64,000 bases of DNA from Clostridia bacterium (lineage in GTDB: Bacteria > Bacillota > Clostridia > Oscillospirales > Acutalibacteraceae): assembly GCA_017428625.1 (NCBI GenBank), contig JAFRQM010000035.1, positions 1 through 64,000 on the forward strand. The letters are read 5' to 3'. Under the pieces are notes generated by a model. The model ran no database searches. It saw only the letters and a program-made list of their open reading frames with translations, and was not told the DNA's origin. The position numbers and the translations under genes were made by a program. Numbering within the stretch: the stretch's first letter is position 1; every line of letters begins with the position of its first letter. This document shows, one piece after another, positions 1 to 64,000 of this stretch.

Positions 1-408
1 AGCCGTTTTCATCCATTGTGCCCGCTACGGTTGCAACATCGGGTGTGTAACCGGTAACTGCTGGTGAATCAACGCTGTATGCGGTGTTGTAAGCATACAT
101 ATCGTTAACAACATCGGCAGGTTTAACAGCGTCGTTGCCGTCTGACATTACATAAGTAATGTTAAGAGCATATTCGTTGGGTGTGTAGGTTACTGTTACC
201 GAGTAGCCGTTTTCATCCATTGTGCCCGCTACGGTTGCAACATCGGGTGTGTAACCGGTAACCGCGGGTGAATCAACGCTGTATGCTTCGCCGTAATCAT
301 ACATATCGTCAACAACATCGGCGGGTTTAACTGCGTCGTTGCCGTCTGACATTACATAGGTGATGTTAAGGGCATATTCGTTGACTTCCCATACCGCGTA
401 ATAAATAA
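1..408 (-). repeat. Tandem 204-bp coding repeats (MucBP-like), two copies
   Basis: The unit at 1-204 recurs at 205-408 with a period of exactly 204 bases (68 codons). The first 57 bases of the two copies are identical, and later differences are mostly single bases plus one short patch. Each unit encodes YVMSDGNDAVKPADV, then a variable stretch, then SPAVTGYTPDVATVAGTM. The array may continue past the left edge. Confidence 0.9.
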
Positions 409-2707
409 GCGGATTGTCGCCGGGAACGATTACATCGTTTTCAACAGTTGTGTCTGTTTCAACCGTAAGGTCGCCGAGATCTGCGATAACACTGCCGCCG
501 GATGTTGAAGCCCAGCCCCGGAATGTGTAGCCGGTGCGCTCGGGATCGGCGGGAAGAACTATTGCGGAATCAAACTCCGAGGAGACTGCTTTCTGTGTAA
601 CATTTGCGTTGCCGTCGAAATAACCGTTATCGGCGTCAAATATTACATAGTAGTCGTTCGGGGTGAATACCGCATAGTAGTATGTGCTTGTGTCAGGCAT
701 TACGGAGGGAAGGCTTGCAGCGGGTGTTCCGCCCTGCGTTGCCGACCAGCCGTCAAAACTGTAGCCTGTCTTGTAGGGGTCCGCGGGAACCTCAAACGGG
801 TCGCCTTCTATGTTGTCGATGGTCTCGTAAGCGGAGCCGTCGTCAAGGTAGAAATACTCTTTGAGGTCGGGGTCAAGTTCCCAGGTTGCAATGTAGTCTC
901 TGTCAGCGGGAGTGTCGAGAACGCCTGTGCCGACAATACTCGGAGACCAGCCGGAGAATACATAACCGTCTTTTGCGGGATCGGCGGGAGCAGTGATTGT
1001 GCCGCCGAAGGGAACAAGCTGTGTTTCGCCTATCTGAGTGTTTTCATTGAAGAATTTAACTTCATATTTAACATCATCAAGGTAGCCGTAGATTGTGATG
1101 TTGCTTGTTGAGTTGAGTGTTGCTCCGTCTGCAAGCGCTGTTTCGCAAGCCGAATCGGTGAACCAAGCGTAAAGAGTTTTGCCTCTGGGAGCTGTGTAAC
1201 GAACATCAGTCTGAATCTCTGCGCCGTATGCTGTACTGCGGCTGAATGTGAAGACTGTGTCGGGTGCACCCTTCGCACTATATATAATGTAATTAACTAT
1301 ATATGAGTTTGCTTCGTAAATCGCATTATAGGTTGTGTCGCTGTCAGGGAACACAGAGGGTGCAGCGGGAACAAAGTTGCCCTCGCCCGCTACGTTTGTG
1401 TAGCCTGTGTATGTGGGAGCCGTGGGAGCGGTTGCCGTGAAGGGATCACCTGCGTAGCCGCTGAATGTTCCGAGGCTCAAATTGTCTTTTGTATCAAAGA
1501 ATTCAACAGTAACTGCGGTTGCCCATATCATATAGTAGGCAACGCCTTCGTTACCGTAAACCATACCGTCAAAGTTCTGAAGAAGGTTTGCAGACTGCGG
1601 CGAAGCCGCGGGGTCTGTTGACCAGCCTCTGAACTCGTAGCCTGCGCGTGTGGGAACTGCGGGAACGATGCTGTCGCCGTTGAGGTCAAGACCTACGGGA
1701 TAGCCGGGAGTTGCGGTCGGGTCAACTACATCGGCGGGAGCGCCGTCATAGTTGTAACTGAATGTTGCGCCAACCTGGTCAATCCAAAAAGCGGTAAGGT
1801 CAAGGTCTTCATCTTCTGAGTAGGCTGTGGGGCCTTCGGGACCGTAGGTGCAGTCCTCAGCAGTTGCGTTTGTTATTGATGAATCATACCAGCCTGCAAG
1901 GGTTTTGCCCGCATAGGCAAGTTCGGGACGGGTAAAGGTTGCGCCCGTTGTGCCGTTGAAGGTTCTTGCAACTGAGGTGTTTTCATCCTGCCATTCGCCG
2001 CCTGCCGGGTTAAGAGTGATGCTGCTGTCGGTGGTAACCGAAACAGAGCAGTTAACCGTGCCGTTATACCAGATGAACATATCATAGATGACTGAAGAGT
2101 CTTCGCCTGAACCGCCCTTGGGAACATTGAAGAAACCGTAGGGGTTTGAAGTCTTCTGAACGGTGGATTCAAGAACTTCAAATACACCGTCGCCGCTCGC
2201 GTCTGAAAGCACGTTGAGGTCAAACTCAAAGAGCCAGTCGCTGCCGTCATACTGATAGTTTGTGAACGGACCTTCGAGAGAAACTACAAAGTAGTTATGG
2301 GTTGAGAGATAATCGGATGTCAGGCATCCGTCACTTATTAGGTTGTTGATAATTCCGCTTGCCGATTTTGTGAAATAAGAACCGGAGAAAGCGCTGTCAT
2401 TAACAACAAGTGACTGAATGCCGGTCTGATAGGAATCGCCGAAGAAAGCGTTGTCATAGAAGAAAATGAGGTCGGAAAGGTTTGAGTAGTAGTCTGTTCC
2501 GATTGAGACTCTGACTTTAACCGATTCACCCGCCGTGACTTTGTCACAGGCGACCCATTCTGTGCCATCGTTTTTGAAAATCTGTGCTGTAACTGTAAGC
2601 GTTGAACCGCCGGTGGTGGGGTCAAACGCATTAGCAAGAACTGACACAGAACTGAAAATCATCATAAACGCCAGCACCAATGCAATGACTTTTTTCGTTT
2701 TAGCCAT
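1..2707 (-). CDS. Giant secreted B-repeat/MucBP surface protein, C-terminus beyond the window
   Basis: The frame is open from an ATG at 2707 to the left edge (902 codons), so the C-terminus is missing. The start follows an AGGAGG site 11-12 bases upstream. Residues 1-27 are a signal peptide (MAKTKK then a hydrophobic run ending near ANA). Residues about 30-220 form a beta-rich domain resembling cohesin-like domains. About six or seven B-repeat units follow, each with a G-x-x-F-x-G-W core (for example GYEFRGWSTDP). The visible end holds two nearly identical 68-aa MucBP-like repeats, each with YVMSDG and GYTPD motifs. Role by inference: an exported adhesin or surface scaffold. Because its neighbour ends in a dockerin, one may lie off the edge, but this is not seen. 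It lies 114 bases downstream of the 2651-aa gene, in the same direction, and may be co-transcribed with it. Confidence 0.85.
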   Translation of the reverse strand, partial: MAKTKKVIALVLAFMMIFSSVSVLANAFDPTTGGSTLTVTAQIFKNDGTEWVACDKVTAGESVKVRVSIGTDYYSNLSDLIFFYDNAFFGDSYQTGIQSLVVNDSAFSGSYFTKSASGIINNLISDGCLTSDYLSTHNYFVVSLEGPFTNYQYDGSDWLFEFDLNVLSDASGDGVFEVLESTVQKTSNPYGFFNVPKGGSGEDSSVIYDMFIWYNGTVNCSVSVTTDSSITLNPAGGEWQDENTSVARTFNGTTGATFTRPELAYAGKTLAGWYDSSITNATAEDCTYGPEGPTAYSEDEDLDLTAFWIDQVGATFSYNYDGAPADVVDPTATPGYPVGLDLNGDSIVPAVPTRAGYEFRGWSTDPAASPQSANLLQNFDGMVYGNEGVAYYMIWATAVTVEFFDTKDNLSLGTFSGYAGDPFTATAPTAPTYTGYTNVAGEGNFVPAAPSVFPDSDTTYNAIYEANSYIVNYIIYSAKGAPDTVFTFSRSTAYGAEIQTDVRYTAPRGKTLYAWFTDSACETALADGATLNSTSNITIYGYLDDVKYEVKFFNENTQIGETQLVPFGGTITAPADPAKDGYVFSGWSPSIVGTGVLDTPADRDYIATWELDPDLKEYFYLDDGSAYETIDNIEGDPFEVPADPYKTGYSFDGWSATQGGTPAASLPSVMPDTSTYYYAVFTPNDYYVIFDADNGYFDGNANVTQKAVSSEFDSAIVLPADPERTGYTFRGWASTSGGSVIADLGDLTVETDTTVENDVIVPGDNPLIYYAVWEVNEYALNITYVMSDGNDAVKPADVVDDMYDYGEAYSVDSPAVTGYTPDVATVAGTMDENGYSVTVTYTPNEYALNITYVMSDGNDAVKPADVVNDMYAYNTAYSVDSPAVTGYTPDVATVAGTMDENG

Positions 2708-2746
2708 TATGCTTAATTCCTCCTTGTAAATTTATGGAATCTGCCT

Positions 2747-2805
2747 GCCTGATATTATCAGGCTTTTTTACTGACCCGTGCAGCGGGCGGCTGCCCGCCG
2801 CACGG
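2747..2805. other. Two stem-loops between the first two surface-protein genes
   Basis: A GC-rich hairpin lies at 2776-2805: CCGTGC and GCGGGC arms around GGCT, with one A/C mismatch. It is just downstream of the stop at 2822 of the minus-strand 2651-aa gene. A second hairpin at 2747-2769 (GCCTGAT/ATCAGGC) is followed by six T residues on the plus strand only. It therefore has terminator shape for the plus strand, not for the minus-strand genes. The first hairpin lacks a T tract on the minus strand, so it may stabilise the 3' end or attenuate rather than fully stop transcription into the next gene. Confidence 0.5.
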
Positions 2806-2821
2806 TGATGATAGTTCAATG

Positions 2822-5800
2822 TCAGATATTTGTAACTGTGCCTGTTACCTGATCAACTGTTGCCATACCCATTGAAATGGTTCTGATTGCGGTTGTGTCG
2901 GTGGATGTGAATACGCCGTCACCGTTGAGGTCTGCCGCAAGAAGAATCGGAGCGGGTGTGTCATCGGGGTCGATCGGGTTGTCGTTGTCGTCAATACTCC
3001 AGAGCTTGCCGACCGCTGCGTTGGGAGTCCATGCAGCTTCCATTCTTGCAACCTGAACATCGTTGCCGTTTACTCTGCCGTCGCCGTTGAGATCGCCGAA
3101 TATTACAATGTAATATGTTTCAACTACTTCGTTTGTAACATTGTCAACGAGTTCAACCTTTGTGCCGGTGCCGCATACATTAAGTGACGAGTATGCGGTA
3201 ACGGGAGTAACTACAAGGTGGCCGTCGCCGACTACTTCAGCGTAGTCATTTGTGAACTGTGTGATTGTCAGGTTAAGGTCAAGGCCGTAGATGTAGCCTG
3301 TGAACTCGTCTGTGGGATCGTCAACCTTGTCGATTACGGTTGTCTTGGTGGAGACAACTTCGAGTGTTACGGGAACTCTGGTGTAGATTGCAATTACAGC
3401 AACATTATTTGCGGGAACTGTCGCAGCGGCTTCAATCTGTTCGCCTGTCTCGGCGTTGAACCATACCCACTCATTGCCGAAGGTGTAGTTTGCGATTTCG
3501 GGAACAACTGAAGGAACGGTGATTGCCGTGCCGAAGGGATCGGTTGAAGATGCGACTGAATCATAATCTGTTGCGAGCTGTGCGAAGACAGCTGTTGTCT
3601 TTTCGCTGTTTGCGTCAAGAATGCTGTCTGCCGATGCCGCCTTGGGTGCATAGAATGTTACTGTGTAGGGGTTGGGTGTGTATGTAACTGTAACGGTCTT
3701 GCCGTTAACATCATCCATTATGCCGGTTACTGTTGCGATGTCGGGTGTGTAACCTGCAACTGCGGGTGACGCTACGCTGTAAGAGGTGTTGTAAACAACG
3801 CTGCTTACATCAGCTGCGGGAGCGGCTGATCCGTCACTCATTACATAATTGACTGTAAGGGTGTAACTCTCGGGTGAGTATGTTACTGTGTATGACTTGC
3901 CGTTAACATCATCCATTGTGCCGGTTACTGTTGCGATGTCGGGTGTGTAACCTGCAACCGCGGGTGACGCTACTGTGTATGTGGTGTTGAATGTTACCAT
4001 CTGGTTTGTAACATCAGCGGGTTTAACAGCGTCGTTGCCGTCACTCATAACATAAGTGATGTTAAGTGCGTAATCATTGGGTGTGTAGGTGACCGTTGCG
4101 GTCTTGCCGTTAACATCATCCATTGTGCCGGTTACTGTTGCGACGTCGGGTGTGTAGCCTGCAACCGCGGGTGACGCTACGCTGTAATCAGTGTTGAAAA
4201 CAACCTGCTCGGTGTGTGAAGCGGGAGCGGTTGAACCGTCGCTCATTACATAGTTGACTGTAAGAGCGTAACTGTTGGGTGAATAGGTTACCGTTACCGA
4301 TTTGCCGTTTACATCATCCATTGTGCCGGTTACTGTTGCAACATCGGGTGTGTAACCTGCAAGCGCGGGTGACGCCACACTGTATGTCGCGTTGTAGTTG
4401 ACCTGCTCGCTGTGCGCTGCGGGAGCGGTTGCTTTGCCGTCGCTTACAACATAGGTGATGTTGAGGGCATAGGGGTTGGGTGAATATGTAACTGTTACTG
4501 ACTTGCCGTTTATATCATCCATTGTGCCGGTTACTGTTGCGATGTCTGGTGTGTAGCCTGTTACTGCGGGTGATGCCACGCTGTAGCTTGCGCCGTAATC
4601 AACATTTTCGGTGTAAGCCGCGGGAGCGGTTGTGCCGTCAGACATTACATAAGTGACTGTAAGGGCATAGGGGTTGGGTGTGTAGGTTGCGGTGTATGAA
4701 AGGTTCTCATCGGGAACTGTCGATGCAACCGCGGGTGACCATGCCGAGAAGGTGTAACCGTCTTTGACAGGTGTGCCGGGAGCGGTTACATTTGCGCCGA
4801 ATACAGTGTTCTGAACGATGGGGCCTGCGTCGCCGCCGATGTTACCGCCGTCAAGGTTCCATGTAACTGTATGCGGGTTGGGATCGTATGTGACTGTTTC
4901 GGTTACATCGCTTGAACCCATTGTGCCGGTTACGGTAGCGATGTCGGGTGTATAGCCTGTTACCGCGGGTGATGCAACTGTGTAGGTTGCGCCGACATTT
5001 ACGGTTTCGGTGTGCTGTGCGGGGGCGGTTGAGCCGTCAGACATTACATAGTTGACTGTAAGGGTGTGGCTCTGCTGAGTCCAGTTGATTCTTACATTGA
5101 TGTTAGCCGCGGGCATTGTTGCGGGAATCTCGCTGTAACCTGCGGTCTGAACAACAAGTTCGTAATCCCAGCCTGCTCTGTAGGGAACAGCGGGAACTAC
5201 GGTCTCACCGTATGCGTAGGTATCAACACGCATCTGAGCGGTAAGGCTTGTCTGATTTGCGGCGGCGTCTGTAAATGAGCAGCCTGTAAGGTTACGGTAT
5301 GTGATTGTAAAGGTCTTGGGAGTCCATACCGCGTAGATTGATACGCCGTCAACACTGTCCATAACGCCGAGGCTTGCATCGGGAGTTGTCGCAGTGCTGC
5401 TGCGTGACCAGCCGGCAAAGTCATATCTGCCAAGCGCGTCAGTAGGAGCGTTGATATTGTTACTTGTGATTGCCGCGTTGTATGCAACCGTGTCGGTTCC
5501 CGCAACATCAGCGGGATCGTCAAGGTTCATATAGAATGTCGCGGTGTAATTGTTGGGAGTGTAGGTTACGGTTACGGTTTCGCCGTCAGCATCCATTGTG
5601 TCGGTTACGGTCGCAACATCGGGTGTATAACCTGTTACTGCGGGTGACGCTACGCTGTAGACCGCGTCATAGTAAACCTGCTCGGTGTGAGCCACGGGAG
5701 CGGTGGAACTGTCAGACATTACATAGTTGACTGTAAGGGTGTTCTGTGCGCGTTTGATGTAAGCTTTGAGGATTACGGTTGTGCCTACCGTGCTCTCATC

Positions 5801-8800
5801 AAGGTGAGCGGTAAGAACATTTGCCGCGCTCGAGTCAAATTCCGACATACCCGCGATTACATAGGATGAGTAATCAAGTGTTACATCGCCCGAACCGCTG
5901 AGTTCATTTGTATAAGTCGGGTCGGTCGGATATGTTCCGTCAGTGCCCATTATATAAATGTATTCATAATAAGGCTGGCTGGTGAGCTGCCATACCGCAT
6001 AGTATGTTGTGCCGGTTGTTGAAGCCTGGTTGCCGAGCTCATCAGGTGTTGTTGCGTTCGGGTCTGTGCTCCAGCCGAGGAAGTTGTAGGAGGGTTTCGA
6101 GGGTGAGTTGGGTGTGATTACCGCCGAGCCGAAGATCGAATCTGCTGTGGCTGTTGTGCTCTGGTCGGAGAACTCACCGCCGTTTGCGTTAAAGGTGTTG
6201 GTAACGGTAACACCCTGCCATACAGCGTAGTAAACTCTGTTGGCGGTTGCCATACCGATATTACCTGCGGTGGTTGCTGTTGCAGATAAGTTCCAGCCGA
6301 TGAATGTGTAGCCTGTTCTGACGGGAGTTACAGGCGCAATTACGGGCTGGGTAGCAACCGCGTCATCTGCAAATGAGGTCTGATACTCTCTGTAAAGAAC
6401 ATAGGTGCTTGCATCTGTGTAAGCGTAACCAACACCGTAGGAGTCTTTGTCTTCCGCTGTTGCGTAGCCGGTGAATTCACCGCCGTTTGCATTGAATGTG
6501 CCGGTGTAGATAGCGCCGCGGTATGCAGCGAGGATAATACCTGAACCGTCTGCCGCGATTGTGCAGGTAAGCCTGTTGCTTTCGTTGGTAGCGTCAAATA
6601 CATATCTGCCGTTCTGAACCGCGGGAAGGTCTGAATAGCTGAAGTAATTATCTGTGCTTGTGTTGGTGTAGGCGCTTGCGTCTTCAACAAAGTGAGCTGT
6701 CGCGCCCGTTGTTCCGATATATGTGCCGCCGGTTGTGTCGTTTGTAACGATGTTGCCGGTCGCGTTATTGACATAAATTACACGAACTGTGAACGGCGTG
6801 TCATCAGCGGGACCCCAGATTGCGTAGTAGGTTATGGGGGCGTCGCTCATCTGCTGCGGGAAGGTTACCGCGGAACCGTCTGCCGTAAGCGACCAGCCTG
6901 TAACTACATAGCCCTGTTTTGTGGGAAGGGTTGAGGGGCCTGAGAATTCCACTTCGTAGCCGTAGTTTTCGGTAAATGTTGTTTCATTGCCGAACGCACC
7001 GCCGTTCGCATCCCATGTTACGGGATATTCGACGGGAGTCCACAATGCTTTGAACTCTTTGTTGTTCTGGGTTTCGGAGCCGTAATAGCCTGCTACCCAT
7101 TCGTCTGAAGTTGTGTCTTCGGGATCAACATACCAGCCGGTAAGTTCATAACCTCTTCTGATAGGATCAGCATAGTCCGGAATCGCTTCGCCGACATCGC
7201 CCGTGAAGGTCCTTGTGCCCTGAGGAGCTTCGGCCCATGTGCCGCCGTTGGGATTCGCGTGAATTGTGCTCTGGGGAGCGGGCTGAAGTGCTATTTCAAC
7301 TTCATCTTCTGCAAGCTGAAGAAGAGGTGTTACATGGTTGTTGAAGCTGTTCCATACATTTGCGGAAGCAGATTCAAGCCAGCCGTAGAACATTGTGCCG
7401 TTGTTGTTGTCGGGGTCTCTGGTCCAGGCATTGTCCATATAGATTTTGCCTACAGAGCCGCGAACCGCATTGTCTTTGACTTTGAGCTGGAACTGAACCA
7501 TCCATGTGCCGTCATTCATCATGCCGCCGGTGGTTACACCGCCGAGAACGTCGGGATCGATGGAAACCTGAATCCAGTTGTAGCCTGCCGGGCATTCGTC
7601 ACGGGCGGGGCTTGCTGTGTAGCCTGAATAGTCTGTGCCGTTGGTGCCGGAGATTGCGCTGATATAACCGTTTTCTGAGTTGATGGTAAAGGCGTTTTTG
7701 CCTGAACCGATAAGTTCAAACACGGTGTTATCATACATATATACAAATAATGTTGACGCTGTGTAGAAGTTGGTGGTCGACTTCATCTGAACGGTGATGG
7801 TGTCGCCGGGGTTGATGGGAGTGTCCGCAACGGGAACAAGCTCGCCATACATTTCTTTGTAAGCGTCAAGTTCAATGAACGCCGCTGTGGTTGTTCTTAC
7901 CCAGACCGCGCTGAGCGCTACTGTTGAGCTCGCGGAAGCCGGGAAGTTGTCGGAAGCGGGGTTGACAAGGGTAATGGCGCCGCTCGATACAGCGCTGTTG
8001 TAAGCAGCCATATCGTTAATGATTCTAGGTGTGTTGCCTATATACCAGCCGCCGAAAACATAACCGAACTTAACCGGGTTGGCAGGAAGAGGAATACCTG
8101 CCGCTGTGTAGGCGTCTCTGATGGGAGAGCCTGTGTTGCCGGTGATGCTGTCCGGGTTGTGAACTGTGTCAACAGGTGTGTTGTTGGCGTTCGGATTATA
8201 GCCGATATTATATGTAAGGGTTACGGGGTTGGGGGTCCACTTGGCGTAGAGAATACCGCCGCCGACAAGCGAAGCGGGAAGGCTGTTCGCGCCCGCCTGA
8301 AGAGCTGTGCCCGTAAGGGACTCATTGAGATACCAACCGTTGAATGTGTAACCTGTTCTGACAGGAGTGGGAAGGGTTACGGAATCGCCCGCGCTGAGGC
8401 CGGCAACGCTGACAGGGTCAACAGCCTCGCCGCCGTTTGAGCGGAAGACTATTTTGTTGTTATAGCTTTCGAACTGGGCGTAAACTGTAACATTCTCACT
8501 GTCATAAGGGCTTGTTGTTGTAGCGCCTACTTCGGAATACCAGACCTGCTCACCCCAGTTGAACGCTGTGATGTATGACGGGTCGGCATACCAGCCGAGG
8601 AACGCATAGCCCGGAACTACCGGATCTGCGGGCTGTGCAACAACATCTCCGGGATAATAGAGGCTCGAAGGCATTGTTGCGCCTGCCGCGCTGAGGTCGT
8701 AGTTGATGATTGTGGGGTTGGGAGTCCACTTAGCATAGAGAGTGAACGGGTTTGTGTCAACCGTTACCGAAGTAAGTTTGTTGGTGTATGTGCCGGTTGA

Positions 8801-10777
8801 CGCGTCGTAATTTTTATACCAGTCCTCAATATGGTAATGGTTGTAAGTGAACGAGGGAGCGTCCGTAAGAGGAGTGAATGTTGAAGTGTATTCAAAGCTC
8901 TTGGTCTTGGGTTCGCCCGCGTCAACTACTACCGGGTCAAAGGTGTAAGTTTCCTGAGCAAGCGTGTAGTAGCAGATGATTGTTGTCTGGTCAACGCATG
9001 TTACAGTCTGAGTCGCGGAGGACTGAAGGGTGTAACCGTTGATTGTGGGGGCTGTGAAGGTAACTTCAGCACCGATTTCTTTTGAGGGGCTGGTAAGAGC
9101 CGCTGTTGTGCCGCCGTTTGCAACATAAAGGTCGGTTGCCCAGTCGTTGTAAGCGGTGATTGATGTGCCCTGAAGAATGCAGTGCGCGTAAATCTTACCG
9201 GTCAGCTTGTGGCTGGCAAGATCGTCATACGCAGATTTAAGGCTGCTTACTGCCGAGTCGATGGTGTTCTGGTTGTCAGATCTGCCGTTGGCAAGCACCT
9301 TGAGAGCGTTCTGATAAGCAGTCCTGTAAGTGTTGTAGTAGGATGTTTCAAAAGCCGATGCCTGCGGGTTTGCGCCGAGGTCTGCTGTTAAACCTGCGGC
9401 TGAAAGGCCTGTGCCGGTCTGGATGGCTGTAACAAGGCTGCGGAGTGTTCCTTTGTTAACCATGTAAATGTAGAAAGCCATCGAGGTCGTGCACTTACAT
9501 TCATCGGGATCCCAGCCTCTGAGCTGAGGATGCCATGAGAATGAATAGGCAGCCGAACCGGTTGAGTTGTTGAGTGAAGAAAGCTGACCGCCGAAATTCT
9601 CTACCCTGTAATTGCCTACCGCGGTGCCGGAGATTGAATAGGTTGAGCCGTTTGTGGGACCGTAGTTGGGCTGGGTAATGTAGGGGCTGGTTGTTATGCC
9701 TGACTCACCTTCTGTGTCGTTGCCGCCGAGTGCATAACCGACCGCGCCGAGGTAAGACCTGTTGACTGAAATGTAGTTTGCGTATTTGTCGCCCGAATTA
9801 TACTCGGTGCAGATAATCTCATAACGGAGATTGACACCGGACGAGCCGACAGTTGTGTATTGTGAACGGTCAACATAAATAGTTGCGCGGGGACGGTTGC
9901 CGTCATCAACATAACCCATATTGTAAACAACTTTACCGTTATTGTACTTGCCGTTTACATAGCAGCCCTGTGTTGATGCGTCGCCGGATACATGGAAATA
10001 CTCAAGGTTTGCGCCGTCTGAGCCGTGACCGAGCACCGAAGCGTTGAAGTTGAATGTGTAGTGAGCGCTGTCGCTGGCGCTGAAAGCGCCGTAGGTAGAG
10101 CTCTTGTTGTTCTCGTTGTAAACACCTTTGCCGAGAACGCGGATAGCAGCGTCAAAGCGGGCAGCTGTTGAACCGCCGGTGCTGTTTGAGGAGTGACCGC
10201 GGTAAATATCCTGGCCGATACCGGTCTGAACCCTCTGAACATTAAGCGCGCCGTATGCGGTGTATGATGCGCCGTTGACGGTGTAGGTGATTGTAACGAT
10301 GAGTGTGTCGCCTGCCGTAGCCTGTGAAGAGGCGCCGTCGTATGCGATAGTCCATTCATAAATGTTGTTGGACATACCGCCGTAAGTGGTTGAAATTGAG
10401 CAGGTCGAATTGTTAGAAGATGCGAAGGAAATTGTGGGTTCGGAATCGGCCTCCTGACCGAGTTCAAGGTAAACCTTGGGGATAATAATGGATTCACCCG
10501 CGTATGCCTGCGCCGTATTGTTGGCAACTTCGGGTGTGCCTGACGCTGTTGCCGCAACGACCTTGTTACCGCTTAACGGCGAATATCGCTGGCTCGCAAC
10601 GCGTAAAACATCTGTGGAGAAAGACACGACTGCCGAAACGCCGGCTGTTGTAGTGTCGGGCCCTGACCACATTCCGCTTGTCCATGCACTTGCATTTGTT
10701 GAAAGAATGGTCGGGCATACCGAGAGGACCATTATCAGTGCAAGCGCAAGACTGATGAGCTTCTTCATTTTTTTCAA
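2822..10777 (-). CDS. 2651-aa secreted dockerin protein with B-repeats and MucBP-like repeats
   Basis: The TTG start at 10777 is 7 bases from GGAGGG; an ATG three codons later is too far from the site. A signal peptide (MKKMKKL, then a hydrophobic run to about residue 30) is followed by an unrecognised beta-rich region (30-450). A FIVAR-like helical repeat lies at about 465-515. B-repeats follow (about eleven G-W cores such as GYAFLGWYADP), interrupted by a cohesin-like domain at about 960-1165. Seven MucBP-like repeats (YVMSDG...SPAV.GYTPD) come next, the last five in tandem. The C-terminus (about 2557-2651) is a type I dockerin with two calcium-loop motifs, GDLNGDGRV and ADLNGDGVF. Known biology: dockerins bind cohesins in cellulosome-like complexes. 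No glycoside hydrolase or carbohydrate-binding module is recognisable, so adhesion or scaffolding is the inferred role. It has its own strong promoter. Confidence 0.88.
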   Translation of the reverse strand: MKKMKKLISLALALIMVLSVCPTILSTNASAWTSGMWSGPDTTTAGVSAVVSFSTDVLRVASQRYSPLSGNKVVAATASGTPEVANNTAQAYAGESIIIPKVYLELGQEADSEPTISFASSNNSTCSISTTYGGMSNNIYEWTIAYDGASSQATAGDTLIVTITYTVNGASYTAYGALNVQRVQTGIGQDIYRGHSSNSTGGSTAARFDAAIRVLGKGVYNENNKSSTYGAFSASDSAHYTFNFNASVLGHGSDGANLEYFHVSGDASTQGCYVNGKYNNGKVVYNMGYVDDGNRPRATIYVDRSQYTTVGSSGVNLRYEIICTEYNSGDKYANYISVNRSYLGAVGYALGGNDTEGESGITTSPYITQPNYGPTNGSTYSISGTAVGNYRVENFGGQLSSLNNSTGSAAYSFSWHPQLRGWDPDECKCTTSMAFYIYMVNKGTLRSLVTAIQTGTGLSAAGLTADLGANPQASAFETSYYNTYRTAYQNALKVLANGRSDNQNTIDSAVSSLKSAYDDLASHKLTGKIYAHCILQGTSITAYNDWATDLYVANGGTTAALTSPSKEIGAEVTFTAPTINGYTLQSSATQTVTCVDQTTIICYYTLAQETYTFDPVVVDAGEPKTKSFEYTSTFTPLTDAPSFTYNHYHIEDWYKNYDASTGTYTNKLTSVTVDTNPFTLYAKWTPNPTIINYDLSAAGATMPSSLYYPGDVVAQPADPVVPGYAFLGWYADPSYITAFNWGEQVWYSEVGATTTSPYDSENVTVYAQFESYNNKIVFRSNGGEAVDPVSVAGLSAGDSVTLPTPVRTGYTFNGWYLNESLTGTALQAGANSLPASLVGGGILYAKWTPNPVTLTYNIGYNPNANNTPVDTVHNPDSITGNTGSPIRDAYTAAGIPLPANPVKFGYVFGGWYIGNTPRIINDMAAYNSAVSSGAITLVNPASDNFPASASSTVALSAVWVRTTTAAFIELDAYKEMYGELVPVADTPINPGDTITVQMKSTTNFYTASTLFVYMYDNTVFELIGSGKNAFTINSENGYISAISGTNGTDYSGYTASPARDECPAGYNWIQVSIDPDVLGGVTTGGMMNDGTWMVQFQLKVKDNAVRGSVGKIYMDNAWTRDPDNNNGTMFYGWLESASANVWNSFNNHVTPLLQLAEDEVEIALQPAPQSTIHANPNGGTWAEAPQGTRTFTGDVGEAIPDYADPIRRGYELTGWYVDPEDTTSDEWVAGYYGSETQNNKEFKALWTPVEYPVTWDANGGAFGNETTFTENYGYEVEFSGPSTLPTKQGYVVTGWSLTADGSAVTFPQQMSDAPITYYAIWGPADDTPFTVRVIYVNNATGNIVTNDTTGGTYIGTTGATAHFVEDASAYTNTSTDNYFSYSDLPAVQNGRYVFDATNESNRLTCTIAADGSGIILAAYRGAIYTGTFNANGGEFTGYATAEDKDSYGVGYAYTDASTYVLYREYQTSFADDAVATQPVIAPVTPVRTGYTFIGWNLSATATTAGNIGMATANRVYYAVWQGVTVTNTFNANGGEFSDQSTTATADSIFGSAVITPNSPSKPSYNFLGWSTDPNATTPDELGNQASTTGTTYYAVWQLTSQPYYEYIYIMGTDGTYPTDPTYTNELSGSGDVTLDYSSYVIAGMSEFDSSAANVLTAHLDESTVGTTVILKAYIKRAQNTLTVNYVMSDSSTAPVAHTEQVYYDAVYSVASPAVTGYTPDVATVTDTMDADGETVTVTYTPNNYTATFYMNLDDPADVAGTDTVAYNAAITSNNINAPTDALGRYDFAGWSRSSTATTPDASLGVMDSVDGVSIYAVWTPKTFTITYRNLTGCSFTDAAANQTSLTAQMRVDTYAYGETVVPAVPYRAGWDYELVVQTAGYSEIPATMPAANINVRINWTQQSHTLTVNYVMSDGSTAPAQHTETVNVGATYTVASPAVTGYTPDIATVTGTMGSSDVTETVTYDPNPHTVTWNLDGGNIGGDAGPIVQNTVFGANVTAPGTPVKDGYTFSAWSPAVASTVPDENLSYTATYTPNPYALTVTYVMSDGTTAPAAYTENVDYGASYSVASPAVTGYTPDIATVTGTMDDINGKSVTVTYSPNPYALNITYVVSDGKATAPAAHSEQVNYNATYSVASPALAGYTPDVATVTGTMDDVNGKSVTVTYSPNSYALTVNYVMSDGSTAPASHTEQVVFNTDYSVASPAVAGYTPDVATVTGTMDDVNGKTATVTYTPNDYALNITYVMSDGNDAVKPADVTNQMVTFNTTYTVASPAVAGYTPDIATVTGTMDDVNGKSYTVTYSPESYTLTVNYVMSDGSAAPAADVSSVVYNTSYSVASPAVAGYTPDIATVTGIMDDVNGKTVTVTYTPNPYTVTFYAPKAASADSILDANSEKTTAVFAQLATDYDSVASSTDPFGTAITVPSVVPEIANYTFGNEWVWFNAETGEQIEAAATVPANNVAVIAIYTRVPVTLEVVSTKTTVIDKVDDPTDEFTGYIYGLDLNLTITQFTNDYAEVVGDGHLVVTPVTAYSSLNVCGTGTKVELVDNVTNEVVETYYIVIFGDLNGDGRVNGNDVQVARMEAAWTPNAAVGKLWSIDDNDNPIDPDDTPAPILLAADLNGDGVFTSTDTTAIRTISMGMATVDQVTGTVTNI
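3655..4690 (-). repeat. Five tandem MucBP-like coding repeats of 198-207 bp
   Basis: The segment TGCCGGTTACTGTTGC recurs at about 3721, 3919, 4126, 4324 and 4525, giving units of 198, 207, 198 and 201 bases. The size steps are whole codons, so the frame is kept. The second unit carries the NDAVKPADV variant that is also present in the neighbouring partial gene at 1-408. Two more diverged copies of the same domain lie further upstream in the gene, near 4880-5070 and 5550-5750. Confidence 0.88.
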
Positions 10778-10838
10778 AATGAATCCCTCCGTTCAAAATT
10801 TTTCGTGAGATAGTTTTGGGCACTATTACACATTGTCA

Positions 10839-10867
10839 ATTATACACGGCAAAATGTTATATGTCAA
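10839..10867 (-). promoter_or_regulatory. Sigma-A promoter for the 2651-aa dockerin gene
   Basis: On the minus strand TTGACA (10862-10867) and TATAAT (10839-10844) are separated by exactly 17 bases; both hexamers match consensus. Transcription would start near 10832, leaving a leader of about 55 bases with the GGAGGG site. Confidence 0.85.
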
Positions 10868-10981
10868 TAAAATATCTTTAAAAAATTTATATATTATATA
10901 TAGAAAATTCATATTTGTCCTAAGTTGTTGTCAAAGTAAACAAAACACTTCGTTGATGGTTATTTAAAACGCTGAATTGAC

Positions 10982-11075
10982 AAGAACCTGCAGGTATCGG
11001 AAGACTACCGATTCAGGCGATCATTTTCTGTTGCGGAACCCCATCCCGGAGAGCGCCTAATCGCTTCGGAAAAGT
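10982..11075. other. Structured GC-rich island, possible ncRNA or attenuator
   Basis: Inside AT-rich sequence there is a compact block with a perfect 10-bp palindrome ACCTGCAGGT (10986-10995) and a hairpin ATCGG/CCGAT. A longer-range pairing is possible between GATTAGGCG and CGCCTGAATC on the minus strand. The last two would compete for the same AATC bases, as in switching RNAs. It does not match the conserved cores I know for TPP, cobalamin, glycine, c-di-GMP, fluoride or SAM riboswitches. The strand is unknown. It lies upstream of the -35 box of the 2651-aa gene, so it is not in that gene's main leader. Confidence 0.3.
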
Positions 11076-11459
11076 GTTTATTTTTGCCAATTTATGGCAA
11101 TTTATCCACCTGTAAAAAGACGCGTTTATTTTCTGAGTAGGAATTATTATCGACAAAAAAAGACCCCTTCAAAAGCAATTTTCAGAATAGTTAAAAAGCA
11201 GGCAATCCGAATTTTGCCTCTCAGTGCCTCTTGAAGGCTCTGATTTCGTCTGAACGGAAAAAATATTGATTCAAGCACAAAATTGTCTCTGAGAGCTTCT
11301 GAGGGCTTGTAAAGTGATTTGTTTTACATCTTTAAAAATCATTTTTGATAGTTTGTTTTATGCCCGTTTTTGTTTTATCGGCTCCCCTGCCCGTTTATCC
11401 GGCATAAATCACTGCGTTTTTCCGCTTTTCGCGCCTTTTTTCAGGCGGAGAAATATTTC

Positions 11460-11496
11460 AAGAAAGGAAAAGCCGCAGGGTTTTACCCCTGCGGCT
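11460..11496 (-). terminator. Rho-independent terminator of the 1850-aa surface gene
   Basis: A perfect 10-bp stem AGCCGCAGGG/CCCTGCGGCT with a 6-base loop lies 34 bases past the stop codon. On the minus strand it runs into a T-rich tract (TTTCCTTTCTT). Confidence 0.85.
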
Positions 11497-11529
11497 GAAT
11501 GTTGCGATATTACGCTTTACGCTTTAAGC

Positions 11530-14500
11530 TCAGCCCTGAGCCGCTGCGAGTTCAGCGTTGTTGTTGTAGATTGTGGTTGTAACTGTTGTGCTGCTGCAGT
11601 CAACCCATGTGTTGCCGCGGCTTTCAACTGTTACGGTGTATTCGCCTGCTGCGGTGAATCTGTAGCCGATTACCCAAGTTGCAGTGCCGTCGCCGTTATC
11701 TGTGAAGGTAACGTTGTTGGAAGTTCTGGTGTAAACAGCCTGTTTTGTGCCGACAGTAAGGCGGATCTTTGAAACATCACTGGTGGTTGTGATTGTGATG
11801 TTTGTGTAGGAGAGCTTCTTACCGAGCGCTGCTGTTGCGTCAAGGATTGAGTAGGGATCTACTTCATTGCCGTCAACTTCGTGAATCTCACCCGATGTGT
11901 CATATCTGGTAACGTTAACGCTTACGGAATCAACGCCGCCGTCAATGAACTCTGAGGAAGCTTCATCATAATAGTATGCAGTGTAGGTGTTGAGCTCGCT
12001 GAGTTTCGGATTCTGGATATCAAGAACGTAGGAGATCGGGAAAGATACGGTCCATGTTGCTGTGCCGTCGCCGTTGTCAACCCAGCCTTCGCCTACGGAA
12101 GCCTTTGTGAAGCCGATTGAACTCGAAACTGTTGAGCCGTTATCAACTACGTCAGCAAGTCTTATCATATTGATATCGCTTGTTGCTACGATGGTAAATG
12201 TTACCGAATCGCCGCGCTTGATTTCAGTCTTGTCAACCGCAACTGAGATGATGGCGCTGACTGATACAGTTTCATCATATTCAACTGTGAAGTCGAAGCC
12301 GTTTTCAAGTAACTCCCAACTGCTCTCGTCGTAGGCAACCTTTGCGCGGGCTTTGTAGCCGCCTTCGGGGATTGTTGCTCGAACTGTCCATACTTCTGTG
12401 CCGTCACCGTTGTCAACGATTGAAACGAGACCTGTGAGATCGCCGTCATCAAGAACTGTCGGGTTGAAGCGGCTGTAATCCCAACCTACCGAATAGGTGT
12501 CGTCATAGTAAATCTGGAGTCTGCTGGGTGTGCCTTCAACGGTAATTGCCCAGTTTGCTACGCCGCACTCATAGTAAGGATCGTCACCGAGACGGACAAC
12601 GCTCTTAACTGTGCAGTAGCTTGTATCCTGAGTCCACTGTGCTGTGTATGTAACATTGCCTGCGCCGATGGTTGCATCAACCTCGGGTGACCAGCCTGCG
12701 AATACATAGCCGCTTCTCTCGGGATCTGCGGGAGCGGTGATTGCGCCGCCGAATTCAACATTGAGAACTACGTCTGCTGTATTGCCGTCAATGTTACCGC
12801 CGTTAAGCGCAAATGTTGCTGTGTAGGTATTGATTTCGAACTTGGCTGTGTAAGCAGCGCCGTTTTCATCCATCGCGGGGATAGACACGAGAACTGTCTC
12901 TGTAGCGTCGCCTGTTACGAACCAGCCTACAAATGTGTAGCCTTCCTTGGCTGCTGAGGGAGCAGCGGGAACTGCACCGTAGTTAACCATTGCGGTTGTG
13001 TCACTGCCGTCAACAGTCCATGTTACCTGATACTTGTTGATTGCAAAGACAGCCGTTGTGGTAAAGTCGTTTGCGGGCATTGTTGAAGGAAGTGAAGGAG
13101 TCCAGTAGCTGAATGTGTAACCGGTCTTTACGGGATCGTCGATTACAACATTTTCGCCGTATTCGAACTCATATTCCACTGTATTGCCGTCTATCGAAGC
13201 AATTACTTTATAAGTATTGATTTCGAACTGCGCTGTTACAGTGAGGTCGCCTGCGGGCATTGTTGCGGGCCATTCGGGATCCCAGCCGGTGAAGGTATAA
13301 CCTGTCTTGGAGGGGTTCGGGATGGCGGCAACAGTCTCACCGTATTCATAAGCGATTGTTGTGGAAGCGCCGTCAATTACATAAGTGAAATTGAAGGTGG
13401 CAAGACCAAAGGCAGCAACAAATGTCATATCCTGTGCGGGCATTGTTTCGGGAACATCTGTCGATACGCCGTCAACCTTCCAGCAGGAGAAGTCGTTACC
13501 TTCCATTGTGGGATCTGCGGGAGGAGTAACCTGTGTGCCGTAATCCTGAGTGATTACCTGATAGGTCTCACCGTTAACGATGAAGGTAAGTGTATACTGG
13601 TTGATTGTGAACTTCGCTGTGTATGCAGCGCCGTCAACGCCAACTGCCGGGAAGGATGTGACTATTGTTTCGGTTGAGTCGCCTGTTACGAACCAGCCTG
13701 CGAAGGTGTGGCCTTCTTTTGCTGCTTCGGGAGCAACGGGAACTTCGCCGAAGGTAACATCTGTAATCTGCGATGCACCGTCAATTGTCCATTCTACCGG
13801 GTAGGTATTGATTTCGAACTGTGCGGTGTAGGTTGAATCTGCCGCGGGCATTGTTGCGGGAACTTCGGGTGACCAGCCTGTGAAGTCATAGCCTTCTTTT
13901 GCCGCTGCGGGGGCAGAAATTGCCGCGCCGTAGTAAACCTGAGTTACGGTGTCATTACCGTCAATTGAGAAGGTAAGAGCATACTGGCTGCGGCCTACAT
14001 AAACCGTAAGGGCTGTTGAGCCGTCTGCGGCGATTACGCCTGTCGCGGCATAGCCTGCGTGGTCAACATCATAGTAGAAGCCTGCTTCAAGTGCGGCGCT
14101 TGCAGCGTCAACGGGTGCGCCTGTAACACCGGTCTTGGCGGTTGTTATGCCTGAGTCATAAGCACCGTCTGTGCCCATTGTGTAAACTGTTACGCTGTAA
14201 GGTGTATCGCCTGATGCTTCCCAAATTGCTGTGTAAGTAACATCTTCATCGGGAACTGTTGAAGCGGGTGCCGGAGTCCATCCGTTGAATGTGAAGCCGC
14301 TCTTTTCGGGTGTTCCGGGAGCAACTATCGGTGCGCCGAACTCAGTGTTCTGAACGATGGGGCCTTCATCGCCGGCAATGTTACCGCCGTCAAGAGCCCA
14401 TGTTACTGTATGAGCATTTGCGGTGTAAGTAACGGTGATTGTCGGGATGGGGTCAATTGTGGTGTCAACTGTGAATGTGCCGAATACTACGGGGATGTCG

Positions 14501-17082
14501 GGTGTGTAGCCGGTAATCGGGGGTGAAACCTGGCTGTAGGATACGCCGAATTCGTTAATCAACTGAACTGAAGGCGCAGCTGTTGTGCCGTTTGCATAAA
14601 CATAATCAATGTTTACTTTGACATCGTTCGTGCCGTAGAAAACGGTGTATTCCTTGCCGCCGATCTGGTCCATAGTAACCTGAACAGAAGTTGCGGGAGC
14701 GATGGAGTATGAATAACCATAATATGTAGGCGGAGTTACGGTGTAGGATGCGTTGTAAAGAACGTTGACTACATCATCAGGGAATACGCTGGTGGTTGTA
14801 TTTGCATAGTAGTAGTGAATTGTAAGAGGATAACTTACGGGTGTAAGTGTAACCGTTACGGTAGTAGCAGCTGCGGGCATTGTGCCGGAAACGGTTGTGA
14901 CATCAGCTGTGTAGCCTGCGGGAACAGTTACGGGATAATCGTAATTTGTGCCGTAAGCAACCTGGTAGGTTTCATCCGCGGGAGCGACTGAACCGTCGGA
15001 TGTTTCATAAGTAACAGTAAGAGTATATTCGATGGGAGTGAATACAACATGATATGTTGCGTCGCCTTCAATTGTCGCAGGCATAGGATTGTTGTTTTCA
15101 TCAACCCAGGAGAGGCTGTAACCAGCGGGAACAGTAACTGAAGGAGCAGTGATTGTTGTGCCGGCTGAACCGCTCTGTGTTGTAATAAGGTTGCCGTTCT
15201 CATCGTTGAAGGTTACGGTGTAGGTTGCATCTGCGAATTTCGCGGCAACTACAAGATACTCTTCGTTGGGAACTATTGTAATCTGCTCATCTGTGAAATT
15301 ATAGGATTCGTCAAGAACGAACCAGCCGATAAACTGCTGACCTGCTACGGGAGCGGTCGGAGTGGGAGCGACTGTGCTGATATCGGTGCCTACCGGAACA
15401 TCAAAGCCATCGATGTAGGTAGCGCAGTCCATCTCGAAGAAGTCGATGAATACAGTTGCAACCTGCCATTTAGCATAGAAGCTCTTGCCGCCGATGGGCA
15501 TTGTGCCGAGGTTGTTCGTAACATTACCGCCGGGAGTAGTTGACCAGCCGAGGAATGTAGCGCCGTCCATAGTGGGCTGAGGCGAGAGCGCCTGAATGTT
15601 TGCGCCATACTGTGCCTGAGTAGTGCCGAGAACGGTTGTTCCGTCTGAATCATAGAACGTTGCCGTGTAAGTGTTGGCTGTATAGGTAACGGTCTCTGTG
15701 GTGTCATCGGTGATAGTGCCGGCAACTGTTAAGATGTCGGCTGTGTAACCGTCGATTACGGGTGAAACAACAGAATAAGAATCATTGTATGCGTATGTGC
15801 TCGTGTGTGTTGCTGCGGCTGTTGTGCCGTTTGCATACTGATAATTGATTGTAAGGGTATATGTTGCTGCGGCGTAGCTTGCATAAACTGCTGTGTCGCC
15901 CGAAACAGTAATCGGCCATGAAACAGCGTTGCCCTGTGCGTCAACCCAGCCTGCGAAGTTCTGACCTGCAGGAGGAGTAACGGAGGGAGCGTCTGCAAGA
16001 GCTACGGTTGCGCCTGCGGCAAGGTCATCGATGGTATCAAGAACGGTGTTGCCGTCGGCATCATAGAAGGTTACAGTGTAGGTATCGCCTTCTGCAGGGG
16101 GATCGCCTACGCAGAGAGTAACGCCGAAGTCCTGATAATCAAAGTGAGGAACTTCGTGAGAGTTAACTGCTTTTTTACCTGTGGTGCTGACCGCGAGTGT
16201 GCCTGATTTTTTACCTGCCTGAAGCGCGGTCATCCCGGAAACCGGAACTTTGAACATACCTTTATTCGGGTCCTGAGTGGCGGGAATAAAGATTGAACCG
16301 ATGGCGCCGTCCTGAAGATTGTCTTTAACCTTATACATAATCGCAAGCGACCACAGGTCATCTTCGTTCTGGTAATAAATAGTGGAACCTACTCGGCTGC
16401 CGACATAAACATTGACGCCGATGGTGTCAAGTTCATCTGCAGTCCAGCCGGATTTGGTGATGTTTGTCTGGTTGTTGGCTGTAACAGCCGGTGTCTTGGG
16501 AGCGAAGGTAAGACCGATTGAGGCGTTGGCAACATCCGCCTGAAGGGGGTTCATAATACAGCCGTAAGTTTCAAGGTTTGTGTTGCTTGAATCAAGAGCC
16601 TTGATTTGAAGGTCGGTCAGACCGTCGTTTGCAGTGTTGATGTTGTCAAAGAAATCGTATGTGTGCGCAAACCAGCCTGTAAGGTTGCCCATATAGGGGT
16701 AGCTGGTTGTGAACTTGATGAGAAGAACAACATAATCGCCTGCATGAACATAACCGTCGGTCTCTGTCATATGATTCTGGAAATCATAGTTGGGCGTGTA
16801 GCCGCCGGATGTGTCAATCTCATAAGTCCAGCCGGAAAGATATGAATATCCGTCCGGATACATTGCCGCAAGTTCGCTCTTCATAAGAGGAGCTGTTCTC
16901 GGATTACCGTTGATATCCAATCCGCGGTGCTGTCCGGGTTCTCTGGTAATGCCGTCAAGGTTGGTGATGGTCGGCGCTGTCGCCGATGCGGTGACTGAGA
17001 AAACACCGCCGAGACATGAAAGCGAGGTCATAAGCATTGCGAATACAAGCACAAAGCTCATAAAGCGCTTAGTTGTACGCAT
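11530..17082 (-). CDS. 1850-aa secreted B-repeat/MucBP protein without dockerin
   Basis: The ATG start follows GGAGGAG. A signal peptide occupies about residues 1-35. Residues about 60-330 form a cohesin-like or related beta domain containing a YKVKDN motif that resembles FQLKVKDN in the 2651-aa neighbour. The middle carries about eleven B-repeat units (G-W cores such as GYDFTGWSPEV) and about four MucBP-like units (such as GYTPDIPVVFGTF). The C-terminal ~310 residues hold three related Ig-like modules, each with an (N/D)NGDGT-x-x-W motif (VDNGDGTEVWTV, VDNGDGTATWTV, TDNGDGTATWVI). No dockerin, LPXTG or other anchor motif is present; the protein ends NNNAELAAAQG. By inference it is an exported adhesin held at the surface in a different way from its dockerin-bearing neighbours, or released. 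A clear terminator follows; the promoter is less certain. Confidence 0.85.
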   Translation of the reverse strand: MRTTKRFMSFVLVFAMLMTSLSCLGGVFSVTASATAPTITNLDGITREPGQHRGLDINGNPRTAPLMKSELAAMYPDGYSYLSGWTYEIDTSGGYTPNYDFQNHMTETDGYVHAGDYVVLLIKFTTSYPYMGNLTGWFAHTYDFFDNINTANDGLTDLQIKALDSSNTNLETYGCIMNPLQADVANASIGLTFAPKTPAVTANNQTNITKSGWTADELDTIGVNVYVGSRVGSTIYYQNEDDLWSLAIMYKVKDNLQDGAIGSIFIPATQDPNKGMFKVPVSGMTALQAGKKSGTLAVSTTGKKAVNSHEVPHFDYQDFGVTLCVGDPPAEGDTYTVTFYDADGNTVLDTIDDLAAGATVALADAPSVTPPAGQNFAGWVDAQGNAVSWPITVSGDTAVYASYAAATYTLTINYQYANGTTAAATHTSTYAYNDSYSVVSPVIDGYTADILTVAGTITDDTTETVTYTANTYTATFYDSDGTTVLGTTQAQYGANIQALSPQPTMDGATFLGWSTTPGGNVTNNLGTMPIGGKSFYAKWQVATVFIDFFEMDCATYIDGFDVPVGTDISTVAPTPTAPVAGQQFIGWFVLDESYNFTDEQITIVPNEEYLVVAAKFADATYTVTFNDENGNLITTQSGSAGTTITAPSVTVPAGYSLSWVDENNNPMPATIEGDATYHVVFTPIEYTLTVTYETSDGSVAPADETYQVAYGTNYDYPVTVPAGYTADVTTVSGTMPAAATTVTVTLTPVSYPLTIHYYYANTTTSVFPDDVVNVLYNASYTVTPPTYYGYSYSIAPATSVQVTMDQIGGKEYTVFYGTNDVKVNIDYVYANGTTAAPSVQLINEFGVSYSQVSPPITGYTPDIPVVFGTFTVDTTIDPIPTITVTYTANAHTVTWALDGGNIAGDEGPIVQNTEFGAPIVAPGTPEKSGFTFNGWTPAPASTVPDEDVTYTAIWEASGDTPYSVTVYTMGTDGAYDSGITTAKTGVTGAPVDAASAALEAGFYYDVDHAGYAATGVIAADGSTALTVYVGRSQYALTFSIDGNDTVTQVYYGAAISAPAAAKEGYDFTGWSPEVPATMPAADSTYTAQFEINTYPVEWTIDGASQITDVTFGEVPVAPEAAKEGHTFAGWFVTGDSTETIVTSFPAVGVDGAAYTAKFTINQYTLTFIVNGETYQVITQDYGTQVTPPADPTMEGNDFSCWKVDGVSTDVPETMPAQDMTFVAAFGLATFNFTYVIDGASTTIAYEYGETVAAIPNPSKTGYTFTGWDPEWPATMPAGDLTVTAQFEINTYKVIASIDGNTVEYEFEYGENVVIDDPVKTGYTFSYWTPSLPSTMPANDFTTTAVFAINKYQVTWTVDGSDTTAMVNYGAVPAAPSAAKEGYTFVGWFVTGDATETVLVSIPAMDENGAAYTAKFEINTYTATFALNGGNIDGNTADVVLNVEFGGAITAPADPERSGYVFAGWSPEVDATIGAGNVTYTAQWTQDTSYCTVKSVVRLGDDPYYECGVANWAITVEGTPSRLQIYYDDTYSVGWDYSRFNPTVLDDGDLTGLVSIVDNGDGTEVWTVRATIPEGGYKARAKVAYDESSWELLENGFDFTVEYDETVSVSAIISVAVDKTEIKRGDSVTFTIVATSDINMIRLADVVDNGSTVSSSIGFTKASVGEGWVDNGDGTATWTVSFPISYVLDIQNPKLSELNTYTAYYYDEASSEFIDGGVDSVSVNVTRYDTSGEIHEVDGNEVDPYSILDATAALGKKLSYTNITITTTSDVSKIRLTVGTKQAVYTRTSNNVTFTDNGDGTATWVIGYRFTAAGEYTVTVESRGNTWVDCSSTTVTTTIYNNNAELAAAQG

Positions 17083-17173
17083 ATTGAATGTCTCCTCCTT
17101 TTTTTGAAATAGAATTGTTAAAATTATAAAAACACATTTGCTGTGATTTTTAACCTAACCGAAACTTTTCATT

Positions 17174-17206
17174 GCTCCGTCCGGGGCGGATTTCCCGCCC
17201 CGGAGC
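17174..17206 (-). terminator. GC-rich hairpin after the 1728-aa dockerin gene
   Basis: A perfect 9-bp stem CCGGGGCGG/CCGCCCCGG with a 5-base loop lies about 45 bases past the stop at 17251. The downstream minus-strand sequence (GAGCAATGAAAAGTTTCGG) has only a weak T tract. It may be a partial terminator or a 3'-end stabiliser, allowing some read-through into the 1850-aa gene. Confidence 0.5.
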
Positions 17207-17250
17207 GGCTGTGAATAAAATGATGTTACTGAGAAACTAACCCTTCAGAA

Positions 17251-20200
17251 TCAGAAATCTATATATGCGCCTTCGTCGCCATAGCCCCAGTGATTGTCAA
17301 AATCCTGGTTGATGGCACTTGAACCGGAGGATACGGATTTAAGGATAAGGGCGTCAATTGAGGTTGCTTCGAAGTCACCGTCAACGTCGGCTGAGCAAGC
17401 CATTACAAAGTGATCCATTTCGCCGTCCCACATATATTCTTCAGCATCTGAACGGACTGCGAAGGTATCAAACGCAGTGATTTCAGCATCGCCGTCGAAA
17501 TCGCCGTAAAGAACAACATAGTAGTTTGCGATTTCGTCTGTTTCATTTTCATCTGCATAGATGGTGATATAGGATGCTGTTGAGTAGCAATCCATCTCAT
17601 TGGGAGTCCATACAGCGTAGCAGTTTTCAAGGGTCTTAAATACATCGGTGGGTTCACCGTCATAGTAGAACACGCCTATACCTGCTATGAAATACATATC
17701 AGCATCACCGTAATACATTTCACCGTATGTGCTGTCTGCATAGGGAACAAATGCTGCACCGAAGTCATCACGATAGAATACGCTGTTTGCAAGAGCTTCT
17801 TCGTATGCATCGGGGTCGGTTTCAATATCGAAGAACTCAATTACGGGATCGGCTCCTGCCGCGATAACAAGACCGTTGATTGCCGCTGTAAGAGCAGCCG
17901 CCGCATTTGCAACGGTGTTCTGGTTTGCGGTGCTGTCACCAAGGTCGGCTTTGCGGATATCGATAGCTTCAACAACCGCGTTTGCGAATGCCTCTGAGCT
18001 TTCTGCAGTATAGCCTGCCGCTACAAATGCTTCTTTGATTTCGTTTGCATCGCTGAGAGCAGTGTCAAGGGTATCAATAACGCTTGCTACCGCGCCTGCT
18101 ATAGCTGAAGGATTAACCCCGCCGATGTCAAAGCTTTCGCCTGCGAGAGTTGAAAGCGCATCGATAATAGCAGCGTCAAGAACTGTGTAGTCAACGCCCA
18201 TGCAGAGTCTCTTATAAGCTCTTACATACTGGCTGAGAGCTTCTGTTATCTGTTCGGGCTTCGGAGCGGGATCACTGAGTGTGTAATCCGCGAATGTCTT
18301 TGCAAGTGTGTATTCTTCCCATGTGGATGCGGAGTAGTTGCCCTGAGCGTCTACTGAGTAAGCGCTGCGGAACGCCGCAAGTTTGCTTGTGTTTGCATCA
18401 CGCGGGATAAGTCTGTTACCGGTAAGGTTGACCATGCTCAGAGCATAAGCAACCGAAACGGAGTTAAGTGCGGGAATATTGGCAACTCTTACGAGATATG
18501 ACTCATACTCTGCATTGTAAGCTTCCATAGCTTCAACATATTTATTGTATTCATATACCGAAGCATCTGCGCCGGGATTTACGGGCTCGATGGGAGGATA
18601 TACAACCTGAGAGTCGATGATGCTCTGTGCTGAATTTCTGGCGTCTCTGAACTTCTTGTAGTCATGACCTACATAGTCGCGGATACCGAAATAACTGTAA
18701 GCATATCTTGAAGGACCGTTTGTGCCGCCTGCGGTTGTTGCCCAATACTGAACATTGTTCCAGCCGACTTTTTCGGGTTCGTTGCCGTCAGCCATAAATA
18801 CGGGGTTAACATCCTCTGCTTCATCAAGATAGTAGTTGTTGCTGTAGTTTGCGCCGTTGTTCGCAGAGTTCGCTACGAAGCCTGCGATTGCCTGCTCAAG
18901 AGCGGTTGTGCCGGTTGTCGCGGCTTTTTCGTCAAGAGCTTTAATAGCGGCGTAGAGGTTGCCGTATGCTGTAGCATACTGTGCGGATTTGGTCGGGAAT
19001 TCTGCTTCAGTCTTCGGGTCAAGAACAAGAAGACCTGCCGCGTCAAGAGCACTCTTGTAGGTGTTATACTCTGTGTTCGCATTTGTGAAGTTGTTGGGCT
19101 GACGGTTTGCGTCAACTGCATTCTCATAGAGTGATGCAAGGCCCTTGTCATCATAGAGGAAGAACTTGACGCTCTTTGTAATGTTGCCCGAAGGAGTTGC
19201 CAATGTGTAGGAGGCAGTGAATGTGCCGTTTGAAATTATTGTGTTGCCTTCCGCATCGACATTTGTTCCGTTAACGGCATTGGTTGAAAGTGTGTAATAA
19301 GTTTCGGATGCATCATATGCCGCGCTCTGAGGAACGAGAGTATATGTGTAGCCGTTTGCGTTGCGGGTGTAAAGGTCGGTTGCGCGTGTTGTCGGATTTT
19401 CATCGGTGTTGCCGTAGGTTTCGAAGTTACCGGAGTTGACATTCGCAACATTGTAACTCTCGTTGAGTCTTACATAGCCATCCGCCAGTTTGAACGGAGT
19501 GAGCGAGTAAGTCATACCTGCCGATGCGTCGGTGGTAAGAGTAGCTTCGGTGTTCTGGGTAATCCAGGGAACATTTGTTGAAATTGAGGAGATGCGGATG
19601 GTCTGTGAATTGCCGGCATCGTCCTTGACAGCCACCGAATAGCCGAGAATGTCATCGAGCGACCTGCCTCTGTTAGCGTAAACAGTGGGAGCAGCTTTAA
19701 GTGTGTAATTGCCTACAACATAGTCAATACGCTCGTCGGAGTCGTCTTTGTTTGTGGTGTCAACATAGCAGTATCTTGTGCAGGCAAGTTCAGCGCCGTC
19801 GGCAAGATATTGGTTTGTTTCATTCTTTACTTTATATACAATATTTAATGTTATGATTGAATCCTTCTTGATGCCGGAACCTGCAATGGTAAGAGACTTT
19901 GCCGCGCCGCCCGCGAGGGTCTGACCTGCCGCAAGGCCTGTAACACCGACTGAGCCGGAGGTTGTGGTTGCGGTTATGGACACGATTTCATAAACATAAA
20001 GGTTGTCTTGTGTGAATGCGCCGTTTGAGTTAGTGTAGCCGGTGTTGATACCCGAACTGCCGTTGTAAACCTGGAACTCAAGGCCTGCGGTTGCTTCGGA
20101 TACGCTGACGATTTCAGGCATATAGCATTCCATTTCGCCGAACTTCTGAGCGTCTGTGAGATTGAGAAGGTCGCAGACAACGGGAAGCGCTACCGCAATC

Positions 20201-22437
20201 CAGTCTGACGCATGTGCGTAAAGCGAATCAATAAGGTTGCCTACTATTGTGGCAAGCTCACTGTTTACTACAAGAGCGTCAAGGCTCGCGAATGACTTGG
20301 TAACCGTGCCCGGGAATATAGTGTTGACAACTCTGGTAACAAGGTCGATGATTGCCTTCTTGGTTGTGTTTGTGGCAAGTTCACCGTTGGTGTTTCTGGA
20401 GAAAATCTTCTCGAAGTTTGAAACATCGTTGATGTTGAGAATGGGATAAATAATGTAATCAAATAATAATGATTTAATTACGAGAGTCTGGCTTGAGATG
20501 TCATTGTGAATCCATGCGCTGGCGCCCTTGATGGGAACAAGTGCGTTGATGATGGTGTCAAGGTCTGCCCAGACCTGAGCCGCTGTAACATTGCCTACCG
20601 TGCCGTTGTTGTTGGGGTCGGTGTTGAGATTCTCGAATGCGCAGCCCGTTGCGGTAAGCATACCCGCGTAGTTGTGAACGCCCCATGTCGCAATCTGAAT
20701 CGCAAGGGTTTCATAATCGTTGCAGTATTCAAGAAGACCGCTGCCGGCATTAGTTGCAGGGTTGGTAGCCGTGCGGTTCTTCATTTTGCCGTTTGAATTG
20801 GCGACCATATCAATATTGTTGTTGATATTGTATGCCGCGATATCCATAAGAATGTCGAGCATCTGATCAACAAGCGCTGCATAATACTGCGCGTCTGTAC
20901 TGTTGCCTCTTACGGGCTTGGTGTAAGAGAGCTGGGGAAGATCCTGCCATGCAAGCTGTTCAACTGCTGCGTAGCAAACATCAGCTATTGTCTGCTGAGT
21001 GTCGTCAATATACATCCAGCTTACGGATTCGTTAAGAATAACTCTGAGAACGAAAGCAACAGTCTGCTGGTCGTTCATATTACCGATTTCTTCTGAACTG
21101 GGAAGAGTGATGTAAGGCTCAAAGAATTTGTCGCCTGCACCCTTAAGAATGAATCTTGCAACCGAGCAGATGTTCTTGAGAAGCAGAGCATCGCCCTGTG
21201 AATTATCCCAATCCCAGTCTCCGTTTGCTGCGGAACCGTTGAGAACACACTCAAGAACGCCGCCGAAATAGGTGTTGAAGTTGGCTATGAATGTTGAGTT
21301 CGCCGCATAATCCGAAGGATTGTATGCCGGAATATGCATTCCGTCAACATCAAAAATAGCGGCAAGCTGAGGATCAAGATCGCCGGGCTGATATTCGCCG
21401 TCATAGTCGGGATCATAATTTGCGCTGTTGGGGTCCATCTTATCCTTGTCATAAGTTACGCCGCAAACCTCGCGAAGCCAGGGGCGTGTAACATTGTTAA
21501 GAACGGGAACCGCAATGTAGTTGAACGCATTGACCATAAGCTTTTCAATGAAGTTGTAAGCCGATGTGTTCGCGTTGATGTTGCAGTCAGAAAGAATCTG
21601 ATCGATTTCCGCTGCGGAGAGGTCCTCAAGATATTCCCAAAGAAAGCCTTCGTAATCTTCGGGATCGGGGAGAACATAAGCGCCGTTAACCTTCTGGTGG
21701 TTGCCGATAAGAGCATATTTGAGAAGGTCATAAAGCATAACGTCAAGGTCGCCGCTTCCGGACGTAACGTTGTATTTGCCTTCGATTTTGTTGTTGGCGT
21801 CGATTTCACCGTCAAGAATGTCATAACTATCATTCATAACATGGTAGAGCGCTTTGAAAGCAAGAGCTCTGACGTCAAAGAGATAATCGCTGACAAGTGA
21901 GTTAAGAGCGCCGAGGCTGAGTGTGTGTGCCACATATCCGGTAAGAATGCCTTTGTTGTCTTCAAGGAACCGAACAACGGCAAGGATAACGTCTTTATCC
22001 TGAGTGTTGCCGCTTACGCCTCTGGTAACAAGGCCGCCGGATTTCTGATGGCCGACATAAAGAGCGTCGATGCTGAGAGAGCCTGCATCGCCTGCAATGC
22101 TCAGAAGACCGGAAACATTTTCATAGATAGCCGCTACCGAAGCAATGGCTTTGTTAATGCTTCTCAGGTCAAGACCTTCATCTGTGAGGTTGAGAAGGTC
22201 ATCGGGGCCGAGGTAGATATTTGCCGAAGCAAGTAACTTTTCGAGCTCTTCCAATGCCATTGAAGCATACTGCTCTGTGGTGAACGTAGGCTTGTCAAGG
22301 TCATCGTAGCCCCTGCCGGTCGCTGCCGTGATTGCGCCGTCTCTGTATGCCTGGTATGCGCTGCCCATAACTGAGAACATACCGAGAAGCATTGTCAGAG
22401 CGAGAATCACACTGAGAATTCGGGTTGACTTTTTCAA
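17251..22437 (-). CDS. 1728-aa secreted protein with large helical domain and C-terminal dockerin
   Basis: The TTG start follows GGAGG. The signal peptide (MKKSTRILSVI, then hydrophobic residues) ends near residue 28. Residues about 50-760 look mainly alpha-helical and match no family I know. Residues about 770-1100 are beta-rich, with a YKVKNE motif. Residues about 1100-1560 contain helical FIVAR-like repeats. After a short beta module (about 1570-1640), residues about 1643-1720 form a type I dockerin with duplicated loops GDFDGDAEI and ADVDGDFEA; the Asn of the usual DxNxD loop is replaced by Asp. B- and MucBP repeats are absent, apart from a B-repeat-like remnant (AVWTPNE) before the dockerin. 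Inferred role: a surface protein attached through dockerin-cohesin contact. No catalytic motif was recognised. Confidence 0.85.
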   Translation of the reverse strand: MKKSTRILSVILALTMLLGMFSVMGSAYQAYRDGAITAATGRGYDDLDKPTFTTEQYASMALEELEKLLASANIYLGPDDLLNLTDEGLDLRSINKAIASVAAIYENVSGLLSIAGDAGSLSIDALYVGHQKSGGLVTRGVSGNTQDKDVILAVVRFLEDNKGILTGYVAHTLSLGALNSLVSDYLFDVRALAFKALYHVMNDSYDILDGEIDANNKIEGKYNVTSGSGDLDVMLYDLLKYALIGNHQKVNGAYVLPDPEDYEGFLWEYLEDLSAAEIDQILSDCNINANTSAYNFIEKLMVNAFNYIAVPVLNNVTRPWLREVCGVTYDKDKMDPNSANYDPDYDGEYQPGDLDPQLAAIFDVDGMHIPAYNPSDYAANSTFIANFNTYFGGVLECVLNGSAANGDWDWDNSQGDALLLKNICSVARFILKGAGDKFFEPYITLPSSEEIGNMNDQQTVAFVLRVILNESVSWMYIDDTQQTIADVCYAAVEQLAWQDLPQLSYTKPVRGNSTDAQYYAALVDQMLDILMDIAAYNINNNIDMVANSNGKMKNRTATNPATNAGSGLLEYCNDYETLAIQIATWGVHNYAGMLTATGCAFENLNTDPNNNGTVGNVTAAQVWADLDTIINALVPIKGASAWIHNDISSQTLVIKSLLFDYIIYPILNINDVSNFEKIFSRNTNGELATNTTKKAIIDLVTRVVNTIFPGTVTKSFASLDALVVNSELATIVGNLIDSLYAHASDWIAVALPVVCDLLNLTDAQKFGEMECYMPEIVSVSEATAGLEFQVYNGSSGINTGYTNSNGAFTQDNLYVYEIVSITATTTSGSVGVTGLAAGQTLAGGAAKSLTIAGSGIKKDSIITLNIVYKVKNETNQYLADGAELACTRYCYVDTTNKDDSDERIDYVVGNYTLKAAPTVYANRGRSLDDILGYSVAVKDDAGNSQTIRISSISTNVPWITQNTEATLTTDASAGMTYSLTPFKLADGYVRLNESYNVANVNSGNFETYGNTDENPTTRATDLYTRNANGYTYTLVPQSAAYDASETYYTLSTNAVNGTNVDAEGNTIISNGTFTASYTLATPSGNITKSVKFFLYDDKGLASLYENAVDANRQPNNFTNANTEYNTYKSALDAAGLLVLDPKTEAEFPTKSAQYATAYGNLYAAIKALDEKAATTGTTALEQAIAGFVANSANNGANYSNNYYLDEAEDVNPVFMADGNEPEKVGWNNVQYWATTAGGTNGPSRYAYSYFGIRDYVGHDYKKFRDARNSAQSIIDSQVVYPPIEPVNPGADASVYEYNKYVEAMEAYNAEYESYLVRVANIPALNSVSVAYALSMVNLTGNRLIPRDANTSKLAAFRSAYSVDAQGNYSASTWEEYTLAKTFADYTLSDPAPKPEQITEALSQYVRAYKRLCMGVDYTVLDAAIIDALSTLAGESFDIGGVNPSAIAGAVASVIDTLDTALSDANEIKEAFVAAGYTAESSEAFANAVVEAIDIRKADLGDSTANQNTVANAAAALTAAINGLVIAAGADPVIEFFDIETDPDAYEEALANSVFYRDDFGAAFVPYADSTYGEMYYGDADMYFIAGIGVFYYDGEPTDVFKTLENCYAVWTPNEMDCYSTASYITIYADENETDEIANYYVVLYGDFDGDAEITAFDTFAVRSDAEEYMWDGEMDHFVMACSADVDGDFEATSIDALILKSVSSGSSAINQDFDNHWGYGDEGAYIDF

Positions 22438-22714
22438 AGTTTTGCACCTCCAAAAAAATTTAATGCGGGGATAAATTAAAAACTATAACAATGAAACTTT
22501 GCTTCGCAGGCTATCATTTGCAAACGCCCCGGGCGCTGCCGACTGCCTTGCCTGCCTTTAACAACCTCCTTTTGTTTGCGTGCGCCGGATACGCCTGCCC
22601 GGCGCACGCTGCAGTCAATTCAATTAATCCAACTCCGTCTTTGAAACCCGTGATTTTCAATTAAACATAAAGAAGGGTGCACGGGTCCCAAAAGCCGCTT
22701 TTATGGTCATATTA

Positions 22715-22743
22715 AATATACTAAAAATAGGGATTGATGTCAA
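22715..22743 (-). promoter_or_regulatory. Sigma-A promoter for the 1728-aa dockerin gene
   Basis: On the minus strand TTGACA (22738-22743) and TATATT (22715-22720) are 17 bases apart. Transcription would begin near 22708, giving a long leader of about 270 bases before the TTG start at 22437. The leader contains an 11-bp perfect hairpin at 22578-22609 (GCGTGCGCCGG/CCGGCGCACGC) and a 7-bp pairing of ACCCGTG (near 22646) with CACGGGT (near 22680). Confidence 0.8.
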
Positions 22744-23766
22744 CGAAATTGAATTCATTTAAAATTTTTTGTGAATTTATTACAATCTTTTTCCGCCGAT
22801 TTTGGCAGGTTTTACAGAATTTCAGGCTGCTTCAGCGCCCGGAAAAATCCTATTCGATTTGATATTTTTGTAAAGTTTTTTTGCATTACAAAAACAACGC
22901 AAATCAGAGAACGACATCTTATTTTGTTTATATTAAATAATCATTAATGTATAAAATAATAGATATCATCAACGAAAAAGTCGAAAAAACTCCCGGATTG
23001 CGTTTTTTGTAAAGAAAAGTTTCTTTGCATCTTATTTTCATATTTGGAAATTATCGCACCGGATAAAAATTGTCTTTGACAGCCAGATTCTCGTTTTCAA
23101 ACAAAATTATCGCAAACTGTTCTGCTTTTGCATAAATAACCGCGCTTGAAAAGGCTTTTGACTTGACAGCTGTTCCGAGACATCCGTGAAGCGGTTTTCG
23201 GCGTTTTTTTACTCCTGATTCAGGCAGTCGGGCACATTGGTTCGGCTGCTGATTGCGCCGCTCTTAGCGGGATTCCGGTTTGCGGACAAAAAACGTTTTT
23301 TCTGAGACGGCATATATTGTGGTCAAAGCTCAAAAAAATCTTTTATTTTTCGGAATAAGAAAATAATATTTTACTCTTTTGTATTTTTTGCATTTTGTGC
23401 TTAAGTAAAGGTATATGACTTTACAAGATTGCTTTTCAAGTGTGTTTTCTGTCCGCTTTTCGTCAATCTGACGGTTTTCGTCGGTTTTTGAAATATTTAG
23501 TAACTTTGTTACTAAAAAATTCTTGAACAATTATGTGCTTTTTCCTGTTTTCTCCGTCAAAAGTTTTGTTTTGCCCGTTTGTAAAGATAAATCGCTTTAC
23601 AATATTGTCCGTTTTTTCTCTTCCTGCTACTTGATTTATTTTTTGCTATTTATTACCATTTTTCTTTGTATATTTGTCAATATTTCACATACAATTCATT
23701 TTTTCAGTCCGATTCTGTCAGGAGATAAAAAACAGGCTGAAAGTCTCCTGAAAGATTTTTGAGTTG

Positions 23767-23795
23767 TTGACATTTAATTCTTTATGGAATAAAAT
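23767..23795 (+). promoter_or_regulatory. Sigma-A promoter of the dehydrogenase gene
   Basis: TTGACA (23767-23772) and TAAAAT (23790-23795) are 17 bases apart. The predicted start of transcription is about 30 bases before the ATG at 23832. Confidence 0.8.
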
Positions 23796-23831
23796 GTAAA
23801 AGTAATTTTTGAAAATGGAGTTGATTTTACT

Positions 23832-25355
23832 ATGGAAATCAAAAAACTTAAATATTTTGCGGGCGGTCAATGGATAGAATCCAAAACAGACAAATATATG
23901 GATATCTACAACCCCAGCACCGGCGAAGTTCAGGCGCAGACACCCTGCTGCACCGAAGAAGAGGTCAACTATGCGGTTGAGTGCGCCAAAAAGGCTTACC
24001 CCGGCTGGTCCGACACTCCCGTATTCAAAAGAGTGCAGATTCTCTACAGATTCAGAGAACTGCTCGAAGAGCACATGGATGAACTCACCGAACTTGTCGC
24101 GCGTGAGCACGGCAAAGTGTGGAGTGAGGCAAAAGGCGATATTCTCAAGGTAAAAGAACCTCTTGAACTTGCCTGCGGCGCGCCTTCTCTGATTATGGGC
24201 GAGAGTCTGCGCGACACATCGTCTGGTTACGACACCACTCTTTACAGAGAACCTCTCGGCGTTTTCGCGGGAATTATCCCCTTCAACTTCCCCGGAATGA
24301 TTCCGATGGGCTGGATGACCCCGATATGCATAGCCTGCGGTAACACAATAGTTCTCAAAGCCGCCTCAATGACCCCCATGACCTGTATGCGCCTTGCCGA
24401 ACTCTGGCAGGAGGCGGGCCTTCCCGACGGCGTTATCAACATTGTTACCTGCACAAGAAACGAAGCGAACATTCTGCTTGAGCACCCCGATGTCAAGGGC
24501 GTTTCATTCGTAGGCACCACAAATGTAGGCCGCCACATTTATTCAACAGCCGCGGCTTCCGGCAAACGCGTTCAGTGCCTTTGCGAGGCTAAGAACCACG
24601 CCCTTGTTCTTGAAGACGCCGCCCTTGAAAGAACCGCGAGGGGCATTATCAACTCCTCATTCGGCTGCGCGGGCGAACGCTGCATGGCCCTGCCCGTTGT
24701 TGTAGCCCAGGAGAGCATTGCCGACGAGCTTGTTTCATACATAGTCAAATTCGCGAAAGAGCTTAAAATCGGACCCGCTTATGACAAAGAATCAAAACTC
24801 GGCCCCGTTGTCAGCGCCGCTCATAAAGAGAAGGTTATCGGCTGGATAAACAAGGGCATCGAAGAGGGCGCCACCCTTTTGCTTGACGGCAGAAACACCG
24901 TTGTTGAAGGCTATGAAAACGGCTTTTATGTCGGCCCCACAATTCTTGACAATGTTACCGAAGAAATGACAGTCGGCACAAGAGAGATTTTCGGTCCCGT
25001 TCTCTGCATTAAGAGAGTAAAGACTTTCGAAGAAGGGCTTGCAATAATGAACAACAACCCCTTCGCAAACGGCTCCGTCATATTCACACAGAGCGGCTAC
25101 TACGCCCGTGAGTTCGCAAAAAGAACCGACGGCGGCATGGTCGGCGTAAATGTCGGCATCCCCGTTCCCGTAGGCATCTTCCCGTTCAACGGCCACAAGC
25201 TCTCATTCTTCGGCGACCTTCATACCCTCGGCAAAGACGGCTTCCGCTTCTACACCGAAAGCAAAACCGTCACCACGCGCTGGTTCGATGAAGAAGAAAT
25301 GAAGGCAAAAGAGGTTGACACCTGGGACGGCTCTGTCGGCGGAGATCTTAAATAA
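23832..25355 (+). CDS. mmsA: Methylmalonate-semialdehyde dehydrogenase (CoA-acylating)
   Basis: Aldehyde dehydrogenase superfamily, 507 aa, the usual length for this family. It has PFNFPG at 150-155, the catalytic cysteine Cys284 in GCAGERCMA, and the family-typical ending FGDLHTLGKDGFRFYTESKT. The MMSDH branch lacks the usual general-base glutamate and uses CoA instead of water, converting malonate or methylmalonate semialdehyde to acetyl-CoA or propionyl-CoA with NAD+. The gene is monocistronic, with its own promoter and terminator. No inositol or valine catabolic genes lie beside it, so the physiological substrate cannot be told from context. The start is ATG, 11 bases from GGAG. Confidence 0.88.
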   Translation: MEIKKLKYFAGGQWIESKTDKYMDIYNPSTGEVQAQTPCCTEEEVNYAVECAKKAYPGWSDTPVFKRVQILYRFRELLEEHMDELTELVAREHGKVWSEAKGDILKVKEPLELACGAPSLIMGESLRDTSSGYDTTLYREPLGVFAGIIPFNFPGMIPMGWMTPICIACGNTIVLKAASMTPMTCMRLAELWQEAGLPDGVINIVTCTRNEANILLEHPDVKGVSFVGTTNVGRHIYSTAAASGKRVQCLCEAKNHALVLEDAALERTARGIINSSFGCAGERCMALPVVVAQESIADELVSYIVKFAKELKIGPAYDKESKLGPVVSAAHKEKVIGWINKGIEEGATLLLDGRNTVVEGYENGFYVGPTILDNVTEEMTVGTREIFGPVLCIKRVKTFEEGLAIMNNNPFANGSVIFTQSGYYAREFAKRTDGGMVGVNVGIPVPVGIFPFNGHKLSFFGDLHTLGKDGFRFYTESKTVTTRWFDEEEMKAKEVDTWDGSVGGDLK

Positions 25356-25380
25356 GATTTTTTTGAAATAAAACATTTAA

Positions 25381-25411
25381 AACCCGCAGAGTTCCGGCTC
25401 TGCGGGTTTTT
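25381..25411 (+). terminator. Terminator after the dehydrogenase gene
   Basis: An 11-bp perfect stem AACCCGCAGAG/CTCTGCGGGTT with a 6-base loop runs into a T tract. Confidence 0.93.
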
Positions 25412-25425
25412 GTTGCAACGCAAGG

Positions 25426-25454
25426 TTGACTTTTTTTTTCGTTTATCATATATT
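25426..25454 (+). promoter_or_regulatory. Promoter of the FHA-proB-proA operon
   Basis: TTGACT (25426-25431) and TATATT (25449-25454) are 17 bases apart. The predicted leader is only about 25-40 bases, too short for a T-box or riboswitch. Confidence 0.75.
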
Positions 25455-25497
25455 AACTATATCATGGAGTAATATCTGCCGAAAGGAGTGAAGGCAT

Positions 25498-25953
25498 ATC
25501 GAAACGGTAGATTCTTTTCTCATTTTTTCACATTATTTTCTGCCTGTTCTGGCAATTCTGATTGTTCTGCTGTGCCTGCGCGCTCTTTTGAGAAGGCGGA
25601 TGCCCTCTCTCGGCAAAGCGAGAATAATCAACGAGGCAAACGGGAAGTCGTTCCCCATAAAATACCGCGAAACTTCAATAGGCAGAAGCAAAACCTGCGA
25701 CATAGTTCTCAACTACCCCACCGTTTCAAGGCTTCACGCCGTCATTGTATGCGCCAAAGACGGCTGGTATATTGCCGACAGTTCAAGTTCAACCCTGACA
25801 GTCAACGGCTTAAAGGTCAACAAACGCGCCGACATTGCGAGCGGAGACCGCATAGGCGCCGGCAACGTTACCCTGAGGTTTGAAAATCTCAAAACCGCTC
25901 CCGCCCGCGAAAAGCCGAAAAGCACCACGCAGAAAAAATCAAAATCAAAATAA
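25498..25953 (+). CDS. Short membrane-anchored FHA-domain protein, non-standard start
   Basis: The reading frame encodes a hydrophobic N-terminal helix (SFLIFSHYFLPVLAILIVLL) followed by a forkhead-associated domain with the conserved SIGRSKTCDIVL and SRLHAVI motifs, then a basic Lys/Ser tail. FHA domains bind phosphothreonine peptides. Start choice: an in-frame stop lies at 25489 and no ATG, GTG or TTG precedes the helix. A GGAG at 25485-25488 sits 9 bases before an ATC codon at 25498 that would begin (M)ETVDSFL. The first ordinary start, TTG at 25588, would delete the helix. I favour the ATC start (151 aa), or an ATG-to-ATC change. Related short FHA proteins sit beside division or cell-wall genes in other Clostridia; here it heads the proline operon. 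Confidence 0.7.
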   Translation: METVDSFLIFSHYFLPVLAILIVLLCLRALLRRRMPSLGKARIINEANGKSFPIKYRETSIGRSKTCDIVLNYPTVSRLHAVIVCAKDGWYIADSSSSTLTVNGLKVNKRADIASGDRIGAGNVTLRFENLKTAPAREKPKSTTQKKSKSK

Positions 25954-25977
25954 CACACAAACAACGAGAGGCAAAGA

Positions 25978-26772
25978 ATGAACAACGCATCACAGATAAA
26001 AAGAATAGTCGTCAAAGTCGGCACCTCCACCCTGACTTATGAAACGGGCAAGGTAAACCTGCGCAGAATGGAAAAATTAGCGAGAGTTCTCAGCGACCTT
26101 GCCAACTCGGGCGTTGAAATAGCCCTTGTTTCATCGGGAGCTATCGGCATAGGCGCGGGCAAACTGGGGCTCAAGGAGCGCCCGGCAGACACTCCCGGCA
26201 GGCAGGCGGCGGCAACCGTAGGCCAGTGTGAACTTATGTTTATGTATGACAAGCTTTTCGGCGAATACGGTCAGATTACCGGCCAGCTTCTCATTACCCG
26301 CTCCGACTTTGAAAACGAAGAGCGCCACGGCAACCTCTGCAACGCCTTTAACAAACTGTTTGAATACGGCGCCCTGCCGATAATAAACGAAAACGACTGC
26401 GTGGGCGTTGAGGAAATCGTCTTCGGCGACAATGACAGCCTCTCGGCTCATGTTGCCAAAATCATAAACGCCGATCTGTTAATTATTTTAAGCGACATTG
26501 ACGGGCTTTTCACCTCCAACCCGCGGGAGGATGAAAACGCGAAATTCATTCCGGTTGTTGAAGAAATAACCGATGAAATACTTGAATTTGCGGGCACTAC
26601 CGGCTCATCGAGGGGCACCGGCGGAATGGTTACAAAACTTCACGCCGCGCAGATAGCAAGCAAAGCGGGTATTGACACAATAGTTATGAACGGCAAAAAC
26701 CCCGAAGATATATACCGCGTGCTTGACGGCAGGCAGGCGGGCACTCTCATAAAATCAAAGAAGGTGCAGTAA
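25978..26772 (+). CDS. proB: Glutamate 5-kinase, short form without PUA domain
   Basis: Phosphorylates glutamate to gamma-glutamyl phosphate, the first step of proline synthesis. The 264-aa protein is a complete amino-acid kinase domain: KVGTSTL near residue 12, VSSGAIGIGAGK near 51, INENDCV, and GGMVTKLHAA near the end. It stops where the C-terminal PUA domain of the longer (about 370 aa) enzymes would begin; such short forms are known. The stop overlaps the start of proA by one base (TAATG), so the two are translationally coupled. The ATG lies 24 bases after the FHA gene. Confidence 0.95.
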   Translation: MNNASQIKRIVVKVGTSTLTYETGKVNLRRMEKLARVLSDLANSGVEIALVSSGAIGIGAGKLGLKERPADTPGRQAAATVGQCELMFMYDKLFGEYGQITGQLLITRSDFENEERHGNLCNAFNKLFEYGALPIINENDCVGVEEIVFGDNDSLSAHVAKIINADLLIILSDIDGLFTSNPREDENAKFIPVVEEITDEILEFAGTTGSSRGTGGMVTKLHAAQIASKAGIDTIVMNGKNPEDIYRVLDGRQAGTLIKSKKVQ

Positions 26773-28016
26773 TGATTGATTTAAACGCTCTCGGTTCACG
26801 CGCAAAAGCGGCACAAAGGCTGCTTGCAAAGGCTGGCGGGAATGCCAAAACACAGGCGCTTAAAGCGGCTGCGGATGCCATTGACGCAAACAGGCAGTCA
26901 ATTATCGACGCAAACAAAACAGATATTGAAAACGGCAGAAATAACGGTCTGAACGAAGGTCTTATTGACCGTCTCACTCTCACCGACAGCCGTATTGACG
27001 GCATTATTGACAGTATAAAACAGATAGCGGCATCACCCGACCCTGTCGGCAGAATCCTCTGGGGCGAAGCAAGACCCAACGGGCTTAAAATTCAGAAAGT
27101 CAGCGTGCCTCTGGGTGTGATAGCCGTAATTTATGAGTCGCGCCCCAATGTTACCGCAGATGCGGCGGCTCTCTGCCTCAAAGCAGGCAACGCCGTTATT
27201 CTCAAAGGCGGCAAAGAAGCAATAAACTCCAACAAAGCGATTGCGGACACAATGCGCGGAGCCCTTGAAAAATCGGGTCTTCCCGCCGACTGTATTATTT
27301 TGATTGAAGACAACGCGAGAGAGGTTACCAATGCATTGATGACCCTCAACGAATATGTGGATGTCCTTATTCCGAGAGGCGGTGCGGGTCTTATAAAAAG
27401 CGTTGTTCAAAACTCCACCGTGCCCGTTATTGAAACCGGCGTCGGCAACTGCCATACATATATTGACAGTCAGGCGAATATTGATATGGCGGTCAGAATT
27501 CTTGTTAACGCCAAAACCTCAAGGGTTTCGGTATGCAACGCCTGCGAAAGCCTGCTTGTTCACAAAGATATAGCCGAAATTGCCCTCCTTGCCGCGGGCG
27601 AGGCGCTTAAAGAAAAAGGCGTAACAATCAAAGGCGACGAAGCGGTCTGCGCCGTTCTGCCTTATGCCGAAAAGGCTGATGGGAGCGACTGGGGCAGGGA
27701 ATATCTCGATTATATAATTTCCGCAAAAGTGGTTTCGGATATAGACGAAGCGATAGACCACATAAACAAATACGGAACCGGGCACAGCGAGTGCATAGTC
27801 ACCGAAAGTTACGAAAACGCAAACCGCTTCACATCCGAAATTGACGCGGCTGCCGTTTATGTAAACGCCTCAACAAGATTCACCGACGGCGGCGAGTTCG
27901 GTTTCGGTGCGGAAATCGGCATTTCAACGCAGAAACTTCACGCCAGAGGTCCTCTCGGGCTCGCAAATCTCGTCGCGGAGAAATACATAGTCTGCGGCGA
28001 CGGTCAGATAAGATAA
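26772..28016 (+). CDS. proA: Glutamate-5-semialdehyde dehydrogenase
   Basis: Reduces gamma-glutamyl phosphate to glutamate semialdehyde using NADPH, the second step of proline synthesis. At 414 aa it has the usual length. Visible motifs are VIYESRPNVT, LKGGKEA and the catalytic cysteine Cys255 in SVCNACESLLV, with FGFGAEIGISTQKLHARGPLGL near the C-terminus as the family signature. Coupled to proB by a TAATG overlap. No proC is in the window. Confidence 0.96.
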   Translation: MIDLNALGSRAKAAQRLLAKAGGNAKTQALKAAADAIDANRQSIIDANKTDIENGRNNGLNEGLIDRLTLTDSRIDGIIDSIKQIAASPDPVGRILWGEARPNGLKIQKVSVPLGVIAVIYESRPNVTADAAALCLKAGNAVILKGGKEAINSNKAIADTMRGALEKSGLPADCIILIEDNAREVTNALMTLNEYVDVLIPRGGAGLIKSVVQNSTVPVIETGVGNCHTYIDSQANIDMAVRILVNAKTSRVSVCNACESLLVHKDIAEIALLAAGEALKEKGVTIKGDEAVCAVLPYAEKADGSDWGREYLDYIISAKVVSDIDEAIDHINKYGTGHSECIVTESYENANRFTSEIDAAAVYVNASTRFTDGGEFGFGAEIGISTQKLHARGPLGLANLVAEKYIVCGDGQIR

Positions 28017-28030
28017 CTTCGGAGAAAAAT

Positions 28031-28894
28031 ATGGCAAAAAAGAAAAGCAAACTCGCATTCCCTCTGGGCATGCTGATAATAATATTTTCAATAATCGGCA
28101 TTGTTGCGACGGTAAAGGCGGGCGTTACGCTGTTTAAGGATTTAACCGACAACAGCGCGCAAAAGGCGGAATATGAAGAATTTCTGCGCCCTGTGGTTAT
28201 GTATGACCCCGACCCGTTTGACGATGTCCGCTCGGCTGACATAACACAGCTTGTAAATGCCGCCATCTGGTCACTCATTACTCAGAGCAACTCCACCGAA
28301 GCTTTTTCATATTCCACCGGCGACAATATGGGTATTCTTATCCCCGTCGAGCAGGTTACGGATGAGTTTATCCGTCTTTTCGGCGGCGAAATCGACATAG
28401 CCTCGCAATATAACTCCATAGATATGAGTTCGCACGATATAACCTACGATTCGGCTCAGGGCGGTTTCATCATTCCCATCACAAGTCTTGAGGTCGCTTA
28501 TACTCCCGAAGTTTATGAAATTGAGAAAAAGGCAAATTCTATTATTCTCTCTGTCGGATATATCGGCTCAAAGGCGTGGGCTGAAATTGACGGTAATGAA
28601 TATGTCGCGCCTCAGCCCGACAAATTTATGAAAATCACTCTCAGGCAAGGTGACAGGGGGTATTACATTGCCTCGCTTCAATCGGTCAACGCTCAGGAAG
28701 TAGCCAACGCCCCCACGGTCGCGGCAACCGTTGTGCCCGCGATTTCAGGCAATATAGCGGATGAAAACATTATTGTTGAACTGACCGAACCTTCAACGGC
28801 GGGCGAAGGTGAAAACGGAGAAGATGAAACGGGTGAAGGTGAAACAAACGAAGAAGATGAATCCGCGACTTCGCAGGCGGATGAAAACCGGTAA
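28031..28894 (+). CDS. Membrane-anchored protein with acidic tail, function unknown
   Basis: 287 aa. A single N-terminal transmembrane helix (about residues 10-30, after MAKKKSKLAFP) anchors a soluble, probably extracytoplasmic domain of about 200 residues with no family I recognise. The last 40 residues are a low-complexity acidic tail rich in Glu, Gly, Thr and Asp (GEGENGEDETGEGETNEEDE). The start is 14 bases after proA behind a GGAG site, and a terminator follows, so it is the last gene of the FHA-proBA operon. Its position there may be incidental. Confidence 0.75.
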   Translation: MAKKKSKLAFPLGMLIIIFSIIGIVATVKAGVTLFKDLTDNSAQKAEYEEFLRPVVMYDPDPFDDVRSADITQLVNAAIWSLITQSNSTEAFSYSTGDNMGILIPVEQVTDEFIRLFGGEIDIASQYNSIDMSSHDITYDSAQGGFIIPITSLEVAYTPEVYEIEKKANSIILSVGYIGSKAWAEIDGNEYVAPQPDKFMKITLRQGDRGYYIASLQSVNAQEVANAPTVAATVVPAISGNIADENIIVELTEPSTAGEGENGEDETGEGETNEEDESATSQADENR

Positions 28895-28914
28895 GTATTA
28901 CCGTAAAACCAACG

Positions 28915-28938
28915 AGGGCGGCAATGCCGCCCTTTTTT
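28915..28938 (+). terminator. Terminator of the FHA-proBA operon
   Basis: A 7-bp stem AGGGCGG/CCGCCCT with a 5-base loop is followed by six T residues. Confidence 0.92.
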
Positions 28939-28939
28939 G

Positions 28940-28967
28940 TTGACAGTTCCGATTGCTGTATGATAAT
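28940..28967 (+). promoter_or_regulatory. Promoter of the DUF5058 pair
   Basis: TTGACA (28940-28945) and GATAAT (28962-28967) are 16 bases apart, directly after the preceding terminator. Confidence 0.7.
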
Positions 28968-29012
28968 ATTGAAATGTTAAGTTCATATTAAGTTGTTTGA
29001 GGAGGAATCGGA

Positions 29013-29792
29013 TTGACAGACTTCAAAACAAGCCCGGTAATGTATGGCCTCGCTTTTGCGATAATTGCATTTATTGTGGCTCAGTCATTGTTTTTTATCA
29101 TCAAATCGTGGAAGCACGGCAAAAAAATCGGCATTAAAAAAGAAACTCTTGTCTCCACGGTTACATCAAGCATTCTTTTCAGCGTTGCGCCCGCCATTTC
29201 CATCCTTGCGACGGTTATTGTGCTTGCCAACGCGCTCGGTCTTGTTCTGCCGTGGATTCGCCTGACGGTTATCGGCAACCTTGCCTATGAGACGGTCGCC
29301 GCAGAAACCGCGCTGAGCAACCTCGGCGGTTCACTCAATCAGGAAATCACCGACAAAATTCAGTTTTCAACCGTCACCTGGGCTATGACCATCGGCTCAA
29401 CATTTCCGCTGATGTTTCTGCCCCTTGTTTGCAAAAAACTGCAGATGAAAATAGGCGGAGCGATAAACAAGAGCGAAAAATCCTCAAAACTCGGCGATGT
29501 CGTGTCAGCCGCAGCGTTTATCGGAATAATTTCCGCTTTCATAGCGCGCGCTCTCGCGGGCACAAACAAAAACGACCCCACAACCAACGCCGGCGTTATG
29601 TCGCTGACTGTTCTGATTGTGGCTGTTGTCGCAATGCTTGTTCTTTCAAAACTCTGCGCAAAGTTCAGAGAGAACGCCTTCTGGAGCAGGTTTGAGCCTT
29701 TTGCAATGCCTGTAAGTATGTTTATCGGCATGGGTTCGGCAGTTATTTTAAGCAGGTTTCTGCCAGACCTTGCGTCAATATATTGGAGATAA
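29013..29792 (+). CDS. DUF5058 family polytopic membrane protein
   Basis: 259 aa with about six or seven hydrophobic segments, including a first helix after TSPVMYG and a Gly/Ala-rich last helix ending LPDLASIYWR. I recognise it as DUF5058, whose function is not established. The TTG start follows GAGGAGG by 7 bases; no better start is near. The gene is 12 bases upstream of a second membrane protein in the same operon. By inference the two form one transporter or membrane complex; the substrate is unknown. Confidence 0.72.
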   Translation: MTDFKTSPVMYGLAFAIIAFIVAQSLFFIIKSWKHGKKIGIKKETLVSTVTSSILFSVAPAISILATVIVLANALGLVLPWIRLTVIGNLAYETVAAETALSNLGGSLNQEITDKIQFSTVTWAMTIGSTFPLMFLPLVCKKLQMKIGGAINKSEKSSKLGDVVSAAAFIGIISAFIARALAGTNKNDPTTNAGVMSLTVLIVAVVAMLVLSKLCAKFRENAFWSRFEPFAMPVSMFIGMGSAVILSRFLPDLASIYWR

Positions 29793-29804
29793 GGGGGTGC
29801 CGTA

Positions 29805-30533
29805 ATGAATACAAAGTATTTTGAAAAAATTCACCTCTGGGGCACCGTCTGGAATTACGCTGCTCTTGCCATGATGTATTTTGTGCCTCTTGCTCTTTCT
29901 GTCTTTTACGGAGCGTGGCCGAGTCTCGGAATCATCGGCAAAACTCTTGTTACCCTTATTCCTCTTTACTGGACAACGGCGATAATCGAAGTTGTTACCT
30001 ATGTGCCCATGCTCGGTGCGGGCGGAACTTACCTTTCGTTCGTTACCGGCAACATTTCAAACCTGAAACTCCCCTGCGGTCTTAACGCCATGGAAAACGC
30101 GAAGGTTCGTCCAAATACGGAAGAGGGCGAAGTTATCAGCACAATTGCCATAGCCGTTTCATCCCTTACCACAACAGCGATTATAGCCGCCGGCGTGCTG
30201 CTGTTTGCGCCGATTCTGCCTAAAATCACAGCAGACGGCTCCGTTTTCAAAGCGGCGTTCAACAATGTGCTTCCCGCTCTTTTCGGAGCGCTCGGCGCGG
30301 GCTATTTTATCAAACACTGGAAACTGGCGTTCGCGCCGATTATCGTAGGCGTTCTTGTTCTTATCTTTGCGCCCGAAACAGGTGTCGGAATACTTATGTT
30401 CATCACCATTGTCGCTTCCGTTCTGGGTGCGGCGGTCATTCACAGAGACCTGCTTTCAAAAGAATCTCTCCGTGGGTCGCCTGCGCCCGAAGAAATCGCT
30501 GCCGAAAATGCGGTCAATGACACCGACGAATAA
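29805..30533 (+). CDS. Polytopic membrane protein, partner of the DUF5058 protein
   Basis: 242 aa with about six hydrophobic helices, first around residues 14-36. A long polar loop contains GNISNLKLPCGLNAMENAK and RPNTEEGE, then two helices and an acidic C-terminal tail. The combination resembles small permease subunits, but I do not recognise a characterised family. The ATG follows AAGGGGGTG. It is encoded directly after the DUF5058 gene, supporting joint function. No ATPase or binding protein is adjacent, so if it is a transporter it is likely ion-coupled. Confidence 0.65.
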   Translation: MNTKYFEKIHLWGTVWNYAALAMMYFVPLALSVFYGAWPSLGIIGKTLVTLIPLYWTTAIIEVVTYVPMLGAGGTYLSFVTGNISNLKLPCGLNAMENAKVRPNTEEGEVISTIAIAVSSLTTTAIIAAGVLLFAPILPKITADGSVFKAAFNNVLPALFGALGAGYFIKHWKLAFAPIIVGVLVLIFAPETGVGILMFITIVASVLGAAVIHRDLLSKESLRGSPAPEEIAAENAVNDTDE

Positions 30534-30571
30534 TAATCGCAGACACATTTTTAATTTGTGCATTTTGGCAC

Positions 30572-30600
30572 TTGTAAACGGCACGGCAATAGTTTATATT
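30572..30600 (+). promoter_or_regulatory. Promoter of the NifU-like/GGGtGRT operon
   Basis: TTGTAA (30572-30577) and TATATT (30595-30600) are 17 bases apart, about 45 bases before the ATG. Confidence 0.65.
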
Positions 30601-30643
30601 ATTTAAGGCTAATCATTCAAGTTTTGAAAGGAGAAATACAGTT

Positions 30644-31339
30644 ATGATTAACTACACAAGCGAAGTGCAGAATATGTGCTGCGTTGCAAAAGGTCCCAAA
30701 CACGGTCCCGCTCCCATCCCCGAAGAGGGCAAATGGGTTAAGGCTCTTGAAATCAAAGACATTTCGGGCTTTACTCACGGTGTGGGCTGGTGCGCACCTC
30801 AGCAGGGCGCCTGCAAACTTTCGCTCAATGTTAAAGACGGAATTATCGAAGAGGCTCTTGTTGAAACAATCGGTTGCTCGGGTATGACCCATTCGGCGGC
30901 TATGGCGGCTGAAATTCTTCCCGGCAAAACCATTCTCGAAGCGCTCAACACAGACCTTGTGTGCGACGCTATCAACACCGCTATGAGAGAACTCTTCCTT
31001 CAGATAGTTTACGGCCGTTCGCAGTCCGCTTTCTCGGATGACGGCCTTTCGGTAGGCGCAGGCCTTGAAGACCTCGGCAAAGGCTTACGCTCACAGGTCG
31101 GCACAATGTATGGCACAAAACTCAAGGGCGTCCGCTACCTCGAAATGGCGGAGGGTTATGTTACACGCCTTGCGCTTGACGCAGACGACCAGGTTATCGG
31201 TTACGAGTTCATTTCACTCGGCAAAATGACCGACTTCATCAAAAAGGGCGACGACCCCACAACAGCATACAACAAGGCAATCGGTTCTTACGGCAGATTC
31301 GCAGACGCCGCAAAGTATATCGATCCCCGTAAAGAATAA
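30644..31339 (+). CDS. NifU/IscU-like iron-sulfur scaffold protein
   Basis: 231 aa. The centre resembles the NifU N-terminal/IscU fold (ETIGCSGMTHSAAMAAEILP, GKTILEAL), with cysteines at the expected places: MCC near residue 11, GWC and GAC near 45-52, and GCSG near 80. An N-terminal extension and a C-terminal region of about 90 residues ending in a probable helix are additions to the simple scaffold. The family is known for assembling Fe-S clusters; the client here is not known. It is followed after 22 bases by the GGGtGRT gene. A GAAAGGAG site precedes the ATG. No cysteine desulfurase is nearby. Confidence 0.75.
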   Translation: MINYTSEVQNMCCVAKGPKHGPAPIPEEGKWVKALEIKDISGFTHGVGWCAPQQGACKLSLNVKDGIIEEALVETIGCSGMTHSAAMAAEILPGKTILEALNTDLVCDAINTAMRELFLQIVYGRSQSAFSDDGLSVGAGLEDLGKGLRSQVGTMYGTKLKGVRYLEMAEGYVTRLALDADDQVIGYEFISLGKMTDFIKKGDDPTTAYNKAIGSYGRFADAAKYIDPRKE

Positions 31340-31361
31340 TTTGTAAGAGGAGGAAATTAAA

Positions 31362-32360
31362 ATGGCATTATTTGAAAGCTATGAGAGAAGAGTTGACAAA
31401 ATCAACGCAGTTCTCGCGCAATACGGTATTTCATCAATAGAAGAATGCAAAGAAATCACTCTTGCAAAGGGTGTTGACTGCGACGCAATCGTAAGGGGCA
31501 CTCAGCCGATATGCTTTGAAAACGCTGTCTGGGCTTACACCGTAGGCTGCGCTATCGCAATCAAATCCGGCTGCACAAAGGCTGCAGACGCCGCCGCCAA
31601 AATTGGCGAAGGTCTTCAGAGTTTCTGCATTCCCGGCTCCGTTGCCGATAACAGAAAAGTCGGCCTCGGTCACGGCAACCTCGGCAAAATGCTCCTTTCT
31701 GAAGAAACAGAGTGCTTCTGCTTCCTCGCAGGCCACGAATCATTCGCCGCTGCAGAAGGCGCAATCAAAATTGCTCTCAACGCAAACAAAGTTCGCGTTA
31801 AGCCCCTGAGAGTTATACTCAACGGTCTCGGCAAAGACGCCGCCATGATTATTTCGAGAATCAACGGCTTCACCTATGTTCAGACCGAGTTTGACCCCTA
31901 TTCGGAGACAGTCACCGTTGTTAAAGAAACACCCTATTCAACGGGCGACAGAGCAAAGGTTAAATGCTACGGCGCAGACAATGTTCCCGAAGGCGTTGCG
32001 ATTATGAAACTTGAAAATGTCGGCGTTTCAATCACCGGCAACTCAACCAACCCCACAAGGTTCCAGCACCCCGTTGCGGGCACTTACAAAAAATGGTGCA
32101 ACGAAAACGGCGTTAAATATTTCTCAGTTGCTTCGGGCGGCGGCACGGGCAGAACCCTTCACCCCGACAATATGGCGGCAGGCCCCGCAAGCTACGGTAT
32201 GACCGACACCATGGGCAGAATGCACTCCGATGCCCAGTTCGCGGGTTCCTCATCCGTTCCCGCTCATGTTGAAATGATGGGCCTTATCGGTATGGGCAAC
32301 AACCCGATGGTCGGCGCAACGGTCGCCTGCGCGGTTGCTGTTGAAGAGGCTATGAAGTAA
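31362..32360 (+). CDS. GGGtGRT family protein, function unknown
   Basis: 332 aa. Recognised by the name-giving motif SGGGTGRTLHPDN near residues 258-270. Other conserved-looking blocks are GLGHGNLGKMLL, FLAGHESFAAAEGAIKIA, GNSTNPTRFQHPVAGT and the Gly/Ala-rich C-terminus MGLIGMGNNPMVGATVACAV. Four or more cysteines in the N-terminal third could bind metal. The family has no established reaction that I know of. It regularly accompanies a NifU-like scaffold, as here, so cluster binding or redox work in anaerobes is a reasonable inference. RBS AGGAGG; probably the last gene of the operon. Confidence 0.82.
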   Translation: MALFESYERRVDKINAVLAQYGISSIEECKEITLAKGVDCDAIVRGTQPICFENAVWAYTVGCAIAIKSGCTKAADAAAKIGEGLQSFCIPGSVADNRKVGLGHGNLGKMLLSEETECFCFLAGHESFAAAEGAIKIALNANKVRVKPLRVILNGLGKDAAMIISRINGFTYVQTEFDPYSETVTVVKETPYSTGDRAKVKCYGADNVPEGVAIMKLENVGVSITGNSTNPTRFQHPVAGTYKKWCNENGVKYFSVASGGGTGRTLHPDNMAAGPASYGMTDTMGRMHSDAQFAGSSSVPAHVEMMGLIGMGNNPMVGATVACAVAVEEAMK

Positions 32361-32452
32361 TAAGAACCTGACGCAAAGCGTCAGAACCTTGTTACTCACT
32401 GCGTTCGTAATAAGGACAATTCTTCGGTATAAATATTTTGTAAGCAATTAAG

Positions 32453-32481
32453 ACTCCGCCTGAAAACGGCGGAGTTCTTTT
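32453..32481 (+). terminator. Terminator after the GGGtGRT gene
   Basis: Stem ACTCCGCC/GGCGGAGT with a 7-base loop, then TCTTTT. A smaller hairpin (TGACGC/GCGTCA) lies right after the stop, near 32370. Confidence 0.85.
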
Positions 32482-32501
32482 GGTTTAATATTGCCTGATG
32501 A

Positions 32502-32530
32502 TTGATTTTAAGCCATAACTGTTGTATAAT
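32502..32530 (+). promoter_or_regulatory. Promoter of the Fic gene
   Basis: TTGATT (32502-32507) and TATAAT (32525-32530) are 17 bases apart. Confidence 0.75.
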
Positions 32531-32571
32531 ATAATAGTTATCAGTTTAAGTATTACAGGAGGTGAAATGCT

Positions 32572-33567
32572 TTGGGTTCCGATTACCGACCGCCTTATCA
32601 CATAACCGAAAAAATGGTTAACCTTGTCGCTGAAATTGCTCAGCTTTCCGAACGCATTGAAGCGTCTGAAAAATACAGCGACACCCTTAAACTAAGGCAT
32701 GAAAGCAGAATAAAAACTATTCATTCATCTCTTGCGATTGAGCAGAACATTCTGACGGTTGAACAAGTTTCGGATATAATAAACGGCAAAAGGGTGCTTG
32801 CTCCCCCGAAAGATATAAAAGAGGTTCTCAATGCATACTCAGTATATGACAATCTCGGAGAGTTCAGCCCCTATTCTGTTGAGGATCTTCTTACCGCACA
32901 CCGTATTATGATGGGTGACCTGTTAAAAGACGCCGGCGTTTTCAGAAGCGGAAATGTCGGAGTGTTTGACGGTGATAAACTTATTCACGCCGGTACTCCC
33001 GCCAAATATGTTCCGGATCTTGTTGAAAATCTTTTTTTATGGCTTGAAAAATCCGAGGTTCATCCACTGGTTGCATCCTGCATATTCCACTATGAATTTG
33101 AGTTTATTCATCCCTTCAGCGACGGCAACGGCAGAACAGGAAGATTCTGGCACACGCTCATTCTTTCAAAATGGAAGCCCATTTTTGCGTGGATGCCGAT
33201 TGAGACGATTGTTTATAACAATCAAAAAGCATATTACGATGCAATCGGTCAATCAACAAAGAACGCCGACTGTTCGGTTTTTATTGAGCTTATGCTCAGA
33301 CTTATCTGCGACGCAATGACGCTCTATATAAATGAAAAAGCCAAGGGTGACACTCAAGGTGATACTCAAGATGATACTCAAGAAAAAACAATTCAGAAAA
33401 TAATTGAAATTATAAAGGCAAACAACAAGGTAACCACTGCGCAAATTGCTGAAAAACTCGGTGTCAGCGTTATAACCGTGAAAAGAAAAATCAAATCAAT
33501 GCCGGAGATTCACTATGTCGGCAGCGGCTACAGCGGACACTGGGAGATAGCTGCATCGGAGGATTAA
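32572..33567 (+). CDS. Fic-domain protein with C-terminal winged helix
   Basis: 331 aa. The Fic core carries the full active motif HPFSDGNGRTGR at about 180-191, so AMP-transfer to target proteins is expected. Upstream, SSLAIEQN (residues 52-59) corresponds to the inhibitory helix of autoinhibited Fic proteins (S/T-xxx-E-G/N); the glutamate (E57) is kept but Gly/Asn is Gln. A short repeat GDTQGDTQDDTQ near 262-273 links to a C-terminal winged helix-turn-helix (TTAQIAEKLGVSVITVKRKI), suggesting DNA binding or self-regulation. The TTG start is 9 bases from AGGAGG; an ATG at 32567 is out of frame. It stands alone apart from a small relic gene behind it. Confidence 0.9.
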   Translation: MGSDYRPPYHITEKMVNLVAEIAQLSERIEASEKYSDTLKLRHESRIKTIHSSLAIEQNILTVEQVSDIINGKRVLAPPKDIKEVLNAYSVYDNLGEFSPYSVEDLLTAHRIMMGDLLKDAGVFRSGNVGVFDGDKLIHAGTPAKYVPDLVENLFLWLEKSEVHPLVASCIFHYEFEFIHPFSDGNGRTGRFWHTLILSKWKPIFAWMPIETIVYNNQKAYYDAIGQSTKNADCSVFIELMLRLICDAMTLYINEKAKGDTQGDTQDDTQEKTIQKIIEIIKANNKVTTAQIAEKLGVSVITVKRKIKSMPEIHYVGSGYSGHWEIAASED

Positions 33568-33588
33568 TAATGAATATTAATAATATTA

Positions 33589-33714
33589 ATGTACAAAAAT
33601 GGTTTGATTTTAAATGCTGATATTTTTAATAAAAATAAATGGACTGTTGACAGTATCAAAGAAAGAACAGATAAAATGGTTAATGCCATAATGGAAATGT
33701 TCAGTCTCGAATAA
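33589..33714 (+). pseudogene. 41-codon relic, resembles the C-terminus of a GmrSD/DUF1524-type protein
   Basis: The open frame from ATG 33589 encodes LILNADIFNKNKW, then TVDSIKERTDKMVNAIMEMF. This resembles the C-terminal end of DUF262/DUF1524 (GmrSD-type) restriction-like proteins, in which an Asn/Trp stretch precedes a helix with I-x-E/K-R-T/G. It lacks a ribosome binding site. A better-placed ATG at 33570, behind GGAGG, runs in another frame and stops after 16 codons, so a frameshifted remnant is the simplest reading. The next feature is a terminator. The short length keeps the assignment tentative. Confidence 0.4.
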
Positions 33715-33720
33715 ACACCT

Positions 33721-33752
33721 CCGCTCCGATTATTTCGGAGCGGTTCTTTTTT
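33721..33752 (+). terminator. Terminator after the Fic gene and relic
   Basis: A 9-bp stem CCGCTCCGA/TCGGAGCGG is followed by TTCTTTTTT. Confidence 0.9.
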
Positions 33753-33754
33753 GC

Positions 33755-33783
33755 TTGCAATTATCGGTCGGGGAAATTATAAT
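33755..33783 (+). promoter_or_regulatory. Promoter of the MATE transporter gene
   Basis: TTGCAA (33755-33760) and TATAAT (33778-33783) are 17 bases apart, 37 bases before the ATG. Confidence 0.75.
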
Positions 33784-33820
33784 TTTCAAAATAAAATCAA
33801 TATTAACCGGAGTGATTGAA

Positions 33821-35200
33821 ATGGGCAGGACGGACGAAAACAGAACACCTCTGCTGACACGCGACAAAAGTTTTTATATATCTCTTTTTGCGCTCGCTGT
33901 TCCCGTCGCGTTGCAAAATCTCATAACCTTCGCAGTCAACTTCGCCGACAATCTTATGGTAAGCTCGCTGGGCGATTCGGCTGTTTCGGGCGTGTATATG
34001 GGCAACCAGATTCAGACATTTCTGCAGATGTTTTCAGGCGGTGTTGAGGGCGCTGTTCTTGTTCTTTCCGCTCAATACTGGGGCAAAAATGATAAAGAGA
34101 GCATAAAGCGCATTGTGTCAATCGGCACGCATTTCTCGCTTTTGTTCGGGCTTGTTCTTACTGCCGTGTGCGTCCTGCTGCCGGCTCCCGTAATCGGAAT
34201 ATTCACTCACGATGCGCAGGTTATTGCCGACGGAGCGGCTTACCTGCGGATTGTCTGCTTTTCATACGCGTTTTTCTGCCTTACCCAGGCGCTTATTGCG
34301 GCAATGAGAAGCGTTGAAGCGGCAAACATAGGAATGATTGTGTCGGGCATTTCGCTTTTTGTCAACATCGGGCTAAACTACGCGCTTATTTTCGGCAAAC
34401 TCGGTCTGCCCGCACTCGGAATAAAAGGAGCGGCGCTGGCAACGCTCATTTCACGCGTTGCCGAAACGGCCATTATTGTTTTTTATGTTTTCAAAACAGA
34501 TAAAAAGCTGCGCCTTGCGCCCGGCGATTTTCTCAAAACAGACGCTCTGCTGAGAAAGGATTTCATCCGCTACGGTCTGCCGATTATCGGCGGCAATGTT
34601 GTGTGGAGCGTAAATCTTATGGGCAACTCGATTATTCTCGGCAGGTTCAATCAATCTGTTATAGCGGCGGCAAGCGTCGCGAACAATTTGAATTCGCTTG
34701 CCTATGTGGCGGTAAACGGCATGTCGTCGGCAGTGGGAATAATCACGGGCAAAACGGTCGGCGCCGGCAAAACGCGGCTTATGAAAGAATACGCGAAAAC
34801 CACTCAGATTCTTTTCTTCGGCATAGGGCTTGCAACCGGGCTTCTGCTGTTCCTGCTGAGAGTGCCTTTCATTTCGCTTTATTCCGGAATTACCGCCGAG
34901 GCTGCGGGCTTTGCCAAACAGTTTTGCACCGTGCTTTCGGTAACAATAATCGGCACCTGCTACCAGGCGGCGTGCCTGTTCGGGCTTGTCAAATCGGGCG
35001 GAGATATCGGTTTTGTATTCAAAAACGACACAATTTTCGTGTTCGGTGTTGTTTTGCCTTCCGCGGCAATCGCGCTTTATCTCGGCGCCCCCGCCTGGGT
35101 GGTTTTTGCTCTTCTGAAATGCGACCAGATTCTTAAATGCTTTGTTGCGGTTTTCAAAATCAACAGTTTCAACTGGATGAAAAACCTGACAAGAGAATAA
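33821..35200 (+). CDS. MATE-family multidrug/metabolite efflux transporter
   Basis: 459 aa with about twelve transmembrane helices arranged as two related halves. Typical MATE features are ALAVPVALQNLITF and DNLMVSSLGDSAVSGV near the start and GMSSAVGIITGKTVGAG in the second half. MATE proteins export cationic drugs or metabolites using Na+ or H+ gradients; the substrate cannot be predicted. I place the start at the ATG at 33821, 8 bases after GGAG, because the earlier in-frame codons overlap the promoter. It stands alone between its own promoter and terminator. Confidence 0.9.
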   Translation: MGRTDENRTPLLTRDKSFYISLFALAVPVALQNLITFAVNFADNLMVSSLGDSAVSGVYMGNQIQTFLQMFSGGVEGAVLVLSAQYWGKNDKESIKRIVSIGTHFSLLFGLVLTAVCVLLPAPVIGIFTHDAQVIADGAAYLRIVCFSYAFFCLTQALIAAMRSVEAANIGMIVSGISLFVNIGLNYALIFGKLGLPALGIKGAALATLISRVAETAIIVFYVFKTDKKLRLAPGDFLKTDALLRKDFIRYGLPIIGGNVVWSVNLMGNSIILGRFNQSVIAAASVANNLNSLAYVAVNGMSSAVGIITGKTVGAGKTRLMKEYAKTTQILFFGIGLATGLLLFLLRVPFISLYSGITAEAAGFAKQFCTVLSVTIIGTCYQAACLFGLVKSGGDIGFVFKNDTIFVFGVVLPSAAIALYLGAPAWVVFALLKCDQILKCFVAVFKINSFNWMKNLTRE

Positions 35201-35240
35201 GCTCCCCTGAGTCGCTTTACCAATATCAAAAATCCATTCT

Positions 35241-35274
35241 GGATTTCATCCGAAAACGGGTGAAATCCTTTTTT
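35241..35274 (+). terminator. Terminator after the MATE gene
   Basis: Stem GGATTTCA(T)CCG/CGGGTGAAATCC with an AAAA loop, then six T residues. A second perfect 10-bp hairpin (GACGGAAAAA/TTTTTCCGTC, 35286-35310) follows and could act on either strand. Confidence 0.85.
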
Positions 35275-35411
35275 CGCAAATCTCTGACGGAAAAATGATG
35301 TTTTTCCGTCTTAAAATATATAAATAAAATTAACGAAAAATAATGACTTTTATTTTTATTTGTGTTACAATTACTTGAAATGTATAATTTTGCTCCGGAA
35401 GGCGGCATTTT

Positions 35412-36377
35412 ATGTATGAACAGATAATCAATGTTGACCGCATGGAACAGGCGGTGAGCCTGTTCGGCAGTTTTGATGAAAATATAAAACTTATTGAAAA
35501 AGAATTCGGCGTGGGCGTTATCAGCCGCGGGTCCGAACTCAAAGTCACGGGCGAAGCCGAAGATGTTTCAAAAGGCGTCAGAGCAATAAACGGTCTGCTC
35601 ACACTTATCAACAGGGGCGAATCTCGGAGCGACCAGAATGTGCGCTATGTGCTTTCGCTTGTCAGAGACGGAGACGAAGACAAACTGGCACAGATGACGG
35701 CGGACTGTGTATGCATCACTTCAAAGGGCAAACCCGTCAAGCCCAAAACCCTCGGTCAGAAGAAATATATTGAAACAATCCGCAGCAACACAATTACAAT
35801 CGGTGTGGGTCCCGCAGGCACCGGCAAAACCTATCTTGCCGTGGCAATGGCGGTAACCGCTTTCAGAGCCAAAGAGGTAAACCGCATAATCCTCACAAGA
35901 CCGGCGGTTGAAGCGGGCGAAAAGCTGGGCTTTCTGCCCGGTGATTTGCAATCGAAAGTTGACCCTTATTTAAGGCCTCTTTATGACGCTCTTTTTGATA
36001 TGCTCGGGGCTGAGAATTACCAGAAGCACCACGAGCGCGGCGACATAGAGGTAGCCCCTCTCGCCTATATGCGCGGGCGCACGCTTGATGACAGTTTCAT
36101 CATACTTGACGAAGCGCAGAACACCACCGGCGAACAAATGAAAATGTTTCTGACACGCCTCGGTTTCAACTCAAAAATGGTTGTTACCGGCGACATTACT
36201 CAGATTGACCTGCCCGACGGCAAACGCTCCGGGCTTAAAGACGCGATGAAGCTTCTGAAAAATATTGACGACATAGGCATTGTGCGCTTCAGCGAAAAAG
36301 ATGTTGTGCGCCACAGGCTTGTGCAGGACATTATTAAGGCGTATCAGAAGCAGGAGGAAGAAAGGAACAGAAAATGA
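35412..36377 (+). CDS. phoH: PhoH-like ATPase
   Basis: 321 aa. P-loop ATPase with Walker A GPAGTGKT at about 133-140 and Walker [12 protein letters not shown] near 227, plus the family block [18 protein letters not shown]. An N-terminal KH-like region precedes the ATPase domain. PhoH-type proteins are linked to RNA metabolism and ribosome maturation and are commonly encoded beside ybeY, as here. The ATGA overlap with ybeY shows coupling. It opens a five-gene run (phoH-ybeY-dgkA-era-recO) that is conserved in Firmicutes. Confidence 0.93.
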
Positions 36378-36880
36378 CCGGTAAAGTTAAGGTTATTATC
36401 ACCAACGACCAAAAGGTTTCCAAAATACCCACAGGTGTGCGTTTGCTTGTCCGCAAGTGCTGTCATGCCGTTCTTACGCTTGAAAATTTTGACGGAGCGG
36501 CTGAAATAAGCGTCACCTTTGTTGATGACAATGCTATTCAGACGCTCAATAAACAGTTTCGCAACATTGACGCGAGCACCGATGTTCTCTCGTTCCCCTT
36601 GAGTGAGAACGGAGTTTATGACACAAACCCCGACACAGGCGCAAAAATGCTCGGCGACATAGTAATTTCAATTCCGCACGCGGAACAGCAGGCTGAAACA
36701 TACGGTCACAGCCTTCAGCGTGAAATCGGTTTTTTAACCGTTCACTCAATGCTGCACCTGCTCGGTTACGACCATGTAAACGGCGGAATTGAAGCCGTGC
36801 GTATGCGCGAAAAAGAAGAGACTGTTCTCACACAACTCGGTCTCAAACGCAACGCAAGTTATTATATGGACAAGGAGTAA
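36374..36880 (+). CDS. ybeY: Endoribonuclease YbeY (rRNA maturation factor)
   Basis: 168 aa. The zinc-binding motif HSMLHLLGYDH (H124, H128, H134) is complete, and ISVTFVDDNAIQTLNKQFRN and STDVLSFPL are typical. YbeY is a single-strand RNase involved in 16S rRNA processing and ribosome quality control. It overlaps phoH by four bases (ATGA) and lies 3 bases before dgkA. Confidence 0.95.
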   Translation: MTGKVKVIITNDQKVSKIPTGVRLLVRKCCHAVLTLENFDGAAEISVTFVDDNAIQTLNKQFRNIDASTDVLSFPLSENGVYDTNPDTGAKMLGDIVISIPHAEQQAETYGHSLQREIGFLTVHSMLHLLGYDHVNGGIEAVRMREKEETVLTQLGLKRNASYYMDKE

Positions 36881-36883
36881 ACC

Positions 36884-37357
36884 GTGAAAGACCTTGCCAA
36901 AAGTTTTGTTTACGCGTTCAACGGCATATTTGTCTGCATAAAAAAAGAACGCAACATGAGAATACACCTGACCTTCTGCGCCTATATGTTTTATTTTTTG
37001 GGCGTTCACGACTGGTTTGAGGTTTCGCGCACACAATATGCAATTCTGTTTATTGTAAGTGCCTCGGTTATCGCGGCGGAACTGTTCAACACGGCAATCG
37101 AGAGGGCTGTTGACCACGCTTCTTTTGAAATAACAGAGAATGGCAGAATCGCGAAAGACTGCGCCGCGGGCGCCGTGCTTGTTTTTGCTTTGTTCTCAAT
37201 AGCGTGCGGAATAGCGATTCTATGGCAGCCCGACGCTTTCAGGGCGATGTTTGCTTACTATAAAGAGCATCTCTGTTTTCTCGGCGTGCTTGCCGTGTGT
37301 ATTACGCTGAGTGTAATATTCATATTCAAAGGATTCCCCGGCGGAAAAAAGGAATAA
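36884..37357 (+). CDS. dgkA: Diacylglycerol/undecaprenol kinase
   Basis: 157 aa, small integral membrane kinase of the DgkA family. The motif VIAAELFNTAIERAVD near residues 64-79 holds the conserved glutamates; several transmembrane helices surround it. In Gram-positives this family phosphorylates undecaprenol to recycle the lipid carrier for cell-wall synthesis. It uses a GTG start 3 bases after ybeY. The C-terminus carries an extra helix (about 125-150) beyond the usual ~125-residue core. Position before era is conserved in Firmicutes. Confidence 0.88.
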   Translation: MKDLAKSFVYAFNGIFVCIKKERNMRIHLTFCAYMFYFLGVHDWFEVSRTQYAILFIVSASVIAAELFNTAIERAVDHASFEITENGRIAKDCAAGAVLVFALFSIACGIAILWQPDAFRAMFAYYKEHLCFLGVLAVCITLSVIFIFKGFPGGKKE

Positions 37358-37360
37358 TAT

Positions 37361-38254
37361 ATGACTGAAAAAACTGCGTTCATCGCAATAGTGGGCTGCC
37401 CGAATGTGGGCAAGTCATCCATACTCAACAAAATGATAGGGCAGAAGATAGCCATTGTTTCAAGCAAACCGCAAACCACCCGCACTAAGATTATGGGCGT
37501 GCTCACCGACAACGACGGCGTTCAGCTCGTTTTTACCGATACTCCCGGTTTTCACCGCCCGCATAACAAACTCGGCGAAAAAATGATTAAAGCCGTCGGC
37601 AGCAGTATGTCAGGTGTTGACGCCTGCCTGTTTGTAACCGAACCTGCGGGCGAAATCAGGGACGAGGAAAAAGAGCTGCTGAAAAAAATATCAGCTGGCA
37701 AAATTCCCGCCGTGCTTGCGATAAACAAGATTGACACGGTTGAAGACAAGGAACTGCTGCTCAAAAGAATAGCTCAGTTTGCTCCGCTTTATGATTTTGA
37801 GGCGGTTGTGCCTGTGAGCGCCTTGCGAAGAGAGGGTATTGACGAACTTAAAGAAGAACTTAAAAAGCTCGCTTACGAATCACCTCATTTCTTCCCCGAT
37901 GACACGCTGACCGACCAGCCCGAAAGGGTGCTGGCGGCTGAAATAATCCGCGAAAAAATGCTCAACCTGCTTGACAAAGAGGTGCCGCACGGCACCGCGG
38001 TATGCATTGAGAGTATGCGCGAGCGTGACACGGCGGATATTATTGACATTGAAGCTACAATCTATTGTGAGCGCGAAAGCCACAAGGGCATAATAATCGG
38101 CAAAAACGGCGCGGCTTTAAAGCAGATTTCCACCCGTGCGAGAATTGATATGGAGCGGTTTTTCGACTGTAAAATCAACCTTAAATGCTGGGTCAAAGTC
38201 AAAGAGGGCTGGCGCAACAGAGAAGGTCTTATTCACAATTTCGGGCTTGACTGA
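37361..38254 (+). CDS. era: GTPase Era
   Basis: 297 aa. GTPase motifs GCPNVGKSS (G1), DTPGFHRP (G3) and NKID (G4) are intact. The C-terminal KH domain includes IIGKNGAALKQISTRARIDME. Era binds the 3' end of 16S rRNA and is needed for 30S assembly, in functional keeping with the YbeY and PhoH neighbours. It starts 3 bases after dgkA, and recO follows after one base. Confidence 0.97.
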   Translation: MTEKTAFIAIVGCPNVGKSSILNKMIGQKIAIVSSKPQTTRTKIMGVLTDNDGVQLVFTDTPGFHRPHNKLGEKMIKAVGSSMSGVDACLFVTEPAGEIRDEEKELLKKISAGKIPAVLAINKIDTVEDKELLLKRIAQFAPLYDFEAVVPVSALRREGIDELKEELKKLAYESPHFFPDDTLTDQPERVLAAEIIREKMLNLLDKEVPHGTAVCIESMRERDTADIIDIEATIYCERESHKGIIIGKNGAALKQISTRARIDMERFFDCKINLKCWVKVKEGWRNREGLIHNFGLD

Positions 38255-38255
38255 T

Positions 38256-38993
38256 ATGAAATTCTCAACCGACGGACTTGTATTGAAAAGCGCCGATGTC
38301 GGCGAGAGCGACAGAATAATAACCGTTCTTACAAAAGATTACGGCGTTGTGCGCGCGTTTTCAAACGGGGCGAAAAAACTTCGCAATTCAAAGCAGAGCG
38401 CCACTCAGCCCCTTTGCTATTCGCATTTCACATTTTACCAAAGCAGAGACAGTTATGTTGTTGACGACGCGCGGAGCATTGAAACTTTTTTCCGTCTGCG
38501 CGACGATATAGAAAAACTGTCGCTCGCACAGTATTTCTGTGAACTTGCGGGTGAACTCGCCCCCGAAATGGAAAATTCGCAGGAGTATCTGAGCCTTGTT
38601 CTCAACTGCCTTTATATGCTGGTAAACGAAAAGCGTCCGCAGAAATTCCTAAAAGCGGTAATTGAACTGCGTATGCTTACGCTCGCGGGCTATATGCCGT
38701 CGCTCGGAGTATGCTCCGCCTGCGGAAAAGAACCGGAGGGCGACTCTTTCTTTGACATTGCGTCAAGCAGTGTTTACTGCCCATCCTGCAAACCTTCGGG
38801 CGAAAAGATAACCAAGGGAATCCTCAACGCTATGCGGCATATCTGCACCGCTCCGGCGGAAAAACTTTTCTCGTTTGAACTCGCCCCCTCTTCGCTTGAC
38901 AGGCTGTCATTATTAAGCGAACGCTATCTTCTCTCGCAGTCGCGCGGAAATTACAAAGCGCTCGATTTCTACAATAAATTATTCAGGGAATAA
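38256..38993 (+). CDS. recO: DNA repair protein RecO
   Basis: 245 aa. N-terminal OB-fold with the typical opening TDGLVLKSADVGESDRI, and a zinc site formed by CSAC (C153, C156) and CPSC (C175, C178). RecO loads RecA onto SSB-coated DNA in the RecFOR pathway. I chose the ATG at 38256, one base after the era stop, because the upstream in-frame extension lies within era. It is probably the last gene of the phoH run. Confidence 0.93.
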   Translation: MKFSTDGLVLKSADVGESDRIITVLTKDYGVVRAFSNGAKKLRNSKQSATQPLCYSHFTFYQSRDSYVVDDARSIETFFRLRDDIEKLSLAQYFCELAGELAPEMENSQEYLSLVLNCLYMLVNEKRPQKFLKAVIELRMLTLAGYMPSLGVCSACGKEPEGDSFFDIASSSVYCPSCKPSGEKITKGILNAMRHICTAPAEKLFSFELAPSSLDRLSLLSERYLLSQSRGNYKALDFYNKLFRE

Positions 38994-39030
38994 AGCCGTG
39001 CGGCTTAAAATAAATTCAAAGGAGACTGAC

Positions 39031-41034
39031 ATGAGCAACATCAAAAACGGCACTGTCGCCACCTACACCAAAAAAGAACTTGCGGGTTACCTCACCGGTC
39101 TTGCTGGTCAGAACATCATTTACAACATCATTGCGACCGGTCTTGCGTTCTATTTTCAGAGCGTAATCTTCCTGCCCGCAATCGCCTGCTCGCTGATTTT
39201 TGCGCTGGCGAGAGTATGGGATGCTGTCAACGATCCGATGATGGGCACCATTGTTGACAAAACCCGCACAAAATGGGGCAAATGCAAACCCTACCTTCTG
39301 TTTGTGCCCGCAGTTATTATGGTAACCACCATTCTCCCCTTCATCAACAATATGTATGCCGAACCCAACGACCTGCACGAGGTTACGCTCGCGGAGCAGA
39401 ACGCCTATGTTGCGTTTGCCGACAGCGACCTTGTCAAAGAGTTTGAATATGACGGCGTCAAATACTATATGATTCCCGCAGGCGGCAGTTGGGACCTTCA
39501 GAAAGACGCTTCCGGCAGAAACCTTCTTGATGAAGACGGCAACATCGTAAAAACACAGGTTATGATTTACACTGCCGACAAACAGCCTCTCACCGACACA
39601 GCCCTTGCCGAGACGGTTCTTCAGGATTTCCAGAACGAGGAAGGCTTCGTTAAAAAGACAGGCGGCAAAGCGGTATTCATTATTGCATGGGCGGCAATTT
39701 CCTATGTTCTCTGGGGTATGACCTACACAATAGGCGACATTCCCCTTTGGGGCGTTACATCGCTTATGACTGAAAGCCAACAGGACCGCGCCAAGGCGCT
39801 CACCCTTGCAAGAGCCGTTGCCAATGTCGGTATGATAGGCACACTCTTCACAATGATTGCTCCCGCTTTTCAGGGTATGTTCAAAGCCCGCGGTATGGAT
39901 GAGGCACACTCGCTGAGAGCCGCTTACATCGCGCTCGCGGTTGTTATGACTGTTTTTGCCTCAATTCTCTTCCAGGTTGCGGGTCTTTCCGTAAAAGAAA
40001 AGGTCTCCGCCAAGAGCGAAAAAACATATACAATCAAAGAAAATTTCAAGATTATGTTCGGCAACAAGCCCTTCCGCCAGATTCTTATTTCCGGCATTCT
40101 GAGAAGCCCCATTCAGCTTCTCGCTATTGTAGCCATGACGCTTGTAATGTATTATTTCTTCAACAACGACATAGGCGCTACTCTGTTTGTTGACGGCGCG
40201 CTCAATGTAACCCTTGTTCTGAAAATACTTATTCTTGTCGTTGGCCTGTTCGGCGGTATGATAGGATTCCCTCTCTTTGTTCCGCAACTTATCGGCAAGT
40301 TTGAGAAGAAAAAGCTTTACAACTTTTTCTCGCTTATCGGCGCCATTCCCTTTGCTCTCATCTTCGTTTTCTTCCTTATTTCAAAGGGCAATGTTCTCAC
40401 CTGGGCCGGTATGATTGTTATGGCAATTCTGTTCTTTATGGCTGCGGCATCAATGGGCTCTCTCAATGTGCTTCAGTCCGTTATGATTGCCGACTGCGTT
40501 GACTATGAGGAATACTACACAGGTGTTCGCCCCGACGGCGTTTTCTTCTCGGGTCAGTCCTTTATCACAAAACTTTCGGCAGGTATTGCCTCGCTGATTT
40601 CGGGCGCGGTTTATGCCATAGTCGGTTTTTCCGACAAAAACGTCGCTCTTCTCAACAATGCCCTTGTTAACGGTGCGGATTTCAAAACATACAACGGCGG
40701 CAAATACGCGGCGGCTATGTTCTTCCTTATCTCCATACCGCCCGCGGTCGGTATGGTTCTGGCGGCGATGCCCACTCTTAAATACGCTCTTCCCGACGGC
40801 GACCATAAGAGAATGCTTGCCGAACTCATAGAAAAACGCCACGGTGCAGAAGGTGCAGGCGAAGTTCCCGTTTATGAAGAAACATCTTCTGTCGTGAATG
40901 TAATCGCCGACACTGTTGACGCTGTTGAATCTGCAGTTGAAGAAACCATTGAAGCGGCGGCTGATACAGTTGAAAAAACGACTGATGAAATCGCGGAAAC
41001 GGTTGAAGAAACCGTAACCCCCGACGAAAACTGA
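39031..41034 (+). CDS. GPH-type sugar:cation symporter with loop insertion and C-terminal tail
   Basis: 667 aa, longer than the usual ~450-500 aa of this MFS_2 family. The N-terminus has the family motif ARVWDAVNDPMMGTIVDKTRTKWGKCKPY. Between two early helices a polar insert of about 100 residues (about 110-215, including KYYMIPAGGSWD) is predicted outside the membrane. The second half has VMIADCVDYEEYYTGVRPDG, also typical. The last ~55 residues form an acidic, probably helical tail (VDAVESAVEETIEAAAD). It likely imports a glycoside or uronide with H+ or Na+. The ATG at 39031 follows AAAGGAG. No glycosidase lies beside it, so the sugar is unknown. Confidence 0.85.
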   Translation: MSNIKNGTVATYTKKELAGYLTGLAGQNIIYNIIATGLAFYFQSVIFLPAIACSLIFALARVWDAVNDPMMGTIVDKTRTKWGKCKPYLLFVPAVIMVTTILPFINNMYAEPNDLHEVTLAEQNAYVAFADSDLVKEFEYDGVKYYMIPAGGSWDLQKDASGRNLLDEDGNIVKTQVMIYTADKQPLTDTALAETVLQDFQNEEGFVKKTGGKAVFIIAWAAISYVLWGMTYTIGDIPLWGVTSLMTESQQDRAKALTLARAVANVGMIGTLFTMIAPAFQGMFKARGMDEAHSLRAAYIALAVVMTVFASILFQVAGLSVKEKVSAKSEKTYTIKENFKIMFGNKPFRQILISGILRSPIQLLAIVAMTLVMYYFFNNDIGATLFVDGALNVTLVLKILILVVGLFGGMIGFPLFVPQLIGKFEKKKLYNFFSLIGAIPFALIFVFFLISKGNVLTWAGMIVMAILFFMAAASMGSLNVLQSVMIADCVDYEEYYTGVRPDGVFFSGQSFITKLSAGIASLISGAVYAIVGFSDKNVALLNNALVNGADFKTYNGGKYAAAMFFLISIPPAVGMVLAAMPTLKYALPDGDHKRMLAELIEKRHGAEGAGEVPVYEETSSVVNVIADTVDAVESAVEETIEAAADTVEKTTDEIAETVEETVTPDEN

Positions 41035-41112
41035 TAATCAGAATCAATGCGCCCGGCGCGAAAAGTCGGGCGCATGTTGCATATTGCAATTTGTTTACCG
41101 GAAGGTTTTATT

Positions 41113-43497
41113 ATGAACAAACATTTTACCGCGCTTGAATTTAACAAGGTTCTGGAGATGCTCGCTGAATTCACCGCCTGCCCCGACGCAAAAGAGGCGG
41201 CGCTTTCGCTCACCCCCGAAACAAACCTTGCTCTCGCTCAGGTGCTTATGAATCAGACAAAAGACGCGCATATGCTCCTTGCCCGTTTCGGAGGACCCGC
41301 CTTCGGCGGACTTAAAAATGTGAACAACATACTCAGCCGCGCAAATGCGGGCAGCGTTCTCACACCGAGAGAACTGCTTGATGTCGGAGGAGTTCTTCGA
41401 GCGATTCGTTCGCTCTCGCAGTGGAGGGAGTCAAACGCGGGCGTCGAGTGTTCGCTCGACTCGCTTTTCAATGCCCTCACGCCCAACAAATTCCTTGAAA
41501 GCGCAATATTCGAGGCTATAATCTCCGAAGAGGATATTGCAGACTCTGCCTCGCCCGAACTCTATGATATACGCCGCAAAATAAGAGTGCAGGAGTCAAA
41601 AGTCAGGGAACAGCTTGACAAACTCATCCGCTCTTCAAAATTCTCGAAAATTCTTCAGGATTCCATAGTTACACAGCGCAACGGAAGGTATGTCGTTCCC
41701 GTCAAAGCCGAGCACAGAAGCGAAGTGCCCGGTATGGTTCATGACACATCGGCGAGCGGGGCGACTGTATTCATTGAGCCAATGGCTGTAGTAGAAGCGA
41801 ATAACGAAATCAGGGTGCTTCAGACTAAGGAGCGGGAGGAAATCGAACGCATTTTAGCAGATCTTTCCGCGCAGGCAGGCGATTTTGAAGACAGCATCAA
41901 AAGCGGTTATGAATGCGCGGTTGAAATCAACCTGATTTTTGCCAAAGCGCAGTTCGCCTATTCAATAAAAGCGTGCCCGCCCCTCCTTAATGACAAAGGC
42001 ATTATAAATCTCAGACAGGCAAGACATCCGCTCATTGACCCGAAAAAGGTTGTCGCGGTTGATATCCGCCTGGGCGGCGATTTTGACACCCTTGTAATCA
42101 CCGGCCCCAACACAGGCGGCAAAACCGTTTCAATAAAAACAATCGGTCTGCTTACGCTTATGGCTATGTGCGGGCTTATGATTCCCGCGGCGGACAGAAG
42201 CGAAATCTCCGTTTTTGAAAATGTGTTTGCCGATATAGGCGACGAGCAGTCCATAGAGCAGTCGCTGTCAACATTTTCATCGCATATGATCAATATCATA
42301 AATATTCTTGACGAGGTTACGGATTCGAGCCTTGTTCTCATAGACGAACTCGGCGCCGGCACAGACCCCGTCGAGGGCGCAGCGCTTGCCATGGCCATTC
42401 TTGAAACCCTGCATTTCAGGAGCGCGGTTATAGCCGCCACCACACACTATGCCGAACTCAAGGCATACGCCCTCGAAACACCGAGAGTCGAAAACGCGAG
42501 CTGCGAATTTGACATTTCATCGCTGCGGCCTACCTACCGGTTGATTATCGGTGCGCCCGGCAAATCCAACGCGCTTGCGATCTGCGAGCGGCTCGGGCTT
42601 GACAAAGAGGTTGTCGCAAGGGCAAACGACCTTGTTTCTTCCGAAAACAAAGAATTTGAAAATGTTGTTGACAAACTGGAAGAGACAAGAATCCGTATGG
42701 AACGTGAGTTTGACCGCGCCAACACTCTTGCTCTGAAAGCGGAAGAAGAAAAACTCGAAATTGAACGCCTGAAGGCGGAAACTGCCAAAATCCGCGAGCA
42801 GGAAACCGAACGCGCCAAAGCGCAGGCGGAAAAACTTGTGGAGCAGGCAAAACGCGAGGCTTACACACTTTTGCAGGAAATTGAAAAAATCAGAAAAGAA
42901 AAAGATAAAGCGAACGACAAGGCTGAACTTGCGCGTCGCGCACGCTCGATGGTAAAAAAAGGTATTGAGGCAATCGATGCGGCAGCCGACCCCGTAACGG
43001 GAATTGATGACGGGGATGAAGATTATGTTCTGCCCCGCGACCTTGTGAAAGGCGATTCGGTGCTTATCCGCGATTTAGGCAAAACGGCAACCGTGCTTTC
43101 GCCCGCAGACAAAAACGGCAATGTCGAGGTGCAGACCGGTTCAATAAAAACAAGGGTTAAACTTGAAAATCTTAAACTCATCGAAACGCAGAATAAAAAA
43201 GAAAACAAAAACACCGTCAGCACAAAAGGCGTAACAGGAAAACTTGACACAAAGGCAGAAACCCGCCTCGATTTAAGAGGAATGACGGTCGAGGAGTGCA
43301 TTATGGAACTTGAAATGTTCCTTGACAGCGCAATGCGATCGGGTCTGCACGAGTTCACCATTGTTCACGGCAAGGGCACCGGCGCACTGAGAAGCGCCGT
43401 CTCACGTTACCTGAAAACTTCACCTTATGTCAAAACCTCAAGGCTCGGTGTTTACGGCGAAGGTGAAGACGGAGTTACCATAGTTACACTGAAATAA
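41113..43497 (+). CDS. mutS2: Endonuclease MutS2
   Basis: 794 aa. The MutS-type ATPase has TGPNTGGKT near 331-339, LIDELGAGTDPVEGAALA and the ATTHYAELK block. A long charged coiled coil (about 520-630) and a C-terminal Smr nuclease domain (LDLRGMTVEECIMELE...VHGKGTGALR) complete the MutS2 architecture. MutS2 suppresses recombination and in Firmicutes can act on collided ribosomes. The ATG at 41113 follows GGAAGG. The intergenic region before it has a GC-rich hairpin (41046-41074) without a T tract. Confidence 0.95.
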   Translation: MNKHFTALEFNKVLEMLAEFTACPDAKEAALSLTPETNLALAQVLMNQTKDAHMLLARFGGPAFGGLKNVNNILSRANAGSVLTPRELLDVGGVLRAIRSLSQWRESNAGVECSLDSLFNALTPNKFLESAIFEAIISEEDIADSASPELYDIRRKIRVQESKVREQLDKLIRSSKFSKILQDSIVTQRNGRYVVPVKAEHRSEVPGMVHDTSASGATVFIEPMAVVEANNEIRVLQTKEREEIERILADLSAQAGDFEDSIKSGYECAVEINLIFAKAQFAYSIKACPPLLNDKGIINLRQARHPLIDPKKVVAVDIRLGGDFDTLVITGPNTGGKTVSIKTIGLLTLMAMCGLMIPAADRSEISVFENVFADIGDEQSIEQSLSTFSSHMINIINILDEVTDSSLVLIDELGAGTDPVEGAALAMAILETLHFRSAVIAATTHYAELKAYALETPRVENASCEFDISSLRPTYRLIIGAPGKSNALAICERLGLDKEVVARANDLVSSENKEFENVVDKLEETRIRMEREFDRANTLALKAEEEKLEIERLKAETAKIREQETERAKAQAEKLVEQAKREAYTLLQEIEKIRKEKDKANDKAELARRARSMVKKGIEAIDAAADPVTGIDDGDEDYVLPRDLVKGDSVLIRDLGKTATVLSPADKNGNVEVQTGSIKTRVKLENLKLIETQNKKENKNTVSTKGVTGKLDTKAETRLDLRGMTVEECIMELEMFLDSAMRSGLHEFTIVHGKGTGALRSAVSRYLKTSPYVKTSRLGVYGEGEDGVTIVTLK

Positions 43498-43520
43498 TCA
43501 AAAACCGCAGCATACATACA

Positions 43521-43557
43521 AAGGACGGATTTTCAAAACCGTCCTTTTGTTTTTTTG
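43521..43557 (+). terminator. Terminator after mutS2
   Basis: Stem AAGGACGG/CCGTCCTT with a 10-base loop, followed by TTGTTTTTTT. Confidence 0.9.
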
Positions 43558-43648
43558 TAAATCCGCTGATTCACGATTATTCTTTTCTTTACTTTTTAAT
43601 TTTTATATATTATAATTATTTTTTGTAATATGTTTTTGGAGGCACAGT

Positions 43649-44833
43649 ATGGAATACAAAATCTCTGAGGGTCTCGCGTCACTCAAACCCTCAATTATCC
43701 GTGAAATACTTAAAGAAACAGGCGGGTCAAGCACAATCCCCTTCGCGGCGGGCAACCCCGCTCCCGACGCTTTTCCCGTTGAGGATGTTAAAGAAATAGT
43801 AGGCGAGCTGTTTGAGAACAATCCCATTCTCGCCCTGCAGTACGGTGTAACGGACGGTTACGCCCCTCTTGTTGCCGAACTTGAAAAACTCTGCCGCGAG
43901 CGTTACAGCGTTATGACAGAAAGCGACAGCGTCATTGTCACATCGGGCGCTCAGCAGGTTATGAGTCTGCTCTCGCACGCCCTTCTTAATCACGGCGACA
44001 CGGTCATTTGCGAGGAACCCGCGTTTATCGGCGCTCTCAACTGTTTCCGTTCGTTCGGGGCAAAACTTGTCGGAGTTCCGCTTGAAGCGGACGGTATGAA
44101 CATTGAAGCTCTTGAAAAAGCGCTTGAAAACAACCCCAGCGCAAAGTTCATCTATACAATACCCAATTTTCAGAATCCAGCCGGCTCGACCACTTCATTT
44201 GAGAAGAGAAAAGCGATTTATGAACTTGCGAAAAAATACGGCGTTGTTATTCTTGAAGACAATCCCTACGGCGAAACAAGAGTGGCGGGCGAGGATATTC
44301 CCGCCATCAAAACAATGGATGACTGCGGGCTTGTTGTTTATTCCGGCTCTTTTTCAAAAATCGTCGCGCCCGGCATACGCGTGGGCTATGTTTGCGCAAA
44401 CAAGGCTCTTATAGCGAAGATGACCGTTGTTAAACAGACTCAGGATGTTCATACGCCGATTATGTCACAGTATATTGTATATAAGTGGCTTCACGATTAC
44501 GATTATGAAGCGCACATCGCCAAAATAAAAAGCATATACCGCAGAAAACTCAACCTTATGTGCGACCTTATAGATGAGGAACTCTGCGATTATGTTGAGT
44601 ATGTCCGCCCCGAGGGCGGCCTGTTTGTGTGGTGCAAGTTGGCCGACAGGTTCGATATGCTCACATTTGTCAAAAAAGCCTCCGCCGCGGGCGTGGCTAT
44701 AGTTCCCGGCAACGCTTTTCTGTGTGATGAAAGCGGCACATCGCAATATGTCCGCCTGAACTTCTCAACACCCACAGACGAAGGCATTGTCAAGGGCGTG
44801 AAAATTTTAGGCGAAGTCGCAAGGAATTACTGA
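43649..44833 (+). CDS. PLP-dependent aminotransferase (class I/II, MocR-like fold)
   Basis: 394 aa. Class I/II aminotransferase with the schiff-base lysine Lys237 in SGSFSKIVAPGIRVGY. Other typical parts are SGAQQVMSLLSHALL, PNFQNPAGST and ILEDNPYGE. There is no N-terminal GntR domain, so it is an enzyme, not a MocR regulator. Relatives act on 2-aminoadipate, branched-chain or aromatic amino acids; the substrate is not resolved. A TATAAT-like box near 43605 and GGAGG precede the ATG. It is followed by trpS after 23 bases, so co-transcription is likely, though a link to tryptophan is not proven. Confidence 0.88.
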   Translation: MEYKISEGLASLKPSIIREILKETGGSSTIPFAAGNPAPDAFPVEDVKEIVGELFENNPILALQYGVTDGYAPLVAELEKLCRERYSVMTESDSVIVTSGAQQVMSLLSHALLNHGDTVICEEPAFIGALNCFRSFGAKLVGVPLEADGMNIEALEKALENNPSAKFIYTIPNFQNPAGSTTSFEKRKAIYELAKKYGVVILEDNPYGETRVAGEDIPAIKTMDDCGLVVYSGSFSKIVAPGIRVGYVCANKALIAKMTVVKQTQDVHTPIMSQYIVYKWLHDYDYEAHIAKIKSIYRRKLNLMCDLIDEELCDYVEYVRPEGGLFVWCKLADRFDMLTFVKKASAAGVAIVPGNAFLCDESGTSQYVRLNFSTPTDEGIVKGVKILGEVARNY

Positions 44834-44856
44834 TAACTGATAACGGAGAAAACATT

Positions 44857-45867
44857 ATGGAAAACACCGCACCCGAACGCAAAAAAAGAGTGCTGAGCCT
44901 TATTCAGCCCACCTCAGTGCCCACAATAGGCAACTATTTCGGCGCGCTCAAAAACTGGAAAAATATGAGCGAGGAGTTCGACTGCATCTACGGGGTAGCT
45001 GACCTTCACGCCCTCACCGTTCACCCCGAGCCGGCCCTTCTGCGCAAACAGTCGCAGGAGATGTTCGCCCTTATGCTCGCGATAGGCCTTGACCCCGAAA
45101 AGAGCATTGTTTTCTTTCAGAGCCATGTTCACACTCACAGCGAGCTTGCCTGGATTCTCAACTGCTACACACAATTCGGTGAGGCTTCGAGAATGACCCA
45201 ATTCAAAGACAAATCGCAAAAACATGTCGGCAATGTCAATGTCGGTTTGTTTGATTACCCCGTGCTTATGGCGGCGGATATTCTCATCTATCAGGCGGAT
45301 TTTGTGCCGGTCGGCGCGGACCAGAAACAGCATCTTGAACTTGCGAGAGATATAGCGGACCGCTTCAACACGAGGCACGGCAGCACATTCACCCTGCCGG
45401 AGCCGTTTATAGGCAAGGTGGGCGCGAAAATCGCCAGCCTTCAGGACCCGACCCAGAAAATGTCAAAATCCGACACAAACCCGAGAGCCTCCGTTTCGCT
45501 GCTTGACCCGCCCGACGCGATAGTTAAAAAATTCAAATCCGCCGTTACCGACAGTGAGGCCTGCGTGCGCTATGCCGAGGGCAAAGACGGCATAAACAAC
45601 CTTATGTCGATTTATTCCTGCTGCACGGGCAAAGGGTTTGATGAGATTGAAAAAGAGTTTGACGGCAAAGGCTACGGCGATTTCAAGCTCGCCGTCGCGC
45701 AGGCCGTTGTTGACGAGCTTAAGCCCGTTCAGGAGGAATACGCAAAACTCATAAATGACAAAGCCTATCTCAACGAGTGCGCGAAAAAGGGCGCCGAGGC
45801 AGCCCTTAAACTCACATACAGAACCCTCTCAAAGGTGCAGAAAAAGGTCGGACTGTATCAGTTATAA
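44857..45867 (+). CDS. trpS: Tryptophan--tRNA ligase
   Basis: 336 aa, class I aminoacyl-tRNA synthetase. HIGH-like motif PTIGNYFGAL near residues 20-30 and the KMSKS loop in DPTQKMSKSD near 205. Other typical parts are ADLHALTV and VPVGADQKQHLELARDI. Charges tRNA-Trp. No T-box leader precedes it; the upstream space is only 23 bases, with a GGAG site. Confidence 0.95.
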   Translation: MENTAPERKKRVLSLIQPTSVPTIGNYFGALKNWKNMSEEFDCIYGVADLHALTVHPEPALLRKQSQEMFALMLAIGLDPEKSIVFFQSHVHTHSELAWILNCYTQFGEASRMTQFKDKSQKHVGNVNVGLFDYPVLMAADILIYQADFVPVGADQKQHLELARDIADRFNTRHGSTFTLPEPFIGKVGAKIASLQDPTQKMSKSDTNPRASVSLLDPPDAIVKKFKSAVTDSEACVRYAEGKDGINNLMSIYSCCTGKGFDEIEKEFDGKGYGDFKLAVAQAVVDELKPVQEEYAKLINDKAYLNECAKKGAEAALKLTYRTLSKVQKKVGLYQL

Positions 45868-45928
45868 TCGCTGATTTGCATATTTTTTGGCAGTTATGCC
45901 GATTTTTTGAATAATAATACACTTTTGC

Positions 45929-45956
45929 TTGACTTAGCGTATAAATGTTGTATAAT
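45929..45956 (+). promoter_or_regulatory. Promoter of argG
   Basis: TTGACT (45929-45934) and TATAAT (45951-45956) are 16 bases apart, in a 124-base intergenic region. AT-rich half-site-like sequence overlaps the -10 region (TGTATAATCATTGCATA), where an ArgR operator might be expected, but the match to ARG boxes is weak. Confidence 0.75.
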
Positions 45957-45991
45957 CATTGCATAAAATAAATATCCGGAGGAATACTGAA

Positions 45992-47218
45992 ATGAAAGAA
46001 ATCAAAAAAGTTGTTCTCGCTTATTCCGGCGGGCTTGACACATCTATAATAATCCCGTGGTTAAAAGAGAATTACAACAACTGCGAGGTTATAGCCGTTT
46101 CGGGCGATGTAGGTCAGGGCACCGAGCTTGACGGCCTTGAGGAAAAGGCAATCAAAACTGGCGCTTCCAAGCTCTACATTATGGACCTCAAAGACGAGTT
46201 TGTAAAAGATTACATCTTCCCCACCCTTAAAGCGGGCGCGGTTTATGAGAACGATTATCTTCTGGGCACATCCTTCGCGCGCCCCCTTATTGCGATGAGG
46301 CTTGTTGAAATCGCCAAAAAAGAAGGCGCCGACGCCATCTGCCACGGCTGCACCGGCAAGGGCAACGATCAGGTGCGTTTTGAGCTTGCCATCAAGGCTT
46401 TCGCGCCCGATATGCAGATTATCGCCCCGTGGAGAATCTGGAACATAAAGAGCCGCGAGGAAGAAATAGAATACGCGGAGGCTCACAATATTCCTCTTAA
46501 AATAAACCGCGAAACAAACTATTCAAAAGACAAAAACCTCTGGCACCTTTCGCACGAGGGTCTTGACCTTGAAGACCCGGCGAACGAGCCTCAGTACAAC
46601 AAACCCGGTTTTCTTGAAATCGGCAAATCGCCCGAACAGGCTCCCGACAAGCCCACTTATGTAAAAATTCATTTTGAGAAGGGCGTTCCCACCGCGGTTG
46701 ACGGCAAAGAGATGGGCGGAGTGGAACTTGTTGAGTACCTTAACAAAATCGGCGGCGAAAACGGCATAGGCCTTTGCGACCTTGTTGAAAACCGCCTTGT
46801 GGGTATGAAGTCAAGGGGCGTTTACGAAAACCCCGCCGGCTCAATCCTTTACAGAGCGCATCAGGTGCTTGAGACAATCTGCCTTGACAGAGACACAGCC
46901 CACTACAAAGCGCTTGTGGCTCAGCGTTTTGCGGAGCTTGTTTATTTCGGCCAGTGGTTCACACCCCTTCGCGAGGCTCTCTCCGCCTTTGTTGACAAAA
47001 CGCAGGAAACGGTAACCGGCGATGTTACGCTCAAGCTCTACAAGGGCAATATGATAAACGCAGGGGTTACCTCGCCCTACACCCTTTACAGCGAGGCATT
47101 CGCCACATTTGATGAGGATGAGGTTTACAATCAGAAGGATTCCGCGGGCTTCATCAACCTGTTCGGCCTTCCCATCAAGGTAAAGGCCATTCTCGACGCC
47201 GAGAGAGAAGGCAAATAA
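45992..47218 (+). CDS. argG: Argininosuccinate synthase
   Basis: 408 aa. Joins citrulline and aspartate using ATP, the penultimate step of arginine synthesis. ATP-pyrophosphatase motif AYSGGLDTS near residues 10-18, [15 protein letters not shown] near 120-134, and [10 protein letters not shown] near 278. The ATG at 45992 is 9 bases from GGAGG. It forms a pair with argH, with a hairpin between them. Confidence 0.96.
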
Positions 47219-47235
47219 TAAACAGCAAAAACAAA

Positions 47236-47259
47236 AGAGCCGTTGCGGCGGCTCTTTTT
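47236..47259 (+). terminator. Hairpin between argG and argH
   Basis: A 7-bp stem AGAGCCG/CGGCTCT with a 6-base loop and TTTTT lies between the two genes. It has full terminator shape, so argH may depend on read-through or on a weak promoter in the remaining 28 bases. Confidence 0.8.
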
Positions 47260-47287
47260 CACTATTTATAAAAGGAACGGAATTGCT

Positions 47288-48595
47288 ATGAAATTATGGG
47301 CAGGGCGCTTCTCAAAGGAAGCCGACAAAAAAACCAACGATTTCAACTCCTCCATAGCCACCGACTCGCGTATGTTTGAGGAGGATATTAACGGCAGCAT
47401 AGCCCACGCGACAATGCTGGCGGCTCAGGGCATAATCTCAAAAGAAGACGGGGCGGCAATATGTGAAGGTCTGGAACAGATAAAGCGGGATATTATAAGC
47501 GGCGAACTGCTTATTGACCCGAACGCCGAGGATATTCACACCTTTGTTGAGGCAACGCTCACACAGCGTATAGGTCAGGCGGGCAAACGCCTTCACACCG
47601 GGCGCAGCCGCAATGATCAGGTAGCGGTGGATGTTCGCCTTACCCTGCGTAAGGAATGTGACGCGCTTTACGCTCTTGTAAAAGGGCTTATCGCCTCGCT
47701 TCAAGGCAAGGCGGATGAATACAAAGGCGCGATTATGCCCGGCTACACCCACCTTCAGCGCGCTCAGCCCATAACATTCGCAACACATCTCGGCGCTTAT
47801 GTTGAAATGCTCACAAGAGACCTGGGCAGGCTTGAAGACGCGAAAAAAAGAATGAATGTCTCCCCACTCGGCAGCGGCGCTCTTGCCGGCACAACCTACC
47901 CGATTGACCGCGCCATGACAGCGGAGCTTCTCGGCTTTGACGGCTATATGAAAAACACGCTTGACGGCGTATCAGACCGTGATTTCTGCATTGAGCTCGC
48001 GTCAGCGCTCTCGATTATTATGGTGCATCTCTCACGCCTTTCGGAGGAGATTGTGCTGTGGTGTTCGTGGGAGTTCAAATTTGTTGAGCTTGACGACGCC
48101 TTTTCAACCGGCTCAAGCATAATGCCGCAAAAGAAAAATCCCGACATCACCGAGCTTGTAAGAGGCAAATCGGGCAGGGTTTTCGGCGACCTTATAACCC
48201 TTCTGACCGTTATGAAAGGGCTTCCCCTCGCTTACAACAAAGATATGCAGGAGGACAAAGACGCGATTTTTGACGCCTTTGACACGGTGAAAATCTGCGT
48301 TGACACCCTTATTCCGATGATTGACACCATGCGCGTTATTCCCGAAAATATGAGAAAAGCCGCGGCGGGCGGGTTTATCAACGCCACAGACTGCGCCGAC
48401 TACCTTGTTTCAAAAGGCCTGCCTTTCAGGGACGCCTACAAGGCTACGGGCGAAATTGTCGCGCTGTGCATAAAATCGGGCGAGACGCTCGAAAGCCTGC
48501 CGCTTGAAAAATACAAAGAGGTGTGCGACCTGTTTGACAGCGGCGTTTATGAGGCGATAAAGCTTGAAAACTGCGTTAAGCGCAGGGGTATGTGA
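47288..48595 (+). CDS. argH: Argininosuccinate lyase
   Basis: 435 aa. Splits argininosuccinate to arginine and fumarate. The signature GSSIMPQKKNPD near residues 276-287 and HTGRSRNDQVAVD near 103-115 are intact. It ends ENCVKRRGM, about 20 residues earlier than the usual ~455-460 aa enzymes, which continue with a Gly/Ala-rich tail. The active-site regions are complete. Start at ATG 47288 behind AAAGGAAC. A phosphodiesterase gene begins one base after its stop. Confidence 0.94.
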   Translation: MKLWAGRFSKEADKKTNDFNSSIATDSRMFEEDINGSIAHATMLAAQGIISKEDGAAICEGLEQIKRDIISGELLIDPNAEDIHTFVEATLTQRIGQAGKRLHTGRSRNDQVAVDVRLTLRKECDALYALVKGLIASLQGKADEYKGAIMPGYTHLQRAQPITFATHLGAYVEMLTRDLGRLEDAKKRMNVSPLGSGALAGTTYPIDRAMTAELLGFDGYMKNTLDGVSDRDFCIELASALSIIMVHLSRLSEEIVLWCSWEFKFVELDDAFSTGSSIMPQKKNPDITELVRGKSGRVFGDLITLLTVMKGLPLAYNKDMQEDKDAIFDAFDTVKICVDTLIPMIDTMRVIPENMRKAAAGGFINATDCADYLVSKGLPFRDAYKATGEIVALCIKSGETLESLPLEKYKEVCDLFDSGVYEAIKLENCVKRRGM

Positions 48596-48596
48596 T

Positions 48597-49055
48597 ATGC
48601 GCCTGCTTGTTTTTTCGGATTCTCACGGCAGGGTGAGCCCTATGCGCGAAGCCCTTGAAAAGCACCCGGAGGCGGATGCCGTGGTTCACCTGGGCGACTG
48701 CGAGAGAGACACGGGCTATATTGAGGATTTAGTGGGAAGCAGACCGTTTTACAGGGTTTGCGGCAACTGCGATTTTATGCCTCAGTTCCCGCTCAACGAG
48801 CTTATAAAAGCCGGAAATACAGGCGTTCTCTGCACCCACGGCCATATTGAAAAAGTCAAATACGGCACAGAGATGCTGGAAGAAAAAATCCGCCGTATGG
48901 GCTTTCAGGTTGCGCTTTACGGCCACACGCACTGCCCCGACAGCACTTACAGCGACGGCGTTTATCTGTTTAACCCCGGCGCCGCGCAGGACGGAAAATA
49001 CGGCATTGTGGATGTAACCGAAAACGGTATTATGTGTATAAAAAACGAAGTATAA
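48597..49055 (+). CDS. YfcE/MJ0936-type metallophosphodiesterase
   Basis: 152 aa. Calcineurin-like phosphoesterase with metal ligands in SDSHG (near residue 8), LGDCERD, CGNCD, THGH and YGHTH motifs. Relatives hydrolyse phosphodiesters in vitro; the cellular substrate is not established. The ATG at 48597 is one base after the argH stop, a tight operon link. A strong hairpin follows. Confidence 0.9.
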   Translation: MRLLVFSDSHGRVSPMREALEKHPEADAVVHLGDCERDTGYIEDLVGSRPFYRVCGNCDFMPQFPLNELIKAGNTGVLCTHGHIEKVKYGTEMLEEKIRRMGFQVALYGHTHCPDSTYSDGVYLFNPGAAQDGKYGIVDVTENGIMCIKNEV

Positions 49056-49065
49056 AAATGTGTAA

Positions 49066-49100
49066 ACATCCCCGTTGCACCGGCAACGGGGATGTGTCTT
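49066..49100. terminator. Terminator between converging genes
   Basis: A 13-bp perfect stem ACATCCCCGTTGC/GCAACGGGGATGT with a 4-base loop is followed by GTCTTTT on the plus strand. It sits between the plus-strand phosphodiesterase and the minus-strand acetyltransferase and probably serves both. Confidence 0.9.
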
Positions 49101-49116
49101 TTGCGCTCATTTTTAA

Positions 49117-49605
49117 TTATCCGGACATCGGTTTCTGATATTCCATTTCGACCGCGGTAATAGTTTCTCCGTTGACGGTATAAGTCTCTTTCACTCCGGT
49201 TTCACGAAATCCGGCAGATAAATAACACTTATAAGCGGGGGTATTTGTTTCAAAAACGCTGATGGTCGCTCTTGCGGCACGGTAATTGTCAAAAACATAC
49301 TTTAACCCTTCGGTAATCATCTGCCTGCCGATGCCCTTCCCTCTCAGTTCCGGGCTGACAATAACAAATCCGAAACGCAGTTCATTTAATCTACCATCCG
49401 GATTTCTCAGTGTAAAAAAACCGGCAGGGCTGTCTATGTGAAGAGCGGTGATGCGCATAAGGCTGCCGGTTTTTGCGAACCGTTCGGGAGTCAGCGGATA
49501 ATCTCCGAGCACCCCCGCCGTCCATCTGTAAAAGGTTTCTTCGTCTCTGCACCACGAAAGAACAGTCTCTTCATCGGAATCAATATACGGTCTTAAATGA
49601 ATCAT
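49117..49605 (-). CDS. GNAT-family N-acetyltransferase
   Basis: 162 aa. The acetyl-CoA binding motif RGKGIG lies at residues 88-93, preceded by the beta strand ELRFGFVIV and followed by a Y-K/C-Y-L-S-x-G-F region (KCYLSAGF). Relatives acetylate small molecules, peptides or proteins; the target is not predictable. Its ATG overlaps the end of the MFS gene by four bases, so it is translated as the last gene of the HAD-mfd-MFS-GNAT run. Confidence 0.85.
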   Translation of the reverse strand: MIHLRPYIDSDEETVLSWCRDEETFYRWTAGVLGDYPLTPERFAKTGSLMRITALHIDSPAGFFTLRNPDGRLNELRFGFVIVSPELRGKGIGRQMITEGLKYVFDNYRAARATISVFETNTPAYKCYLSAGFRETGVKETYTVNGETITAVEMEYQKPMSG

Positions 49606-51944
49606 TTTCTTTTTTTCATCTTCTTTTCCGCTTCATAGCGCTCTCTGTCAAGGCGGCGTTCCGCGGCAAGTTTTTCCTGCTCCTCGCGCTGCGCGTCATG
49701 GCGTGATTTTCGCTCTGCCGTGATTTTATCATAATCCGCAATAAGGTCATCGAGATTGTTGTAGCCTTCATAAAGTTCAAGCGTTCTCTGCGCGGTAAGG
49801 TAGGGAGCGGCGAAAGATGAATAAATATTCTGCTCACGGTTCGCCTCTTTCATCGCCTGCCTGCGAATTTTCACATTCTCTTTTGTATCATCCGGCAGGT
49901 TGTAGGCTCTGTCTGCCTTGTCGGGGTCGTATGTAATAACCCCGTCGGGATAGCACTGAGCCGCAAGGCGCCTTGAACTCTCAAGCATTTTTGCGTTTTT
50001 GATTTCCTGCTTGCGCCAGGTTTTTTCCTCTTTTATATCGCTTTCGGGCAGACTGTGCGCAAGAGCGATTATCTCTTTGTCTCTGTCAAAGAAATGCTCG
50101 GCACCACCCTCGCAAATCATTTTGCACAGTTCATATTGCTTTTTGCCGAATTCGGTTGTGAAACGGTTAAGTTCGCGCATAACAAACCGGGCAATTTCAA
50201 TCTCTTCATTGTGAGTTCTCGCGTCTTCAATCGCCTGTTTTGCCTGCTTTATTGCCTCAAGGCGTTTTTCTTTTTCTTCGGGAGTGTTTTTCGGCATAGC
50301 TCTTGCCGCCGCAACTGTTGAGCGGTGAGGCACCTCAACAGGCACCTCGTTTATGTATTTTCTTGCCATCATAACGGCTTCACAGCCCTCTATATATGTT
50401 GCCTCATCGCGTTTACCGGAGTTTCTGTCTTCTATAAGAGTGCGGATTCTTATAACTCTTATCATTGATTTCTGACCTGTTTCGGAAATATCATAGGCAA
50501 ACCAGGGTAGAACATCAACTGCAGCACCGAAAATGGAGATTTTAAGAAGCGTGTCCATAAGACTGTAAAGCACACAGTTGGGGTTGAGCGTCTGTTCCGA
50601 AAGCGGCTTTGTTTCGTCGTAGTTTTTATAGACATCCAGCACGGAGTAGTCATTGCCGTCAAAACCTTTTCTGCGGTAAACCCAAGGTATGAAAAGCCCT
50701 GTGACCGCTCCGATCACACCGCCCGCATAACTCTGAATAAACCCGAATGCGCCGTCAATCCTTTCGCCTATAAGATACTGCTGGTTGTCGCGCATATCTG
50801 ACTCAATGGCGGAGTCAATGACATTGCCGGTGTCAACAAACCTGTCAATGGTGTAAACAATAAATAAACCGACCGCGGCAAACGGTGTTTTATAGAAAAG
50901 GAAGTATGAAGCGATGAGAAAAATCTGAACGGTGTTTTTGAAAATCTTGATTTTTCTTTTGCCGAATTTTTTGATAAACCAGGGTGAAAAAAGCATACCC
51001 CAGAAATTCGCGTTATAAGAGATTGTGTTGAGCAGGCCGTAGGTTGTGCTCTTCATTATGTGGGCGCGGTAAACCATCCAGTCCCATATATTCCCTTTTG
51101 CGCCCTCAAGAAAGTCGTTCCAGCCGTCGGCACATTTAATCCAGAAAATCTTGTTGCCCGCAACTGCCCGCATTGAATTGGAAAAACTCATTTTGGTTAT
51201 TCTGCTTTTAGGCAGAACAAGGCGTTCTTTTGTGCCGAAATAGGCAAGAAGCACCAGCGGCATAAGCAGCGCGACCGGAGTGTAGGTTCCTCTGAAATAG
51301 CGCATATTGTATTTGTCGCCGTTGTCACACAGAACATCAACCATAAGCGGATAATAAATATTGTTTATGGTATAGCCCAGAGAATAAATAATGCTTGTTA
51401 TCGCCATAATTCTCGTGCGCTCCTGTGTGTTCGGCGTCATAACATGAACCATATTGGTAACGCCCGTGTTGACCCAGCCCTGAATGTAGCCCTGAACCTG
51501 ACCGACAACAAAAAGCATGGCAATCATAATGTATCTGCCGAAACGCCCCGAATCCCTGACTGTTTCATAAGGCAGCCACAGGGAAATTACCGTAAGAATC
51601 ATTGAGGGTATGCAGAGCTTCATATACACCCTGTATTTGCCGTCTGTAGAGCGCAGATTATCTATTATATAAGCGTTAAGCGGTGTTGTCAGGTAGCCGA
51701 TCGCCGTGCAGACATAACTCATAACAAGCAGTTCGTTGTTGTTCATTTTAAGAGTCATACCGGTAAACTGGTTACCTACGCCGAAACCGATAACCCATTG
51801 AATTGACATAAGCAGAGCCATCCACCCCACCGAGAGCATAAACACCTCGCGGTAGGGAACATACTCGCCCGGTTTGGGCTGACGCCAATACATTTTAATA
51901 TCCAGCGCCGTCTCTTTGACCTTGCCTGCAAGTTCTCCCATCAC
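49602..51944 (-). CDS. MFS/GPH-like transporter with long charged cytoplasmic tail
   Basis: 780 aa. Residues about 30-510 contain roughly twelve transmembrane helices of the GPH/MFS_2 type (for example NAYIIDNLRSTDGKYRVYMK, similar in place to the usual loop between helices). The remaining ~265 residues are highly charged, probably helical and coiled-coil, rich in Glu, Lys and Arg, ending ERYEAEKKMKKRK. This tail is not part of the standard transporter fold. By inference it is a cytoplasmic interaction or regulatory module. The gene overlaps mfd and the GNAT gene by four bases at each end. The substrate is unknown. Confidence 0.78.
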   Translation of the reverse strand: MMGELAGKVKETALDIKMYWRQPKPGEYVPYREVFMLSVGWMALLMSIQWVIGFGVGNQFTGMTLKMNNNELLVMSYVCTAIGYLTTPLNAYIIDNLRSTDGKYRVYMKLCIPSMILTVISLWLPYETVRDSGRFGRYIMIAMLFVVGQVQGYIQGWVNTGVTNMVHVMTPNTQERTRIMAITSIIYSLGYTINNIYYPLMVDVLCDNGDKYNMRYFRGTYTPVALLMPLVLLAYFGTKERLVLPKSRITKMSFSNSMRAVAGNKIFWIKCADGWNDFLEGAKGNIWDWMVYRAHIMKSTTYGLLNTISYNANFWGMLFSPWFIKKFGKRKIKIFKNTVQIFLIASYFLFYKTPFAAVGLFIVYTIDRFVDTGNVIDSAIESDMRDNQQYLIGERIDGAFGFIQSYAGGVIGAVTGLFIPWVYRRKGFDGNDYSVLDVYKNYDETKPLSEQTLNPNCVLYSLMDTLLKISIFGAAVDVLPWFAYDISETGQKSMIRVIRIRTLIEDRNSGKRDEATYIEGCEAVMMARKYINEVPVEVPHRSTVAAARAMPKNTPEEKEKRLEAIKQAKQAIEDARTHNEEIEIARFVMRELNRFTTEFGKKQYELCKMICEGGAEHFFDRDKEIIALAHSLPESDIKEEKTWRKQEIKNAKMLESSRRLAAQCYPDGVITYDPDKADRAYNLPDDTKENVKIRRQAMKEANREQNIYSSFAAPYLTAQRTLELYEGYNNLDDLIADYDKITAERKSRHDAQREEQEKLAAERRLDRERYEAEKKMKKRK

Positions 51945-54900
51945 ACACCTCTTTTTTGCTGTTTTGCCTCATCCGTCAGGCTGAACACTTTTTCGAGCAC
52001 GTTGAGTTGTTTTTCTCCTTTTGCCATACGAACTCCGATGTGCGGTTTGCCGTTGCCCGCGCTGACGGTTACTCTGCCTTTGAGGTTCGCCGCCAGGTAA
52101 CGGATGACATCCATATCCAGGTCATTTATGTAAAGAATCAGTTTGTCTCCGTTTTTGCGTATTTCATAAACATTATTTGCCGCCGCTCTGCCGCGAAGCA
52201 GGGCAATTCTTATAAGCCCTTCAACGCTCGCGGGCGGGTCGCCGAAGCGGTCGCAGAGTTCGTCAACAACATCCGATGCCTCTTCTTCATTGTGAATATC
52301 TGCAATTCTGCGGTAGATTTTAAGCCTCTGGGGAACACTTTCAATGTAATCCTGCGGAATATGAGCGTCAATCGGGATGTCAATAAGGCAGTCTCTTTCC
52401 TCAACGGCAGGAGTTCCTCCTTTTTCTTCACTGATTGCCTGTTCAAGCAGTTTTACATACATTTCGTAGCCCACAGCCTCCATATGCCCATGCTGGTGCG
52501 CGCCCAGCACATTGCCCGCGCCCCTCAGTTCAAGGTCTCTCATCGCTATGCGGAAGCCGGAGCCGAACTCGGTAAATTCCCTTATTGCGTCAAGCCGGCG
52601 CGTTGCGAGTTCTGTGGGCTGACTGCCCCTTTCAAATGTGAAATAAGCACTCGCCCTTCTTGCGGAACGGCCCACTCTGCCCCTGATCTGATGCAGTTGG
52701 GCAAGACCCATACGGTCAGCGTGCTCTATAATAAGCGTGTTTACATTCGGCACATCCACACCCGTTTCAATAATTGTAGTGCAGACTAAAATATCTATTT
52801 CACCCTCAAGCAATCTGCGCCAGATTTCGCTCAACTCATCCTCGCTCATTTTGCCGTGCGCTATGCCCACATTGGCATCGGGCAGAGCCTCTTTAATCTG
52901 CAACGCCTTGCGTTCGATTGTCTCGACCCTGTTGTGCAGGTAATAGACCTGACCCCCTCTGCGCAGTTCCGCCTGCATTGCCTGAACAAGAACAGGAAAG
53001 TTATGTTCTATTACATAAGTCTGAACAGGCTGTCTGTCCTGCGGAGCCTCCTCCAGAACAGACATATCCCTTATGCCCGTCATAGCCATATTGAGCGTCC
53101 GCGGTATTGGGGTGGCTGTAAGGGTAAGAACATCAACCTCGGGGAATCTTTCTTTTAACTTTTCTTTCTGCGCAACACCGAAGCGTTGCTCCTCATCTAC
53201 TATTATAAGCCCTAAATCGCGGAATTCAACATCTTTTGAAATAAGTCTGTGCGTGCCTACCGCAATATCAACCGTGCCGTTGCGCAAACCGCTTATTGCA
53301 GAGTCGATTTCTTTTTTTGTGCAAAAGCGTGAGAGCATCGCGCACTCAACGGGAAAACCGTCAAAACGCCTTGTAATTGTCTGAAAATGCTGCAGGGCGA
53401 GAATTGTTGTGGGCACAAGAAAGGCACACTGTTTGCCGTCTGCTACGCATTTGAATATTGCCCTTAAAGCCACTTCTGTTTTGCCGAAACCGACATCACC
53501 GCAGAGCAGGCGGTCCATCGGATAAGGCTTTTCCATATCTTTTTTTATTTCGTTTATGCAGTTTAACTGATCTTCTGTTTCGTCAAACTCAAAACGGCGC
53601 TCAAAGTCACTCTGCATATCTATATCCGGCGAGAAGGCATGACCCTGAATCTTCATACGCTTGGCGTAAAGTTCAATCAGTTCTTTCGCCATATCGGCAA
53701 CAGCCTTTTTGACTCTGCTTCTTGTCTTCTGCCAATCTTTGCCGCTCAGAGTGTTGAGTTTAACCGTTCTGTCATCAACACCCGCTCCGATATATTTTGA
53801 AACCATATCAAGCTGTGTGACGGGCACATAAAGAACATCTGATTTATCATAAAGAATCTTAATGTAATCCTTGACCGTGTCGCCCGCATTCATCTTCTGT
53901 ATGCCGTCGAATATGCCTATGCCGTGTGCGGAGTGAACAACATAATCGCCGCGGTGAAGTTCGTCAAGGTTGTTAAACGCGTTTTTAGCGGTTTTTTTTG
54001 CGCGGGCAGTTCTCTGTTCGTTTTTCTGCTTTACGGTTCTTGCCAGATAGGTGATGAGCGTGAAGTCCGCGTCAGGGTATTCAAAGCCGGATGAAAATCC
54101 GCCGGGAAGAACGCTTACAGCCCCTGCGGGAAACTCACGCGGGGGTTTTTCAAAATAATATACCTTCTCCCCTTCAGCCTCCAGGTCGCCGTAAAGAGCG
54201 GCTGCCGCTTTCGGTGTGCCCGCAACGACGGTGGTAATGTGAGTTTTTCTGCCGCCGAAACTGTTTATATCTTCAAGCAATGAAGAAAACGAGCCGTTCC
54301 AGGGGTTAATCTGTTTTGCGGTAAATGAAACAAGGTCTTTTACAGGTGTGTCGAAACTTCCTCTCGGAAGGTTGTCAAGGTAGATTGTGCGCCTGTTGGC
54401 GTATGCGGAAAGCAGATCGCCCTCGGTAACGGTAAAACGGTCAAGACCCTTTGTCAGAACACCGTCTTCAAACAAAGCCTTTACCGTTTCATTGACATAA
54501 TCGAGCGAAGCGGTAAAGTTTTTATGCGTCTGAAAACTTTCACAGACAAAAAGAAATGAGTTGTCAAAATAATCAAAAACACTTGCCGCCTGCGGATAAA
54601 TGAGCGGCATATATTTGTCGGGCGAGGGCAGCATTATTCCGTCATCAAGATACTTTATATCCTTCTCTATTTCTTCAAGAGCCCTGCCTTTCACTCTGCG
54701 TGATTTCAGAAAAGCCCGTATTCTGACCGCAAGTTCGGCGCTGTCACACAGAATCTCCCTGGCGGGAGTAATACGCACGGACCTGACATTTTTTGTTCTT
54801 CTCTGACTGTCGGGTTCAAATGTGCAGACGCTGTCAACCGTGTCGCCCCAGAGTTCTATTCTGTAAGGCTCCTCCGCGTCGGGCGGAAAGAAATCCACAA

Positions 54901-55432
54901 TACCGCCTCTGCAGGCGAACAGACCTCTGCCGTCAACCTCATCGCACCGGGTGTAGCCTGCGTTGACAAGCACACTCAGAAGCGAGTCAAGTTCAACGCT
55001 TTCACCGTCTTTAACGGTTATACATCTTTCGGCAAGCGTGTCGGGCGGAATTGTCAGTTGGCTGACTGCCTCGGCAGACAATACAACCGCGCCGAAACTG
55101 CCGGTCAACATTTTGTCAAGCACCCTGAGCCTTGTGTGCTCATACTCCCTTGAAACACTCTGCATTGAGTGAAATGAGAAATCGCCCGCAGGAAAAACGA
55201 AAGTCTCTGTGCCGAACGCCGAAATGTCGGCTGCAAGCCTGTTTGCTGACGCTTCATCGGGGGCTATGACAACGGCGTTTATACCGTAAATGTCAACCAT
55301 GGAACTTATGATGTGAGCCTTATGTATGTTTGAAAGACCCGTCGCGCCCACCGGAAAACGCTCCGAGTCTGCATCTTTCAGTATTCTGTCGAGCGAGGGG
55401 CTTTTTCTGACAATCTGCGAAAAACAGTTCAT
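51941..55432 (-). CDS. mfd: Transcription-repair coupling factor Mfd
   Basis: 1163 aa, full length. Order: UvrB-like N-terminal region, RNA-polymerase interaction domain (LHRGDYVVHSAHGIGIF, about 490-550), translocase with Walker A GDVGFGKTEVA near 641 and the VDEEQRFG box near 743, then the TRCF C-terminal domain. Mfd removes RNA polymerase stalled at lesions and recruits UvrA. The start overlaps the HAD gene stop by four bases, and its own stop overlaps the MFS start by four bases. Confidence 0.97.
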   Translation of the reverse strand: MNCFSQIVRKSPSLDRILKDADSERFPVGATGLSNIHKAHIISSMVDIYGINAVVIAPDEASANRLAADISAFGTETFVFPAGDFSFHSMQSVSREYEHTRLRVLDKMLTGSFGAVVLSAEAVSQLTIPPDTLAERCITVKDGESVELDSLLSVLVNAGYTRCDEVDGRGLFACRGGIVDFFPPDAEEPYRIELWGDTVDSVCTFEPDSQRRTKNVRSVRITPAREILCDSAELAVRIRAFLKSRRVKGRALEEIEKDIKYLDDGIMLPSPDKYMPLIYPQAASVFDYFDNSFLFVCESFQTHKNFTASLDYVNETVKALFEDGVLTKGLDRFTVTEGDLLSAYANRRTIYLDNLPRGSFDTPVKDLVSFTAKQINPWNGSFSSLLEDINSFGGRKTHITTVVAGTPKAAAALYGDLEAEGEKVYYFEKPPREFPAGAVSVLPGGFSSGFEYPDADFTLITYLARTVKQKNEQRTARAKKTAKNAFNNLDELHRGDYVVHSAHGIGIFDGIQKMNAGDTVKDYIKILYDKSDVLYVPVTQLDMVSKYIGAGVDDRTVKLNTLSGKDWQKTRSRVKKAVADMAKELIELYAKRMKIQGHAFSPDIDMQSDFERRFEFDETEDQLNCINEIKKDMEKPYPMDRLLCGDVGFGKTEVALRAIFKCVADGKQCAFLVPTTILALQHFQTITRRFDGFPVECAMLSRFCTKKEIDSAISGLRNGTVDIAVGTHRLISKDVEFRDLGLIIVDEEQRFGVAQKEKLKERFPEVDVLTLTATPIPRTLNMAMTGIRDMSVLEEAPQDRQPVQTYVIEHNFPVLVQAMQAELRRGGQVYYLHNRVETIERKALQIKEALPDANVGIAHGKMSEDELSEIWRRLLEGEIDILVCTTIIETGVDVPNVNTLIIEHADRMGLAQLHQIRGRVGRSARRASAYFTFERGSQPTELATRRLDAIREFTEFGSGFRIAMRDLELRGAGNVLGAHQHGHMEAVGYEMYVKLLEQAISEEKGGTPAVEERDCLIDIPIDAHIPQDYIESVPQRLKIYRRIADIHNEEEASDVVDELCDRFGDPPASVEGLIRIALLRGRAAANNVYEIRKNGDKLILYINDLDMDVIRYLAANLKGRVTVSAGNGKPHIGVRMAKGEKQLNVLEKVFSLTDEAKQQKRGV

Positions 55433-56037
55433 ATTTCCACTCCGTTTTCTTTAAGAGCGTTTTCAAGCGCCTGCGTGTCGTGATTTGCAAAATGATGGGC
55501 TCTTATTCCGAGCCGCCGTGCCGCTTCAACATTTTCGCGTGTGTCATCAATAAAAAAGCATTCATCCGCTTTGAGATTGAATTTTGTGAGCAGATGCTCA
55601 TAAATTTCTTTTTCGGGTTTTAAAAGTTTTATATCACAGGAGGCGACAAAGCCGTCAAACAGCCTGAGCGCCGGCAAAGTGCCTGTCATTTTGTGAATGT
55701 ATGGCGGAACATTTGACAAAAGATAAATTTTTTTACCCGACGCCTTTATTCTTACAATCAGTTCATACATATCGTCAAAAGGCGGCATATACTCATTCCA
55801 GTTTTCAATAATGCCGAGCACCTTTGAAAACGTTTCGGTTTCGAGGCGGTCTATGTGTTTTTTAAACGCCGCTTCGGGAGTAATGGTGCCTCTGTCAACC
55901 TCACGCCATTCTTTTGAAAAGAAGATGTTGTGCAAAATATAATCTGAGTTTTCTTCCGAAAACAGCGAACGAATGACTTTTTCGGGGTTCAACTCAACCA
56001 AAACACCGCCCAAATCAAAAATAACATTTTTTATCAT
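55429..56037 (-). CDS. HAD-superfamily hydrolase, subfamily IA
   Basis: 202 aa. Nucleophile Asp8 in FDLGGVL, motif II Ser in LLSNVP, motif III Lys in LKPEKEIY and motif IV DD in FFIDDTREN. Small phosphate-ester hydrolase of the haloacid dehalogenase fold; substrate unknown. I chose the ATG at 56037 because the longer in-frame extension covers the pnp terminator and lacks a ribosome binding site. It opens the four-gene overlapping run with mfd. Confidence 0.88.
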   Translation of the reverse strand: MIKNVIFDLGGVLVELNPEKVIRSLFSEENSDYILHNIFFSKEWREVDRGTITPEAAFKKHIDRLETETFSKVLGIIENWNEYMPPFDDMYELIVRIKASGKKIYLLSNVPPYIHKMTGTLPALRLFDGFVASCDIKLLKPEKEIYEHLLTKFNLKADECFFIDDTRENVEAARRLGIRAHHFANHDTQALENALKENGVEI

Positions 56038-56057
56038 AACAAGTTTCCGCCGTTTCA

Positions 56058-56099
56058 AAACATTTTGCCCCCGAATCCCCCGCAAAGGGGGTTCGAGGG
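56058..56099 (-). terminator. Hairpin after pnp
   Basis: A G/C-rich stem (CCCCGAATCCCCC against GGGGGTTCGAGGG, with a bulge) around GCAAA is followed on the minus strand by GCAAAATGTTTTG. The T tract is weak, so some read-through into the HAD gene is possible. No convincing separate promoter for that gene was seen. Confidence 0.55.
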
Positions 56100-56125
56100 T
56101 GTTATTATTTATTTAATGTAAACTG

Positions 56126-58327
56126 TCAGTTGTCGTTTCTGCGGGGCTTTCTGTCACGGTTGAAATTCCTGCGCGGACCCGAGGAACGACGGCCGGATGA
56201 ATCTGAAACATCATTTTCAGGCGTGAGACCTTCCACCTCAATAAGAGCCTCTCTGCGCGAGAAATTGAGCCTGCCCTGGTCATCCTTGGGAAGAACCTTG
56301 ACAATAATCTCGTCGCCTACATTGACAACATCCTCAACCTTCTCGGTTCTCTTGACATCGAGCTGGCTGATGTGAACCATACCCTCTTTGCCGGGTGCGA
56401 TTTCAACAAACACACCGAAACTCATAAGGCGGGTTACCACGCCCTTGTAGATTGCGCCCTCTTCGGGGTCGTTGGCGATTGTTTCAATAATATCAATGGC
56501 GCGTTTAGCGCAGTCGATATCTGTCGATGAAACATAGATGCTTCCGTCTTCCTCAACATCAATCTTGCAGTTGCATTCGGCGCAGATTTTCTGAATAACC
56601 TTGCCCTGTTTGCCGATGACATCACCGATTTTTTCGGGGTCAATCTTGGTGGTAAGCATCTTGGGAGCCCACTTGGAAAGTTCTTTGCGGGGTTCCGCAA
56701 TTACAGGCAGCATAATATCATCAAGAATGTAGCACCTTGCTTTATAAGTTTTGTCAAGAGCCTCACGGATGATTGCGGGGGTAAGGCCGTGCACCTTGAG
56801 GTCCATCTGAATTGCGGTAATTCCTTTTTTGGTACCCGCAACTTTGAAGTCCATATCGCCGAAGAAATCTTCAAGACCCTGAATGTCAACCATCGTCATA
56901 AAGCGTTCGCCTTCTGTGATAAGTCCGCAGGAGATACCCGCAACGGGAGCTTTGATGGGAACGCCCGCCGCCATAAGCGAAAGTGTTGAGCCGCAGACCG
57001 AGCCCTGTGATGTTGAGCCGTTTGACGAAAGAACTTCGGAAACAAGGCGGATGGTATAGGGGAACTCCTCAACCGAAGGGATTACCGGAAGAAGAGCTTT
57101 CTCCGCGAGAGCGCCGTGACCGATTTCACGCCTGCCGGGGCCTCTTGAGGGCTTTGTTTCACCGACAGAGTAAGACGGGAAATTGTAGTGGTGGATATAT
57201 CTCTTGGAATCTTCTTCATCAAGACCGTCAAGCATCTGATTGTCACTCATGGGGCCGAGTGTTGTTACGGTAAGAACCTGAGTCTGACCGCGTGTGAACA
57301 TACCCGAACCGTGAACTCTGTCGAGCAGGTCAATTTCAGCGTTGAGAGGACGGATTTCATCAATGCCTCTGCCGTCAACACGTTTGCCGTCATCAAGAAG
57401 CCAACGGCGCACGACATACTTCTGGGTTTTGTAGAGACAGTCTTCGATTTTCTCTTCCATTTCGGGGTAGATTTCGTCGAACTTCTCGTGAACCGCCTCA
57501 TAGATGGGCTTGAGCCTTTCATCGCGGACGCGTTTGTCATCGGTGTCAAGAGCGGCGCGGATATCTTCAATGGCAAACTCCTTGATTGCCTCATACATTT
57601 CGGGGTCGGGGTCATTTGAGGGGAAGTCAACTTTTTCTTTGCCGCATTCCTCACGGATTTTTGTAATAAACTCGACAATCTTCTTGTTCTGCTCGTGGGC
57701 AAACATAATGCCGTCCAACATATCATCGTTTGAAACTTCGTTGGCGCCCGCCTCAATCATTGCGACAAGTTCGCTTGTTGAGGCAACAGTAACATACATC
57801 TGCGATTTTTCGCGCTGTTCAAGCGTGGGGTTAATAACATATTCGCCGTCAACAAGACCAACTACGGAACTTGCAACGGGGCCGTCCCACGGAATCTCGG
57901 AGATTGAAATGGCAACCGAAACACCGAGCTGAGCGGCGATTTCGGGCTGGCAGTCGGGGTCAACCGACATAACGGTTGCGACAACGCCTACATCGTTTCT
58001 CATATCTTTCGGGAAAAGAGGGCGGATCGGTCTGTCAATAACACGGGAGGCAAGTGTTGCCTTTTCGCTGGCTCTGCCCTCGCGGCGCTGGAATGAACCG
58101 GGGATTCTGCCGACAGAGTAAAGTTTCTCTTCATAGTCAACGGAGAGCGGGAAGAAATCTACGCCCTCTCTGGGCTTCGCTGCCATTGTCGCCGTGCAAA
58201 GCACATTTGTTTCGCCGTAGCGCACGAGGCATGAACCGCCCGCCAGTTGCGCCATTTTGCCGACTTCCACAACGAAGGGGCGTCCGGCAATTTCTGTTTC
58301 ATACTTTTTGAAACTTTCAAAAAACAT
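56126..58327 (-). CDS. pnp: Polyribonucleotide nucleotidyltransferase (PNPase)
   Basis: 733 aa. Two RNase PH domains (first with ASEKATLASRVIDRPIRPLF, second with GRREIGHGALAEKAL and TSQGSVCGS), a KH domain near 562 (GDVIGKQGKVIQKICAECN) and an S1 domain near 625-695 (GVFVEIAPGKEGMVHIS). Degrades RNA 3'-to-5' using phosphate. A glycine/arginine-rich basic tail ends the protein. The gene follows rpsO, a conserved order, and its leader forms a long stem. Confidence 0.97.
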   Translation of the reverse strand: MFFESFKKYETEIAGRPFVVEVGKMAQLAGGSCLVRYGETNVLCTATMAAKPREGVDFFPLSVDYEEKLYSVGRIPGSFQRREGRASEKATLASRVIDRPIRPLFPKDMRNDVGVVATVMSVDPDCQPEIAAQLGVSVAISISEIPWDGPVASSVVGLVDGEYVINPTLEQREKSQMYVTVASTSELVAMIEAGANEVSNDDMLDGIMFAHEQNKKIVEFITKIREECGKEKVDFPSNDPDPEMYEAIKEFAIEDIRAALDTDDKRVRDERLKPIYEAVHEKFDEIYPEMEEKIEDCLYKTQKYVVRRWLLDDGKRVDGRGIDEIRPLNAEIDLLDRVHGSGMFTRGQTQVLTVTTLGPMSDNQMLDGLDEEDSKRYIHHYNFPSYSVGETKPSRGPGRREIGHGALAEKALLPVIPSVEEFPYTIRLVSEVLSSNGSTSQGSVCGSTLSLMAAGVPIKAPVAGISCGLITEGERFMTMVDIQGLEDFFGDMDFKVAGTKKGITAIQMDLKVHGLTPAIIREALDKTYKARCYILDDIMLPVIAEPRKELSKWAPKMLTTKIDPEKIGDVIGKQGKVIQKICAECNCKIDVEEDGSIYVSSTDIDCAKRAIDIIETIANDPEEGAIYKGVVTRLMSFGVFVEIAPGKEGMVHISQLDVKRTEKVEDVVNVGDEIIVKVLPKDDQGRLNFSRREALIEVEGLTPENDVSDSSGRRSSGPRRNFNRDRKPRRNDN

Positions 58328-58358
58328 TTTTTACGCCTTTCTGTAAGTTTTATTTCCA

Positions 58359-58445
58359 CAGGCGGCGCGGGCTTAGCAATAGCTCCGCAGTCCGCGTTCT
58401 TTGTCAGACTGCCGAGCAACTGCTAAAACCTGAAAACACCGCCTG
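58359..58445 (-). promoter_or_regulatory. Structured leader of pnp
   Basis: In the rpsO-pnp interval the minus-strand RNA can fold into a long stem. Outer arms are CAGGCGG (near 58445) and CCGCCTG (near 58359). Inner pairs include GCAGTC/GACTGC and GCTC/GAGC. In other bacteria a hairpin before pnp is the site of PNPase autoregulation after endonuclease cleavage; the same role is inferred here. Confidence 0.55.
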
Positions 58446-58465
58446 AAAGGATGCTTTTAGTAAAC

Positions 58466-58509
58466 AATAATCGTAACAGAGCAGGCGGGGTGATAAGCCC
58501 TGCCTGCTC
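58466..58509 (-). terminator. Terminator/attenuator after rpsO
   Basis: Stem GAGCAGGC/GCCTGCTC with extra G-C pairs and a 7-base loop lies just past the rpsO stop. On the minus strand it is followed by TGTTACGATTATTG, a weak T tract, consistent with partial read-through into pnp. Confidence 0.65.
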
Positions 58510-58519
58510 CTGAGCAAAC

Positions 58520-58783
58520 TTATTTACGCAAACCGAGTCTTGCGATGATTGAACGGTAACGCTCGATATCTGTCTTCTTAAGGTATTCAAGAAGGTTGCG
58601 TCTGTGACCTACCATCTTGTGAAGACCGCGGCGTGAGTGATTGTCTTTTTTGTGAACTTTAAGATGCTCTGTGAGATCCGCAATTCTTTTTGAAAGAACC
58701 GCTATCTGAACCTCGGGTGAACCTGTGTCGCCCTCGTGTGTGGCATATTCTGCCATGATTGCCTGTTTTTCTGCCTGTGTCAT
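58520..58783 (-). CDS. rpsO: 30S ribosomal protein S15
   Basis: 87 aa, the normal size. Typical S15 sequence: [30 protein letters not shown] and [19 protein letters not shown]. Binds 16S rRNA in the central domain. I chose the ATG at 58783, 6 bases from GAGGTG; a GTG nine bases earlier overlaps that site. It is followed by pnp. Confidence 0.96.
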
Positions 58784-58809
58784 AATTTTCACCTCATTTA
58801 TTTATTTGC

Positions 58810-58868
58810 CTCGCTCCCAGTGTGCGGCAGGTGAATACCCCTTGCCGGGGTTCAGTCCGCAAACCGAG
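58810..58868 (-). promoter_or_regulatory. Structured rpsO leader, possible S15 autoregulatory site
   Basis: On the minus strand, outer CTCG/CGAG and TGCGG/CCGCA pairs enclose a CCCC/GGGG hairpin with a GGCAA loop. S15 commonly represses its own mRNA by binding structured leaders that differ between bacterial groups, so an autoregulatory role is inferred, not shown. Confidence 0.45.
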
Positions 58869-58890
58869 ATACGGGCACAATGCAAAACGG

Positions 58891-58919
58891 AGTATAACAC
58901 AACATACCGTTTTTGTAAA
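58891..58919 (-). promoter_or_regulatory. Promoter of rpsO-pnp
   Basis: On the minus strand TTTACA (58914-58919) and TATACT (58891-58896) are 17 bases apart, giving a leader of about 100 bases. Confidence 0.78.
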
Positions 58920-58961
58920 GACTTTTTTAAATATTTTTATTACTTTATAGACAACAATGTC

Positions 58962-60257
58962 TCAACTTTCAACGAGATCCTGTATCTGCTGAATTGCTTT
59001 TTTATAGGCGGTGTTGTAAATGTTCTGCAAAAAGATGATATCCGTAATGTTGTGCTCATCAATAAACTCAGAGAGCGAACGGTTGAAATATCTGTAATCA
59101 ATCCAGTATGTGTATTGATAATGGTCAACAAGGAAAGGAACAAAAGCGCAGCCGAAACTGTCTTTTATGCATATACACGCCGAACCGTCGGTTATCTGTG
59201 GGTTCTCAACAACGCAGAGTTTTGCGTCTCCGTTTACAAAACAACTGTATTTGCTGTTGGCAGGGTAATTGTCAACATCCATAATAATCGGCCAGTTCTC
59301 ATTTGTCTCCCCGTTGGTGTCGGTGATTGTCATTTTGTCTGTTCCCATCGGAACATATGCCGTGATTGTGTCGGGGTTGGCCTTGAGCGCGGCGGAATTT
59401 GTCTCCGAATAATGAGTGCCGACAAAACCCTCAAATGTTTTTGTTCCGAACTGACTTAACTGATGCGGCGCAATGCCTTTCAGATTGCAGAAACTAGTGT
59501 AAACATAATACGCTCCGAGAGCCGTCCAGTGGTGGTCGGTGCGGAAATAAAGATATTCATCGCAGTGGTTTCTCAGAATTTCAAAGGTCGGAACAGTCTT
59601 TACGGAAGAATTCATTTTGCCGTAAATGTAAGAAATTGCTTCTCTCTGGTCGCTGACGCCCAATTCCTTCTGCAAAGCGTCGCTTAACACAACACCCGAG
59701 TTAAGCGGAATAATCATATCATAAACCGTCGCCCTGCCTTCAAACTTTTTCTGCGCCTCATTGAGAACGGCTGCATACCAGTCTGCGTTCTCTTTGACAA
59801 AGTAATAAAGCGAATAGCCCGTGTCGCCGCTGACATAAACGCCGTCGGTGGTTTCACCGCCTTCATCAGAAACTATGCCGTCACGCACTGTCTGAGGTTC
59901 GGTTGTTACGGGCAGGGTAGCCTCTTCGCCCGCGTCATCTGGTATTTCGTCGGCGTCTTTACCCTTCCCGACTATCTTTTCGCCCGTTCTGCCGTAGAGC
60001 GCCTTGAACGAGTTGTTTGCTTCAACAAGTTTTTCACGTGCGGGGAATGTGTCGGCATACCAGGTTTCAACACCCGAAAACCAGTTTCCGTCTACAAAAG
60101 CGGAGAGCGACATCTTCGGGAATTCAGTCAGCTTGCGCTTTTCAATCTGTGACACATCGGGACGCCTGAACCACGCAAGACCGATAACGGTCATAACTGT
60201 CATTGTCAGAGCGAACACCGCTATCTTTATTAAATTTGCAATTCTGTTGTTTTTCAT
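58962..60257 (-). CDS. DHHW-family protein (SGNH-like, surface polymer acylation)
   Basis: 431 aa. One N-terminal transmembrane helix (about 8-28) and an extracytoplasmic domain containing YFRTDHHWTALGAYY near residue 233-247, the motif that names the DHHW family (related to AlgX/AlgJ). The catalytic Asp-His pair sits in this motif. Partner of the MBOAT gene directly upstream (9 bases apart). Such pairs transfer acyl groups, usually acetyl, to exported polysaccharide or teichoic acids. The polymer here is unknown. Confidence 0.85.
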   Translation of the reverse strand: MKNNRIANLIKIAVFALTMTVMTVIGLAWFRRPDVSQIEKRKLTEFPKMSLSAFVDGNWFSGVETWYADTFPAREKLVEANNSFKALYGRTGEKIVGKGKDADEIPDDAGEEATLPVTTEPQTVRDGIVSDEGGETTDGVYVSGDTGYSLYYFVKENADWYAAVLNEAQKKFEGRATVYDMIIPLNSGVVLSDALQKELGVSDQREAISYIYGKMNSSVKTVPTFEILRNHCDEYLYFRTDHHWTALGAYYVYTSFCNLKGIAPHQLSQFGTKTFEGFVGTHYSETNSAALKANPDTITAYVPMGTDKMTITDTNGETNENWPIIMDVDNYPANSKYSCFVNGDAKLCVVENPQITDGSACICIKDSFGCAFVPFLVDHYQYTYWIDYRYFNRSLSEFIDEHNITDIIFLQNIYNTAYKKAIQQIQDLVES

Positions 60258-60266
60258 AATTCACAC

Positions 60267-61697
60267 TTAAAATCTGAAATATAAGAACGGGTTGTATGTG
60301 TCGCCGGCGAGAGCCATTGACGAAAGAATAAGCAGAGCCGCCGGATGCGCGACATCCCATATTCCGTATATAACTCCGACGGGGGCGGAAGTCTGCGATT
60401 TTTCATAAAGAGCGGTTCTTATTTTTTTACCGAGCGGCAGGCAGGCGACAGCCGAGAAAATAAGCAACCTGTAATTTGATTTAACCGCCAGCGCTACCGC
60501 TTTGCCGCCAAACGGATTGCGATTGAGCCCGAACAAACCTCTGAGCACCGCTCCGAGCGACGCGAAATCTTCAAATTTGAAGATTATCCAGCAGAAATAA
60601 ACAATTATAAGCACAAAAATAATGCGGACCGCTTTCGGTATGCGTTCAAGTTTTTTGCCGAGAACAAACTTTTCGATTATGAGGAACACAAAGAAATACA
60701 GACCCCATATTACATAGTTCCAGCTCGCGCCGTGCCAGAGGCCTGTAAGCCCCCAGACAACAAAGAGGTTAAAAACCTGCCTTGCCGTGCCCTTGCGGTT
60801 GCCGCCGAGCGGAATATATACATAATCACGGAAAAAGGTTGAAAGCGATATATGCCATCTGCGCCAGAAATCCGTGACAGAATCGGCGGTATAAGGATAG
60901 TTGAAGTTTTCACGGTAATGAAAACCGCACATAAGACCCATACCGATCGCCATATCCGAATATGCCGAAAAATCAAGATAAATCTGCAGCATAAACGCAA
61001 AGCCCGCAAGCCATAAACCGAGAGCGGGAGTTTTAGCGAGTTCCGCTGCCGTTTTGTCAAAAAACAGGTCGGCAACCGCAGCGCAGGAGTTTGCGAGCAC
61101 TGCTTTTTTAGCGAGACCGACGGTGAAACGGCTTATGCCTCTGCCGATTTCCGCACGGTTGACGCGTCTTGTGAGAATATCCTTTTCAACATCGGAGTAA
61201 CGGACAATCGGACCCGCTATGCACTGATGAAAAAGGCAGGCGTAAAGCAGAAGAACCCAAAATTTTTTCTGAGCCGCCACCTGCCCGCGGTAAACATCGG
61301 CAACATAACTGATAAGCTGAAAACTGTAAAAACTTATGCCGACAGGCAGCGCTATTGAAACAACCTCAGACGGAAAACCGAAAATGGATTGAAGCGTGCC
61401 GCAGACAAAGCCCGTATATTTGAAAATTCCGAGAACGAGCAGAACTGCGAACACAGAAAATCCCAGCAGAATTTTTCTGTCGGCTTTGTCGGCGTTTTCA
61501 ATAAGGCGGGCAGCTCCCCAACATACAAAAGTATCAAAGAGCAGTAACAGAAAATAAACGGGGCCGGCCCAGCAATAAAAGAGAATTGAAAAGGCAAGCA
61601 TCGCCGCATTTTTATATTCGGTTTTTTTCAGAACAATCTGCGAGAGCAGGTTGAACGAAAGAAAAACAAAAACAAAAAGAAGACTTGAAAAGACCAT
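60267..61697 (-). CDS. MBOAT-family O-acyltransferase (AlgI-like)
   Basis: 476 aa, polytopic. The MBOAT region contains PYTADSVTDFWRRWHISLST and the invariant histidine in LWHGASWNYVIWG near residue 321. AlgI-like proteins move acyl groups across the membrane for surface polymer modification. The gene has a promoter upstream and is followed by the DHHW gene. The start is the ATG at 61697, following CCGGAG. Confidence 0.92.
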   Translation of the reverse strand: MVFSSLLFVFVFLSFNLLSQIVLKKTEYKNAAMLAFSILFYCWAGPVYFLLLLFDTFVCWGAARLIENADKADRKILLGFSVFAVLLVLGIFKYTGFVCGTLQSIFGFPSEVVSIALPVGISFYSFQLISYVADVYRGQVAAQKKFWVLLLYACLFHQCIAGPIVRYSDVEKDILTRRVNRAEIGRGISRFTVGLAKKAVLANSCAAVADLFFDKTAAELAKTPALGLWLAGFAFMLQIYLDFSAYSDMAIGMGLMCGFHYRENFNYPYTADSVTDFWRRWHISLSTFFRDYVYIPLGGNRKGTARQVFNLFVVWGLTGLWHGASWNYVIWGLYFFVFLIIEKFVLGKKLERIPKAVRIIFVLIIVYFCWIIFKFEDFASLGAVLRGLFGLNRNPFGGKAVALAVKSNYRLLIFSAVACLPLGKKIRTALYEKSQTSAPVGVIYGIWDVAHPAALLILSSMALAGDTYNPFLYFRF

Positions 61698-61772
61698 AAT
61701 ATCTCCGGATTTATTATCTTCAACTCCGTTTTCAGCGGAGAATAAATGTGATTTTACATAACAGCCGTGCTT

Positions 61773-61801
61773 ATTTTATAGTAAAAATATACAAATATCA
61801 A
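61773..61801 (-). promoter_or_regulatory. Promoter of the MBOAT-DHHW operon
   Basis: On the minus strand TTGATA (61796-61801) and TAAAAT (61773-61778) are 17 bases apart. The leader holds a small hairpin CTCCG/CGGAG just before the gene. Confidence 0.7.
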
Positions 61802-61839
61802 TACCTTTTTAAAATTTTCCGCAAAACCGTTTCCAACGC

Positions 61840-61867
61840 AAAAACAGCGGAGCGAAACACCCCGCTG
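61840..61867 (-). terminator. Terminator after the aldo/keto reductase gene
   Basis: On the minus strand CAGCGG/CCGCTG with an 11-base loop is followed by TTTTTG, 20 bases past the stop. Confidence 0.75.
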
Positions 61868-61886
61868 CCGTTAATACTTTTACATA

Positions 61887-63017
61887 TCAACCAAGTTCGC
61901 TCCAAGCGCACTGCAGTTTTTCAATTATTGACAGATTCTGAGGGCATTTTGCCTCGCAGGCTCCGCAGCCTATACATTTGTCGGCGCCGTTATTGTTTTC
62001 TTTTATCCGTTTTAATCCCCGGTCATTTGCAGGGTCAAGGTCATAAAGCGAAATGTTATTCCACGCTGAGAAAATTCCCGCAATATTCACATCGTTCGGA
62101 CAGGGCATACAGTATTTGCACCCCGTGCAGCCGATTTTTGTGCGGTCAATATAAGCCTTGCGGACATTCTCCATAAGTTTCAGTTCATCCGCGCTCATAA
62201 TACCCGCTTCAACTGTGTCAAAAATGCGCAGGTTTTCTTCTATCTGCTTCTGCTCGTTACAACCCGAAAGAACAACGGCAACCTCAGGGTGATTGCATAT
62301 CCAGCGAAAAGCCCATTCCACCGCCGACCGATTTACGGGAAAGGCGTCATAAAGCGCCTGCACGTTTTCGGGCGCTTTTGACAGCCTGCCGCCGAGCAGA
62401 CCCTCCATTATAACAACGGGTATCCCTTTTTCTCCCGCCAGTTCAAGTCCCTTTGTGCCTGCCTGATTTTCAATATCCATAAAGTTATATTGAATCTGCA
62501 CCATATCCCAGTCATAATCATTGAGAATAAATTCAAAATCTTCATAGGAGCCGTGAAACGAAAAACACTTGAAGCGGATTTTGCCTTTTTTCTTCATATC
62601 GTCAAAGAACTCCGGAGCGCCTATGGATTTAAATGACTCCCATTCTTTTTTGTCGAGACCGTGCATAAGATAGAAATCAATATGGTCAGTCTGCAGTTTT
62701 CTGAGTTCCTCGTCAAGAAGCGCCTCCATACTCTCACGGTCTTTGACATAACCGAGCGGCATCTTCGTCGCAACAGTCACTTTCTCGCGGTATCCGTCTT
62801 TGAGAGCCTTGCCGACAACGGTTTCTGATGTCTTGTCAAGATACACATAAGCCGTGTCAAGGTAGTTCACTCCTCCGTCAATCGCTTGACGGATAAGGGC
62901 AATCGCCTTTTGCTCGTCTATAATGCTGTCACCAGACGCCTCGCCGTTAAAGCGCATACATCCGAGACCGAACACAGAAGCGCTGACACCGGTTTTTTCC
63001 ATATAGCGGTATTTCAT
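61887..63017 (-). CDS. Aldo/keto reductase with C-terminal 4Fe-4S motifs
   Basis: 376 aa. The N-terminal three-quarters form an aldo/keto reductase barrel (GLGCMRFNG, NYLDTAYVY with the catalytic Asp/Tyr, TDHIDFYLMHG). The last ~90 residues carry cysteine clusters CTGCKYCMPCP (about 296-306) and CIGCGACEAKCP (about 342-353), typical of ferredoxin-like 4Fe-4S binding in anaerobe AKR relatives. Substrate unknown. I chose the ATG at 63017 behind GGGAGG; the longer frame has no ribosome binding site. Confidence 0.9.
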   Translation of the reverse strand: MKYRYMEKTGVSASVFGLGCMRFNGEASGDSIIDEQKAIALIRQAIDGGVNYLDTAYVYLDKTSETVVGKALKDGYREKVTVATKMPLGYVKDRESMEALLDEELRKLQTDHIDFYLMHGLDKKEWESFKSIGAPEFFDDMKKKGKIRFKCFSFHGSYEDFEFILNDYDWDMVQIQYNFMDIENQAGTKGLELAGEKGIPVVIMEGLLGGRLSKAPENVQALYDAFPVNRSAVEWAFRWICNHPEVAVVLSGCNEQKQIEENLRIFDTVEAGIMSADELKLMENVRKAYIDRTKIGCTGCKYCMPCPNDVNIAGIFSAWNNISLYDLDPANDRGLKRIKENNNGADKCIGCGACEAKCPQNLSIIEKLQCAWSELG

Positions 63018-63050
63018 ACAGGTATTCCTCCCGTTTCTGATGTTGCATTT

Positions 63051-63079
63051 ATCATAACACACGACGGCAATAATAACAA
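63051..63079 (-). promoter_or_regulatory. Possible promoter of the aldo/keto reductase gene
   Basis: On the minus strand TTGTTA (63074-63079) and TATGAT (63051-63056) are 17 bases apart, in a stretch of AAT-type simple repeats that could give chance matches. Confidence 0.45.
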
Positions 63080-63116
63080 TAATAATTACAAAAAAGAAAA
63101 TAAGCCGGTTTCTGTT

Positions 63117-63734
63117 TTATTTGTTCAGTTCAATTTCTTCACCGTCGGCTATTATAAGACGGTTCGGAGCGTCGAATTTTCCGGCACGGTCTTTGTCAAA
63201 GAGTTTGCCCGGAGCCATATGGTATGGAATGTTGTGCTTTGCACCCACAAGAGCCGCGCACCGCACCGCCTCATCGGTATCCATATTGTAAACACCGTCG
63301 CAACAAAAAAGGGCGTAATCGATATTCCTCCGCGCCAGTCGCGCCATTTGCGGTGTTCTGCTTGTGTCGCCCGAAACATAAAGAGTGATTCCGTCCTGAA
63401 GAGTGAGAATATATCCCACGCATTCTTTGACATTGTGATTGCGGTTGTATCCTGCTTCAACGGCTTCAACCGTAACATAATCAAAGTCAAATCTGTGATG
63501 TGTTCCGCCTTCAAGCGCTTCTTTATAAGTTATAACCCGACAGTCCGGATTACGCTTCCCGATAAGATTTACAGCCGTGTGGTCGGAGTGACTGTGCGTA
63601 ACAAGAATCAGGTCCGCCGCCTTGTCATATCCGTCCCCCTCATACGGGTCAATATAAATCACTTTGCCTCCGGCTGTTGTTATCCGTAAGCTCCCGTGCC
63701 CTTGATAAAGAAGTCTGTCGGCTGAATTGTTCAT
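63117..63734 (-). CDS. Metallo-beta-lactamase-fold hydrolase (UlaG-like)
   Basis: 205 aa. The zinc-binding motif HSHSDH lies at residues 47-52 (H47, H49, D51, H52), followed by VSGDTSRTPQM and an H-x-I-P-Y-H region near the end (KHNIPYHMAPG). The closest general type is UlaG-like or YhfI-like hydrolases; the substrate is not predictable. I chose the ATG at 63734, 9 bases from AAAGGAGAG. An earlier in-frame ATG would begin before the -10 box, so it was rejected. Confidence 0.88.
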   Translation of the reverse strand: MNNSADRLLYQGHGSLRITTAGGKVIYIDPYEGDGYDKAADLILVTHSHSDHTAVNLIGKRNPDCRVITYKEALEGGTHHRFDFDYVTVEAVEAGYNRNHNVKECVGYILTLQDGITLYVSGDTSRTPQMARLARRNIDYALFCCDGVYNMDTDEAVRCAALVGAKHNIPYHMAPGKLFDKDRAGKFDAPNRLIIADGEEIELNK

Positions 63735-63784
63735 ATTATTCTCTCCTTTTATTGCTGTGATTTTCGCTGTCTGCCCGTTCTTTA

Positions 63785-63814
63785 ATTTTATCAAAAACGC
63801 GAGCAGAACGGCAA
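63785..63814 (-). promoter_or_regulatory. Possible promoter of the metallo-beta-lactamase-fold gene
   Basis: On the minus strand TTGCCG (63809-63814) and TAAAAT (63785-63790) are 18 bases apart. A weaker match than the others. Confidence 0.45.
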
Positions 63815-63834
63815 ATAACACACAAACTGCTTTT

Positions 63835-64000
63835 TCATTTCAGTATTTTTTCTTTCCTTATATATTTCTCCAGAGTTCCGGCAATCTGATAATGCCCAAG
63901 GTCGTTGGGATGTGTGCGGTCTGTGGTACACAGCGCAGGGTCGGCATCTCCGAAAAGCGATAAACCGTCAATAAAATATACATTACGGTCGCCGCGCTTC
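63835..64000 (-). CDS. SGNH/GDSL-type hydrolase, C-terminal end only
   Basis: The frame is open from the right edge to a TGA at 63835 (54 codons visible). The visible motif TTDRTHPNDLGHYQIA contains the D-x-x-H catalytic pair of SGNH hydrolases, followed by a short C-terminal helix. The rest of the gene is off the window. Likely an esterase or deacetylase acting on a carbohydrate ester, by family analogy. Confidence 0.78.
   Translation of the reverse strand, partial: KRGDRNVYFIDGLSLFGDADPALCTTDRTHPNDLGHYQIAGTLEKYIRKEKILK

Follow-up and report, generated by a model that had tools for sequence, protein, structure and literature searches.

A cluster of giant exported repeat proteins with dockerins and predicted divergent cohesins, a candidate enzyme-free surface assembly in ruminant-gut Clostridia

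We found that four adjacent genes for giant exported proteins in a Clostridia genome combine dockerins with a divergent domain that is predicted to fold as a cohesin. We propose, with a probability of about 0.62, that this locus encodes an enzyme-free surface assembly in which the proteins are joined head to tail by cohesin-dockerin pairs. The fold is taken from structure prediction, and the domain order and the anchor motif are read from the sequence. A previous sequence-only reading had suggested a dockerin-held adhesin or scaffold layer and not a cellulosome enzyme set, and it is supported by true dockerins, five putative divergent cohesins, sortases, and the lack of any dockerin on a recognized hydrolase. 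We infer the joint assembly, the binding of these cohesins to these dockerins, the order of the chain, and an adhesive or layer function.

The genome is 2.63 Mb in 60 contigs and 97% complete, and the cluster occupies the left end of contig C29, with all four genes on the minus strand. The whole stretch of DNA that we analyzed, here called the window, is 64,000 nucleotides of this contig. The lengths and coordinates of the four tandem exported open reading frames were as previously described (Table 1).

Table 1. Features of the giant-protein cluster, in window coordinates
Feature	Position	Strand	Description or basis
P0001	2..2707	-	902 aa, exported giant: predicted N-terminal cohesin and List_Bact/MucBP repeats; cut by contig end
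P0002	2822..10777	-	2651 aa, exported giant: B-repeats, predicted internal cohesin, MucBP array, C-terminal dockerin
P0003	11530..17082	-	1850 aa, exported giant: B-repeats/MucBP, without dockerin
P0004	17251..22437	-	1728 aa, exported helical/FIVAR protein, dockerin at end
Type-I dockerin of P0002	2888..3097	-	calcium loops DLNGDGRVNGND and DLNGDGVFTSTD
Type-I dockerin of P0004	17338..17508	-	calcium loops DFDGDAEITAFD and DVDGDFEATSID
Predicted divergent cohesin of P0001	2063..2599 (aa 37-215)	-	AlphaFold, Foldseek, family HMM
Putative divergent cohesin of P0002	7349..7876 (aa 968-1143)	-	family HMM (E = 2e-36); own-genome profile match; clade of congeners' internal cohesins
Highly divergent, probably cohesin-like domain of P0003	16282..16770 (aa 105-267)	-	family HMM, positional orthologues

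Each of the four proteins starts with a Sec-type signal peptide, as judged by eye. Using Pfam, we found InlB-type B-repeats (List_Bact_rpt/Flg_new) in P0001 (E = 1.8e-30), P0002 (E = 3.6e-44), and P0003 (E = 1.2e-53), along with MucBP/Muc_B2 matches in the same three proteins, and no hydrolase domain in any of the four. This agrees with the earlier description of adhesin-like repeat arrays without a recognizable hydrolase. The modular grammar that was said to be common to all four proteins is indeed shared by P0001 to P0003 but does not extend to P0004, which has a helical body, a FIVAR match below the Pfam cut-off, and a dockerin; we looked for B-repeats and a cohesin in P0004 and found neither. 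Going by what is known of their families, the B-repeats and the MucBP modules would be suited to adhesion or to spacing. Repeat arrays in an exported protein, as in InlB B-repeat/MucBP adhesins, are present in P0001 to P0003 and also in the proteins on contigs C49 and C52 described below. List_Bact_rpt has 71 matches in this genome, on contigs C4, C11, C12, C22, C29, C31, C34, C45, C47, C49, and C52, and the proteins matched include, as read by eye, a protein kinase/PASTA-like protein (C11) and a papain-like protease (C45). Two further giant repeat fragments are unplaced, L038 (contig C47) and L039 (contig C34). Elsewhere in the window, a DHHW-family (AlgX-like) protein at 58962-60257 is a possible polysaccharide acetylation gene.

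The dockerin caps proposed earlier are present at the C termini of P0002 and P0004, where Dockerin_1 scores 20.7 bits each, slightly under the Pfam cut-off of 22.9. Pfam found no dockerin in P0003, and that of P0001 very probably lies on contig C49. A type-I dockerin has two calcium loops (DxNxDxxxxxxD) with helices, and P0002 and P0004 each have both of them intact. In the 77 sequences of the dockerin family, a set that includes some near-identical copies from two collections, a simple loop pattern matched at least twice in 57, once in 20, and in none zero times, with a few of the matches outside the dockerin loops. A profile of this family matched 4uyp (E = 8.2e-9) and 5lxv_B (E = 6.1e-6) in the PDB. 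The model of the P0002 C terminus has a pLDDT of 86.7, and dockerins or complexes containing them account for all of its first 14 fold matches, at modest E-values (0.03-0.4). The sequence-only reading had set unrelated EF-hand domains as the outcome that would count against it; we rejected that outcome on the basis of the intact loops and the PDB profile and fold matches. A second helical dockerin protein (a 1,566-codon frame; G000:C35:30945-31349, L040) is encoded outside the cluster, and dockerin proteins of similar size occur in many congeners, including some without the divergent cohesin.

By reading the sequences, we found that P0001, P0002, and the proteins on C49 and C52 share a domain of about 200 residues. 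AlphaFold modeled the P0001 copy (aa 27-236) with a pLDDT of 94.7 and a pTM of 0.90. The top PDB match of this model by Foldseek is 5lxv, the ScaC cohesin of Ruminococcus flavefaciens (E = 2e-5). Of the 24 PDB matches at E of 1e-3 or less, 23 are cohesins or cohesin-like modules, with TM-scores, normalized by target, of up to 0.66. The predicted structure thus has the cohesin jelly-roll fold, and we are confident, on the strength of the model, that the P0001-type domain folds as a cohesin. A profile search recovered exactly five copies in the genome, all on proteins of the cluster or of the contigs that probably continue it.

Standard sequence models respond weakly to this domain. The Pfam cohesin model (PF00963) gave no match in the genome at E of 0.001 or less; its best score is 14.1 bits against a cut-off of 24.1, where the Pfam model is a diagnostic convention and not a structural requirement. 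We therefore call the domain a divergent cohesin fold and not a canonical cohesin. When PDB sequences were searched with the cohesin-like profile, no match was significant, and profile-profile comparison with the canonical cohesins of the genus was suggestive (42% probability, E = 2.7e-4, over 37 columns only). Pfam does touch the same domain weakly in P0002 (7634-7813, E = 0.077) and in congeners (for example, G032:C37:14203, E = 0.0018), and a copy at G018:C10:70575 reaches E = 1.3e-4 and passes the cut-off together with its neighbors. A genome without a cohesin-bearing protein was also to have counted against the sequence-only reading. Pfam alone would have given that answer with its zero matches, but five predicted cohesin-fold domains are present, and we take the Pfam result to be a false negative.

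An unlikely alternative is that the domains with a cohesin fold serve in adhesion or ligand binding and have no affinity for dockerins, which would make the giants ordinary adhesins and leave the dockerins to bind something else. Cohesin-like beta-sandwiches occur in adhesins too (the fold matches include the CLIPPER domain 9ifr and the pilin CppA 5xcb), and sequence identity to known cohesins is only 9-17%. Some congeners also have dockerins with no detectable cohesin partner: at our thresholds, neither divergent nor Pfam cohesins were detected in G004, G007, and G034 despite their dockerin proteins, nor in G035, which has seven dockerins, so some dockerins are without a known partner. Against this, nearly all top fold matches are true cohesins, and the cohesin-fold domains and dockerins occur within the same polypeptides.

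The N-terminal domain of P0003 is probably another cohesin, judging by sequence. It matched the cohesin-family HMM with a domain E-value of 3.2e-4 in a very small, 7-sequence set, and its positional orthologues in G011 and G014 carry recognizable cohesin copies. Profile-profile comparison of this domain gave weak scores that were not significant. We concluded that the first reading had missed divergent cohesins in P0001, in P0002, and probably also in P0003. Contig C47 opens with a domain nearly identical to that of P0003.

The cluster very probably extends onto two other contigs, C49 and C52, as indicated by sequence at the contig ends. The left end of C29 and the start of C49 have a common repeat (98% over 184 bases), as do the end of C49 and the start of C52 (91% over 209 bases). 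We found no exact overlap between contig ends, so we base the C29-C49-C52 joins on these common repeats and on synteny. C49 starts with the end of a dockerin-carrying protein, followed by a cohesin-bearing protein. Very probably, the former is the continuation of P0001 (C49, 1-3720) to a C-terminal dockerin, and the latter ends in a dockerin at the start of C52. The order is supported by the best single-domain matches for P0002, C49_a, and C52_a and is ambiguous for the C49_b cohesin. The terminal protein on C52 is a 2,777-codon frame with two putative divergent cohesins, a sortase anchor (IPQTG-TM-KKK; Pfam Gram_pos_anchor, 21.5 bits against a cut-off of 20), and no dockerin. It thus combines putative cohesins with a surface-anchoring signal, as an anchoring scaffoldin does. 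Sortases, which the earlier reading had proposed to look for in the same genome, were found: there are two, of which only one is clearly classified, as class C, and it lies beside pilin genes. The pilus operon at G000:C20:1-8137 (L142) has a class C sortase, a second sortase-like gene, a SpaH/EbpB-type major pilin, and other LPXTG proteins.

The anchored protein with several putative cohesins resembles Sca5 of R. bromii (PMC5814915). Together with the ruminant-gut origin of the relatives and the canonical cohesins of some congeners, this would suit an ordinary cellulosome or amylosome whose cell-surface scaffold takes up dockerin-bearing enzymes encoded elsewhere. We consider this distinctly improbable. 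Such systems have dockerin-bearing carbohydrate-active enzymes, but in this genome, which is 97% complete, we detected five dockerins and none on a recognized hydrolase; all five are on repeat or helical proteins without a hydrolase domain. A plain cellulosome was rejected on the same count.

According to the model of a head-to-tail surface assembly, the giants would be secreted via Sec. The middle proteins (P0002, P0001 with its continuation, and the C49/C52 protein) would each have a cohesin socket at or near the N-terminal side, a stalk of B-repeats and MucBP modules, and a C-terminal dockerin plug. The dockerins would bind calcium and insert into the cohesins of the next subunit, joining the giants head to tail. 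The terminal C52 protein, with its two cohesins and sortase signal, would form the wall-attached base. P0004, which has a dockerin only, may be a terminal cargo or tip, and P0003, with a possible cohesin and no dockerin, may be a cap or a released scaffold. That each dockerin instead folds back on the cohesin of its own polypeptide, closing the giant into a ring or locking it without chains, is slightly less probable still than capture of enzymes, since both domains are present in most members but P0004 has only a dockerin and the anchor protein has two cohesins without one, which suits intermolecular binding.

We found the divergent cohesin in 32 of the 37 searched genomes of the genus, this genome included; 23 genomes belonging to the order's other families had none. 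Widening the sample to 394 genomes of the order added only weak matches, in one other genus of the family. The named relatives are mostly ruminant-gut metagenome-assembled genomes (MAGs). The nearest, RUG13231 (L116), keeps the arrangement at a DNA identity of about 80-83% and is thus another species. The same grammar recurs in related gut genomes: a signal peptide, one or two cohesins, repeats, and a dockerin. In the MAG RGIG3084, the downstream genes are uninterrupted on one contig. The first of them encodes a P0003-like protein and is truncated by the end of the contig. This is followed by a protein with an internal cohesin and a dockerin, two with a cohesin and a dockerin, and one with two cohesins and a dockerin. 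Several relatives also have LPXTG-anchored single-cohesin proteins separate from the cluster. The cohesins group by gene position, with 15 label changes compared to a shuffled mean of 38.5. Across 36 congeners, cohesin and dockerin match strengths are correlated (Spearman, 0.78; Fisher P = 3e-4, with thresholds set after viewing the data), a covariation to which common descent and assembly quality may in part contribute. We hold it about an even bet that an uncultured genus of ruminant-gut Clostridia builds long enzyme-free fibers or a surface mesh, with giants joined from a sortase-anchored base by position-diversified divergent cohesins that standard models miss.

Cohesin-dockerin pairs are mainly familiar as the linkage that holds cellulosomes together. 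A cohesin fold outside the cellulosome is known from the cohesin-like module 2jh2 of Clostridium perfringens, which sits on a glycoside hydrolase (compare the fold match 2w1n), whereas the putative cohesins here are on enzyme-free giants. To our knowledge, InlB B-repeat/MucBP surface adhesins are anchored one by one. The cluster resembles them in its repeat arrays, signal peptides, and the LPXTG-type anchor on the terminal member, but most of its members have no anchor and have a dockerin at the end.

Ruminococcal systems share further parts. In R. bromii, Amy4 bears both a cohesin and a dockerin, and Sca5 combines two cohesins with a sortase signal (PMC5814915, PMC9112005). As in that amylosome, we found cohesin and dockerin in one protein, a two-cohesin protein with a sortase anchor, and MucBP modules in some dockerin proteins. 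In contrast to the amylases and starch-binding modules of R. bromii, no hydrolase was found here; the proteins are about 1,700-3,500 aa, consist mostly of repeat arrays, and form one cluster, and their cohesins are unrecognized by Pfam. In R. flavefaciens FD-1, carbohydrate-active enzymes were found with only about half of the dockerins, and the authors suggested that some cohesin-dockerin interactions may structure the cell surface (PMC2930009). Sortase-type anchoring is known in ruminococcal systems, and divergent ruminococcal cohesins that standard tools miss are on record (PMC11557425). The cluster is like the FD-1 cellulosome in its closest cohesin fold match (5lxv), sortase-type anchoring, and dockerins on nonenzymes; FD-1, however, is fiber degrading with about two hundred dockerins, and here there are five, none on a recognized enzyme. 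We found no paper on such an enzyme-free giant cluster in the open-access literature. The parts are already known. Their combination in a cluster of enzyme-free giants that carry both partners appears to be a new variant.

If the model is correct, the same cohesin-dockerin joint would also build surface structure, in a dedicated enzyme-free use by giants that carry both partners. The older idea that some ruminococcal dockerins structure the cell surface would become testable, and new divergent cohesin-dockerin pairs would be available for protein engineering. A genome without a Pfam cohesin match is not the same as a genome without a cohesin.

Several other proteins were seen in the congeners. 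In G011, a large open reading frame upstream of the P0004 orthologue is glucan synthase-like (NdvB) by eye and was judged unrelated; G014 has an open reading frame of about the same size. In G035, small proteins (393-585 aa) at C1:28121-29536 and C21:108528-110673 have several tandem dockerins each. Pfam cohesin matches exceed the cut-off in 14 of 45 genomes of the genus; the loci that we numbered L122 to L131 are from G033, G062, G015, G014, G005, G025, G020, G029, G031, and G006. At L122 and L123, the two loci read, the Pfam cohesins adjoin proteins with LRR-like repeats and a dockerin at the end; this seems to be another cohesin-dockerin set, distinct from the first.
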